This document shows positions 1-64,000 of a stretch of DNA of 64,000 nt, in pieces (position 1 is the first letter of the stretch; each line of letters opens with the position of its first letter). The translations under genes were made by a program, and so were the position numbers. The notes under the pieces were generated by a model. The model saw only the letters and a program-made list of their open reading frames with translations. It searched no databases and was not told the DNA's origin. Origin of the DNA: Antedon mediterranea (taxonomy: Eukaryota > Echinodermata > Crinoidea > Comatulida > Antedonidae); NCBI RefSeq assembly GCF_964355755.1, contig NC_092673.1:17117001-17181000 (forward strand), given 5' to 3'.

Positions 1-412
1 AAAATGTTGCTTATTTGATGTTATTCCTAGAGCAGACCTCACACGTACTGATTTCATAGCAACTGATCTGTTCAATGTGCTCCATGACAACAGTAAAATC
101 AAACCGGATGATGTCACCATCCTTTTTGAGGTTGCCGAATTATCAGGTTTGCAGCTTGCTGTAGATCTTGTAAAGCAGTATATGGAAGATAACAACGTCA
201 AAGGTACTGGTGACAAGTTATCCTCTTACCGGAAACTCTTATTTAGGGCTCTGAAAGAAGTTGGACCAGTCGAGTTAAAAGATGTCGTTGCTTATTATGA
301 CCTGCGAAGATTTGGTTTTCAAAACATGTGGGACATTGTATTTTACTTGGAAAGTGAATTACAGCTTGAGGATGAACCATCAAAATTAAATGCATTTGCA
401 GATCGTCTTTGA
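1..412 (+). CDS. tandem death-effector-domain exon, 5' partial, ends at an in-frame TGA
   Basis: The frame is open from the left edge (base 2) to TGA at 410-412, 136 codons. It reads as the second half of one DED (helices around LFNVLHDNSKIKPDDVTILF) followed by a full second DED (SSYRKLLFRALKEVG to about KLNAFADRL). It aligns by eye with the DED pairs at 17966-18505 and 24174-24682. DEDs are six-helix homotypic adaptor folds used in caspase and NF-kB signalling. After the TGA the frame stays open to a strong donor (GTAAGTAT at 435), whose phase fits the exon at 2327. It may therefore be the last exon of an upstream gene (AATAAA at 489-494) or a nonsense-carrying 5' exon of the next gene. The start lies outside the window. 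Confidence 0.7.
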   Translation, partial: KCCLFDVIPRADLTRTDFIATDLFNVLHDNSKIKPDDVTILFEVAELSGLQLAVDLVKQYMEDNNVKGTGDKLSSYRKLLFRALKEVGPVELKDVVAYYDLRRFGFQNMWDIVFYLESELQLEDEPSKLNAFADRL

Positions 413-434
413 AAAAGAGCGCATAATATTTTAT

Positions 435-2326
435 GTAAGTATTTTATTTTTTATTATTATGATAAATGTTTTTGTATTACTGTACAAGAATAAAGATTAG
501 ATTGATCACCAAGCTATGCTATGAAAACAGTTTTTCTTTCTATACAACTATTCGTTTTGTATTTGATGCACAAATTTTACCTCTAAATTGTAGGTGCGTC
601 TTTATATACACAGGTCACTTCCTCACGCACACCAAAAAGCCACACAAAGTTAACACTACAGCAGTAGCCTACAACAACTCTTACTGTAGGCCTAGCTAGT
701 TAGTCTTTTTTTTTTTATTGCAAACATTTCTTGCCTAGAGGATCGATCACCACATAGTATTAAAGAATTTTTTAATTTAACAGTAAATTTTCATCCTACG
801 TATTAATTAATATTTACAGTATTTGCATGAGGTATTCTACCCAGGCCTTCACCTACTCTCTACTCCTCAGAACTCGTGCATGCGTAACTAGATCAGATAC
901 AATAAAAACACAATTATGGGAGGGTCCTTTAATTATGGTAATTATCAAATTTTAATTACACAATAAATAAATATGTCCCTTGATCACTGTGTTTTTATTG
1001 TTATAATTACAGTTTTATTGTATCGTCCTAGTTGACAGGAGCTGGTCAAGCACATCACAAGATGACAATTTTATTACTTTTGCCTTTCCGCTACACCCCT
1101 GTTATACTTATTTTTTTGTTATGTAGAAGATTGAAAATAAAAATAAATAAATAAGATTTTCGTAAAATTAATAATGATATTGCTGGTTTATTATCAGCCC
1201 TCATCATTTAGATTGATTTAATAAAATGGTCATACCTACAAACAAAGTATATATTTAAATAATATGCTTAATTATGATTGTTAATAAATGTAGGCTAATA
1301 AAAGTAATTAAAGAAATGTGGGGATTTCTCTTTTTGTGGAAAGTTCATTGAAGTAGAAGATGCCTGATACGATGTAATAAAGGCAATCAAACGAAATTAC
1401 ATCATCTTGATTCTAATAAATAGATCTGAAATATTATTGTTTTATAATAAAATGTCATTTGTTGTATTCGATTGAGACTTTTACCGTTGAGTACAGTTTT
1501 TCCGTTAAGTACTTATTTAACGGAGTATTTTGAGCGTTGAGATTGTTCTTAACGAAAAACCTTGCGTTGTCAACGTTTTCTATTCGAATGAATTTCTGTT
1601 GAGCACAAATTTACAATTCGAATACAAAAAGTACTCAACGAATGTTTATGTTAACAACGAAAGTTCCCATTCGAATACGACAATTGATATCATTGCTTTG
1701 ATTGTAAAATCTTTTAATTTCGACCTAGAAATAAGTGTGTCATAAAAAATACTGATATTTCAGTCTCTTTTTGTATTTCATTATATGCTGTACCATTTTT
1801 GCTCTGTAGGCATGAGCTCATGGCCCAAACTGAAACACATATATTGGAAAGAATAAACTAAATTTAAAACAGCTTAACAAGTAACACAAATGTTATTTTT
1901 TAACTGCAAAATTAAAAAATCTTTTGGTTTAAATGTTATTACTAATTATACTTGGTGAAGTAATTAATTTGACATCCAAGTCATTGCATTAAGATTCAAG
2001 AACATAATTCTTTATAGAGATAATAAATTATTTAATTCACAAAAACTGTAGAAAGAATCTAGATTTTTAGCTTTACATTCAAGTAGTGTAGATGAAGCTT
2101 GGTGGTTAACATGCTTGCCTTCCAATCCCAAGGTACGGGATTCAATCCTGACTTCCAATTCCACTCCCTGAGCCTCAAGTTTATCAATCCCGTAATAGGC
2201 GAGTTGCTTGCCGTTAGATGCGTATGAAATAAAAAAAAAAAAAAATTGGTGATTTTGCTTTATTGTTAATATTTTACTTTGTTCACTCTCACAAATGTGT
2301 TTCTTTAAATATTACTTTGTTATCAG
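435..2326 (+). other. intron or intergenic stretch before the Roc exon
   Basis: AT-rich with no supportable exon. AATAAA at 489-494 could be the polyadenylation signal of the gene ending at 412. At 1480-1690 there are recurring TTCGAAT (three times) and GTTGAGTAC / GTACTCAAC inverted words, probably an eroded repeat. The SINE at 2085-2245 fills the end. No first exon with an ATG and a fitting donor was identified here with confidence. Confidence 0.5.
2085..2245 (+). mobile_element. tRNA-derived SINE with poly(A) tail
   Basis: An A-box-like stretch (TGGTGGTTAACATGC, around 2100-2114) is followed about 30 bases later by a B-box-like GATTCAATCC (2139-2148). This is the spacing of an RNA polymerase III promoter of tRNA type. 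The body ends in 15 A's at 2231-2245. It does not fold into an intact tRNA by eye, so I call a SINE. It lies about 80 bases upstream of the acceptor at 2326. Confidence 0.6.
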
Positions 2327-2495
2327 TCGAAAAGGATATTCCATCTGCTATTGCTGTTCATGGTACAGACATTAAGGAAGCTTACACTAAGGCCTTGAAA
2401 GAGGGATCTGTCAAAATCAATCTCGGAATGCTTAAAGTGATTGGACAGGAAGGAGTAGGTAAAACATGCCTCATAAATGCCTGTCTTGGAAAGAA
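2327..2495 (+). CDS. exon: Roc domain start with P-loop (G1)
   Basis: Acceptor TTATCAG at 2326, donor GTAAGT at 2496. It encodes a leader helix (DIKEAYTKALKEGSVKINLG) followed by the Walker A / G1 motif GQEGVGKTCL, which fits GxxxxGKT. The helix before the P-loop is typical of Roc domains in invertebrate Roco proteins. It ends in phase 2 and needs one base from an upstream exon. Confidence 0.85.
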
Positions 2496-5400
2496 GTAAG
2501 TACTAGTTAAAGGACAGTGAAATGAACTATGAAATATGCGTGTTAACTATTAAACAAGAAATATTTCTTACAAAAAACGCTGCTCGCTTATTGAAAAATA
2601 TTTTTTATTTCAAATGTTTTTGAATGTGTCATTTTATTCTCACATACTGTAATAGTTATTTTACCTGAAAAAATGTAATTTAAAGCAACAAATACTTAAA
2701 TTGTCTGTCAGACAATGGTTTTTGGGTTTCTTTTCTTTTTTTATATGTGAATAAATATTATTTTTTTGTTACAGAAGTGAATACTCAATTTCTGTCACTT
2801 TAGTTAATTTTATTGCTAAGGTCAAATCTGGGGGTCACTAGGTCACCCTAGATATTTCAATTGTGAAGTATCCTATTACAAACACAAACTTTAATGGACT
2901 GTTTCGATAATAATTCAATGAATATCTGACAGTGAATATACCAGATGACATGTCCTAATAGACTCTTTCCCAGACGTTTTTTGGGTCTACTGTAGCAGCT
3001 AGAATCAATAAGTCATAGTGGAGTTTCCATTTTCACAAAACTGTCTGTCCTTAGAACTATAACTGCTGCTTGCTTTAGCTTCTGATTGAGAAGTCCTAAT
3101 GGGACGTAGCGGGCTAGAGCAGCAGCGTGAAAATTATGATTCATAATGTTTACAGCACGTAAAATTGACCCAAGTTCAGTGTTGGTTTCAAATGATTTTC
3201 ACTTCAGATTTAGCCCAAGCATAATGTTTACAGCACTAAGTGACTCAAGTTCATTATTGGTTTCAAATGATTTTCACTTCAGATTTAGCCCAAGCATAAT
3301 GTTTACAGCACTTAAAAGTGACCCAAGTTCATAATTGGTTTCAAATAATTTTCAATTCAGATTTAGCCCAAGCATAATCTTTACATCATTTAAAAATGAC
3401 CCAAGTTCACTATTGGTTTCAAAATAATGTTCACCTCAGATTTAGCCCACAGCACTTAAAAGTGACCAAAGTTCACTATTGGTTTCAAATGATTTTCACT
3501 TCAGATTTAACCCAAGCATATTAATGTTTACAGCACTTAAAAGCGACCAAAGTTCACTATTGGTTTCAAATGATTTTCACTTCGGATTTAACCCAAGCAT
3601 AATGTTTACAGCACTTTAAAAGTTCCACATATTGATTTCAAATTATTATACTTCAGATTTGAGAAGGAGCATAAAGTTACAGATGGCATAGCAGTGATAA
3701 GAACTGTAACCACAACATGGACAGAAGATTATGACGATAGTGGTAAACATAAATTAATTTAGCTTTAGTATTTTTGTTATCCTTCTTGCAGTGAATTATG
3801 ATAAACTATTAACAGATAAATTGGAGATCAATACCTCTACTGACATACAGTAGTATATTGTTGGATACTGTATGTTGATATGAACAGTCAAGTAACTTGA
3901 CTGATTTCTGCATGATTTTTTTTTCCATAATAAATATTAACATTAGGAACTCCCAGATCGGTAAAATTATTCCGTTGACTACCTAAATTTAAGTTTCAAT
4001 ATTAACCACTAATTGATGTTTAGTTCCATTCCAAAATTGTTTATATCTACTAAGCTATCTTCTTTGTTTTCTACTCTTACTCCACCCTCTATTAACCAAC
4101 CTGAGCCACCTTTGTTTTTATTTCTTTTATTCCAGTATATATATTTCATGCAATTTAATCATCAAATATCAAGTTATTCACTTAAATCAAACCTAGGGCA
4201 TACAGAAATGGAAAACTTTGTTTTTTGTTTTTTTCAGGTAATCCCTCAAAACAGTATACAAAAGTTGTCGCTGACAAACTGAGAGCAAAGAAAACTGAAA
4301 ACGTATGTCAACAACATTTTATTAAAAACATTAAAATAATACAAAGGGAATTTCTACCATTATTACTAGCCAAAACTGAAGGCTATATTTTGTTCATGAT
4401 CAATGGGACTTTAAGTGGATAGTTTTCAATTCTTTTACAATCAAATCAAAAATAATGTGTTTTGGAAAGTAAATGTATTTTCTATTATATTAAGGTAAAT
4501 TAGAAGAACATTAATATCTTCTGTGACTATTTATAAGTTTTGTGTTCATTTTATGTGTTAGGTTGTTCAGAAACCCCATACAGATGATGTTGGGGTCTAC
4601 GATGATGATGTTAATCACAACAATAATGATATTAATAGTGATGACAACCACAACAATGATATCCAAAACAGTGATATCAATTACAACAATGGTGATAATG
4701 AAGACAACCACAACAATGATGACAACCACAACCACAACAATGATGACGACAACCACAACAATGACGACAACCACAACAATGATGACAACCACAACAATGA
4801 TGACAACCACAACAATGATGACAACCACAACAATGATGACAACCACAACAATGATGACAACCACAACAATGATGACAACCACAACAATGTTGACAACCAC
4901 AACAATGATGATGACAACAACCACAACAATGATGATGACAACCACAACAGTGATGACAACCACAACAATGATGACAACCACAACAATGATGACAACCACA
5001 ACAATGATGACAACCACAACAATGATGACAACCACAACAATGATGACAACAACCACAACAATGATGACAACAACCACAACAATGATGATGACAACCACAA
5101 CAATGATGACAACCACAACGATGAAAATGATGACAACCACAACAATGATAATAATCATGAAAAACAGAGCAGTGGTAATGATTATTTTTTTGTAACTTTT
5201 TTAAACAATAGTTGTAAAAATGATGTAATATCGATGATAAACCTCTTTAATGACTGTAATATAACATGTGCAATCCTGGGAGTTAATTGGAAGGTAATAC
5301 TGTATCAGCTGTATTAGAAATGTTATTGTTCTTTACAAGAAGTAATAATTATTAGTTACAAATTAATTTGTATTTCTAGTAGAAGTATTTTATAACCTGA

Positions 5401-8400
5401 CTAAAGGACTAAAGAATTTAATTGTATTTATATGATTAAATTCAAGTAAAATAATCACAACTGCTATACAATTTATAAAGAATGAGTACAACAGAGATAA
5501 TGATAATTGTACGCACGCGCTCCAGAGATCAAATTGATACGCCCTTAACTTTAAATATATGGATTATATATATGGATTTACAAAGCGGGATCTCAGGAGA
5601 CATACTTTTACATATATAAACATCACAGGCACATAATAAATTCTAAACAGCCCGGTGATATACTGAAATTTAATTAATTAATTTGAAACAATAAAGATGA
5701 GGAAATCTATGCATGATAAGGAGTGCATGTGGTGTATTTACAACAAAAATCTGTTTTAGCTACAGGTACTGGCATTCCTGTTGATACAGATCAGCAGTTA
5801 GATAAAGATGTAATTCAGGATATTGAGGAAAATAAGGAGGAAACCTTGAAAGACACGTTTAACATCTGGGATCATGGCGGACAATTGATATACCATGGTC
5901 TACATCGTGTAAGTTATGATATATGTATTTTTCTGTTTATTATACATGGTATTCATAAACATAATAGTAACATTATTATTGATATGCAGCCATTGCTCAA
6001 ATATCTGCACAAAGGCTCTGTAAGAAGTATTCAATTAGTTCAATACAAAAACTACAGTATGTTGGCAGTTTGACTGAGAAATGTAGTAACCTATGGAAAT
6101 ACAAATATACAGTTCATTTTAGTGAAAAAATCTTGCTAGTATTTACTTACTTGTCTTCTCATCTGCCACTTGGAAGGTACATGACAGTCGTCTTCCTCCA
6201 CACTTCTATTTAGTGCTGCTTCTTTTAGTTCAGATTATGTATTTATATTGTTTACTCTATCTAGAATATCTATCCTTTTCCTTTCTCTTCTTTTACCACC
6301 ATATCTTTTCTCTCACAATTTTTAGTAGTCCTTTAATTCTATGTCATATTCCTTTGCTATCCTTTTTATTTGCCTTTCCTCTATCTCAATCAATATGTCA
6401 TCATTCTCTTCTGTGCTGAGTATGTTGTGTTTTTAACATTTTTCTCAAGCACCACATCTCAAAAGCATTAATCGTGCATACTTCTTTATCTGTCGTCCTG
6501 TTTCACATCAATACATACTGCAGGTGACACACATGACTTTAGTTTTTCTATATTTGATATTTATTTAATAATTGTTTTATGCTTCATTTATTCTATCCAT
6601 TAGTATTATTATTCTTTGACAATTCACTTTTAAAAGCTAGCCAAAAATTGCTATTTACAGTAATCTTTTTATGAAAAATGATTTTGTTTTTAATCTGTAC
6701 AAATTATAGTTTTTTAGGTGACTTATTGTATAGCTTTAGGAAAATTTATGCAAAAATATTGTTTATGAATTTGTACCAGAGAAGAAGTGTTGCCTAGAAA
6801 GAGTAATACAAATTGTATTTATCAGTTTAATCAGTAAAATACTTGCTTCTTGCAGATGTTCATGACATTACAAGCACTTTATATTGTAGTGTTCGATCTC
6901 AGTGTAGACCTTGAGAAGCGTGCTATTGTCATTGATCCTAATGGAGTAAGTATTTCTAGGCCATGTAAAGTAATATATAGTATTGTAGTTATTGTGGTGG
7001 AAAAGTCTTCTTGAAAAAAGACATATTCTATACATTGCAAAGACTTCTGTTCAAATATTTTGTTACCAAGCTAATCGTGGATAAAATCATTAAATTGTGT
7101 GATTTTATTTTTTCAGGTTAAACGTGAACATCATTGGTCCAACCTCCAGTTCATATTATCTTACATCCTGTCAGTTTATTCTCATAGTCGTATTTTGGGA
7201 AAAAACAAAGCAAAGGGAGTTCACAAACCAACTATCCTTATTGTGGGTACACATACGGGTAAGCTTGGTAAGACTGAAAAAGAACAAAATGATGAGGTAA
7301 TACTACTACTTCTATGTTTACGTTTACTGAAATTATTAACTAGCAAGAATACATTGCAGGTTTATAAGCAAATTAATGTAAAGAAACTGACAACTGGAAT
7401 AGTGTATCAATTAATTTATATATATTATTATTTATTATAATTCATAAAGAAGTTTTTGAATATTAATTAGAATAAATTACAGTAAATTGACCCATGTCCT
7501 ACATTTTTTATTATTAGTCAAAAAAGGTATTTAAAAAGCTTCGACATGCACTTAGAGAGAAAGTGTATGAAGAACATGTCTACCACAAATATTTTGCCAT
7601 CGAAAACAGTGAAGAAACAACAGATGATAGCTTTAGTGAACTGAAAAAGGTTATTGATGAGTTTATGTTAGATTTAGAAAAGCTTGTTCCTTTGAAGTGG
7701 ATGCGTTTTCGATGTGACATACATAAACTAAGGAGAGAAAAACACTTTTCTTTGTGTCCTGTTGAAGAGGTAAATTTACGTTAGTGTTTTGTTTTCAGAA
7801 TAGAAATGTGTTGAAAATAATGAAATCTAAAAAAGCATAAACAAGAGAATCTTCCCACAAAAACAATATTGATTGCTAATATGGTCCTAATCATGTCTGA
7901 AAGAATCATGAGCCAGACCACTTGTAATACCTGGAATATTCACTGCAATGTTACCTCAGTGATGGCGCCAGGGAGGGTTAGTTGGCTACGGGGGCTCTAG
8001 CCCCTGGTCGGGGAGCCTAGAATATGCCCCAGCAACCACTACAGCAAAATTATGTTCACGATCTATTGTTTGTCTGTTCACCAATTTTTTAATTTACAAT
8101 TAACCCTTGGAGTACCTAAAATACACATTTCACTGTATGCCTACATTTTTAAACAAAAAAAAACATTTTATTTTCGTTTAGCCAACATCTTTATTTAAGT
8201 TATTACATACTTACTTACATATTTCATTAACTTCTCATCGTACAATATGGTACGCACGCATATACATCTTGGAAATAAACTGATTTCACCTATGGAAAAT
8301 GGTCTATACTTGCGGATGCATTCCCCTCCAAATAAAAGCCAAATTGGCCACCTTTTTAGGCCTCTAGGCCTGATATTTTTTAAATATAAGTGTCATTTTT

Positions 8401-11400
8401 GTAGATTTGCAGCTCTAGTTTTCAAAATTTTCATTTCGTTTCATATTTCGAAGTATACAGTCAGTGCATTGTATAGGGACCTAAGAGCTCTATTTTTTTT
8501 TTTAGCTCAGTCCCAACCATGAGGTAGGGCTGGTCCTGGAGAAATATATATATATTTTATATAATCAAAAGATTTTATCCTGTAAAGGACAACAATGTTG
8601 TTACAAATGCATACCTACCTATGATTTCATATTTTATTTAAATCTGAATAGTAATAACATTTTTCTTTAGCTTAAAATGCTAGCAAGTGAGAATGGTATT
8701 GCAGATGAATCAATCCTTCTTACCTTCCTGTATGATCTTGGTGAAATTGTTTACATGCCTGACAACAAATTATTGACAGATAAAGCAGTGTTAGATCCAA
8801 TGCAGCTAGTGGAAATTGTTACTGCTTTTGTAACAGTCATTACACCTGAAATTCCAGTAAGTAGGTTCATAAAAAATTTAATTCAGTGTTCCTTGGGGAA
8901 TAGAGGTATATGTGAATTCCTATAGGCACTGTAGTATCAAAAGCAATATCTGACAGTTACATAGAGTGGTATATTGCATATTAGATGTGAAATATTAGAT
9001 GTGTATGGGCTAAACTATGTCATTTCATCTATAAGTATTTATCCATATTATGTTTTTTTTTAAACATAATTCCTGCATCCCCTTCAGATTCTAACACAAA
9101 ATTATAAGTATGGCTAGTTAGTGGTGTTTTTTTTTAGCTTCCCATGTTTAGGAAAGCTTTTGACGATGGAAAGAATTTCAAGTTCCTTGTAGCACTGATG
9201 ATTCAATTGGGTTTCATTTGCAAGAGGGAGACAACCAGCAGCCAAGATAGGGCAAGTACATCTACAGTAGGTTTTGTTACCTTATCTTTTCTAACATGTT
9301 TTGCATGCAATATTATGTATAAATAATGATTTTTGGTATGATAAATATATACATTCATTTCATTATTGAAATTTTACATAAAATTTTAAAACATTTTTAG
9401 GCTTCATAAATATTTTGATTAAACTTTCTGCTGAAGATTTTTAAACATGTACAGGAAATGATCTTTAGTTTTCATTAAAATAATTGTAAATGACATTTTA
9501 CAAATCAACAATTTCAGGAATCTGTTGGAAAGCGATCATTTTTTGTGCCACTACGCCTTGCTTTTAAGACATCAAGTGAAGTGAAAGCAGTGCCTGATAA
9601 ATTTCCAGCTATCAGTATCTATTACGACTTTAAGGGATATCTGCCAGATGTATTGTTTCCATACATGATTATTGATTTCCTCAACAAATTTCAAAAGGAA
9701 GGCGTTGACCCAATACTGTCATATAATCATGCTGCACTTTACTTCAACCAAGATCATCATGTGACCTTATCTCTTGTCAAATTTGTGACTACAGAGGATG
9801 AAAGAAATTTCTTGTTAAAGGTATAGGCCTACTGTATCATATATTTTCTTGTGATTATGTCATAATTTAATCTAAGCATCTATATATAAATTATGGTTAA
9901 TTCTGACATAGGCGAGCACAATGCAAAAACTTCTCTACAAATCTCCGCCTTGGATACCTACCTTATCTATCCGAGATGTACCGCCAAACGTAGATTTGAT
10001 AACATTAGTGTGCACGCCGACGCTATTGTTCCATATTTATATCTTAGGAAGATATTATAAAGAGTTTTTTAACAACATTTATGATTTCAACATTGGATTT
10101 TCCTCTCAATTTCAATTCTTCCCGGTCAAAGTAATTTCCGGGTTTAAGATAAGTTCACCTTAGTTTCAAATATTTTCTCTCTTTTATACACAAGGGAGCA
10201 GTTAAAATAATAGATTTGACCCTAAAGGTGACTGGAAACAGGCACTTTCCATCAATCAATACAGTGTCCCTTTGGAAGACGAAAAAAAAATTGGCCATTA
10301 ATCATAGCCATTTCAGTTTTTTGTTTATTTTAAAACATACCACACGTGTGTGAAGGTACAGTAGTTAAATAATAGGAATTGTACTGCAAATTAATAAAGA
10401 TCAAATTAAATATACGCCATAAAGAATCAGAATATATTGTGGGGAATAGTATTATAAAATTACATAGGGAGATTTGATAAGACATTTTTCGAGTGAAATC
10501 CCGATAGCTGAGTTTTATTGAGTAAGCTTGCAGGAATAACTGTAGGCTATCTTCCTGTGTCCCGTTAGGACCGAGATGTCTGCCCATGTTGCAAGCCGTA
10601 ATGTCTTCTTTCTTGGGCCCACTCTGTCACGGCAGTTAGTTTCAAAAGATGATTAAATTAAATAATGTATTAATAATTATTAGGATGGTATTCATTTGAA
10701 TAAACGCCTCTCCAATAAAACATCACTTTGAATAATAACCCCCCCCCCCCCCCCACAACCCAACTATCTAATAAACGTCCATCCACATATTTATAATAAC
10801 ACAATTATACTATTTGTAGTAGAATTCACCGCACTGTTATCTGCAATTTACCAAGCATTTGTTATTCTTTTTTACCACTTTTCATATCTATGAGAGGATT
10901 TCATTTGATTATAAATGTTAACATATTATTAGAACTAAAAAATTTAACATATATCCCTCGAATAAGCACCTCCCTCAAATGACCTCCGCCTCCCCAAAGG
11001 GCCCTACCAAACAATAAAAACTATACTTTAAAATGTTATTAATCATCTAAAACACTGTGAAACAAAGTAGTTCAGTTTTACGAATGTCAAGCATTTTCAA
11101 TAATGGTAACCGACAGAAAATGTATAAGGAGAACATTATCATTCCGAGAACCATCGTCTACACTTCCTAGAGGGGGAGCGAGCGAAGCGAGCTCACCCTC
11201 TAGTAAACTCAAATTCAGATATCAAAACATACATTTTCTTCTTTTTTTTCAGGTGACTATTAAAAGAACAAATGCTCTTAATGAAACAAGTAATGAGGAA
11301 CCCTCTTCTGAAGCATGTAAAGAGGTATTGTTTCATCAGTTTGGACAACTATATAATTTTGTTATAGATATTGTTGTTGATATTTGGTTAATAAGTTAAT

Positions 11401-14400
11401 AAAGTTAATAACTTTAATATTTAAAATCATTTTTGTGGAGTGCTTTTAGAGGTTTCGTTTTAATTTGTCATTGTATTTTGGTGTTTTCAATAATAAAAAA
11501 CAGTCTATAGCTAAAATGAAAATCTACCACTTATAGAATTAAACTTGATGTGTAATTTCAGTTATTAATAATTATAATATTAAATAACAATATTCAATAA
11601 TAACAATTGATTTGTGGAAATTAAAAAAAAAAAAAAATTACAATGATATAATCTTAATTTAATATCAATTTAAAGTATGAATAACTTAAGGTACAGTTGT
11701 TAAAACTAGTTGCATTGGTTTTTCATTGCAATATAGATGCAGATCAATAGCACAGCGAAATTGAATGAATATTTTATTTATCTTTGGTAATGATTTTATA
11801 TGTACAATTTTGATAATTCACTTAAGATGTTTATTTCATTTATTGTTTTACTTTTCCCTCTTGTAGGCCTAACTGTTATTGTATGTAATATGAAAGTGTT
11901 AATGAATATTTTAAAAATGTAAATGTTGCTGATTCAAAAGTTGCTACATTGTGTTATTTTGGTCAATTGCTTGTTGTTGTCACTCAACATTCAATTTGTA
12001 TTTGTAGGTTTTGTTAACAATCCAGAAGTCATTTGAACCTTCTAAAGATGGTGGTAGAAGAGGGATTCAATATGAGAGATGCATACTTTGTGAATGCAGT
12101 AATACATCAGAAAAGAAGAACATTCAAAATCTTGGTGATTGCCAGCATGAAAAGTTAACATGCTCCAAAACTGGCGTTTTTTTTACGATGGATGTTACAC
12201 GTTACAAGCGGCTATTAGGAGGTAACTTAGAATAATAATAGTGACATAAGGTTAGGAAGAGATTCAGCGGGGTAGTAGCAATAAATAATAATACAATTAG
12301 TGCCTGTTCACATGTAGGCGTGAACCTGACGTACGCCTTGCGTATCCTAGACAGTGGCGTTATTAAAGACAGCTGCATACCCACCTTAACTAGCACCATG
12401 GAGCTAACTCCAGTGATTTCAAGATATTTACCAATTACTTCATGTTTTTACTGTATCTATTGTAAATGTTATTGCTGCATACCCCACCTTAACTAGCACC
12501 ATGGAGCTAACTCCAGTGATTTCAAGATATTTACCAATTACTTCATGTTTTTACTGTATCTATTGTAAATGTTATTGCTGCATACCCCACCTTAACTAGC
12601 ACCATGGAGCTAACTCCAGTGATTTCAAGATATTTACCAATTACTTCATGTTTTTACTGTATCTATTGTAAATGTTATTGCTGCATACCCCACCTTAACT
12701 AGCACCATGGAGCTAACTCCAGTGATTTCAAGATATTTACCAAATACTTCATGTTTTTACTGTATCTATTGTAAATGTTATTGCTGCATACCCCACCTTA
12801 ACTAGCACCATGGAGCTAACTCCAGTGATTTCAAGATATTTACCAAATACTTCATGTTTTTACTGTATCTATTGTAAATGTTATTGCTGCATACCCCACC
12901 TTAACTAGCACCATGGAGCTAACTCCAGTGATTTCAAGATATTTACCAAATACTTCATGTTTTTACTGTATCTATTGTAAATTTTATTGCTGCATACCCC
13001 ACCTTAACTAGCACCATGGAGCTAACTCCAGTGATTTCAAGATATTTACCAATTACTTCATGTTTTTACTGTATCTATGGTAAATTTTATTGCTGCATAC
13101 CCCACCTTAACTAGCACCATGGAGCTAACTCCAGTGATTTCAAGATATTTACCAATTACTTCATGTATTTACTGTATCTATTGTAAATGTTATTGCTGCA
13201 TACCCCACCTTAACTAGCACCATGGAGCTAACTCCAGTGATTTCAAGATATTTACCAATTACTTCATGTATTTACTGTATCTATTGTAAATGTTATTGCT
13301 GCATACCCCACCTTAACTAGCACCATGGAGCTAACTCCAGTGATTTCAAGATATTTACCAATTACTTCATGTATTTACTGTATCTATTGTAAATGTTATT
13401 GCTGCATACCCCACCTTAACTAGCACCATGGAGCTAACTCCAGTGATTTCAAGATATTTACCAATTACTTCATGTATTTACTGTATCTATTGTAAATGTT
13501 ATTGCTGCATACCCCACCTTAACTAGCACCATGGAGCTAACTCCAGTGATTTCAAGATATTTACCAATTACTTCATGTATTTACTGTATCTATTGTAAAT
13601 GTTATTGCTGCATACCCCACCTTAACTAGCACCATGGAGCTAACTCCAGTGATTTCAAGATATTTACCAATTACTTCATGTATTTACTGTATCTATTGTA
13701 AATGTTATTGCTGCATACCCCACCTTAACTAGCACCATGGAGCTAACTCCAGTGATTTCAAGATATTTACCAATTACTTCATGTATTTACTGTATCTATT
13801 GTAAATGTTATTGCTGCATACCCCACCTTAACTAGCACCATGGAGCTAACTCCAGTGATTTCAAGATATTTACCAATTACTTCATGTATTTACTGTATCT
13901 ATTGTAAATGTTATTGCTGCATACCCCACCTTAACTAGCACCATGGAGCTAACTCCAGTGATTTCAAGATATTTACCAATTACTTCATGTATTTACTGTA
14001 TCTATTGTAAATGTTATTGCTGCATACCCCACCTTAACTAGCACCATGGAGCTAACTCCAGTGATTTCAAGATATTTACCAATTACTTCATGTTTTTACT
14101 GTATCTATTGTAAATGTTATTGCTGCATACCCCACCTTAACTAGCACCATGGAGCTAACTCCAGTGATTTCAAGATATTTACCAATTACTTCATGTTTTT
14201 ACTGTATCTATGGTAAATGTTATTGCTGCATACCCCACCTTAACTAGCACCATGGAGCTAACTCCAGTGATTTCAAGATATTTACCAATTACTTCATGTA
14301 TTTACTGTATCTATGGTAAATGTTATTGCTGCATACCCCACCTTAACTAGCACCATGGAGCTAACTCCAGTGATTTCAAGATATTTACCAATTACTTCAT

Positions 14401-17400
14401 GTATTTACTGTATCTATGGTAAATGTTATTGCTGCATACCCCACCTTAACTAGCACCATGGAGCTAACTCCAGTGATTTCAAGATATTTACCAATTACTT
14501 CATGTATTTACTGTATCTATTGTAAATGTTATTGCTGCATACCCCACCTTAACTAGCACCATGGAGCTAACTCCAGTGATTTCAAGATATTTACCAATTA
14601 CTTCATGTATTTACTGTATCTATGGTAAATGTTATTGCTGCATACCCCACCTTAACTAGCACCATGGAGCTAACTCCAGTGATTTCAAGATATTTACCAA
14701 TTACTTCATGTATTTACTGTATCTATTGTAAATGTTATTGCTGCATACCCCACCTTAACTAGCACCATGGAGCTAACTCCAGTGATTTCAAGATATTTAC
14801 CAATTACTTCATGTATTTACTGTATCTATTGTAAATGTTATTGCTGCATACCCCACCTTAACTAGCACCATGGAGCTAACTCCAGTGATTTCAAGATATT
14901 TACCAATTACTTCATGTATTTACTGTATCTATGGTAAATGTTATTGCTGCATACCCCACCTTAACTAGCACCATGGAGCTAACTCCAGTGATTTCAAGAT
15001 ATTTACCAATTACTTCATGTATTTACTGTATCTATTGTAAATGTTATTGCTGCATACCCCACCTTAACTAGCACCATGGAGCTAACTCCAGTGATTTCAA
15101 GATATTTACCAATTACTTCATGTATTTACTGTATCTATGGTAAATGTTATTGCTGCATACCCCACCTTAACTAGCACCATGGAGCTAACTCCAGTGATTT
15201 CAAGATATTTACCAATTACTTCATGTATTTACTGTATCTATTGTAAATGTTATTGCTGCATACCCCACCTTAACTAGCACCATGGAGCTAACTCCAGTGA
15301 TTTCAAGATATTTACCAAATACTTCATGTTTTTACTGTATCTATTGTAAATGTTATTGCTGCATACCCCACCTTAACTAGCACCATGGAGCTAACTCCAG
15401 TGATTTCAAGATATTTACCAATTACTTCATGTTTTTACTGTATCTATTGTAAATGTTATTGCTGCATACCCCACCTTAACTAGCACCATGGAGCTAACTC
15501 CAGTGATTTCAAGATATTTACCAATTACTTCATGTATTTACTGTATCTATTGTAAATGTTATTGCTGCATACCCCACCTTAACTAGCACCATGGAGCTAA
15601 CTCCAGTGATTTCAAGATATTTACCAATTACTTCATGTTTTTACTGTATCTATTGTAAATGTTATTGCTGCATACCCCACCTTAACTAGCACCATGGAGC
15701 TAACTCCAGTGATTTCAAGATATTTACCAATTACTTCATGTTTTTACTGTATCTATTGTAAATGTTATTGCTGCATACCCCACCTTAACTAGCACCATGG
15801 AGCTAACTCCAGTGATTTCAAGATATTTACCAATTACTTCATGTATTTACTGTATCTATTGTAAATGTTATTGCTGCATACCCCACCTTAACTAGCACCA
15901 TGGAGCTAACTCCAGTGATTTTAAGATATTTACCAATTACTTCATGTTTTTACTGTATCTATTGTAAATGTTATTGCTGCATACCCCACCTTAACTAGCA
16001 CCATGGAGCTAACTCCAGTGATTTCAAGATATTTACCAATTACTTCATGTATTTACTGTATCTATTGTAAATGTTATTGCTGCATACCCCACCTTAACTA
16101 GCACCATGGAGCTAACTCCAGTGATTTCAAGATATTTACCAATTACTTCATGTATTTACTGTATCTATTGTAAATGTTATTGCTGCATACCCCACCTTAA
16201 CTAGCACCATGGAGCTAACTCCAGTGATTTCAAGATATTTACCAATTACTTCATGTATTTACTGTATCTATTGTAAATGTTATTGCTGCATACCCCACCT
16301 TAACTAGCACCATGGAGCTAACTCCAGTGATTTCAAGATATTTACCAATTACTTCATGTTTTTACTGTATCTATTGTAAATGTTATTGCTGCATACCCCA
16401 CCTTAACTAGCACCATGGAGCTAACTCCAGTGATTTTAAGATATTTACCAATTACTTCATGTATTTACTGTATCTATTGTAAATGTTATTGCTGCATACC
16501 CCACCTTAACTAGCACCATGGAGCTAACTCCAGTGATTTCAAGATATTTACCAATTACTTCATGTTTTTACTGTATCTATTGTAAATGTTATTGCTGCAT
16601 ACCCCACCTTAACTAGCACCATGGAGCTAACTCCAGTGATTTCAAGATATTTACCAATTACTTCATGTTTTTACTGTATCTATGGTAAATGTTATTGCTG
16701 CATACCCCACCTTAACTAGCACCATGGAGCTAACTCCAGTGATTTCAAGATATTTACCAATTACTTCATGTTTTTACTGTATCTATTGTAAATGTTATTG
16801 CTGCATACCCCACCTTAACTAGCACCATGGAGCTAACTCCAGTGATTTCAAGATATTTACCAATTACTTCATGTTTTTACTGTATCTATTGTAAATGTTA
16901 TTGCTGCATACCCCACCTTAACTAGCACCATGGAGCTAACTCCAGTGATTTCAAGATATTTACCAATTACTTCATGTTTTTACTGTATCTATTGTAAATG
17001 TTATTGCTGCATACCCCACCTTAACTAGCCCCATGTAGCAAACTCCAGTGATTTCAAGATATTTACCAATTACTTCATGTATTTACTGTATCTTTTGTAA
17101 ATGTTATTGCTGATATAAAAACAAGCTACTCAGCTGCTCTTGGCACATCGATCTGAAAGTGCATGAATTGTTTATGGTGAAATCAAAGTAAATAATGGCT
17201 AAAAGCAGTGACTTTCAGAAAAGAACTGAACTCATCAATTATAAATCATGCGCTGACAATAATAAAGATAAAATGGTAAAAAAACAATGTCAGTGTAAAA
17301 TCTTAAATAGGGACCCTGAGCTAGTAGTTTTAAACTTGTTTACAATTTAAAAAAAGGTTATTGTTGTTTACAATTTTTCATATATCTACTACTTTTTAAG

Positions 17401-20400
17401 ATGGAAGAAAACCTCCAAAGAAAGAAGAATCAAACCAAGGTAAAGTAGACATTAATTATGTGTGCCAAAATGGGCATCAATTGTCTTATTCTTATCGAAT
17501 AATATTCAAATATTAACTGGGTTTAACTGGTTCAAAGATCAAGGTGATCAATTTCACAAATAATCACCAGCCATTGTCATTAGTTTAGAATAATGATAAA
17601 CAAAAACAAACTGTTATAAACACGGAGCTACAAAAGAAATGGTCTATATGGTCTGTCTTTCGTAAATTTAATCAAAAAACCACAATTTGACTATTTTTAT
17701 TCAGGTATAAATTATTTGGTTTTCAATCCAATTTTTGATCAAACTCAAAGTGAATAGCTATATGTGACATTAAAATGGCACAAAAAATGTTTAAACATTG
17801 TTTTTCAGACTAAATATCTTTAATAATATCTGTTTTTTTAAAGATCTTTTTAGAAATTGTTACTTCTTTCATTCTACTTGTAATAATATAGATGAAGCCT
17901 CTGACATTTTTGTGCATGTTTTTAAAACCTGAATTATATTGATTGTATGTCTTTGCATAATATAGACATCTCAGATGAGGATTTCTGGCAACTGTTGACT
18001 GATACAGCAGAGTGGTATGATCGACTTGGATATCTCAAGAAATTGAAACTTTTATACAAAGACCATCTGAAGAAATCTAGAGTGGAGGTGGAGAGAGCTA
18101 ATAGTGTTTGGGATCTACTACATGATTTAACAGCCTCTGGAAATTTGAGTCCATCAAACCTTACTCTTCTATATGACACAATTAAGATAACCGAGCAATT
18201 TGGCTTTAGGTCAAATGTTGAGAATCAACCTTCAGAAGATATTAAGGATCATGTGGTATCATCGATGTTGACACCTTTCAGACAGAATATTTATCAGCTG
18301 GGAGAAGAACTTAAAGAGGATGAAGTATCAAAACTTGATTTCCTCTACAACAAACAATTTGTAAAGAGATATTCAGACAGCTGGAGTTTGATTATGGACT
18401 TTGAACATAAAGGGATCATTGATGAGGATTTCACAAAAATGATCAAATTTCTTGATGTTTTAGAAAGAAATGGAATGACATGGGCCAGAAAGATTTTCTT
18501 TGATGGTTGGTTGGTTTATTTGTTTTTAGTTCATCATCATGGTTCATTGTTAAAACATATAGTACATACTGTAGTACACTTCAATCAAGTAAAAGTATTG
18601 TAACCAATTAAACATTTTAGGCAGATTCAAATTATTATGATGTCCCTGTCTGTCTGCTATTATAGTTGATTAAGGATATCAACCAACATTCAGTTAAATG
18701 GCAATTAGGCTGAATTGAATGACAAGTTAGTAAAATAACAATAATATGCTCAATGAGTCCAATGGAAAATGAACTGAACTGAAAAGTGTGTGTGTATTCC
18801 ATGATATTATCCCTATACATCAGATTGACCCAAACCTTTGAAACATAATAATCTGCATTTTAAATTTGTGAATGCCTCTAAATTCCTATAAAACCCAGTA
18901 TACCATTTGAGGGTCAAATTAGTACCGACTCTGAGGCTGATTCAGACCTTTACTAATGCAAGAGGATCATTAAGTTGTATAAGAAAGCCACAGGTTGAGA
19001 GCATACCCATCACCACCTCAGTGCCAATTTATGCAGCCGGACACTTAAACCATTATAAACTTTTTAGGCAGATTCAAATTATTAGGATGTCCCTGTCTGT
19101 CTGCTATTATAGTTGATTAAGGATATTAACCAACATTCAGTTAATTGGCAATTAGACTGAATTGAATGACAAGTTAGTAAAATAACAATAATATGCTCAA
19201 TGAGTCCAATGGAAAATGAACTGAACTGAAAAGTGTGTGTGTATTCCATGATATTATCCCTATACATCAGATTGACCCAAACCTTTGAAACATAATAATA
19301 ATCTGCATTATAAAATTGTGAATGACTCATAATTCCTGTAAAGCCCAGCATACCATTTGAGGGTCAAAGTACCGACTCTGAGGCTGATTCAGACCTTTAC
19401 TATTGCAAGAGGATCATTAAGTTGTATAAGAAAGCCACAGGTTGACAGCATACCCATCACCACCTCAGTGCCAATTTATGCAGCCGGACACTTAAACCAT
19501 TATAAACTTAAGTTTAGATTATATGGCAGCATAAATGTTGTAAAATTATAGAGATCAACACTTCTGCCTATCCCAGTTTATTTACATTTCCTAATTAAAA
19601 AAAAGTTTCTTTGTGTCAATGACAATTAGCTTACTGAAACACTTCTTTTAATCATCATCCATCCTACTGTAGGTGGATTGAAAAATCCAGAAGTCATCCA
19701 GTAGTCATACTCTACATAATTATATGTATTCTAAATGTATATGTCTTCTGGTACAGGCATGTCTTTTGGTACTGGCACATCTAGGTCTTATGATGCAAGT
19801 GTGTCTTCTGGTGCAGGCGCATCTTCTGGTGCAGGTGTGTCTTCTGATGCAGGTGTGTCTTATGGTGCGTAAAAAAACAACATTTCCCGCACAATTTCAC
19901 ATAAATATCTGTATTCTGACAGATTTGCAAAATTTGTAGTTAACATATTTTAGACAAACTTCCCAAACAAAAGTTGCGGAAAGAAGTATAAAGAAAAAAA
20001 AAGAAATCTTTATAATCACAATGGAACCAATCAAGTTGATGATATAACTATTTATTACACCTAAGTATATTCTTGTCATTTTATTGAACAATTGGGTCAC
20101 ATGATGTAAAAATAACTGAACTAAATGTTATATACAATACATGTACTGCAATTTTGCGGTGGAAATTACTATTTAAATCTTTTTGCTATTTTAGGTTATT
20201 TAAAGTTGATGCTTATTTTTGCTTAACAATAAAAATGAATGAAATGAAAATTAATGTTGGGACTAAAAAATTGATGGTATATTTAACCGCTCTATACCTT
20301 TAGATTCAGACTTGCATCAAGATCACTATAGCCGACTGAAAAAAAACATAGCATCCTTAGGTTTAACAGAAAGAAAGAATGTTTCCGGAGACGGCAATTG

Positions 20401-23400
20401 CTTTTTCTATTGCATACAAGATCAATTGGAAAGAATGCAACTGCCTGTACAACCTGTAGCAAACATGAGAACTGAAATTGTAAACTTTTTGCAACAATTG
20501 GTGAGATTAAAACTTTATACAATACTATACAATAAATGTGCAATAAAACATTACTATTATAGGTGTTAATTATTAAACTCTTTACATATTTCAGGATAAC
20601 AACGACCCACTTAAGGAACATGTAAATGATCATTACCTACATAACCTTGAACAAGATGGAACTTGGGTTGATGAAGTTGCAGTGCGTGCAATGGCCAGGG
20701 TTCTCAAATGCAACATAAGGATAGTTACAAGCCAGAAACAAAGTTCTGAATCTGGATATTTGTTCAATGACATCAAAGGAAATTTGAACTCTGATGACCA
20801 GCAGCTTCTTCTTGGTCTGATAGATGAAGATCATTATGTTAGTTTAGGTAGGATATATGGACCTCTAGATCCCCCGAAATTGTTGTACTCTTATACTTTA
20901 AAAATGTCAGTACCATTACTATTTTGGGGTTATTGTCACCGGCTAGTCATCCATTCATAGAAGTACTAATGTAGTAGCCTACCTGTACGGTGACCATAGA
21001 ATGTGACCCGAGGCATGACTAACTACGACTTTTAGATGATAGAAAGTTGAGAAAAAATGTTACGAGTAGTTGTACGACATGAAGATGTTTATGAAATTAT
21101 GTCAATAATGTTTACACACTAGGCATACAATAGTAATATTCTTAAGGGGTCATGGTACAGGATTTGGCACTTAAGAATTACGTTTTCTCGGTGGGGTAAA
21201 CGTACTTATTGTATTGCCCAAGGTTATATTGATGTACTCGATTATGCTAATTAAAATGTTAATTAGCGCTAATTAATGGCTTTCTTAAGTGGACTATAGG
21301 TACAGGAGTTGACACTTAAGAATGACGGATCTTCAATTAGACTCTAAAAATAAACATTTTTGCATTGTTTCACATGTGTACTCATTATGTTAATTAAGTC
21401 TAGGTGGGACATATATTGATCTTTGACCCTTTCTTAAGGGGTCATGGTACAGGATTTGGCACTTAAGAATTACGTTTTCTCGGTGGGGTAAACGTACTAA
21501 TTGTATTGTCAAAGGTTTCATCGATGTACTCGACCATGCTAATTAAAATGTTAATTAGCGCTAATTAGTGGCTTTCTTAAGTGGACTATAGGTACAGGAG
21601 TTGACACTTAAGAATGATGGATCTTCAATTAGACCCTAAAAATAAACATTTTAACATTGGTTTCATTTATGTACTCAATTATGCTAATTAAATCAAATTT
21701 TGGGGTATTTTGAGCGCCCCTCCCTAGAGTTGGTACAGGGGCGGGAACTTAAGAACGGCCGTTTGATGGTCCCTGGACCCCACTTGACATATTCTATGCC
21801 TCAGACCTTTTGTACTCGCAATGCTAAACAAATCTTCATGGGCTCCCGGATTATACTAGTAGAATCATTATTGATAATCTATACGTTGTTACAACATGCT
21901 GTTATTAGCTGTGATATCTTCATTCCTCTTACCAGTAGTAGTACTATCAGAATCATTATTGATAATCTATACATTGTTACAACATGCTGCTATTAGCTGT
22001 GATATCTTCATTCCTCTTACCAGTAGTAGTACTATCAGAATCATTATTGATAATCTATACATTGTTACAACATGCTGCTATTAGCTGTGATATCTTCATT
22101 CCTCTTACCAGTAGTAGTACTATCAGAATCATTATTGATAATCTATACATTGTTACAACATGCTGTTATTAGCTGTGATATCTTCATCCCTCCTACCAGT
22201 TGTACTAGCAATTTATAATTTATTTAATAATGTCAAGATAGTTAAAATTAAAACAAATGTTAATGTTGGAAGTTCAATGTTTAAATAGGCCATATATTTA
22301 TAAAAACATATTCTTATATTTTAATAGGTAATATATAATTTTATCTTTCAAAAACTTGTTTGTGTATTAATAGTTTTAAGTACAGTATTACAATAGTTTT
22401 TTCTATGGAAAGACTTTAATATGTGGATAAGGTTTGGATTATCACTACAATGCAAGAACGTAGACACAACATAAGTAATTTGACCAATGACAAGTGAAGG
22501 ATTGGATAGGTCTCATATTAGCTGTGTATTGCAACCTATATCTTTGTATTGCATCCATGTGAGATGCTCAAGTGATTATAGTTAAACAATGTATGCAGTG
22601 GAACTGTCAATATTCCACCACAGACTGTACAATGGCATTGTGTACTATAAACTTTTTTCTAATTAGTAAATGTACATCTCATTTTAATCATTTTTAGGCA
22701 GTGATGATAAGGACCAAAATGAAGGCACATCATCCAGTCACCAATCCACACCAAGAGAAGGTAAGTTACTAGTGGATAAAGATTATGATATGAGAAAGTC
22801 TCTCAACCTTACAACTTTACTTCCTTTATGAAAACACATGGTGTACTGGTAACCTGACTTTACTAGTGTTTATTTGCACTCTGCACACCTTCAAACAATA
22901 TATAATATAATAATAAAAACCTTTAAACAATATAATCATATAGTATAGTATGCAACACAAGAACGTAGGCACAACATAAGTAATTTGACCAATGACAAGT
23001 GAAGGATTGAATAAGCTCAGATGAGCTGTCACTTGTTGTAGATTACTCGCATAGCAATTTTATCTTTGTGCTCAAGTGATTAGATAGGTAAACATTGTAT
23101 GCAGTGGATACCTCTTGTAAGTCCCCCCTCCCCCTATCAGCTGAATCCGTCATAAGCAGACACCTCTATAAAATACTTTTTCTGGACCCAAGGATGTCCA
23201 CTTATAGAAGGTTAAACTGGAATATTTTTTATTTTATTTGCAGATGAAATTGGGCCAACGAAAAGAAAAAGAAGAAAAACAGGTCAAGGTGATTAATTGA
23301 AATTAGTATATTTAAACTAAATAGACATAATATACATAATAAACTAGTAATCAAGTATTTGCCTTTGTTAATGCCAATGACTAGTGCTTTTTATTTTAGC

Positions 23401-24682
23401 AAAAGATAATTTATCAATGTTCAAAGGCAACAACAGAACTCGCTGTCGACATAATTCAACAGCACAGACAATTGTAAAAAGGCATTGTGTACTATAAATA
23501 TTTTCCTAATTTGAAATATACATCTTATTTTGATCCTTTTTAGGCAGTAGTGATAAGGACCAAAATGAAGGCACATCATCCAGTCACCAATCCACACCAA
23601 GAGAAGGTAAGTTACTAGTAGATAAAGATTATGATACGAAAAGAGTTTCTCAACCTTACAACTTTACTTCCTTTTGGAAACACATTTTATATACGCCTAA
23701 CCTGACTTTACTAGTGTTTATTTGCACTCTATGCAAACCTTTAAACAATATAATCATATATTATAGTGATGATGATATGATACTGACAAAGAAATTGATG
23801 TTTAAATGATGAATTTCTAGGATTATATTATTATATAATAAAAAGAATAATACTAATTATTAACATAAGATAACAAAATAATGGGAATGGTATTTAGTTT
23901 TACTGTTATTTCTAAAGCTGATTATAAGGTTGTGCATGTAGAACATTATTTCTATAAAAAAAAACAAGCGAGACAAGGTAGTTAATTCTCCACAATTTAT
24001 TTTAACATTTTATCAGGTGATTATTTGATCACACCTGTGGTCAAAAACGTTTGTGATCACATTTTAAAATAAACTACCTTGTACGTACTTTTTTTTTGGA
24101 TATTACATATTTTCGTATGCAGCATCATTTATATATTATTTCATAATATTGGAACTTTTTTTCAACCATATAGATTTCTCAGAGGATGATTTTAGACAGT
24201 TGATTGCAGACTTTGCAAAATGGTTTGATGATCGTGGTCTCCTTAACAGACTACAAGTTCTATTCATAGAAATGGTAGACGACATTGAAGAGTTGAAAAG
24301 GGTTACCAGTACAACTGAACTGTTAGCTCTTTTATCTGCGAATGGGCAATTGAGTCAAACAAATCTGTCTGTACTGTATGATGCAATAAAAGTAACTAAA
24401 CAATTTGGCTTTCAGTCAGTCAATAGAGAAAAGCTTCATCCTTTCAAAAATATCAAGAAGCGTAAGGTAGCTTCATTTTCAGCACACACAAAAAAGATTT
24501 TTAATCTTGGAAAAAGTATTAGTGATTCAGATGTAAAAACTCTTGATGGGCGATACAACTTCCCTGTCCTTAAGGGGTATACTGACAGCTGGAGTTTAAT
24601 TTTGGATTTTGTTCCTCGAGGGTTGCTGAGTAAAGACAAAATTAAATCTGTTAAGAAGATGTTGAAAGATGAGAAAAAGTAG
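2327..24682 (+). CDS. composite Roc-COR / DED-DED / OTU / DED-DED gene (22 exons joined)
   Basis: Exons joined by eye: 2327-2495, 3657-3742, 4238-4302, 4562-5174, 5760-5908, 6856-6945, 7117-7296, 7518-7769, 8671-8856, 9138-9266, 9518-9820, 11253-11324, 12008-12221, 17401-17439, 17966-18505, 19757-19864, 20304-20500, 20595-20847, 22698-22760, 23244-23288, 23544-23606, 24174-24682. All have GT/AG borders and matching phase, giving about 1,441 codons. The 5' end is missing: the first exon needs one base from an upstream exon. Roco proteins (Roc GTPase plus COR) are GTP-regulated signalling scaffolds; DEDs oligomerise with other DED proteins; OTU domains cleave ubiquitin chains. Inference: a ubiquitin-editing death-domain platform. 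The joins across 12222-17400 and 18506-20303 are the least certain, and two or three adjacent genes remain possible without transcript data. Confidence 0.7.
2496..3656 (+). other. intron with dispersed repeat and exon-derived minisatellite
   Basis: 2553-3133 shares its left end (CAAGAAATATTTCTTAC) and right end (CCCAGACGTTTTTTGGG to GCTAGAGC) with 51329-53573, so it is one dispersed element family. 3146-3656 is the minisatellite described separately. Confidence 0.55.
3146..3656 (+). repeat. minisatellite of about 71-86 bp, ~7 degenerate copies, abutting an exon
   Basis: Copies begin near 3146, 3222, 3298, 3377, 3449, 3520 and 3600 with words CATAATGTTTACAGCAC, CCAAGTTCACTATTGG and TTTTCACTTCAG. 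Each unit ends in a splice-acceptor-like TTCAG followed by ATTT, the same arrangement as the true acceptor at 3656. The start of each unit resembles the start of the exon at 3657. Confidence 0.8.
3657..3742 (+). CDS. exon: Roc domain, switch I region
   Basis: Acceptor ACTTCAG at 3650-3656, donor GTAAAC at 3743. It reads KFEKEHKVTDGIAVIRTVT and on to WTEDYDDSG. In Roc domains the segment after the P-loop helix holds the switch I Thr before a Gly-Ile strand; VTDGIAV occupies that place. It ends in phase 1. The minisatellite upstream appears to derive from its first ~40 bases. Confidence 0.75.
4238..4302 (+). CDS. exon: short linker in the Roc domain
   Basis: Acceptor TTTTTTCAG at 4237, donor GTATGT at 4303. 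It encodes GNPSKQYTKVVADKLRAKKT plus EN, a charged helix-like segment with no motif I recognise. It accepts phase 1 and ends in phase 0, which fits both neighbours. The 495-base intron before it (3743-4237) shows nothing else. Confidence 0.65.
4562..5174 (+). CDS. exon: Asn/His/Asp hexapeptide-repeat insertion inside the Roc domain
   Basis: Acceptor GTGTTAG at 4561, donor GTAATG at 5175. The frame carried over from 4302 reads VVQKPHTDDVGVYDDD, then about 24 copies of an 18-bp unit coding NHNNDD with Asp/Asn length variants, then NNHEKQSSG. All length changes are multiples of three. The block sits between switch I and the G3 motif, so the product would carry a ~200-residue low-complexity, highly hydrophilic loop in its GTPase fold. 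Poly-Ile/Val and poly-Thr/Met readings in other frames are artefacts of the repeat. Confidence 0.75.
4690..5150 (+). repeat. in-frame 18-bp minisatellite
   Basis: Unit CAATGATGACAACCACAA, about 24 near-identical copies with extra GAT or AAC triplets. It lies within the exon at 4562-5174, so copy number would change protein length without shifting the frame. Confidence 0.9.
5175..5759 (+). other. intron
   Basis: AT-rich; I see no other gene, repeat array or RNA in it. Confidence 0.6.
5760..5908 (+). CDS. exon: Roc domain with G3 motif
   Basis: Acceptor CTGTTTTAG at 5759, donor GTAAGT at 5909. It ends in FNIWDHGGQLIYHGLHR. The WDHGGQ is the G3 / switch II element, which in most Roc domains is WDxAGQ followed by a Tyr-rich strand. 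A second in-frame acceptor (ACAG at 5765) would drop two codons. Accepts phase 1, ends phase 0. Confidence 0.85.
5909..6855 (+). other. intron
   Basis: AT- and pyrimidine-rich with no gene supported. The pyrimidine-rich 6150-6430 gives a short spurious open frame. Confidence 0.6.
6856..6945 (+). CDS. exon: Roc domain core strand
   Basis: Acceptor TTCTTGCAG at 6855, donor GTAAGT at 6946; phase 0 to 0. It reads MFMTLQALYIVVFDLSVDLE and continues to DPNG. The hydrophobic strand ALYIVVFDLS matches the strand after G3 in Roc domains (usually ...YLLVFDLS). Confidence 0.85.
7117..7296 (+). CDS. exon: Roc domain with G4-like motif
   Basis: Acceptor TTTTTTCAG at 7116, donor GTAATA at 7297; phase 0 to 0. 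It includes NLQFILSYILSVYSHS and the strand PTILIVGTHTGK. That strand sits where Roc domains have VGTHxD, the guanine-specifying G4 motif. Here the Asp is not visible at the usual place, so nucleotide specificity may differ. Confidence 0.85.
7518..7769 (+). CDS. exon: Roc-to-COR transition
   Basis: Acceptor TTATTAG at 7517, donor GTAAAT at 7770; 84 codons, phase 0 to 0. It reads KKVFKKLRHALREKVYEEHV, then FAIEN (fits the end of a Roc domain), a helix, and LVPLKWMRF, which matches the (I/V)PxxWxxF opening of COR. Confidence 0.85.
7770..8670 (+). other. intron with repeat fragment
   Basis: Around 7960-8035 is a GC-rich patch with a small foldback (GGGGGCTCTAGCCCC), unlike its AT-rich surroundings, probably transposon-derived. 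Nothing coding is supported. Confidence 0.5.
8671..8856 (+). CDS. exon: COR domain
   Basis: Acceptor TTTCTTTAG at 8670, donor GTAAGT at 8857; 62 codons, phase 0 to 0. FLYDLGEIVYM followed by AVLDPMQLVEIV matches the COR pattern FLHxLGxIxYF...VxLxPxWLxxxF. Confidence 0.85.
9138..9266 (+). CDS. exon: COR domain
   Basis: Acceptor TTTTTTTTAG at 9137, donor GTAGGT at 9267; 43 codons. FKFLVALMIQLGFIC fits the COR helix ..LLxLLxxFxxxC. The donor was chosen because it is the one giving phase 0, required by the next exon. A GC donor at 9252 is a weaker alternative. Confidence 0.75.
9518..9820 (+). CDS. exon: COR domain, C-terminal half
   Basis: Acceptor ATTTCAG at 9517, donor GTATAG at 9821; 101 codons, phase 0 to 0. 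FFVPLRL, YYDFKGYLPDVLFPYMI and HAALYFNQDHHVTLSL match the later COR region (xxPxLL; F.G.LPxGLFxRLI; beta strands after it). Confidence 0.85.
9821..11252 (+). other. intron with mobile-element debris
   Basis: 9913-10165 can be read in two frames without clear homology and is not called. 10741-10754 is a run of 14 C's. 10680-11030 (TAATAAACGCC words) resembles, in the opposite orientation, 53570-53760. 11167-11203 is a 37-bp hairpin treated separately. Confidence 0.45.
11167..11203. repeat. 37-bp CTAG-bounded hairpin
   Basis: Arms of 13 bases (CTAGAGGGGGAGC and GCTCACCCTCTAG, one mismatch) around the loop GAGCGAAGCGA. The hairpin at 44313-44349 has the same length and the reverse complement of this loop. 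Confidence 0.7.
11253..11324 (+). CDS. exon: COR C-terminal strand and linker
   Basis: Acceptor TTTTTTTTCAG at 11252, donor GTATTG at 11325; 24 codons (VTIKRTNALNET..., acidic end). Phase 0 to 0 links the exon at 9820 to the one at 12008. Confidence 0.7.
11325..12007 (+). other. intron
   Basis: AT-rich; no feature supported beyond short A and T runs. Confidence 0.6.
12008..12221 (+). CDS. exon: Cys-rich tail of the COR region
   Basis: Acceptor TTTGTAG at 12007, donor GTAACT at 12222; phase 0 to 1. It reads LLTIQKSF, then a cysteine cluster YERCILCECSN...DCQHEKLTC. Several Roco proteins end COR with a CxxC-type cluster; whether it binds metal is unknown. The next exon, at 17401, lies beyond the satellite. 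Confidence 0.75.
12372..17108. repeat. 103-bp intronic satellite, 46 copies
   Basis: Period 103 bases, measured at 12474, 12577, 12680 and onward to 17109, an exact multiple of 103. The first unit is one base short. Units start GCTGCATACCCCACCTTAAC and differ at a few sites (CATGTTTTTAC/CATGTATTTAC, CAATTAC/CAAATAC, CTATTG/CTATGG). Each holds a small foldback TGGAG-CTAA-CTCCA. There are no unique spacers, so it is not CRISPR. It occupies most of the intron between the COR and DED exons. Confidence 0.97.
17401..17439 (+). CDS. micro-exon: basic linker
   Basis: Acceptor CTTTTTAAG at 17400, donor GTAAAG at 17440; 39 bases, phase 1 to 1. It codes DGRKPPKKEESNQ, a Lys-rich linker similar in place and composition to the exon at 23244-23288, which also precedes a DED pair. 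Confidence 0.6.
17440..17965 (+). other. intron with MITE relic
   Basis: 17685-17825 resembles parts of the repeat family at 55153-55487 and 56114-56410 (AATTTTTGATCAAA..GTGACATTAAAATGG words). Nothing else is seen. Confidence 0.45.
17966..18505 (+). CDS. exon: tandem DED pair 1
   Basis: Acceptor ATATAG at 17965, donor GTTGGT at 18506; 540 bases, phase 1 to 1. First DED: FWQLLTDTAEWYDRLGYL, LKLLYKDHL, WDLLHDL, GNLSPSNLTLLYDTIKI. Second DED: FRQNIYQLGEELKEDEVSKL, DFLYNKQF, WSLIMDFEHKGIIDEDF, KMIKFLDVL. Both follow the DED helix order, with the Leu-rich helix 2, the W/L-F/L helix 5 and the G-x-(I/L)-(S/D)-x-(D/E) turn. It is closely related to the pair at 24174-24682, so the module is duplicated within the gene. 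Confidence 0.85.
18611..19510. repeat. ~447-bp tandem duplication (two copies)
   Basis: Copies start at about 18611 and 19058; the word GGCAGATTCAAATTATTA recurs 447 bases apart and the copies stay nearly identical to about 19510. It is intronic and non-coding. Confidence 0.85.
19757..19864 (+). CDS. exon: Ser/Gly/Ala repeat linker
   Basis: Acceptor GGTACAG at 19756, donor GTGCGT at 19865; 108 bases, phase 1 to 1. It codes GMSFGTGTSRSYDASVSSG and then (A/V)SSGAG-type repeats. It is a flexible linker before the OTU domain. The repeated TCTTCTGGTGCAG word supplies several in-frame alternative acceptors. The acceptor has a poor pyrimidine tract. Confidence 0.5.
20304..20500 (+). CDS. exon: OTU protease, catalytic Asp/Cys half
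   Basis: Acceptor ACCTTTAG at 20303, donor GTGAGA at 20501; phase 1 to 0. VSGDGNCFFYCIQDQL is the OTU signature (xxGDGNCLFxxxxxQL) with the catalytic Asp and Cys, followed by the helix MRTEIVNFL. OTU domains are cysteine proteases that remove ubiquitin. Confidence 0.9.
20595..20847 (+). CDS. exon: OTU protease, catalytic His half
   Basis: Acceptor ATTTCAG at 20594, donor GTAGGA at 20848; phase 0 to 1. TWVDEVAVRAMARVLKCNIR matches the OTU WGxxxElxAlaxxlxxxIxI block, and DEDHYVSL supplies the catalytic His (HYxSL). With the preceding exon it gives a near-complete OTU core of about 150 residues and all expected catalytic residues. Confidence 0.9.
21143..21720. repeat. two ~290-bp tandem copies rich in CTTAAG
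   Basis: The start word CTTAAGGGGTCATGGTACAG occurs at 21143 and 21433. Internal words CGGTGGGGTAAACGTACT and GTACAGGAGTTGACACTTAAG recur at the same offset. Confidence 0.85.
21861..22200. repeat. 88-bp tandem repeat, four copies
   Basis: AGAATCATTATTGATAATC recurs at 21861, 21949, 22037 and 22125. Short open frames across it are artefacts of the repeat. Confidence 0.9.
22698..22760 (+). CDS. micro-exon: acidic/Ser linker, copy 1
   Basis: Acceptor ATTTTTAG at 22697, donor GTAAGT at 22761; 63 bases, phase 1 to 1. It codes SDDKDQNEGTSSSHQSTPRE. An almost identical copy, including its downstream intron, is at 23544-23606. That only the 63 coding bases and flanks are conserved supports it as an exon. 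Confidence 0.7.
23244..23288 (+). CDS. micro-exon: basic cluster, possible nuclear-localisation signal
   Basis: Acceptor TATTTGCAG at 23243, donor GTGATT at 23289; 45 bases, phase 1 to 1. It codes DEIGPTKRKRRKTGQ; KRKRRK fits a monopartite nuclear-localisation signal. Nuclear entry is inference. Confidence 0.6.
23544..23606 (+). CDS. micro-exon: acidic/Ser linker, copy 2
   Basis: Acceptor CTTTTTAG at 23543, donor GTAAGT at 23607; phase 1 to 1. It codes SSDKDQNEGTSSSHQSTPRE, one residue different from the exon at 22698-22760, as a product of a local segmental duplication about 846 bases apart. Confidence 0.7.
23974..24083. repeat. short MITE-like hairpin
   Basis: CAAGGTAGTTAATT...TTTATTTTAA on the left pairs imperfectly with TTTTAAAATAAACTACCTTG on the right, within an intron, just before the last coding exon. 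Confidence 0.6.
24174..24682 (+). CDS. last exon: tandem DED pair 2 and stop
   Basis: Acceptor CATATAG at 24173; stop TAG at 24680-24682. First DED: FRQLIADFAKWFDDRGLLNR, LQVLFIEMV, LLALLSANGQLSQTNLSVLY, DAIKVTKQFGF. Second DED: TKKIFNLGKSISDSDVKTLD, WSLILDFVPRGLLSKDKI, VKKMLKDEKK. It resembles the 17966-18505 pair almost position for position. No AATAAA is seen in the next ~100 bases, so the true 3' end is not placed. Confidence 0.88.
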
Positions 24683-24784
24683 AGGTGACTTTGGATTGGT
24701 TTATAGTTTACCATTAGTGCAATTGATATAACTATGCAAGCAAACAATGGACTGCAATAACATAAATAATGAAAATAATAATTA

Positions 24785-25392
24785 TTTAGGGAACACTTGA
24801 CAACTTTACACACTTCACATGGCCTATTGTAGCTAATGAGATTTAAAGCCATTCATGTTTACAGTTTTTATTTAGGGAACACTTTGACAACTTTACACAC
24901 TTCACATGGCCTATTGCAGCTAATGAGATTTAAAGCCATTCATGTTTACTGTTTTTATTTAGGGAACACTTTGACACTTTACACACTTCACATGGCCTAT
25001 TGCAGCTAATGAGATTTAAAGCCATTCATGTTTACTGTTTTTATTTAGGGAACACTTTGACAACTTTACTCACTTCACATGGCCTATTGCAGCTAATGAG
25101 ATTTAAAGCCATTCATGTTTACTGTTTTTATTTAGGGATCACTTTGACAACTTTACACACTTCACATGGCCTATTGCAGCTAATGAGATTTAAAGCCATT
25201 CATGTTTACTGTTATTATTTAGGGAATACTTTGACAACTTTACACACTTTACATGGCCTATTGCAGCTAATGAGATTTAAAGCCATTCATGTTTACTGTT
25301 TTTATTTAGGGAACACTTTGACAACTTTACACACTTCACATGGCCTATTGCAGCTAATGAGATTTAAAGCCATTCATGTTTACTGTTTTTAT
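24785..25392. repeat. ~87-bp minisatellite, seven copies
   Basis: TTTAGGGAACACTTTGACAAC recurs at 24785, 24871, 24958, 25044, 25131, 25218 and 25305 (spacing 86-87). The 143-residue open frame across it is repeat-made and not a gene. Confidence 0.93.
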
Positions 25393-25677
25393 TTTTTGGA
25401 AATATTAATCACTAGAAACTTTCCAAATTGAGCTCTCATTTCTTTAACGATATAATTGTAATATTATTATTGAATAAGCAGCCGTTTCTTTAGCGATATA
25501 ATGTCCTGTATTGTAATATAATGTATATGTATCGTACCTCAGTGTATGTATTGTAATATCACAATGCAGGTAGTAAGTACACTATTGTCTGAGCAATGAG
25601 CAACCGTTTATTTGTCAATGTAATGTTAGCATATTTGTTTGTACAGATACTAATAGTTACACCCTGCTTGTTCACGG

Positions 25678-26219
25678 AATACGGGAAATATCTACGTTCT
25701 GGTTCCATATTCCAAAAGGCCGAAGGCCGAATGGAATATGGAACCAGAACGTACATATTTCCCGTATTTTATCTCTTAGTGTACACATATAAGCAATTGG
25801 ACAAGAGACAAAGAAAAAAAACAAATATATACAGTATCTTGTGTCATAAATTTAATTAAACTTGGTCTAAGCTTCCGTATACAAAAAATTGTTCCAAACA
25901 GAAATCGACGACCTTTATTTCCATCCATTTTTACCTCTAGCTATCACAACAACAATAGGGAGATTTCGACGATTACGATTAGCTTTTTTTACAGACCGTC
26001 GAATACGGGTTCATATTCGATGGTTGAAATCACAACTACGCATGCGCTCAACGATAAAAATACAATACATGAACAACGCGCGCGTAGAAACATCAAACAG
26101 GTAATACGGGATATATTACCTTTCTGATCTGCTTGACTGAGTAAATGGGCGTAATACGGAATTATATCTCATACATATTCACCAATCGGATTACAGAATT
26201 CACGTACACTAAGAGATAA
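25678..26219. repeat. nested foldback element
   Basis: A hairpin of 36-base arms (25678-25713 and 25733-25768, AATACGGGAAATATCTACG against its complement) flanks a 19-base loop. Directly beyond it, TTATCTCTTAGTGTAC (25769-25784) is inverted exactly at 26204-26219. The whole is probably a non-autonomous DNA element; short open frames inside are not supported. Confidence 0.7.
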
Positions 26220-28033
26220 AGTATAATATTATACATATTTTATGCAACCGTAAGATTAAAGCTTTGCTTTTTTTTATTGGTTTCCATTTTATATTAATTT
26301 GGTATTTGTTTGTTTAAATGAATTTGAATAACATTAGCTATGTATGTGTTTAATCGCCCTTAACATTTTTTGGGAAATTGTTTTTAAATGAAAACAAACT
26401 AACTGCATAAAACGATAATGCAATATAGAATTCATTTTATGTTTACAACTTCAACATTTCAATTTAGCACAAATGACCCACCATTTGTACCTATCTAGTG
26501 AGTAGCTCAACATTTAAAAGTTTATTTGGTTTAGATGCAGTTTATTTATTTGTTGACCTTCACCTTTGAATCAGTGACACAAAAAGTGTTGCAGTCAAGT
26601 TTAAAAACAAACAGAAAATATGAAATTAAACAATGAAAAGGGAAAAGAAATTGGAAGTAAAAAATGTTAAAATTAAAGCTAATCAGAAGAAAATGACTTA
26701 AGTACTTTATTAATATGACAAAAATGACTTAAGTAATTTTATTATAATAAAATTACTGGAATATTTAGAAGCAGCAATACAAGCAATCATTAGGATTTGT
26801 TTATTTTAATTATTTTCATTTTGTATATATATAAATAGTTCACTATATAATATCTCTATACATAAAGTGATAAAGCTGTGAGTAAAGATTCTCAGCTATT
26901 TTGTTAGATTTTCCCAAAGTCTGTATTGTTTTTTTTTCTATTTATTTGTTTTTATTTCGACCGCGATTTTTGTCTGAAAATACACCAAACTCAAGTAATA
27001 CATGTATGAAACGCCATATGTGCAAAAATATTTATATTTTTACTAATATTAAGAAAAAACTCCGTCTGGAGCCCAGACTACTATTTTGTATACATTTGTA
27101 CATTACAGTGATAAAATATTACATAAAATGTAAATAAGATGATTTATTTCTGTATAAAGAAAATTGTAACAATAAATAATTTATATTTTGATTCATTGTA
27201 TCAGTCATTGTGTTTTGTGTGTATAGCAATATAAAGGATTATTTGTGTGTGTTACATTGTCTGCTACATTGATTTGTAACTGTAAAATACAGTCAACTCT
27301 CCAACCCAAAACATTTATGAAAACTCTTAACAAGTCCATTTTAAAGACCAGAATTCCTTTCTTGCTTTTATAAAATGTTTTTAATAAATCATACTTTTTA
27401 GCTTGGATGAAGTGTGTCTGGCTTCAGGAAGGTTGGCTCTATACTTTAATTGATATAATAGATGTTATCTTGCCAGTTTTGTCTAGAATAAACATTTTGT
27501 TGTTTTCTTATTTTGCAATTATACATTTTCAGCCTTAAAATTGCTTTTTTTTCTACCCATAATACAAATATAAAACAAATCAATGCAAAATTTTGAGTAA
27601 TAAGACTATAAAAAATAGAGAGGTAAAATATGCTGGAACTGGAATCTTACTGGAGGCTTACTTGTCTTGTAATCAAATTAATTTGTGTTATGTATATTGG
27701 AAAACAAAACAGGACAAGATAGAAGCACAAAATCAAATGTAAAATTGGAAATTACTCTTTATAAAAGAAAGATTATTTTGGAAGAGGTGATGTATTATAT
27801 TATCATTGATGTTTGATAAGAAATGTAGGCCTATTACAATTTACAGCAATATAATATTTGTATCCATTTTACCATGAAGAAATAATCTTATTAACCCGGA
27901 GTTTCCCCTTGATTAGGTTTTTTTGATGCGACTGTGGCCAATGCTCTCCGATTTTGACATGGACCTATTCTAATTTATAGGTCCATGATTTTAGGATTTT
28001 AGAGATAAACATTGATTGCGCCCTCAATAAAGT
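26220..28033. other. AT-rich intergenic stretch
   Basis: I see no exon with convincing homology, no RNA gene and no array here. Confidence 0.5.
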
Positions 28034-28170
28034 ATAGCCAACAATAAGCCAGCCAACAATAAGCCAGCCCACTTATTTTTTCCAGCCAACAATAACTATG
28101 AAACGCAGTTTGTGCATTCTTTACATTTTCATTGTTACTTATGGCTTTTATAGTATTAGGAATTAAATAT

Positions 28171-31100
28171 TTGTGAGAAAAACGGCGGATTGTTCCTGGG
28201 ATTCACTTGGTGGGATTATACTAGGGTACCCCCTTAGTCGTCCAGTATAAGTTAGAGTGGGACCACTGGTCCCGTTTACTCAGCCCTCATCTTTAAAATT
28301 TGAGTGTAACTCAATTACGATTTTTAAAATATAGTTAAATTTGAAACTGTATTTGTGAGAAAATGGCGGATTGTTCCTGGGAGTCACTTGGTGGGATTAT
28401 ACTAGAGTACCCCCTTAGCCGTACAGTATAAGTTAGAGTGCGACCACTGGTCCCGTTTACTCAGCCCTCATCTTTAAAATTTGAGTGTAACTCAATTACA
28501 ATTTTTAAAATATAGTTAAATTTGAAACTGTATTGGTGAGAAAATGGCGGATTGTTCATGGGAGTCACTTGGTGGGATTATACTAGGGTACCTCCTTAGT
28601 CGTACAGTATAAGTTAGAGTGGGACCACTGGTACCGTTTACTGGTACCGTTTACTCAGCCCTCATCTTTTAAATTTGTGTGTAACTCATTTACGATTTAA
28701 AAAATGTAGTGAAATTTGATACTGTATTTGTGAGAAAATGGCGGATTGTTCCTGGGAGTCACTTGGTGGGATTATACTAGGGTACCTCCTTAGTCGTCCA
28801 GTATAAATTAGAATGGGACCACTGGTACCATTTACTCAGCCCTCATCTTTTAAATTTGAGTGTAACTCATTTACGATTTAAAAAATATAGTGAAGATTGA
28901 GACTGTATTTGTGAGAAAATGGCGGATTGTTCCTGGGAGTTACTTGGTGGGATTATACTAGGGTACCTCCTTAGTTGTCCAGTATAAGTTAGAGTGGGAC
29001 CACTGGTCCCGTTTACTCAGCCCTCATCTTTTAAATTTGAGTGTAACTCATTTACGATTTATTTTAAAATATAGTGAAATTTTATACAGTATTTGTGAGA
29101 AAACGGCGGATTGTTCCTGAGAGTCACTTGGTGGGATTACACTATAGGGTACGTCCTTAGTCGTCCAGTATAAGTTAGAGTGCGACCACTGGTTCCGTTT
29201 ACTCAGCCCTCATCTTTTAAATCTGAGTGTAACTCAATTACGATAAAAAAAATTAAAATAAAGTGAAAATTGATACTGTATTTGTGAGAAAATGGCGGAT
29301 TATCCCTGGGAGTCACTTTGTGGGATTATACTAGGGTACCTCTTTAGTTGTCCAGTAGAAGTTAGAGTGGGACCACTGGTGCCGTTTACTCAGCCCTCAT
29401 CTTTAACGTTTGAGTGTAACTCAATTACGATTAATATTTTAAAATATAGTGAAATTTGATACTGTATTTGTGAGAAAATGGCGGATTCTTCCCGAGAGTC
29501 ACTTGGTAGGATTATACTAGGGTACCTCCTTAGTTATTCAGTTTAAGTTAGAGTAGGACCACTGGTCGCGTTTACTCAGCCCATATCTTTAAAATTTAAG
29601 TGTAACTAAATTACGATTAATATTTTAAAATATAGTGAAATTTGATACTGTATTTGTGAGAAAATGGCGGATTATTCCTGGCAGTCACTTGGTGGGATTA
29701 TACTAGGGTACCCCTTTAGTCATCCAGTATAAGTTAGAGTGGGACCACTGGTCGCGTTTACTCAGCCCATATCTTTAAAATTTAAGTGTAACTAAATTAC
29801 GATTAATATTTTAAAATATAGTGAAATTTGATACTGTATTTGTGAGAAAATGGCGGATTATTCCTGGCAGTCACTTGGTGGGATTATACTAGGGTACCCC
29901 TTTAGTCGTCCAGTATAAGTTAGAGTGGGACCACTGGTCCCGTTTACTCAGCCTCATCTTTAAAATTTGAGTGTAACTCATTTACGATTTTTAAAATATA
30001 GTGAAATTTGAAACTGTATTTGTGAGAAAATGGCGGATTGTTCCTGAGAGTCACTTGGTGGGATTATACTAGGGTACCTCTTTAGTCATCCTGTATAAGT
30101 TAGAGTGTGACCACTGGTCCCGTTTACTCAGCCCTCATCTTTAAAATTTGAGTTTAACTCAATTACAATTTTTAAAATATAGTTAAATTTTAAACTGTAT
30201 TTGTGAGAAAATGGCGGATTGTTCCTGGGAGTCACTTGGTGGGATTATACTAAGGTACCTCCTTAGTCGCTCAGTATAAATTAGAGTGGCACCACTGGTA
30301 CCGTTTACTCAGCCCTCATCTTTTAAATTTGAGTGTAACTCATTTACGATTTAAAAAATATAGTGAAGTTTGAGACTGTATTTGTGAGAAAATGGCGGAT
30401 TGTTCCTCGGAGTCACTTGGTGGGATTATACTAGGGTACCTCCTTAGTCGTCCAGTATAAGTTAGAGTGGGACCACTGGTCCCGTTTACTCAGCCCTCAT
30501 CTTTAAAATTTGAGTGTAACTCATTTACGATTTTTAAAATATAGTGAAATTTGATACTGTATTTGTGAGAAAACGGCGGATTGTTCCTGAAAGTCACTTG
30601 GTGGGATTATACTAGGGTACGCCCTTAGTCGTCCAGTATAACTTAGAGTGCGACCACTGGTTCCGTTTAGTCAGCCCTCATCTTTTAAATTTGAGTGTAA
30701 CTCAATTACGATAAAAATTTTTAAAATATAGTGAAAATTTATACTGTATTTGTGAGAAAATGGCGGATTGTTCCTGGGAATCACTTTCTGGGATTATACT
30801 AGGGTACCTCCTTAGTTGTCCAGTAGAAGTAAGAGTGGGACCACTGGTCCCGTTTACTCAGCCCTCATCTTTAACCTTTGAGTGTAACTGAATTACGATT
30901 AATATTTTAAAATATAGTGAAATTTGATACTGTATTTGTGAGAAAATGGCGGATTGTTCCCGGGAGTCACTTTGTAGAATTATACTAGGGTACCTCCTTA
31001 GTTGTTCAGTTTAAGTTAGAGTAGGACCACTGGTCCCGTTTACTCAGCCCATATCTTTAAAATTTAAGTGTAACTCAATTACGATTAATATTTTAAAATA

Positions 31101-34100
31101 TAGTGAAATTTGATACTGTATTTGTGAGAAAATGGCGGATTGTTCCTGGCAGTAACTTGATGGGATTATACTAGGGTACCCCTTTAGTCGTCCAGTATAA
31201 GTTAGAGTGGGACCACTAGTCCCGTTTACTCAGCCTCATCTTTAAAATTTGAGTGTAACTCATTTACGATTTTTAAAATATAGTGAAATTTGAAACTGTA
31301 TTTGTGAGAAAATGGCGGATTGTTCCTGAGAGTCACTTAGTGGGATTATACTAGGGTACCCCTTTAGTCGTCCAGTATAAGTTAGAGTGGGACCACTCGT
31401 TCCGTTTACTCAGCCCCCATCTTTAAAATTTGAGTGTAACTCATTTACGATTTTTAAAATATAGTGAAATTTGAAACTGTATTTGTGAGAAAATGGCGGA
31501 TTGTTCCTGAGAGTCACTTGGTGGGATTATACTAGGGTACCTCTTTAGTCATCCTGTATAAGTTAGAGTGTGACCACTGGTCCCGTTTACTCAGCCCTCA
31601 TCTTTAAAATTTGAGTGTAACTCAATTACGATTTTTAAAATATAGTTAAATTTGAAACTGTATTTGTGAGAAAATGGCGGATTGTTCCTGGGAGTCACTT
31701 GGTGGGATTATACTAGGGTACCCCCTTAGCCGTACAGTATACTGTAAGTTAGAGTTCGACCACTGGTCCCGTTTACTCAGCCCTCATCTTTAAAATTTGA
31801 GTGTAACTCAATTACAATTTTTAAAATATAGTTAAATTTGAAACTGTATTGGTGAGAAAATGGCGGATTGTTCCTGGGAGTCACTTGGTGGGATTATACT
31901 AGGGTACCTCCTTAGTCGTACAGTATAAGTTAGAGTGGGACCACTGGTACCGTTTACTGATACCGTTTACTCAGCCCTCATCTTTTAAATTTGAGTGTAA
32001 CTCATTTACGATTTAAAAAATGTAGTGAAATTTGATACTGTATTTGTGAGAAAATGGCGGATTGTTCCTGGGAGTCACTTGGTGGGATTATACTAGGGTA
32101 CCTCCTTAGTCGTCCAGTATAAATTAGAATGGGACCACTGGTACCGTTTACTCAGCCCTCATCTTTTAAATTTGAGTGTAACTCATTTACGATTTAAAAA
32201 ATATAGTGAAGATTGAGACTGTATTTGTGAGAAAATGGCGGATTGTTCCTGGGAGTCACTTGGTGGGATTATACTAGGGTACCTCCTTAGTTGTCCAGTA
32301 TAAGTTAGAGTGGGACCACTGGTTCCGTTTACTCAGCCCTCATCTTTTAAATTTGAGTGTAACTCATTTACGATTTTTTTTAAAATATAGTGAAATTTTA
32401 TACAGTATTTGTGAGAAAACGGCGGATTGTTCCTGAGAGTCACTTGGTGGGATTACACTATAGGGTACGTCCTTAGTCGTCCAGTATAAGTTAGAGTGCG
32501 ACCACTGGTTCCGTTTACTCAGCCCTCATCTTTTAAATTTGAGTGTAACTCAATTACGATAAAAAAAATTAAAATAAAGTGGAAATTGATACTGTATTTG
32601 TGAGAAAATGGCGGATTGTCCCTGGGAGTCACTTTGTGGGATTATACTAGGGTACCTCTTTAGTTGTCCAGTAGAAGTTAGAGTGGGACCACTGGTGCCG
32701 TTTACTCAGCCCTCATCTTTAACGTTTGAGTGTAACTCAATTACGATTATTTTTTTAAAATATAGTGAAATTTGATACTGTATTTGTGAGAAAATGGCGG
32801 ATTCTTCTCCGAGAGTCACTTGGTAGGATTATACTAGGGTACCTCCTTAGTTGTTTAGTTTAAGTTAGAGTAGGACCACTGGTCCCGTTTACTCAGCCCA
32901 TATCTTTAAAATTTAAGTGTAACTAAATTACGATTAATATTTTAAAATATAGTGAAATTTGATACTGGGATTATACTAGGGTACCTCTTTAGTCATCCTG
33001 TATAAGTTAGAGTGTGACCACTGGTCCCGTTTACTCAGCCCTCATCTTTAAAATTTGAGTTTAACTCAATTACAATTTTTAAAATATAGTTAAATTTTAA
33101 ACTGTATTTGTGAGAAAATGGCGGATTGTTCCTGGGAGTCACTTGGTGGGATTATACTAAGGTACCTCCTTAGTCGCTCAGTATAAATTAGAGTGGCACC
33201 ACTGGTACCGTTTACTCAGCCCTTATCTTTTAAATTTGAGTGTAACTCATTTACGATTTAAAAAATATAGTGAAGTTTGAGACTGTATTTGTGAGAAAAT
33301 GGCGGATTGTTCCTCGGATTCACTTGGTGGGATTATACTAGGGTACCTCCTTAGTCGTCCAGTATAAGTTAGAGTGGGACCACTGGTCCCGTTTACTCAG
33401 CCCTCATCTTTAAAATTTGAGTGTAACTCATTTACGATTTTTAAAATATAGTGAAATTTGATACTGTATTTGTGAGAAAACGGCGGATTGTTCCTGAGAG
33501 TCACTTGGTGGGATTATACTAGGGTACGCCCTTAGTCGTCCAGTATAAGTTAGAGTGCGACCACTGGTTCCGTTTACTCAGCCCTCATCTTTTAAATTTG
33601 AGTGTAACTCAATTACGATAAAAATTTTTAAAATATAGTGAAAATTGATACTGTATTTGTGAGAAAATGGCGGATTGTTCCTGGGAATCACTTTCTGGGA
33701 TTATACTAGGGTACCTCCTTAGTTGTCCAGTAGAAGTTAGAGTGGGACCACTGGTCCCGTTTACTCAGCCCTCATCTTTAACAGTTGAGTGTAACTGAAT
33801 TACGATTAATATTTTAAAATATAGTGAAATTTGATACTGTATTTGTGAGAAAATGGCGGATTGTTCTCGGGAGTCACTTGGTAGGATTATACTAGGGTAC
33901 CTCCTTAGTTGTTCAGTTTAAGTTAGAGTAGGACCACTGGTCCCGTTTACTCAGCCCATATCTTTAAAATTTAAGTGTAACTCAATTACGATTAATATTT
34001 TAAAATATAGTGAAATTTGATACTGTATTTGTGAGAAAATGGCGGATTGTTCCTGGCAGTAACTTGGTGGGATTATACTAGGGTACCCCTTTAGTCGTCC

Positions 34101-35673
34101 AGTATAAGTTAGAGTGGGACCACTGGTCCCGTTTACTCAGCCTCATCTTTAAAATTTGAGTGTAACTCATTTACGATTTTTAAAATATAGTGAAATTTGA
34201 AACTGTATTTGTGAGAAAATGGCGGATTGTTCCTGAGAGTCACTTAGTGGGATTATACTAGGGTACCCCTTTAGCCGTACAGTATAAGTTAGAGTGGGAC
34301 CACTGGTCCCGTTTACTCAGCCCTCATCTTTTAAATTTGAGTGTAACTCAATTACGATAAAATTTTTAAAATATAGTGAAAATTGATACTGTATTTGTGA
34401 GAAAATGGCGGATTGTTCCTGGGAGTCACTTGGTGGGATTATACTAGGGTACCTCCTTAGTTGTACAGTATAAGTTAGAGTGGGACCACTGGTCCCGATT
34501 ACTCAACCCTCCTTTTTAAAATTTGAGTGTAACTCAATTATGATTTTTAAAATATAGTGAAATTTGATACTGTATTTGTGAGAAAACGGCGGATGGTTCC
34601 TGGGAGTCACTTGGTGGGATTATACTAGGGTACCTCTTAAGTTGTACAGTATAAGTTAGAGTGGGATCACTGGTCCCGTTTACTCAACCCTCATCTTTAA
34701 AGTTTGAGTGTAACTCAATTACGATTTGAAAATTATAGTGAAATTTGATACTGTATTTGTGAGAAAACGGCGGATTGTTCCTGGTAGTCACTTGGTGGAA
34801 TTATACTAGGGTATCTCCTTAGTCGTCCAGTATAAGTTTGAGTGTGGCCACTGGTCCCGTTTACTCAGCCCTCATCTTTTAAATTTGAGTGTAACTCAAT
34901 TACGGTAAAATTTTTAAAATATAGTGAAAATTGATACTGTATTTGTGAGAAAATGGCGGATTGTTCATGGGAGTCACTTGGTGGGATTATACTAGTGTTC
35001 CTCCTTAGTCAACCAGTATTAGTTAGAGTGGGACCACTGGTCCCGTTTACTCAGCCTTCATCTTTAAAATTTGAGTGTAACTCAATTACAATTTTTAAAA
35101 TATAGTTAAATTTGAAACTGTATTTGTGAGAAAATGGCGGATTGTTCCTGGGAGTCACTTGGTGGGATTATACTAGGGTACCTCCTTAGTTGTACAGTAT
35201 AAGTTAGAGTGGGACCACTGGTTCCGATTACTCAACCCTCCTCTTTAAAGTTTGAGTGTAACTCAATTACGATTTTTAAAATATAGTGAAATTTGATACT
35301 GTATTTGTGAGAAAACGGCGGATTGTTCATGGGAGTCACTTGGTGGGATTATACTAGTGTTCCTCCTTAGTCAACCAGTATTAGTTAGAGTGGGACCACT
35401 GGTCCCGTTTACTCAGCCTTCATCTTTAAAATTTGAGTGTAACTCAATTACAATTTTTAAAATATAGTTAAATTTGAAACTGTATTTGTGAGAAAATGGC
35501 GGATTGTTCCTGGGAGTCACTTGGTGCGATTATACTAGGGTACCTCCTTAGTCGTCCAGTAGAAGTTAGAGTGTGGCCACTGGTCCCGTTTACTCAGCCC
35601 TCATCTTTTAAATTTGAGTGTAACTCATTTACGATTTATTTTAAAATATAGTGAAATTTTATACAGTATTTGT
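28171..35673 (+). repeat. left array of ~184-bp unit (about 40 copies)
   Basis: Units carry GTGAGAAAATGGCGGATTG, TGGGATTATACTAGGGTACC, GACCACTGGTCCCGTTTACT and TGAGTGTAACTCAATTACG. Spacing of the first units is 181-182 bases; the copy number is estimated from length. Markers recur at an offset of 3,316 bases, showing a higher-order repeat. GACCACTGGTCC is palindromic. Confidence 0.95.
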
Positions 35674-38600
35674 CCCACCGAGTGACTCCCAGTAACAATG
35701 CCCAATTTTTTCACAAATACAATATCAATTTTCACTATATTTTAAAAATGTTATCGTAATTTTGTTCCACACAAATTTAAAAGATGAGGGCTGAGTAAAC
35801 GGGACCAGTGGTCGCACTCTAACTTATACTGGACGACTAAGGAGGTATCCTAGTATAATCACACCAAGTGACTCCCAGGTACAATCCGCCGTTTTCTCAC
35901 AAATACAGTATCAAATTTCATTATTTTTTAAAAATCGTAAATGAGTTACACTCAAATTTAAAAGATGAGGGCTGAGTAAACGGGACCAGTGGTCGCACTC
36001 TAACTTATACGGGACGATTAAGGAGGTACCCTAGTATAATCCCACCAAGTGATTCCCAGGAACAATCCCCCATTTTCTCACAAATATAGTTTCAAATTTA
36101 ACTATATTTTAAAAATTGTAATTGAGTTACATTCAAATTTTAAAGATGAGGGCTGAGTAAATGGGACCAGTGGTCCAACTCTATCTTATACTGGATGACT
36201 AAAGAGGTACCCTAGTATAATCCCACCAAGTGACTCTCACGAACAATCTGCCGTTTTCTCACAAATACAGTATCAAATTTCACTATATTTTAAAAATCGT
36301 AAATGAGTTTCACTCACATTTTAAAGTTTTAAAGATGAGGGCTGAGTAAACGGGACCAGTGGTCTCACTCTAACTTATACTGGACGACTAAGGGTGTACC
36401 CTAGTATAATCCCACCAAGTGACTCTCAGGAACAATCCGCCGTTTTCTCACAAATACAGTTTCAAATTTCACTATATTTTAAAAATCGTAAATGAGTTAC
36501 ACTCAAATTTTAAAAAAGAGGGCTGAGTAAACGGGACCAGTGGTCCCACTCTAACTTATACTGGACGACTAAGTGGGTACCCAAGTATAATCCCACCAAG
36601 TGACTCCCAGGAACAATCCGCCATTTTCTCACAAATACAGTATCAAATTTCACTATATTTTAAAAATCGTAAATGAGTTAAACTCAAATTTTAAAGATGA
36701 GGGCTGAGTAAACAGGACCAGTGGTCCCACTCTAACTTATACTGGACGACTAAGGGGGTACCCTAGTATAATCCCACCAAGTGACTCCCAGGAATAATCC
36801 GCCATTTTCTCACAAATACAGTATCAAATTTCACTATATTTTAAAATATTAATCGTAATTGAGTTACACTCAAACATTAAAGATGAGGGCTGAGTAAGCG
36901 GGACCAGTGGTCCCACTCTAACTTATACTGGACAACTAAGGAGGTACCCTAGTATAATCCCACCAAGTGACTCCCAGGAACAATCCGCCATTTTCTCACA
37001 AATACAGTATCAATTTTCACTATATCTTAAAAATGTTATCGTAATTGAGTTACACTCAAATTCAAAAGATGAGGGCTGAGTAAACGGGACCAGTGGCCGG
37101 ACTCTAACTTATACTGGACGACTAAGGAGGTACCTTAGTATAACCCCACCATGTAACTCCCAGGAACAATCCGCCGTTTTCTCACAAATACAGTATCAAA
37201 TTTCACTATATTTTTTTAATCGTAAATGAGTTCACTCAAATTTTAAAGATGGAGGCTTAGTAAACGGAACAAGTGGTCCCACTCTAACTTTTACTGGACG
37301 ACTAAGGAGGCACCCTAGTATAATCCTACCAAGTGACTCTCAGGAAAAATCCGCCGTTTTCTAAAAAATACAGTATCAAATTTCACTATATTTTAAAAAT
37401 CGTAAATGAGTTACACTCAAATTTTAAAGATGAGGGCTGAGTAAACGAGACCAGTGGTCCCACTCTAACTTATACTGGACAACTAAGGAGGTACCCTAGT
37501 ATAATCCCACCAAGTGATTCCCAGGAACAAACCGCCATTTTCTCACAAATACAGTTTCAAATTTAACTATATTTTAAAAATTGTAATTGAGTTACACTCA
37601 AATTTTAAAGATGAGGGCTGAGTAAACGGGACCAGTGGTTCAACTCTATCTTATACTGGATGATTAAAGAGGTACCCTAGTATAATCCCACCAAGTGACT
37701 CTCAGGAACAATCCGCCGTTTTCTCACAAATACAGTATCAAATTTTACTATATTTTAAAAATCGTAAATGAGTTACACTCACATTTTAAAGATGAGGGCT
37801 GAATAAACGGGACCAGTGGTCCCACTCTAACTTATACTGGACGACTAAGGGTGTACCCTAGTATAATCCCACCAAGTGACTCTCAGGAACAATCCGCCGT
37901 TTTCTCACAAATACAGTTTCAAATTTCACTATATTTTAAAAATCGTAATTGAGTTACACTCAAATTTTAAAAAAGAGAGCTGAGTAAACGGGACCAGTGG
38001 TTGCACTCTAACTTATACTGGATGACTAAAGACTTACCTTAGTGTAACCCCACCAAGTGACTCCCAGGAACAATCCGCCATTTTCTCACAAATACATTAT
38101 CAAATTTCACTATATTTTTTAAATCGTAAATGAGTTACACTCAAATTTTAAAGATGAGGGCTGAGTAAACGGTTCCAGTGGTCCCACTCTAACTTATACT
38201 GGACGACTAAGGGGGTACCCTAGTGTAATCCCACCAAGTGACTCCAAGGAACAATCCGCCATTTTCTCACAAATACAGTTTCAAATTTAACTATATTTTA
38301 AAAATTGTAATTGAGTTACACTCAAATTTTAAAGATGAGGGCTGAGTAAACGGGACCAGTGGTCCCACTCTAACTTATACAGCATGACTAAATAGGTACC
38401 CTAGGATAATCCCACCAAGTGACTCTGAGGAACAATCGGCCGTTTTTTCACAAATACAGTATCAAATTTCACTATATTTTAAAAATCGTAAATGAGTTAC
38501 ACTCAAATTTTAAACATGAGGGCTGAGTAAACGGGACCAGTGGTCCCACTCTAACTTATACTGGATGACTAAGGGTGTACCCTAGTATAATCCCACCAAG

Positions 38601-41600
38601 TGACTCTCAGGAACAATCCGCCGTTTTCTCACAAATACAGTTTCAAATTTCACTATATTTTAAAAATCGTAAATGAGTTACACTCAAATTTTAAAGATGA
38701 GGGCTGAATAAACGGGACCATTGGTCCCACTGAAACTTATACTGGACGACTAAGGGGGTACCCAAGTATAATCCCACCAAGTGACTCTCAGGAACAATCC
38801 GTCATTTTCTCACAAATACAGTATCAAATTTCACTATATTTTAAAAAATTATTCGTAATTGAGTTACACTCAAATTTTAAAGATAAGGGCTGAGTAAATA
38901 GGATCAGTGGTCCCACTCTAACTTAAACTGGACGACTAAGGGTGTACTCTAGTATAATCCCACCAAGTGACTCTCAGGAACAATCCACCGTTTTATCACA
39001 AACACAGTATCAAATTTCACTATATTTTAAAAATCGTAAATGAGTTACACTCAAATTTTAAAGATGAGGGCTGAGTAAACGAGACGAGTGGTCCCACTCT
39101 AACTTATACTGAACAACTAAGGAGGTACCCTAGTATAATCCCACCAAGTGACTCCCAGGAACAATCCGCCATTTTCTCACAAATACAGTCTCAAACTTCA
39201 CTATATTTTTTTAATCGTAAATGAGTTACACTCAAATTTAAAAGATGAGGGCTGAGTAAACGGTACCAGTGGTCCCACTTTAATTTTTATTGGACGACTA
39301 CGGAGATACCTTAGTATAATCCCACCAAGTGACTCCCAGGAACAATCCGCCATTTTCTCACAAATACAGTTTCAAATTTAACTATATTTTAAAAATTGTT
39401 AATGAGTTACACTCAAATTTTAAAGATGAGGGCTGAGTAAACGGGACCAGTGGTCCCACTCTAACTTATACAGGATGACTAAATAGGTACCCTAGGATAA
39501 TCCCACCAAGTGACTCTGAGGAACAATCCGCCGTTTTTTCACAAATACAGTATCAAATTTCACTATATTTTAAAAATCGTAACTGAGTTAAACTCAAATT
39601 TTAAAGATGAGGGCTGAGTAAACTGGACCAGTTGTCCCACTCTAACTTATACTGGACGACTAAGGGTGTACCCTAGTATAATCCCACCAAGTGACTCTCA
39701 GGAACAATCCGCCGTTTTCTCACAAATACAGTTTCAAATTTCACTATATTTTAAAAATCGTAAATGAGTTACACTCAAATTTTAAAGATGAGGGCTGAGT
39801 AAACTGGACCAGTTGTCCCACTCTAACTTATACTGGACGACTAAAGGGGTACCCTAGTATAATCCCACCAAGTGACTTTCAGGAACAATCCGCCGTTTTC
39901 TCACAAATACAGTATCAAATTTCACTATTTTTTAAAATATTATTCGTCATTGAGTTACACCCAAATTTTAAAGATAAGGGCTGAGTAAACAAGATCAGTG
40001 GTCCCACTCTAACTTATACTGGACAACTAAGGAGGTACCCTAGTATAATCCCACCAAGTGACTCCCAGGAACAATCCGCCATTTTCTCACAAATACAGTC
40101 TCAAACTTCACTATATATTTTTTAATCGTAAATGAGTTACACTCAAATTTAAAAGATGAGGGCTGAGTAAACGGTACCAGTGGTCCCACTTTATTTTTTA
40201 TTGGATGACTACGGAGGTACCTTAGTATAATCCCACCAAGTGACTCCCAGGAACATTCCGCCATTTTCTCACAAATACAGTTTCAAATTTAACTATATTT
40301 TAAAAATTGTAATTGAGTTACACTCAAATTTAAAAGATGAGGGCTGAGTAAACGGGACCAGTGGTCACACTCTAACTTATACAGGATGACTAAAGAGGTA
40401 CCCTAGTAAAATCCCACCAAGTGACTCTCAGGAACAATCCGCCGTTTTCTCACAAATACAGTATCAAATTTTACTATATTTTAAAAATCGTAAATGAGTT
40501 ACACTCAAATTTTAAAGATAAGGGCTGAGTAAACGGGACGAGTGGTCCCACTCTAACTTATACTGGACGACTAAGGGGGTACCCTAGTATAATCCCACCA
40601 AGCGACTCTCAGGAACAATCCGTCATTTTCTCACAAATACAGTATCAAATTTCACTATATTTTAAAATATTATTCGTAATTGAGTTACACTCAAATTTTA
40701 AAGATAAGGGCTGAGTAAACAAGATCAGTGGTCCCACTCTAACTTAAACTGGACAACTAAGGAGGTACCCTAGTATAATCCCACCAAGTGAATCCCAGGA
40801 ACAATCCGCCATTTTCTCACAAATACAGTATCAAATTTCACTATATTTTAAAAATCGTAAATGAGTTACACTCAAATTTAAAAGATGAGGGCTGAGTAAA
40901 CGGGACCAGTGGTCCAACTCTAACTTATACTAGACGACTAAGGGGGTACCCTAGTATAATCCCACCAAGTGACTCTCAGGAACAATCCACCGTTTTCTCA
41001 CAAACACAGTATCAAATTTCACTATATTTTAAAAATCGTAAATGAGTTACACTCAAAATTTAAAGATGAGGGCTGAGTAAACGAGACCAGTGGTTCCACT
41101 CTAACTTATACTGGACAACTAAGGAGGTACCCTAGTATAATCCCACCAAGTGACTCCCAGGAACAATCCGCCATTTTCTCACAAATACAGTCTCAAACTT
41201 CACTATATTTTTTAAATCGTAAATGAGTTACACTCAAATTTAAAAGATGAGGGCTGAGTAAACGGTACCAGTGGTCCCACTTTAATTTTTATTGGACGAC
41301 TACGGAGGTACCTTAGTATAATCCCACCAAGTGACTCCCAGGAACAATCCGCCATTTTCTCACAAATACAGTTTCAAATTTAACTATATTTTAAAAATTG
41401 TAATTGAGTTATACTCAAATTTTAAAGATGAGGGCTGAGTAAACGGGACCAGTGTTCCCACTCTAACTTATACAAGATGACTAAAGAGGTAACCTAGTAC
41501 AATCCCACCAAGTGACTCTCAGGAACAATCCGCCGTTTTCTCACAAATACAGTATCAAATTTTACTATATTTTAAAAATCGTAAATGAGTTACACTCAAA

Positions 41601-43009
41601 TTTTAAAGATAAGGGCTGAGTAAACGGGACGAGTGGTCCCACTCTAACTTATACTGGACGACTAAGGGTGTACCCTAGTATAATCCCACCAAGTGACTCT
41701 AAGGAACAATCCGCCGTTTTCTCACAAATACAGTTTCAAATTTCACTATATTTTAAAAATCGTAAATGAGTTACACTCAAATTTTAAAGATGAGGGCTGA
41801 GTAAACGGGACCAGTGGTCCCACTCTAACTTATACTGGACGACTAAGGGGGTACCCTAGTATAATCCCACCAAGTGGCTCCTAGGAACAATCCGACATTT
41901 TCTCACAAATACAGTATCATATTTCACTATATTTTAAAATATTATTCGTAATTGAGTTACACTCAAATTTTAAAGATAAGGGCTGAGTAAACGGGACCAG
42001 TGGTCCCACTCTAACTTAAACTGGACAACTAAGGAGGTACCCTAGTATAATCCCACCAAGTGACTCTCGGGAACAATCAGCCATTTTCTCACAAATACAG
42101 TATCAAATTTCACTATATTTTAAAATATTAATCGTAATTGAGTTACACTCAAACGTTAAAGATAAGGGCTGAGTAAACGGGACCAGTGGTCCCGCTCTAA
42201 CTTATACAAGATGACTAAGGGTGTACCCTAGTATAATCCCACCAAGTGACTCTCAGGAACATTCCGCCGTTTTCTCACAAATACAGTATCTAATTTCACT
42301 ATATTTTTAAAATCGTAAATGAGTTACACTCAAATTTAAAAGATGAGGGCTGAATAAACGGGACCAGTGGTCCCACTCTAACTTATACCGGACGAGTAAG
42401 GAGGCACCCTAGTATAATCCCACCAAGTGACTCTAAGGAACAATCTGCCGTTTTCTCACAAATACAGTATCAAATTTCACTATATTTTAAAAATCGTAAA
42501 TGAGTTGCACTCAAATTTAAAAGATGAGGGCTGAGTAAACGGGACCAGTGGTCCCACTCTAACTTATACTGGACAACTAAGGAGGTACCCTAGTATAATC
42601 TCACCAAGTGACTCCCAGGAACAATCCGCCATTTTCTCACAAATACAGTATCAAATTTCACTATATTTTTTAAATCGTAAATGAGTTACACTCAAATTTA
42701 AAAGATTAGGGCTGAGTAAACGGTACCAGTGGTCTCACTCTAACTTATACTGTACGAATAAGGAGGTACCCTAGTATAAACCCACCAAGTGACTCCCAGG
42801 AACAATCCGCCATTTTCTCACCAATACAGTTTCAAATTTAACTATATTTTAAAAATTGTAATTGAGTTACACTCAAATTTTAAAGATGAGGGCTGAGTAA
42901 ACGGGACCAGTGGTCCCACTCTAACTTATACTGAACGACTAAGGGGGTACCCTAGTATAATCCCACCAAGTGAATCCCAGGAACAATCCGCCGTTTTTCT
43001 CACAAATAT
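35674..43009 (-). repeat. right array of the same unit, inverted (about 40 copies)
   Basis: The same unit is read as its reverse complement (CAATCCGCCATTTTCTCAC, GGTACCCTAGTATAATCCC). The switch occurs within one unit, with no unique spacer at the centre. Minus-strand open frames at 40040-40264 and 42939-43181 are unit-made. Confidence 0.95.
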
Positions 43010-43299
43010 TTAATTCCGAATACCATAAAAGCCATAAGTAACAATGAAAATGTAAAGAATGCACAAACGGCGTTTCATAGTTATTGTTGGCTGGAAAAAA
43101 TAAAAGTGGGCTGGTTTTTGGCTGGATTATTGTCATGTTGGCTAGCTTGACACAAGCCAACATCGAGGCATGCAACATCATAACAAATAATCTTTGACAA
43201 CACGTGTGTGTACTGAAAACTAGTAGATATTTTTCATTAATTTTACCTTATTTATTAACTTAACAACGATATTATACGAAATTATTTAGAATGGCAGAT

Positions 43300-43440
43300 T
43301 ATATTCTTTGATTAGCATGGTTACACCTAGGCTATCTAGCCTAGGGCCAGGCCTAGGCTAGTAGGTAATTTGATATATCTAGTACGCTAGTACTAGCTAG
43401 GCCCTAGGCCTTAGGCCTAGAACTAGAGGCTAGGCCCTAG
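43300..43440. repeat. CTAG/CCTAGG-rich low-complexity patch
   Basis: Many overlapping CTAG, CCTAGG and AGGCCTAG words between two mobile elements. Its role is unknown. Confidence 0.6.
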
Positions 43441-43585
43441 TACTAGGGAGTATGGTCGAAGCGGCCGCCAGTTTAATATCGTCATTTGTATGGAACGCCA
43501 TATGCGCTTTAATCTTTGATTGTCGTTGTCAACGCCATGGCCTATGTATGGCGAGTTGAGTTACAGCTAAATAAATATGGTGTGT

Positions 43586-45285
43586 GACCGAAACGGCCGC
43601 CGACTGAAACGGCCGCCAACATTTTCTATGGGACGCCAATACCGCCGCAGCTACAACAAGCCAATGCAGTATTATAAACGTACAGTAAAGCCTATGAAAC
43701 CGGTGAGAGAAAATAAATGAAACCAACCAATATATGTTTAAGAATAAAATCAAAGAATAAACGTATTTTTTAGTTAAGTTTTTAAAAAAATAATGTTTAT
43801 TATAATAATTCACCATTCTAAGCGCAATATAAATTTATTTAACGTATTCAAACAAATACTGTATCAATTATTGAAGTTGAAATAGGCAAAACAAATACAA
43901 ATGTAGGCCTACTGTAATAATATTAATATATGTTATGTAGTAAAGCTATTTATATTGTTACTTATTAGGTCTATAGTAAATTCAATAACATATGAAATTG
44001 TGGAATAATATTCAAACATTCTAACGTGCAAATAAAGCACTTTAAATGAAGTTGTGTCCTATTGTTTTACTATTATGTGTATCAACAACACCTTCGCGGG
44101 GCTAATTGTTTTGAATTTATGTTAGATGTTAGCGCATTAACCGCGCCTAGTCACATTATCTGTGGAGCTCCGCGTATCGGCGTCATCTAACATTACATAA
44201 AGACAATAATCTATTATTTGCACAGAAATGCCACGCACTTTTTGGTGCTTGCGTTTTCCTTTAAAATGGAGTTTTTTCCAATTGAACATTACTTGTTATC
44301 AAATTATCAACACTAGATGGTACGCTCGCTTCGCTCGCGTACCATCTAGGTCGTGCCCACAGATGGTTCTCGAATACATAATAATTTCAGCGTTAAAAAA
44401 CTGGCGATTTCAAATGTACGTACCGCAGGACAATAATACATGTCGTGTACAGGAACGAATAAATAGACACTGTGATTTATGTACTCAACTAAAATTAGCA
44501 CCCTATTACTTCCGAAAGAGTAACTTGTCACAAAATAAGACCAATTGTTTAAGTCAAATTTAAACAAACTTAATTTGTGTTTTGTATGTAACATTAGGGT
44601 TGAGGGATGGGGAAGAGGATGGGTGCAAAGAGGAACAATGTTAAAATATATTCTTTATCCATTTAGTAACGAAATATTAATTGCTTTCATGTTTTACAAA
44701 TAATATACCACTAAACACAGTAAAACATTGCGATGTAATACTTTGTTGAAACTATCACCGTCCTAGTCGATTGAAATAGTACAGCACATGTAACGATACA
44801 TCACTACCACGTGTATATGTTTATAATATAATGTAAAACAATTTGTGAAAACCACCTCTATTCGGGGAAAATCATAAATTCGATTTAATCGTCAATAAAT
44901 ATTAAATTATCTAACTAGTACTAGGAAGAATTTAGATTTTAATATAATAGTAATTATTTATCATTTATTTTGTCAAATTCCAATTCTTTTCCTTACACTT
45001 TTACTGTATAGGCCTACATTTAAAAAATATATAAAAAACCCAACTATGTTTACACAACATTCATTATTATACATTAAACATAATAATACATAAATAATTA
45101 AAAAACATCTATCTGTTTAATATTTATTAAGTCACATACGTCTAAAGTCATTTCAATCTGAAAAAAAAGTAAAACAATTGTATTAAACCACACGTCGTTT
45201 TGTATGACAAACGGCACACGCGGCGTTTCATACATTTAATTGCGTTTCAATTGGCGGCCGTTTCAGTTGGCGGCCGTTTCGGCTG
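43586..45285. mobile_element. nested DNA element with related CGGCCGCC ends (inner)
   Basis: GACCGAAACGGCCGCC plus a second ACTGAAACGGCCGCC on the left; the inverted pair TTGGCGGCCGTTTCAGTTGG and CGGCCGTTTCGGC on the right. The doubled CGGCCGCC word sits at both ends. Open frames inside have no recognisable domain. Confidence 0.7.
44313..44349. repeat. 37-bp CTAG-bounded perfect hairpin
   Basis: 13-base arms CTAGATGGTACGC / GCGTACCATCTAG are exact. The loop TCGCTTCGCTC is the reverse complement of the loop at 11167-11203. Confidence 0.8.
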
Positions 45286-45461
45286 TAAACCCGTAAGCCA
45301 ACTCATGTACTATCAAATCTTTATATTTCTATAATAATTAAGTTTGCCTGCCGATTCTTACCTTTAGTGATTCTTACCTTTAGTGATTAAAAGAGGCTGT
45401 GATAAATCAATGTATATTTTATTTGTATTTACTATTAACTAATACATATATCGAAATATAT

Positions 45462-46510
45462 TTTGCCGAACCTTTATATCTCGTTTATATACTATTGAAT
45501 CCTTATACAGTATTGCAATAATAATAATTTACGTACGGTATTGCCGAATCTTTATATCTCGTTTACATACTATCGAATTTTATACAGTATTGCAATAATA
45601 ATTTACGTACGGTATTGCCGAATATTTATATCTCATTTACATTTAACTATCGAATTTTATACAGTATTGCAATAATAATTTACGTACGGTATTGCCGAAT
45701 ATTTATATCTCATTTACATTTAACTATCGAATTTTATACAGTATTGCAATAATAATTTACGTACGGTATTGCCGAATATTTATATCTCATTTACATACTA
45801 TCGAATTTTATACAGTATTGCATTAATAATTTACGTACGGTATTGCCGAATCTTTATATCTCGTTTACATACTATTGAATCTTTATACAGTATTGCAATA
45901 ATAATTTACGTACGGTATTGCCGAATCTTTATATCTCATTTTTACATACTATCGAATCTTTATACAGTATTGCATTAATAATTTACGTACTGTACGGTTA
46001 TTGCCGAATCTTGATATCTCATTTGACATATGTACTAATTATTGAATCTTTATACAGTATTACATTAATAATTTACGTACGGTATGGCCGAATCTTGATA
46101 TCTCATTTGACATACTATTGAATCTTTATACAGTATTGCATTAATAATTTACGTACGGTATTGCCGAATCTTTTATATCTCATTTTTACATACTATCGAA
46201 TCTTTATACAGTATTGCATTAATAATTTACGTACGGTATTGCCGAATCTTGATATCTCATTTACAGACTTAATCGAATCTTTATACAGTATTGCATTAAA
46301 TAATAATTTACGTATACGGTATTGCCGAATATTTATATCTTGTTTACATACTATCGAATCTTTATACAGTATTTCATTAATAATTTACGTACGGTATTGC
46401 CGAATATTTATATCTTGTTTACATACTATCGAATCTTTATACAGTATTGCAATAATAATTTACGTACGGTATTGCCGAATATTTATATCTCATTTACATA
46501 CTGTACTATC
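45462..46510. repeat. 73-83-bp tandem repeat, about 14 copies
   Basis: TTGCCGAATCTTTATATCTC recurs at 45541, 45614, 45692, 45769, 45843, 45918 and onward to 46473, each followed by TACAGTATTGC and TAATTTACGTACGG. The Tyr/Ile-rich open frames across it are artefacts. Confidence 0.93.
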
Positions 46511-47486
46511 GAATCTAAGTTTTTATTATTAGTATTAGGGTGTGTTATACATTTAAGTGTTATTCCATTGTAATACATTGTTTGTGTTTTCAATAAAGCA
46601 ACATGGGACGCGCACCTAATGTGCAGCAGCACTATTGCTGGCCGTCAGTCGAGTTATTAGCAGAAATTCGCGTAATTAATTACCGTATCAAACAGACACT
46701 TTCATCTTATTTTAGTATTTAAAACTCATTTTCAATTGATCAATATTTAAATATCTAAAGTAATAAAATAGTGTAGGGATATTAAATAAATTGCTGTCAT
46801 CATGTTATTGTAATTAAATTATGATTGCGAACACTACTAGTTACTTTACTAATTAATTAATATACAATAACAAATATTTTTAATTATTAATATATTTATA
46901 TATTTTGATATACTTTATTGATTGGTTTATTTATATATAATTCTTAATAATTGGCTTATTATTATATTATATTAATATACAATATAAACACCACAATGTA
47001 TTTTATAGACTTTATTAAACATATATAGGCCTATATCATTTAGAACAGTTAAAATAAGTAATCATCGATTCGCCATTTCGTTTAAAAGAACGTACGCGTA
47101 TCACATTCAATCTGTAAAAAAAAGAGAATAAATTACATAATAATGTAGATTGTTATTTACGTCCGAGGTAAAGAAAACCTGTCGAAACAATGACAATCAA
47201 AAATTACAAAACAACGACAATCAAAGCGCACACGGCGTTCCATACAGATTTACCGTTATTGAACTAGCGGCCGCTTTAGTTGGCGGCCGCTTCGACCGTA
47301 ATCCAGTACTAGTAGGGCATTGGTGGTTGCCTGTCAGTGTCCGTGTCTGCTGTATCATATGGGTCTGTTCTGTATGTAGTAGTAGGCCTGCTTAGAGGCT
47401 AGTAGTAGTAGCCTATATAGAGGCCTGTACGAATACAGATTTGTGCAGTTGGGGGCCTAATAAAGTGTGCTCTGCCTGACACTGAT

Positions 47487-48545
47487 AGACCCCATTTACA
47501 CTTCATCGACGATTTCTTAGTCGGCCCGACGCCGGCTTCCTTTTTAGCCCGCAATGTGTTTACACCTACCCAAAAAGCCGGCCTCGGCCCCTACTATTGT
47601 GTTTACACTTGCTCTCGCGGAAGAGTGCTCGATGATACGATTTCGCTACATTCACGTCATATCCGCTCATGTGCGCCCACCCACAGTCTTAAAAAGTTAA
47701 TATTATTAAACGTTGTCGATCTACACTAGGCCTATTGAAATTTAGCAAAAAAGAATCAAATAACAGTATTTAATATGGATCAAAACAATTGTATTATTGC
47801 TTTACTACTAATATTTGCGTCTCGTTTTCTGAAGAATAGTAGTAGATCAATACGCCTTTTTCGTGAAACGGAAGACATTTTCGATCGATGACAAATAATG
47901 CCGTGCAACGAAGCGTAACCAACAGAAATAACATAGCGTTTTCAGCCTATTTTCTGAGGACAAGTTACTCCGTTAATTCGTTACTCCTCAACGGACACCC
48001 GTATGGACAAAATTTTTACTGTAAAATGTTCTTTAAAGATTAGCCTACATAACTGTGTGATTGAAAAAAATTAGAAAATTTGTTTTCACTTCAAGGCCAT
48101 CGAAAAAAAAACACCACAGTGTATAAGCATAGGTGCCGCATGGTGTCCTGAAATCCCCTGAAAACGCTATGTTATTTCTGTTGGTTACGCTTCATTGCAC
48201 GGCATTGTTTGTCATCGATCGAAGATGTCTTCCGTTTCATGAAAAAAGGCGTATACATCTTCACCAATTTAATTTCAATGAAGAATTCCCGTTCATCAGC
48301 AATAAGTTTCGTAAACTTTAAACTAATGGTTGACCCATAACGTTCATTTTATGACCGCGAGTGTTTACGCTATACGAAGTGCCGGCCCGAAGCCTGCAAT
48401 TGCTGGCCCGAAGCCTACTCTAGACTAGGCTAAAAATTGAGCCGGCTCGAGGCCGGCTCGGTTGTTCCCAGAGTGTTTACACTTGTGCACTTTTGGCTCG
48501 GAGCCGGCCTCGGGCTCGCTAAAAGCTGAAGTGTAAATGGGGTCT
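47487..48545. mobile_element. 1.06-kb foldback element with GC-rich subterminal repeats
   Basis: Terminal inverted repeat AGACCCCATTTACACTTCA (47487-47505) matches TGAAGTGTAAATGGGGTCT (48527-48545). An inner inverted pair (47853-47945 and 48158-48251) holds AACATAGCGTTTTCAG and ATGCCGTGCAA. Subterminal CCGGCC/GGCTCG words are GC-rich against an AT-rich background. No coding frame is supported. Confidence 0.85.
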
Positions 48546-51328
48546 TAGTGTTATATTATTAATTTGGCCAGAAGGCCCCTGTCCTGCTTCCAAAGATAAC
48601 CAGATAATCCACGACTGCGTTTGAAATTGGTCATGTTTCGAATTGGCTGCTTTTCGAATCAGTTAGGTACCCAATATATAATTTATTGATATTCTGGAAA
48701 AAATGATAAATAATAATGATATAGGCCTACATTCCAAAATTTATAAATTTTATAAAATTCATATTAATTTCTCATTTTTGGAGGAATCTTCCCACATTTT
48801 ATATGTTTTTTACTTGCTGTATCCCAACACTTGCATGTTTTGTTCATAAATAAAATTAACAGTTGACAGAATATAAAGTGGATGTGTAAACAATACGCAC
48901 CTCGTGAAAAGTGCAGGTAATTGTTTATTTGTTGAGTTTGTACGTTACATCCTTATTGCGTCGCAATACTGGAGACCATTAACTGATATACGTAGATTTT
49001 AAAAGTGGAATCCATGGGCTTTGATCAGTAAAAACACATACGAAGATGAACCAGCTGAAGTAGTCGAAATGTGCAGCTCATAAATCCGACATGAAAATGA
49101 CATTGTTATTGTTATTGATACATTGCCCATGTATTTTGGTCACTGCACCGCTTTTGCACAATTCAAAGTTACGAAAAGAATTCCTTGCTCAAATTGTAAA
49201 TAATATTGCTGTGTTTTTTAATGAAGTTAAACAGCCTAAATAAATTGCACAAGAAAATCTGTTACACAACCTAATGAGGAACATACATGAAATCCCTATA
49301 ATCGCACAGCCAACCACTTTACTTTCCAAACATGGTAAATGCTCCTCAACAAGAGGAGTTGTGTGTGATTTGTATGCAAGTCCTGGGTGAGCTATTGTAC
49401 CATGGATGAGCTATTGCACCATTGGTGACCTTAAAATCTAAAACATTGGCATTGCTACTATACTAGTGATACAGTAACTCACTGCCAGTTAGTAATCTAC
49501 AGTAAGTTCTGCAGACACTGGGCAACGGCAAAGTTTGTATCGTGAAACATTTGAAGTGCCACAGGGTGCCTTGAGGGACTGAAAATATTGGAATCAGTAA
49601 TTTAAGCCAGGCCGCTTTATTGGGTATTATATTAGTTGTATATTACATTCCAGTTGATGAAGTAATTGGTGTTAATATACTAAATAACTAGATATCAATA
49701 TCAATCAATATGTTATTACAAAATAGAACAAAAAAAGTAATTACAAGCATTTTTAAATAAATCAGTCTACCTTTAGGCATAATACTGTGCATGTTCACAA
49801 GTATTCCATGCATCAAGTACTTTAGTACACTTTGGACATCAACAATTTAATAATTATCATCGTCAAATTGACTTTCCACCTGCATTGAAATTAAATAATA
49901 TTTTGTCAATTTTTAATTTTCTTTTTTTCTCTAAGTTCATGTCAAGCAATTTCTGTAACTATTTCATACACATCTGTCTAATGAGTGTTCTTTTTGAATT
50001 ACTTATCCTAATTTAGTAATTTAGTCTAGGTTATTAGTAAAAAGATAACTGGTATAGTAGTAGATCGGAATGCCCGATAATTATAAAAGGTATATCCACT
50101 GGCTTCTATTGTGCTGACTCACGCGAAGGCAGCAATCGTCAGGTTTTTATTCAATCAATGACAATCAGTAATTTCCATACATATTTACATGTGTGACTAA
50201 TCACTACAATTGCCACAGTGGCGTTTCATACATAAAAGCACAAAATCAAAACGCTGACTGGTGGACTAACATAAAAAAAAAGAGAATAACTACAGACTTG
50301 GGGAAAGTTTAATATTAGGGCAACTAATCTTTGTTATATGGATATGTTGTAATAAAATGGTATTAGTATAAAGATATTCAAAGTTCATCCTATTTATTAT
50401 CACTTTGGTACAATATTGACTGATTGACTATTGACAAAGTTTATTATCACTGTGCGTAAATATAACCAAAAAAATGTAATTGTACCGAACAGTAATAAAC
50501 TGCTGTGTTCTAGTAATACTATCTTTGTTGAACATTAGAATATCTCATATTTCACAGAGCAATGTAGGCCTAAAGACAGAAATAAATAAATGAGTATTAA
50601 GGTCTATTAGTTAAAAACAAAATATCTCTTTATTATATGTTGAAGATTCATACTGAAGACATTAGTAATACACTTTTTTTTTATAAGAAAGCACATTTAT
50701 CAAATAAATAAATAAACTGCTGCTGTGTATTGACAAGTTTACTGTATTCATTTTCACCATTCAAATATAATATCTCCATAATTAATGCATCATATCATTA
50801 GCATCACTTCCTAATATCATAATCACTATTATAATTATATACCGTATACCAAAATAGAGATTGTAGTGTTGTACAATGAAATCTGTGGTGTTTAATTGGA
50901 ATAATTAGTCATTGCATTATCTTTATTATCATTGTTGAACATTGAAATACAATGCTTAAATTAAATCTCTAAGATTATCTGATAACAAATTGTGTAGCAG
51001 GAACTCAATAGATAATAATTATATAAATTTAAAAGTTAGTTTTCTGTATAAATGCACTTATATTGAACTTGTTATAATTATCAACATAATCGGTTACTTT
51101 TAACTAATTGGATTCATTAATCATTGCATTATCTTTGTTGAACATTGAAATACAATATTAAATCTCTAGTTAAGATTTTTGATAACAAATTGTGTAGTAG
51201 CAGAAACTCAATAAATAGATTACCGGGGCGTTTATTCAGGGGAGGCATTTTTTTTTTTTTATGTAATTTGGTAATGTGTATAATCAAATAAATACCCCAG
51301 ATATGAAAAAATACACCATGATTTATAT
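48546..51328. other. intergenic, repeat fragments only
   Basis: 50100-50290 resembles subterminal parts of the CGGCCGCC elements (GGCGTTTCATACAT word). 50880-51080 and 51100-51210 share a repeat with 53760-53990 (TTGAACATTGAAATACA). No gene is supported. Confidence 0.45.
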
Positions 51329-53573
51329 AACAAGAAATATTTCTTACAAAAAACGCCGCGTAACTTTTTGACTGGGCAGTTGTAAGAACACAGTCTTCAT
51401 TAATCTAATATAATAGGTCGGCCAATCAAAACGCAAGTGAACAATTGGGACTTTACTTGTGATTTATGTCATTGGCCTGTCAGCACAGTCCTTTCTTTCT
51501 AGAATTAAACGCACAAACTTGTATTGGGAATAATGTATGTGGTTATTACTATCGCATTTAGGTATTGATAATAATAATAATATGGCTTTTGAATATAATT
51601 ACTGTCTGTAGAATAACATTTATACATTTTCGGTTCGCGATCAAAGTTATATGAATGGATTTGTAATAGGTATTTATAATAATAGTATATGGGTTGTATT
51701 ATTGCTAAGCTATCACCAAATCGCTTTATAACATTATTTCTCAGGGTTTTTTGCACCATTGATCAATACCAAACGCGTATCGGTATTATAGTTTTTAATG
51801 AATCATTACATTAATAAAAATACCCAATTAAATCAATCGCGTCAGTCCAATTCCGACTTATGTTTCGATCACATAGTTCTGTGTCTACACTGTCCCAATT
51901 AGTTTAACAAAAAAAGTGTGATGTGCCCAAATATGGTAGTGATATGCCCGAATATCGTAGTGATATGACATCGTCATGTCTATATAATATGGGCACATCA
52001 TATTTAGTTTGATAGTATAGACAAAGCTTAAGGATTATATTTAAAAAATGTTTTCTTACATTTTGAACGGAAGTATTTATTTGTTTATAAGCCCAATTTC
52101 CCAGTCTTAATTTTACATTTTGAAAAAAAGTATTTATTTGTTTATAAGCCCAATTTTCCAGTCTTAATTTTACATTTTGAAAAAAAGTATTTTATTTGTT
52201 GATAAGCCCAATTGTGCAGTCTTATTTTACATTTTGAACGAAAGTATTTATTTGTTGATAAGCCCAATTTTGCATTCTTATTTTACATTTTAAATGAAAG
52301 TATTTATTTGTTGATAAGCCGAATTTTCCAGTTTAATAATAATGACCCCTTCCACAGTGCTTATACCATATACATTTTACATGATATTGACCGTGGGTTC
52401 TTTACGCCTCTGATGCATTTGTTTTTATTGTACCTTTTTAATAAATTATTATATGTTTAGGCCTAATCACACCCAATTTAATGAAACGGTCAGATTCCGA
52501 TTTCAATTGAACGAAAGTAGTACTGTATTTATTATTCATTGATAAGCCAAGGGTCCCATGGCGTTAGCTGATATCTTGAGCATTTGACTCTTGTGTGAAC
52601 CTGTAACACAAATCATTCTTCAAAATCTAAAGAAGGAACCTCACACGTCTTTTTTGTGAGTGATACACTATAGATATGCCCACGGAAATAATATGTGGAC
52701 ATTGCAAACAATCATAGGCCTACAGTAACAAACATAGAATGGCTAATAAGCATAACATTCAGACTTGCTTGTTTTCTAGTGGATTTTTATTTACTTTAGC
52801 ATGTAGAATAAAACTAGTAACAGTGGCTATATTAATAATTATACTGATTATCCTTGATGTTATCGCGTCTAATAATAAAATATTTTGTTGTTGATAAGCC
52901 CAATTTTTCAGCCTTGATTTTACATTTTGAACGAAAGTATTTATTTGTTGATAAGCCCAATTTTGCAGTCTTAATAATGACCCTTCACAGTGCATTTTAC
53001 ATGATATTGACCGAGGGTTTTTACGCCTCTATAGCCACTGATCAATACCATAATTAATGTACTTTTTTAAATGAATATTGAAATGTTTCAACATACCCAA
53101 TTAAAAAAAACGGTCCGTTTTCGAGTTCAATCTTTTGATTAGAGAGGTTGGAGTTTCATTTTGAATTATAACATTGGCCTAGATTGACAGTCATAAAAAA
53201 GAAAGTCATTGTAAATACTTCCCTTTATGTTGACAGAGCCAAAATAAAGTTTTGACCATTATCGAATGATTATTTGACAGTGACTTATTATAATACCGGC
53301 CTGGTTGACAGCAAAAACGAAGTTATTATTTATTAAACAAGATTTTACAGATTTCCGTCTACATCTCAATAATACTGTATTATCAACAAAGGCTTTCATA
53401 TAGACTCTCTTCTCCCAGACGTTTTTTGGGTCCAGCAGCTACCTATAAATTATAGTCGAGTTTCCAAATTCACAAAACTGTCAGCCTTAGATACTAAAGC
53501 TACCGCTATGAAACAGCTTATTAATGAATGTGTCCTCCTGGGACATAGCTGGCTAGAGCCGCGGCGCGAAAAA
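51329..53573. repeat. dispersed element, long copy of the 2553-3133 family
   Basis: It shares left (AACAAGAAATATTTCTTAC) and right (CCCAGACGTTTTTTGGGTC ... GCTAGAGC) ends with 2553-3133 but is about four times longer, with other repeats inside. Boundaries are approximate. Confidence 0.5.
52056..52345. repeat. ~57-bp tandem repeat, five copies
   Basis: TTTACATTTTGAA..AAAGTATTTATTTGTT followed by ATAAGCCCAATTTTCCAGTC recurs every 57-58 bases. Two further copies are at about 52869-52975. Confidence 0.88.
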
Positions 53574-53759
53574 CTGAACTACACTAAAAATTGTATCAAA
53601 ATGCTTGGTAAATTGTAGATCATGTCAATCAATGAATTCTACTGCAAATATAAATGTGTTGTAGAACAACAATGCATGCAGCGGGGCGTTTATTCAAGAA
53701 AATAAATACCATATGGCATTTATTCAAGATGATGTTCTATTAATGTTTATTTAAAGCAT

Positions 53760-54115
53760 GGCATATATTGGAATAAATAAATTAGTTAGTTTTCTGTATA
53801 AATGCACTTATATTGAACTTGTTATAAATGGTCACATCAGTGTCACATTATCAATTTCATATCTCATAAATTTTTACTAATTGGATTCATTAGTCATTGC
53901 ATTATCTTTGTTGAACATTGAAATACACTGCTTAAATTAAATCTCTAAGATTATCTGATAACAAATTGTGTAACAGAAACTAAAAATAATTATTTTATTA
54001 ATTTCCTGATATAAAAATAATTGTTTTATTAGTTAATGTTGATACTGTGACACTAATGTGACCATTTATAATGATAACAAGTTCAATATAAGTGCATTTA
54101 TGCAGAAAACTATCT
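53760..54115. repeat. inverted repeat / dispersed repeat block
   Basis: 53795-53860 (GTATAAATGCACTTATATTG, TGGTCACATCAGTGTCAC) is inverted at 54038-54110. Related single copies are at 51030-51090. Confidence 0.7.
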
Positions 54116-54417
54116 GATAAATTTGAATAATGAGGGTTTGTTGAAGTAAACTGACAGATAGGGCGATATAATATAATTTTGTATTTAAACAGAAGATAAA
54201 GTAAATATCACCTGATTGTTTTACAACAGGAATAAGGCTATAAATGTTTGGTTTGGTGTTTTGATGTAGTACTGCAATATCAGACTGCTACTAGACCAGT
54301 GGATGGAAGAATCTTGAAATCCATAGCTGACAATTGTAATTTTTTGGTTACCAACAACTTTTTATAAATTCATTTGTGTGAGTTATATATTTTTTTTAAA
54401 TTTCAGTAGATCCACCT

Positions 54418-54622
54418 GATTCCCAGTGCTGTATCTCCACATACTATCTATTTCCGAAGTATCATAGGAATATTTGGTAATACAGCATCACATGTGGTGC
54501 CTGTATCGTGTAAGGACGTTAAGGGTTAGGTTACTCTAGATACATGTGAAACACATGTGATGTTGTATTACAAAATATTCCTGATACTTCGGAAATCGAT
54601 ACAGTACCGAGAATCGGCTTGT
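54418..54622. repeat. MITE-like hairpin
   Basis: CCGAAGTATCATAGGAATAT through CAGCATCACATGTG is inverted as CACATGTGATGTTG through ATATTCCTGATACTTCGG. It lies upstream of the ankyrin gene. Confidence 0.75.
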
Positions 54623-55006
54623 AGATTAGTGATGTTAATTCTTGTTACAACTATACATTATTTGGGCTGCTTTGTGAAATGCGTATTAGACTCAATACTC
54701 CAATATGCCTCTTCAAAGTTAGCTTGGATATCGCTCCTACTAGATGTATGTTGATATAATGTATTAATCCTCAACAAGTAAACAAAAGCTGTTGGGTGAT
54801 AATGTGTTTTGTATGTCATGATCTACTGTATAAACACTTTTACAACAGGCCTACGCAGTTAGTTAAAATATACTTTTTAAATCTAAATGCCCTGAAAAAA
54901 TTATTTCAGACAGATATTTTAACAGGAGAGATTTAATGTTTAGCATTTTTGTTTTAAGAGAGGCATAATTGACTTGATTGGTAAATGAAGACGGTGTATT
55001 TTTAAA

Positions 55007-55014
55007 ATGGAGAG
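55007..55014 (+). CDS. candidate 8-nt start micro-exon of the ankyrin gene
   Basis: AAAATGG context, ATG GAG AG, then donor GTATGG. The two left-over bases plus the G that opens the exon at 55723 restore an Arg codon, giving MER then NNLEKALVRND. Phase and start context fit, but this is short and unproven. Confidence 0.35.
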
Positions 55015-58000
55015 GTATGGTTTTTCAAATTTATTTAAAATACGAATAAACTAACTTTCAATTATTTGTTGCTACTTATTTTACTTTTTTAAATTTCATT
55101 TTGATGGCGCTTTTAACAAAGTGTCAACAAAAAAATATATATCAAAAGACCATAGAGATGTATTGTCCTCCAAAAACATGACAAAATGAAGATTAATTAA
55201 ATCAGACTTTGAATAGGTAGTTTTAATAAAGTAAATCTCTTCCATAGAAAAGAAAAACAAACAAAAAAATTTTTTCACTTACAAAATAAATGGTTAAATT
55301 TAACTAGAAACCTATTGGCTGGCTGCCAGCCAATTTGACTGTTTTTTGGTTTAAATTACAGTTGTTTCAGGTAAATAATGTTTTTTTCTATTCAATTGTG
55401 GATAACTATTATGTGACAATAAAATGGCATATTCAACAAAAAAATGTTTAGAATTATTTTTTCAGGGGGACAATACATCTTTAAGTATGAAAAAAATTCA
55501 AATTTAAACATGCAATCAGGCCTGTCATGAACACTGACATCATCTGGCATTCATTTGGTCATCTCACTTTCTAGATCTTAAGAGATCTTAAGTGGACTTT
55601 TTGAAAGTGTAAAGTTAGGTTGACTTACAGTAAAGGGCAATTTGTATATTATTTCAATATAGAAATAGGTAATTCCAAACCTTTTAGGATAATATAGAAG
55701 TTTATAACTTTCATTTTGACAGGAACAATTTAGAAAAAGCTTTGGTCAGGAATGATTTGGAAACAGTTGAACGACTTTGTAGGACGCAACCAGATCTTGT
55801 GAAAACTATCGATGAGGTATAACTAAATATAATCAGACTTTGAATAGGCCTTGGCAGTTTTAATAAGTTATTCACTTCCATAGAAAAAAAAAATTTTTCT
55901 TTTACTAAAAACCATTGTCTGATGGACAACTTGACGATTTGTTGCTTAAATTACAGTTTTAATTTTTTTTATGATCCAATTTTGGTCAAAGTGATTTGAA
56001 CATTCTTTTAAATAAAATTTTATGAAATTCACATTTTTGCTATTACTACTTGCCTTAATAATAGGCTTTTTCATTTTCCCTCTTGTCTTTTCTATATTAA
56101 AAAATTTGTATTTAAAGATGTATTGTCCCCCTGAAAAAAATTATTAAAACTTTTTTGTTGAATATGTCATTTTAATGTCACATAATAGTTATCCACTTTG
56201 ACCAAAAATTAGATTAAAAAAATATATATTTACCTGAAATAACTGTAATTTAAAGCAAAAAAATAGTCAAATTGGTGGCCAGCCAATTGATTTTTGGTTG
56301 AATTTAACCATTTATTTTGTCATTTTATTTAATTTTTTTTTTCTACGGAAGTACACAATAACCTATTCAAGTCTGATCTAATTAATCTTCATTTTTCATG
56401 TTTTCATGTTTCTAAACTTTACTTAAAATGACCTCGGTGATAATAACTGATAATTTATCAATAAAGATGACAATTAAGATCATTTACTACAGTACAGTAC
56501 ATTATTTAATAATTGTTGTATTGACAGAAATCCAATTTCACACAATGTCTGTTTATGATTATGATTCCTTTACAGGATGGAAACATTCCACTGTATGTAT
56601 ATTTGAGTGGTGACCTAATTAACCCTACTTTAGCAATCATAAATTGTCTCTTAAATCATGGTGCATCAGCAACATTGCAAAATAAGGTAATTTACATAGA
56701 TTTTCGTGAACCATTCTATTTTTTATTTCAATAATGACGATTAGAATTAGAATTGTTTACTAAATTACTGTATTTAGCAGTAATTGTTACTATATTGACA
56801 AAATAAACATCATCTGTTGTCAGTATTATTTATAAACTTCATGATTATGATTCCTTTACAGGATGGAAACACTCCACTGCATGTATATCTGAGTGATGAT
56901 AGACAAATACAACCTACTTTAGAAATAGTGACATCCCTTGTTGCATCAGCAACATTACAAAATAAGGCAATTTATTTTCTTTGAATAATGACAAGATTAT
57001 TTGTTACATTGTTTTGCTGTAATGGTTGCAATAATTTCCATTGACAGAAAACCAATTACACATTTGTAATGTAAACTCTAAACTCTTTACTATATTTTAT
57101 GTTTATTTTTATATACCTCTTTATCAACTCAAACCTATGATACTGTAGGACAATTTAATACAGTACCTATATTACCATGTTGGTAATGATTTTTCTTTAT
57201 GTTTTTGCAAATAGTTTAAGAACCTGTATCCGTCATATAATGTATTGTTTTGATGTATTATGTTAAATTGGATGCACCACTTCTGTGTGTGCCACCGATG
57301 CAAAGGTGTCATTTCCTAATAAATTATTATTATTATTATTATTACATAAACGCTATTATTAGTATTTATAAACCTCATATATTATGATTCTTTTACAGGA
57401 TGGGAACACTCCATTACATGTATATCTGAGTGGTGAATTTAATCATACCTTAGAAATAGTGACTTGTCTTGTACAGCACAGTACATCAACCACATTGCAA
57501 AATAAGGTATTATAAAATTGCTAATGTAAGCTAACATTCTTTATCTACTGCAGTAAACTTTTATATTTTTCTTTTATATCAATAATGACAATTTACGATT
57601 ACTACATAATTTAGCAGTAATTGTTGCTATAGTTTGTATTGACAGATAACATTTTTTTGTCTGTTTTCAGTATTTATAAACTTTATAATTATGATTTCTT
57701 TACAGGATGGGGACACTCCATTACATGTATATCTGAGTGATGGATTTAATCATACCTTAGAAATAGTGACTTGTCTTGTACAGCAATGTACATCAGCAAC
57801 CATGCAAAATAAGGTAATGTACAGAGATTTAGATCTGTTGTGGTAAACCATTCTATTGTTTAAATAATGACAATATTATTTACTAAATTACTTATCCAAT
57901 AATTGTTGTATTTAAAGAGAAACACTTTCGTTCGCTTACCCTCTAGGAGTTCACAAAAACATGACCACGACCCAGGAAATCAGAAACCCGGGCCAGACCT

Positions 58001-60111
58001 ATGCATATTACATATGATTACTGAATTATACATTTTTTTTTTTGGTGAAATTTCATGAGGGGTACCCAACTTGCGTACAAAAACCAAAATATAGCGACCT
58101 GGGTAGTAAAGCTAGTGTGATTATTTGGAAGTAACAGAGTTGAGGTTGGTAACAGAAAGGCTGTTTAGGACTGTTGTTATGACATCTTGATGACGTTGTA
58201 AGAATGTTAAAATGCAGGTTTTTCTTGGGCATAGTATAATCAGCGATATTACAGAAATTATGAATAGGGAAACAGAACTATAATATTTGGCAGTGTATGA
58301 GATTTGATTCCCAGATCTGAGCCTGCTACTGAGAATGAGTATGATGAGACGCAAAATATCATTTATGATTAATTATGTCTATTGACCACACACATCATAA
58401 GAATATAATTTTAAACATTTTGCAAATTGATAATGTGTTACCTGAAACATAAAATAATAGACTTTATGGTACACAGGAGGGAAAGTCAATGCATCAATCA
58501 CTAACACAGTCTGAGTGGTTATGTTATGTGCAATTTGAACGACTTGCGCAATTTGAAATTGCTCAATGATTTCCTTAAGTATTTGATTATCAAAACGCAT
58601 TTTACATATTACAGATGTCTGTTATCAATATTTTAAAAGTCATGACTATGATTCCTTTACAGGATGGAAACACTCCATTACATGTATATCTGAGTGGCAA
58701 TTATGACCCTACCTTAGAAATGGTGACATGTCTCCTAAATCAGGATGCTTCAACAACATTGCAAAATAAGGTAATTTATAGGAAATTTTCAGTGTAATAG
58801 GCTAACAATCTATATCTTCTGCGGTAAACATTCTCCTCCCCCCCCCACTCATTTTATCATAGGCCACAAGACATTCTATTGTTTCTGATGTTATTCTATA
58901 ATTTGTTAATGTTATACAATGTTAATTGTATGGTTCACATCTCATCAAAAGTTCTCTAAAATGTGTGGCAATTTTGATACCTTTTATACCCCCTTTGCTC
59001 ATAGGGTGTACAATTGTATATGTAATTCTCTGACACATATCTCTATGATTCATTGTACAAAATTAAATAAATTATTGAGGTGCCCATACACCATATTTGT
59101 AGTGGGCCCTTTTAAGCCTCAGTTGAATTAGACAATCAAAAATGGCAACTCCTGTGGCAGGCCATTGCTCAAATAAACTGGATATTTTGTGGAGTACATT
59201 TGATATAGTCCACAATATCAACTTTCAAAATGTTTACAGCTATTGCAAACAATTCACATAATGTCTGTTGTCATTATTTATAAACTTTATGATTATAATT
59301 CCTTTCCAGGATGGAAACACTCCATTACATGTATATCTGAGTGATAGATATCACCCTACCTTAGAAATGGTGGCTTATCTGAAACAGCATGGTGCACCAG
59401 TAACATTGCAAAATAAGGTAATGTAAAAAGAATTGTCAGGACAATCAGCTGCGGAAACATTTTTTTTGTTTCGTTGTTTATCAATAATGGCAATTATTAT
59501 TAGATTATTTAGATTTACATATGTGAACTTTATTCAATCAATCGTACATTTTTTTAGGTGTCTAGAAAACTCAGATCTCGGATATACCTGAGTTTTCTAG
59601 ATCTAGAAAACTCGGATATCTGACTTTTCTAGTTCCAAAATGGAGTTTTCTAGACACCCCATTTTTTGGTATTATAATGGTAAACATAAAGTGTATTTAC
59701 AGTGATTTTTACCAAAAAAAATATTAATTATAAAATATATATATTGATTATTTACAGTAATGATAATAATAAGAATGAATTTAATTATATTGACTATAAT
59801 TTTTTTCGGTATTTATTTATAATGGTAACCATAATAACGTGTATTTACAGTGTTTTTTACTTTTAATAGAAATAGTAAATACTATTCTCGTCTAAATTTA
59901 ATATTTTGTCCAACGCAGCCAATGATGCTCTATCAACCAATCACTAGACAGTAAATGTTTGAGCCATGATATGATACTGTATCAATTAAATAATATTCTG
60001 ATACTTCTCTAAACTCATTTTTATAGGAAGGAAATACACCCATCTCTGTTTTGAAAAATAACAAGCAGATACAGGACCAAGAAAAAAATGAAATTTTAAA
60101 TTTTTTTGAAA
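55007..60111 (+). CDS. ankyrin-repeat gene, one repeat per exon (3' end not found)
   Basis: Exons: 55007-55014 (candidate), 55723-55816, 56576-56686, 56862-56966, 57399-57506, 57706-57813, 58663-58770, 59310-59417, 60027-60111. The internal exons start with GAT after TTTACAG or TTTCCAG, end with AAT AAG, and are in phase 0. Ankyrin repeats are two-helix protein-binding modules. Consensus per exon: DGNTPLHVYLSG, then a spacer, PTLEIVTCLL, NHGASATLQNK. The tail exon either stops at TGA 60117-60119 or splices on at GTAAGT (60112). Partner unknown. Confidence 0.75.
55153..55487. mobile_element. MITE with ATGTATTGTCC ends
   Basis: AGATGTATTGTCC on the left is inverted as GGACAATACATCT on the right, 335 bases apart. 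A partial inverted copy is at 56114-56410 and fragments are at 55830-55990 and 17685-17825. Confidence 0.7.
55723..55816 (+). CDS. exon: ankyrin N-terminal cap
   Basis: Acceptor TTTGACAG at 55722, donor GTATAA at 55817. NNLEKALVRNDLETVERL is an ankyrin-like helix pair, then DLVKTIDE before the first full repeat. Needs two bases from an upstream exon. Confidence 0.65.
56114..56410 (-). repeat. partial inverted copy of the 55153-55487 MITE
   Basis: It begins AAAGATGTATTGTCCCCCTG and runs through CCAGCCAATTGA and GTCTGATCTAATTAATC; its far end lacks the matching terminal repeat. Confidence 0.65.
56576..56686 (+). CDS. exon: ankyrin repeat 1
   Basis: DGNIPLYVYLSGDLINPTLA then IINCLLNHGASATLQNK; 37 codons. 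The usual PLH is PLY here. Donor GTAATT. Confidence 0.8.
56862..56966 (+). CDS. exon: ankyrin repeat 2, shortened
   Basis: DGNTPLHVYLSDDRQIQPTL then EIVTSLVASATLQNK; 35 codons, lacking residues of the helix 2 end (normally LLNHGASATL). The exon is followed by GCAATT, so it uses a GC donor or is decaying. Confidence 0.7.
57399..57506 (+). CDS. exon: ankyrin repeat 3
   Basis: DGNTPLHVYLSGEFNHTLE then IVTCLVQHSTSTTLQNK; 36 codons, phase 0 to 0, TTTTACAG acceptor and GTATTA donor. Confidence 0.82.
57706..57813 (+). CDS. exon: ankyrin repeat 4
   Basis: DGDTPLHVYLSDGFNHTLE then IVTCLVQQCTSATMQNK; nearest relative is repeat 3, suggesting a recent exon duplication. GTAATG donor. Confidence 0.82.
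58663..58770 (+). CDS. exon: ankyrin repeat 5
   Basis: DGNTPLHVYLSGNYDPTLE then MVTCLLNQDASTTLQNK; 36 codons. GTAATT donor. Confidence 0.82.
59310..59417 (+). CDS. exon: ankyrin repeat 6
   Basis: DGNTPLHVYLSDRYHPTLE then MVAYLKQHGAPVTLQNK; 36 codons. Acceptor CCTTTCCAG, donor GTAATG. Confidence 0.82.
59557..59658. repeat. ~100-bp MITE-like hairpin
   Basis: GGTGTCTAGAAAACTC (59557-59572) is inverted exactly as GAGTTTTCTAGACACC (59643-59658), with further TCTAGAAAACTC words inside. Confidence 0.85.
60027..60111 (+). CDS. exon: ankyrin C-terminal cap
   Basis: EGNTPISVLKNNKQIQDQEK then NEILNFFE; a half repeat closing the stack. It either runs to the TGA at 60117-60119 (codons AGT AAG TGA) or uses donor GTAAGT in phase 1 toward exons not found in this window. 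Confidence 0.7.
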
Positions 60112-63100
60112 GTAAGTGAAGTTTTAATTATCAAGATTTTGGGGTAAACCAATTTTCATTGCAAAGGACAGATGTTCAATTTCTTTTTCCAATGCTTTGA
60201 TAAACTGATTTTGAAAATGTTCTCATACTGACCATATGATGAGCTCTGTAAATTGTGTGCATGTACGGTATCCATGCATTGTGCTATTGAAAAACTCTTT
60301 AAACTTATAGAGAATCATTGTGAGGATGTAGGTAATTTAATTATAATTTCTGAACCATGCCTTATATAGATGTGAATGAATTATGCACATTTACAGGTTT
60401 GATAGTTTTCTTCTTTCATTAGCATTGACTATAATCACAAATGATACAGTCATTAAAAATACAATTCACGGGGTAGGGGTACAAAAACGGTTTTTAGAGT
60501 CAAAGTAATATTGATGGATAATATGGTGCATAATTAGCAAGCAAGGTGATTGTTTACAACTGGAAATGTTTTGTGATCGATTAGGAGCTACCTGTTTCAG
60601 AGCATAGATTTCATTTTTATGAGTTATTATAGGGGTCAAAAGGCTATTATTGACCTCTCAATAATTTATTTTGGGATCAATTGCTTTCCCTGACAAACCT
60701 GTTTCTGTGTATAAGTAGTGCGTCATTAATGCACTACAAGACCAACATATGATATATTAGGGACTTTTAGATTTGAGTGAACGTGAACTAAATCCACGTC
60801 CACATGGGTCGTAGTCGACTGTTACTCGTCGACAGATATATGAGCGCAACCTTTTTTGACTCCGACCCTTGATCCTATTTTGGTAATTCTCGCGACCCAA
60901 CATTGCGTATTTGAGCCACAGACCTGCCATGTTAAGTGACACCCATAGATGGCCGGAAATGGTACTGTCGCACGTAAAAATCCATATAAAAGGCACCTCT
61001 AGTCCACTATAATAATAGCGCGCTCGCAATTGGCAAAAGGATCGTAGCCTACTTTTTCCGCCGGTACACACATTTGTGTTCAATGCTAACATCCCGAACC
61101 ATAAAAAGTTCCCCTGGCTAGGAACAACATCGCTATGAGTGTAATTTGGGAGGGACCTGTTTCTATTGAATGTTCATTGTAAATGTTCCCACCGCCGGTA
61201 CATCAAAGGATGCACTTTTTCAGTCAAGTTACACACTCATTGCAAACTACAGAACAATAGCGTCATAGAACCAGTTGGTAGATTATTAAATCCACGCCCT
61301 AAAAGGGGATTCCCCACTTGTATATTAGCAACCAACTATGTGTCAAAAGCGTCCATTGGCCCGTCGTCAATTCCCAATTGTGTGTACGCTACTCGCCTCA
61401 AAAAAAAAACTGTAGATGTAAAATATAATTAGCCTTTGTAGATTACCTTTCACATCTAGATCAGTTTATACTTTCTAAAAGGTTTCAGTATCTGAAACAT
61501 TCTCGATCCATCAATTTGTTTTCGCGACCCAAACATTGGGTCTTGACCCATAGGTTGCGGAACAGCGGTTTAGATTAAGTGGATATTTATGTTGACGTGC
61601 CAGTGAACTTATGACGTAATGACCTTGGGATCATCTGACCTTGTAATCTCTAGCAGCGCTCGTATAAAGTATTATACAAAATTGGGAGAAACATATAAAA
61701 AAGGAAGTCTCATATGATGATATATGATATGATAATATGATTAAGATGATAATGACATAGAAGTTGGTGATATTGAGGATATTACTCAAAAATTTAGGAT
61801 TTATAAAACAAAGAATATACTGTAACTTATTATTATAGGAATAAAATAATTAGAGTGAGTAGTTTTTTTGTAGTTGTTTCTAAAAGCTGATTATAGATAT
61901 AGAAAATTGTTGAATTGAATTAATATTATAATCATATTCAAACACTGATGATGATTTAAACAATACTTATAACAATGCTGAATTTATTACTTAAAATTGA
62001 AAATGATTTTGTGGACTTTCTTGAATTTTTATTCATAAATCTTAAAACAGTAATTATGATAAGAATGCTATCTACTGAATTTATTACTTAAAATGGGAAA
62101 TTATTTTGTGGTGTTTCAAGTAATAATATTCAAATAATGATTGTGATGCTAATCTATTGAATTTATTGCATTGGAAAATATTGCTCTGTTTTATGAATTT
62201 ATATTTATTATTCATAATCTTTAAAAAGCAATTACAATTTCCACAATAATCATGATAAGTGTTATAGTGTAGGCCACTATGTAATTTCGTGTCATTTTTT
62301 TGTTAAAAGCAAAATTCCAGCTGATTTAGTGTCTTTAGGATGTAAAGTAATGAAAAAAATATGTTGCCATTTTTTTAAAAAAGCTTAAGGGTGTCAAATC
62401 CAAGATGGCCGCCAATACGTAAAATATCCAATAAATGTACCATATTGGACAAAGTAACACCCATTATGAATAATATTTTAAGTTCATATGGGTTCTCTGC
62501 TATATAAGAATTATTATAAACTTATATTCATTAGTATTCTGACATTTTGAATTTCAAAATCGCCGCCATTTTTAAAAAATGGATTAAATTTCTTATTAAA
62601 ACATGTGCAAGTTATGACGTTGATTGAAATCACATAAAATGATAGGCCTATGCCAACAACATTGGTGATTAACACAAAATGGCGGCCATTTTGAATTTTA
62701 AAATGGCCGCCATTTTTTAAAAATGGGTTAAATTTCTTATTAAAACTTGTATAAGTTAAATAAAATTAGATTGAAATACATATACAAAATGATATGCTTA
62801 TGACAACAACATGGTGATTAACACAAAATGTACAGTACTGACAGAACACTTCTTCATATTAAAACATCTCATAAATTTCTTCAGTTAAATGACAACTAAC
62901 TCTGCCAAAGTCCTTCAATTAAATATTTCTAATCTTGAATGCGATACAGTAAGTTGACCTTCCTTCGTTCTCTACTACTGTATCCATCGAACTTCCACAG
63001 ACTGATCTGCGTTCCCAACAACCTTGTTCAGAAACAAATTGGCAAAATAACTGAAATACCTCATTTCACCGGCAAATAATCTCTATGGGAGTCTTCTTTT

Positions 63101-64000
63101 ACTTTGATAAGTTTGTCACCTGTATTCACAGTCATATATATTTTTTGCCAATATTCGTCTTTTTCTTAGGATCCCATATAGACAGTTTTCCTTCTACAAG
63201 ACTTTTACCAATGCCTCAAACATTTTCTGTCCAATTTCATCATGCCATGGCCAACAAACACCTTTGTGCGAATTGCAGCATTCTTCATTAATCGGGATAT
63301 CATCTCTCTTTAAATGTTAACTAGATTTGCCAGCTCTGATGAAATCATTAATTTGTGTTATTCCAATGATACTACGCTCAATGACCCTGATCAATTGATG
63401 TAAATCCAGCAAGTCCCACACATACATGTCCTCTCATATACATAGGGATATAGTTTAACCACATCATTTAGATTTCGTCGACTCTCTGTATTCAAGTTAA
63501 TATCTTTATGATCAGCCTCTTTCAAACAAAATGATACTTAACTTAGAATGTCTTTCTCTGTCTGCATTTGAAGAAGCAAGTTGTAGAGAGAAAGCAGAAT
63601 TAGTGTGCTTTTGTCCTTTAGAGATGTTTTCCATTTAAGATATTTGTGTAACTGGTTGTATAGGTAATACAAGTCCACAAAAGCACTTGCTCAACACTAT
63701 TTTCACAATGCTACATGTCCAAAAGCCATATAGTTTACCGGGTCGACATAATAATTGCTTTTTGATGTCATCTCTGTCCACCTCCACTCATCTCGGGCAG
63801 GAGTCATCACCAGGCATTCTTGTCTTTCCCTAGTACACGAGTTTTTATACCACAACCATGTGCACTCATCAAACCAGTGTATAATGCTGGTCTGTCTGTA
63901 GGGGGTACATATCTAATGAAATTGGTTGAGATTGCAGAAGATGAGAAGTAGGAGTTCATTCATTTACAATGTTATTTATAGGCAGAGCTGTATCTGTATT
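60112..64000. other. no gene supported; small repeats
   Basis: 62585-62830 holds two ~147-bp copies (TTAAATTTCTTATTAAAAC) with AAAATGGCGGCCATTTT inverted words. On the minus strand about 63290-63080 a broken frame reads like KLSIWDPKKKTNIGKKYI, probably a decayed coding relic. The rest is AT-rich and featureless to me. Confidence 0.4.

What the first reader, a model, noticed from the sequence alone, without database searches (positions are those of the whole stretch)
2327..24682. A GTPase scaffold, four DEDs and an OTU deubiquitinase appear joined in one reading frame
Twenty-two exons joined in matching phase encode Roc-COR, a DED pair, an OTU core with its Asp/Cys and His motifs, and a second DED pair. 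Roco proteins, DED adaptors and OTU enzymes are each known families; I know of no described protein with all of them. If real, it would put a ubiquitin-removing enzyme on a DED scaffold under a GTP switch. That is a plausible self-contained death/inflammation module.
Basis: partly seen in the sequence, partly recalled or inferred. Interest (0 to 1): 0.85.

Follow-up and report, generated by a model that had tools for sequence, protein, structure and literature searches.

The report
Roco gene with swappable death-domain tails
This is one copy of a large animal gene family in which a GTP-switch core is followed by interchangeable death-effector tails, and this copy also carries a ubiquitin-removing enzyme module, though no transcript yet shows that all parts end up in one protein.

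Summary
The parts are real and in order. Twenty-one exons at 2327-24682 have canonical splice borders and matching phase at all 20 junctions: Roc, COR, DED pair A, OTU, DED pair B. The gene belongs to a big family: 58 strong matches to one COR exon, itself included. In the C4 cluster, 28 of 39 COR copies have a same-strand DED-pair exon within 15 kb downstream (5 of 39 upstream; shuffled mean 6.3, maximum 14). So Roc-COR-DED is well supported. The DED exons fall into interchangeable classes; of the 39, only this locus shows two. The OTU module was found in two Roco loci: here and in a near-identical duplicate at C4:18.26 Mb, again after DED-A. A relative on C3 follows a nuclease-type domain. 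The DED-A to OTU join is the weak link: its donor scores lowest of the chain, and a repeat with its own ATG between them could start a separate gene. This copy also has a TGA in the exon before Roc and lacks 22 COR residues present in the duplicate. Best reading: a Roco gene with stacked tail cassettes, alternatively spliced, one an OTU deubiquitinase. Novelty: new variant of a known kind.

The parts
1..412 (+). DED-pair exon of class C (begins upstream, at L024 position 7882), TGA at 410-412; the same frame then reads KRAHNIL to a donor at 434/435
   Evidence: (48% to the class C query, C4:17116942-17117409)
2327..2495 (+). Roc exon with P-loop (GQEGVGKTC), phase 1 in
3657..4302 (+). Roc exons 3657-3742 and 4238-4302
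4562..5174 (+). low-complexity Asn/Asp/His exon made of an 18-bp repeat inside Roc
5766..7296 (+). Roc exons 5766-5908 (WDHGGQ), 6856-6945, 7117-7296
7518..9820 (+). COR exons 7518-7769, 8671-8856, 9138-9266 (66 bp shorter than in the duplicate), 9518-9820
11253..12221 (+). post-COR exons 11253-11324 and 12008-12221
12372..17112 (+). intronic tandem array, 103 bp x 46 (97 copies in the duplicate)
17401..17439 (+). short linker exon, phase 1-1
17966..18505 (+). DED pair A, single exon, phase 1-1
19741..19868 (+). 18-bp repeat with ATG (MSSGTGMSFGTG...) and a phase-1 donor-like end: possible first exon of a separate gene
20304..20500 (+). OTU exon 1 (DGNC), phase 1-0
20595..20847 (+). OTU exon 2 (DHYVSL), phase 0-1 if spliced
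22698..23606 (+). linker exons 22698-22760, 23244-23288, 23544-23606; those at 22698 and 23544 match linkers in L025, where they follow COR
24174..24682 (+). DED pair B, terminal exon, TAG stop

Best explanation
The locus is one copy of a tandemly expanded animal Roco (Roc-COR GTPase) family whose C-terminal tails are exchangeable exon cassettes entered in intron phase 1: DED-pair classes A, B, C, D, a possible membrane-helix exon, and here an OTU protease module. Shown: the exons, the phases, the recurring COR-then-DED order, and the mosaic kinship of cassettes. Inferred: the copy is transcribed; the OTU cassette is spliced in frame behind DED-A in at least some transcripts, with DED-B as a further or alternative tail. 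Inferred function: GTP-dependent dimerisation of Roc-COR brings DED pairs together to seed DED assemblies of the caspase-8/FADD type, and the tethered OTU removes ubiquitin from proteins gathered there, tuning death or inflammatory signalling.
For: 28 of 39 strong COR copies in the C4 cluster have a same-strand DED-pair exon within 15 kb downstream and 5 of 39 upstream; within 7 kb it is 18 and 0; shuffled mean 6.3, maximum 14 of 3000, for 15 kb. With the DED hits alone, 15 of 58 COR copies within 16 kb downstream, 3 of 58 upstream. OTU follows DED-A in both Roco loci that hold it. Mosaic kinship: COR exon 9518-9820 is 99.0% identical to the duplicate and 92.1% to L006, but DED-A is 82.5% to the duplicate and 96.1% to L006; the linkers (95.2 and 98.4%) and DED-B (88.6%) match L025/L023, whose COR exon is only 79.9%. 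Window versus duplicate dN/dS 0.43 over 16 exons (two of them aligned in part), OTU 0.45, no stops in aligned codons (significance not tested). Of 25 class-A exons at 66-100% I compared 18; all 18 keep GTTRGT at the exon end, 17 found by script and L007 by eye. DGNC and HY motifs are read directly (that they mark the OTU active site is recalled); OTUD3 and OTUD1 are the nearest solved structures. Caspase-8/cFLIP tandem DEDs top the fold search, best E 0.017, on a poor model.
Against: No transcript data. The DED-A donor in this copy scores 3.03, below each of the 18 reference donors (4.0 to 11.6, the same ones the matrix was built from), at the 76th percentile of 1448 GT sites. The acceptors of DED-A (1.24) and DED-B (0.61) also score low. 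The conserved GGTTRG could also be a terminal Gly codon followed by TGG or TAG. AATAAA stands at about 20228, between DED-A and OTU, and again at about 21349 and 21641, after OTU. The C3 relative ends its OTU exon with a stop shortly after HYVSF. This copy has a TGA before Roc and lacks 22 COR residues. The OTU counts are small (7.0 synonymous, 13.0 non-synonymous), and OTU versus C3 gives dN/dS 0.74.
Confidence: 0.5

Rival explanations
1. Two or more genes: a Roco-DED gene that ends at or after DED-A, and a separate small gene whose first exon is the ATG-bearing 18-bp repeat (19741-19864) spliced to OTU, with or without the DED-B tail.
For: The repeat starts with ATG and ends at a phase-1 donor-like site (read by eye) in the window, L002, L005 and L006; in the window it scores 3.84, above the DED-A donor. 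A copy of it (L004 ~1789) lies at the first-exon position of the duplicate's Roc gene. In the duplicate, OTU exon 1 is open upstream to an ATG (MNEMKINVGTEILMVYLTTLDSDLHQ). AATAAA lies between DED-A and OTU. On C3 the OTU relative is not near any DED hit (each capped at 150 rows): none is listed between C3:3.66 and 7.80 Mb.
Against: In the window the ATG-led OTU frame is broken (MNEMKINVGTKKLMVYLTALYL*). An 18-bp repeat can keep all frames open, so its open frame is no sign of coding. In L030 the same repeat is interrupted by an insertion of about 1 kb and its donor-like end has lost the G.
Confidence: 0.3
2. One reading: one constitutive protein Roc-COR, DED pair, OTU, DED pair (a narrower form of the best explanation).
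For: 21 exons, 20 of 20 junctions in phase, canonical borders; the OTU exon 2 donor TAG|GTAGGA scores 4.98, 92nd percentile.
Against: The tail cassettes share phase-1 borders, so any subset would also be in phase. In L025/L023 the linker and DED-B tail follows COR without DED-A or OTU. Weak DED-A donor. Exons were chosen because they fit.
Confidence: 0.25
3. A decaying copy: the pieces were stacked by recombination and make no working product.
For: TGA at 410-412 where L028 and L004 read on in frame; in-frame 66-bp lack in COR-A, taking it below the Pfam cut-off; weakest donor at DED-A.
Against: In the aligned parts of the 16 exons compared with the duplicate there is no stop and no gap except one of 3 bp in DED-A (and the 66 bp just named); combined dN/dS 0.43.
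Confidence: 0.15

Closest known systems
[quoted passage not shown]
   Same: Roc-COR GTPase core with a death-superfamily domain C-terminal to COR (DAPK1 layout recalled; reviews seen only in the listing)
   Different: DED pairs instead of one death domain; many copies with exchanged tails; OTU module. Kinase and ankyrin domains were not looked for beyond the pieces scanned
Aplysia ROCO-bearing TLR, TIR and MyD88-like proteins, PMC9334734 (passages read)
   Same: Roc-COR in proteins of innate immunity, one of them a MyD88-like protein with a death-like domain
   Different: TIR-based; the terms 'death effector' and 'OTU' had no occurrence in that text
Bacterial AP-GTPase (Roco) conflict systems of Kaur et al. 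2021, PMC8195603 (passages and section 15 read)
   Same: Roc-COR constant core with a variable C-terminal effector position; many paralogs in one genome, each with a different effector
   Different: Here an animal genome, exon cassettes in phase 1, DED pairs as tails. 'OTU' had no occurrence in that main text
Brown-algal LRR-ROCO genes with exon shuffling, PMC11378527 (abstract and passages read)
   Same: Large ROCO family diversified by shuffling of same-phase exons, alternative splicing, proposed immune role
   Different: There the N-terminal LRR exons (phase 2) are shuffled; here the C-terminal DED/OTU exons (phase 1)
Caspase-8 / c-FLIP tandem DEDs
   Same: Two DEDs in one unit of about 175 residues; top fold hits, weak sequence hits E 0.025 and 0.027 for pair A
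   Different: No significant sequence match in the PDB (pair B none at E up to 1); attached to a Roco core
OTUD3 / OTUD1 OTU deubiquitinases
   Same: OTU by Pfam; phmmer E 3.3e-4 and 1.4e-3; DGNC and HY motifs
   Different: Lies here with DED pairs in a GTPase locus; linkage type and activity unknown
C3 locus with an Exo_endo_phos exon and an OTU (L003)
   Same: Closest OTU outside the duplicate (64% amino acids), same phase-0 intron inside OTU, phase-1 entry read by eye
   Different: Preceded by an EEP-domain exon; that the two are one gene is inferred

Membership tests
Roco (Roc-COR) proteins | Roc GTPase domain with P-loop | tested here: met
   Pfam Roc 3.3e-15, 56.8 bits against cut-off 27 on joined exons
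Roco (Roc-COR) proteins | COR domain directly after Roc | tested here: inconclusive
   COR-A 31.6 bits, below 35.3, in this copy with 66 bp lacking; 40.9 bits for the duplicate's version (one exon of that version typed with window letters)
DED-pair proteins | two death effector domains in tandem | tested here: met
   Pair A: Pfam DED 3.6e-12 with two stretches; tandem caspase-8/cFLIP DEDs top a low-confidence fold search. Pair B is below cut-off with one stretch but 41% identical to A
OTU deubiquitinases | OTU domain with Cys and His of the active site | tested here: met
   Pfam OTU 6.8e-13 over profile 2-116 of 128; DGNC and DHYVSL present by direct reading, their role recalled
OTU deubiquitinases | cleaves ubiquitin | not testable with these tools
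   needs an enzyme assay
single Roc-COR-DED-OTU-DED protein | one mRNA holding all parts | not testable with these tools
   no RNA data available
single Roc-COR-DED-OTU-DED protein | phase-compatible exons across every junction | tested here: met
   20 of 20, but any subset of the phase-1 tail cassettes is also compatible

The most novel reading that the evidence does not exclude
An animal Roco family works as a combinatorial effector system: a fixed GTP-switch core with exchangeable phase-1 tails (DED-pair classes, membrane helix, deubiquitinase), in which this locus makes one chain Roc-COR, DED pair, OTU, DED pair that both builds a death-domain assembly and edits ubiquitin on it.
Probability: 0.25. 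Interest if true: 0.85.

Novelty: new variant of a known kind. Interest (0 to 1): 0.6.

Why it matters
Roco proteins with variable C-terminal effectors were described in bacteria, and ROCO exon shuffling in brown algae. This genome shows the same logic in an animal, with death-effector pairs as the exchanged part and one capture of a deubiquitinase module. It offers a testable case of how innate immune or cell-death scaffolds gain new outputs by exon exchange, and whether a deubiquitinase can be built into a DED platform.

Tried and rejected
A transmembrane exon (L005 3219-3506) was considered as the usual end of DED-A genes. It has 16 matches, all on C4, many downstream of COR copies. But of the five matches other than itself at 68% or more that cover at least 74 of 96 residues, four hold a stop and the fifth lacks the end, and between L005 and L006 it looks no better conserved than its flanks (by eye). 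Its coding status is open. It was not found in the window.

Reading the 103-bp array as coding was rejected: its 60-residue frames are a by-product of the repeat, and it lies between two exons.

An EEP remnant in the window was sought and not found (best E 8.3).

The AlphaFold model of DED-A is poor (mean pLDDT 57.3, two sequences), so the fold hits are weak support only.

Taxon: a paper search for feather-star genomes did not identify the organism, and (crinoid genomes) gave nothing I used.

Literature: (open-access library only) listed no paper that I recognised, from titles and abstract starts, as describing a Roc-COR/DED/OTU protein. I read passages of PMC8195603 (plus its section 15), PMC11378527 (plus abstract) and PMC9334734 only.

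Full report
What is there. Within 2327-24682 I recover 21 exons with AG acceptors and GT donors (the last ends in TAG) whose reading phase agrees at all 20 junctions. The first 13, joined with most of one low-complexity exon left out, give Pfam Roc (3.3e-15) and COR-A (6.2e-7, under its cut-off); the exon 17966-18505 gives two DED stretches (3.6e-12); the two exons at 20304-20500 and 20595-20847 give OTU (6.8e-13); the last exon 24174-24682 is a second DED pair, below the Pfam cut-off but 41% identical to the first. The OTU keeps a DGNC and an HY motif by direct reading, and its nearest solved relatives are OTUD3 and OTUD1. A fold model of DED-A is poor (mean pLDDT 57.3); its matches at ranks 1-26 are all chains from caspase-8 or caspase-8/c-FLIP entries, best E 0.017, none at 0.001 or better.

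Chance and the paralogs. Exons picked because they fit prove little, so I used the genome (354 Mb, 18 contigs). The COR exon 9518-9820 has 131 matches, of which 58, itself included, are strong (61-100% identity, E below 1e-28). In a cluster on C4 (about 16.0-19.7 Mb), 28 of 39 strong COR copies have a DED-pair exon downstream on the same strand within 15 kb, and 5 of 39 upstream, against a shuffled downstream mean of 6.3 and maximum of 14 in 3000 shuffles; within 7 kb it is 18 of 39 downstream and 0 of 39 upstream. The 52 DED exons are all those that searches list in the cluster; both searches scored only 150 candidates (of 400 and 429), so this is a lower bound, and L038 shows one further copy with a class not in the list. 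COR followed by a DED pair is therefore a regular gene plan.

Cassettes. The DED pairs fall into classes (my labels). Class A follows COR in L006, L007 and others; class C in L036 and L037; class D in L038; class B, through linker exons SDDxDQNEG, in L025/L023. Classes A and B and the OTU unit are entered in phase 1, class C also, by eye. The window copy is the only one of 39 that shows two classes, A and B, within 16 kb downstream. Its parts have different nearest kin among the loci compared: COR exon 9518-9820 is 99.0% identical to the duplicate at C4:18.24 Mb and 92.1% to L006; DED-A is 82.5% to the duplicate but 96.1% to L006; the DED-B exon is 88.6% to L023, whose locus has a COR exon at only 79.9%. 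This mosaic is what recombination between copies would leave.

The OTU module. Its second exon has four matches in the genome: itself, the duplicate (95%), a C3 locus (64%) and a weak C4 one (36%, surroundings not examined). In the duplicate it again follows DED-A. On C3 it follows an Exo_endo_phos exon (3.4e-9) with six matches in the genome, itself included, all on C3; it shares the phase-0 intron inside the OTU and ends with a stop shortly after HYVSF. Window and duplicate differ at OTU by 7.0 synonymous and 13.0 non-synonymous changes (dN/dS 0.45), and by 0.43 over 16 exons (two aligned in part) with no stop; against C3 the OTU ratio is 0.74. I did not test significance. So the OTU is probably under constraint, but the numbers are small.

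The weak link. Of 25 class-A exons I compared 18 (window and L006-L022); all 18 keep GTTRGT at the exon end, 17 by script and L007 by eye, and four of them (L016, L017, L018, L022) would read TAG there. This fits a splice donor but could also be a conserved end Gly-TGG/TAG. In this copy the donor GTTGGT scores 3.03, below all 18 reference donors (4.0-11.6), while the GTTAGT form of other copies scores 5.36; the OTU acceptor scores 5.91, below all but one of the reference acceptors, at the 94th percentile of AG sites; the acceptors of DED-A and DED-B score lower still (1.24 and 0.61). The matrix was built from those same few sites, so the scores are rough. Between DED-A and OTU lies an 18-bp repeat with an ATG and a phase-1 donor-like end, and an AATAAA at about 20228. 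A related repeat stands at the first-exon position of the duplicate's Roc gene. This leaves a separate OTU gene possible. OTU exon 2 may also be terminal, as on C3; AATAAA occurs at about 21349 and 21641.

State of this copy. The exon upstream of Roc is a class-C DED exon, ending in TGA at 410-412 where L028 and L004 read on in frame to the same donor. COR exon 9138-9266 lacks 66 bp that the duplicate has; COR-A is 31.6 bits here and 40.9 in the duplicate's version, cut-off 35.3. These may mean that this copy is damaged, while the duplicate is fuller.

How it would work. Inferred from the recalled behaviour of the families: Roc-COR dimerises with GTP state, DED pairs polymerise with caspase-8/FADD-like partners, and an OTU held on the platform would strip ubiquitin from recruited proteins. 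None of these steps is shown here.

What is known. Bacterial Roco conflict proteins carry at least 24 different C-terminal domains (PMC8195603, section 15); brown-algal ROCO genes shuffle LRR exons (PMC11378527, abstract and passages); Aplysia has Roc-COR with TIR and, in a MyD88-like protein, a death-like domain (PMC9334734, passages). The open-access searches listed nothing I recognised as a Roc-COR/DED/OTU protein; this covers only that library and, apart from the papers named, titles and abstract starts.

Noticed in passing
28168-43008: Two long arrays of a 181-bp satellite in opposite orientation meet near 35673, a palindromic satellite block of about 15 kb.
   Followed up: no
12372-17112 and L001/L002: The same 103-bp intronic array has 46 copies here and 97 in the duplicate locus.
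   Followed up: partly
G000 genome-wide: DED-type exons are hugely expanded: three searches reached the limit of 150 scored candidates (of 359, 400 and 429).
   Followed up: partly
G000: Many OTU matches have equal scores and sit in open frames of 716 or about 3000 residues on several contigs, which look like mobile elements carrying an OTU domain.
   Followed up: no
G000:C3:5915639-6088785: Six matches to an Exo_endo_phos-domain exon lie close together, one of them followed by the OTU relative.
   Followed up: partly
4562-5174: A Roc exon is filled with an expanded Asn/Asp/His 18-bp repeat kept in frame; the open frame is longer in the duplicate (286 against 251 residues).
   Followed up: no
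L024 1-962, minus strand: Open frames that read like parts of a retrotransposon polyprotein (recalled motif, not searched) about 7 kb upstream of the window's first DED exon.
   Followed up: no
L030 (C4:18894361-18897000): The ATG-bearing 18-bp repeat is split by an insertion of about 1 kb and lies between a DED-A exon and the Roc exon of the next copy.
   Followed up: partly
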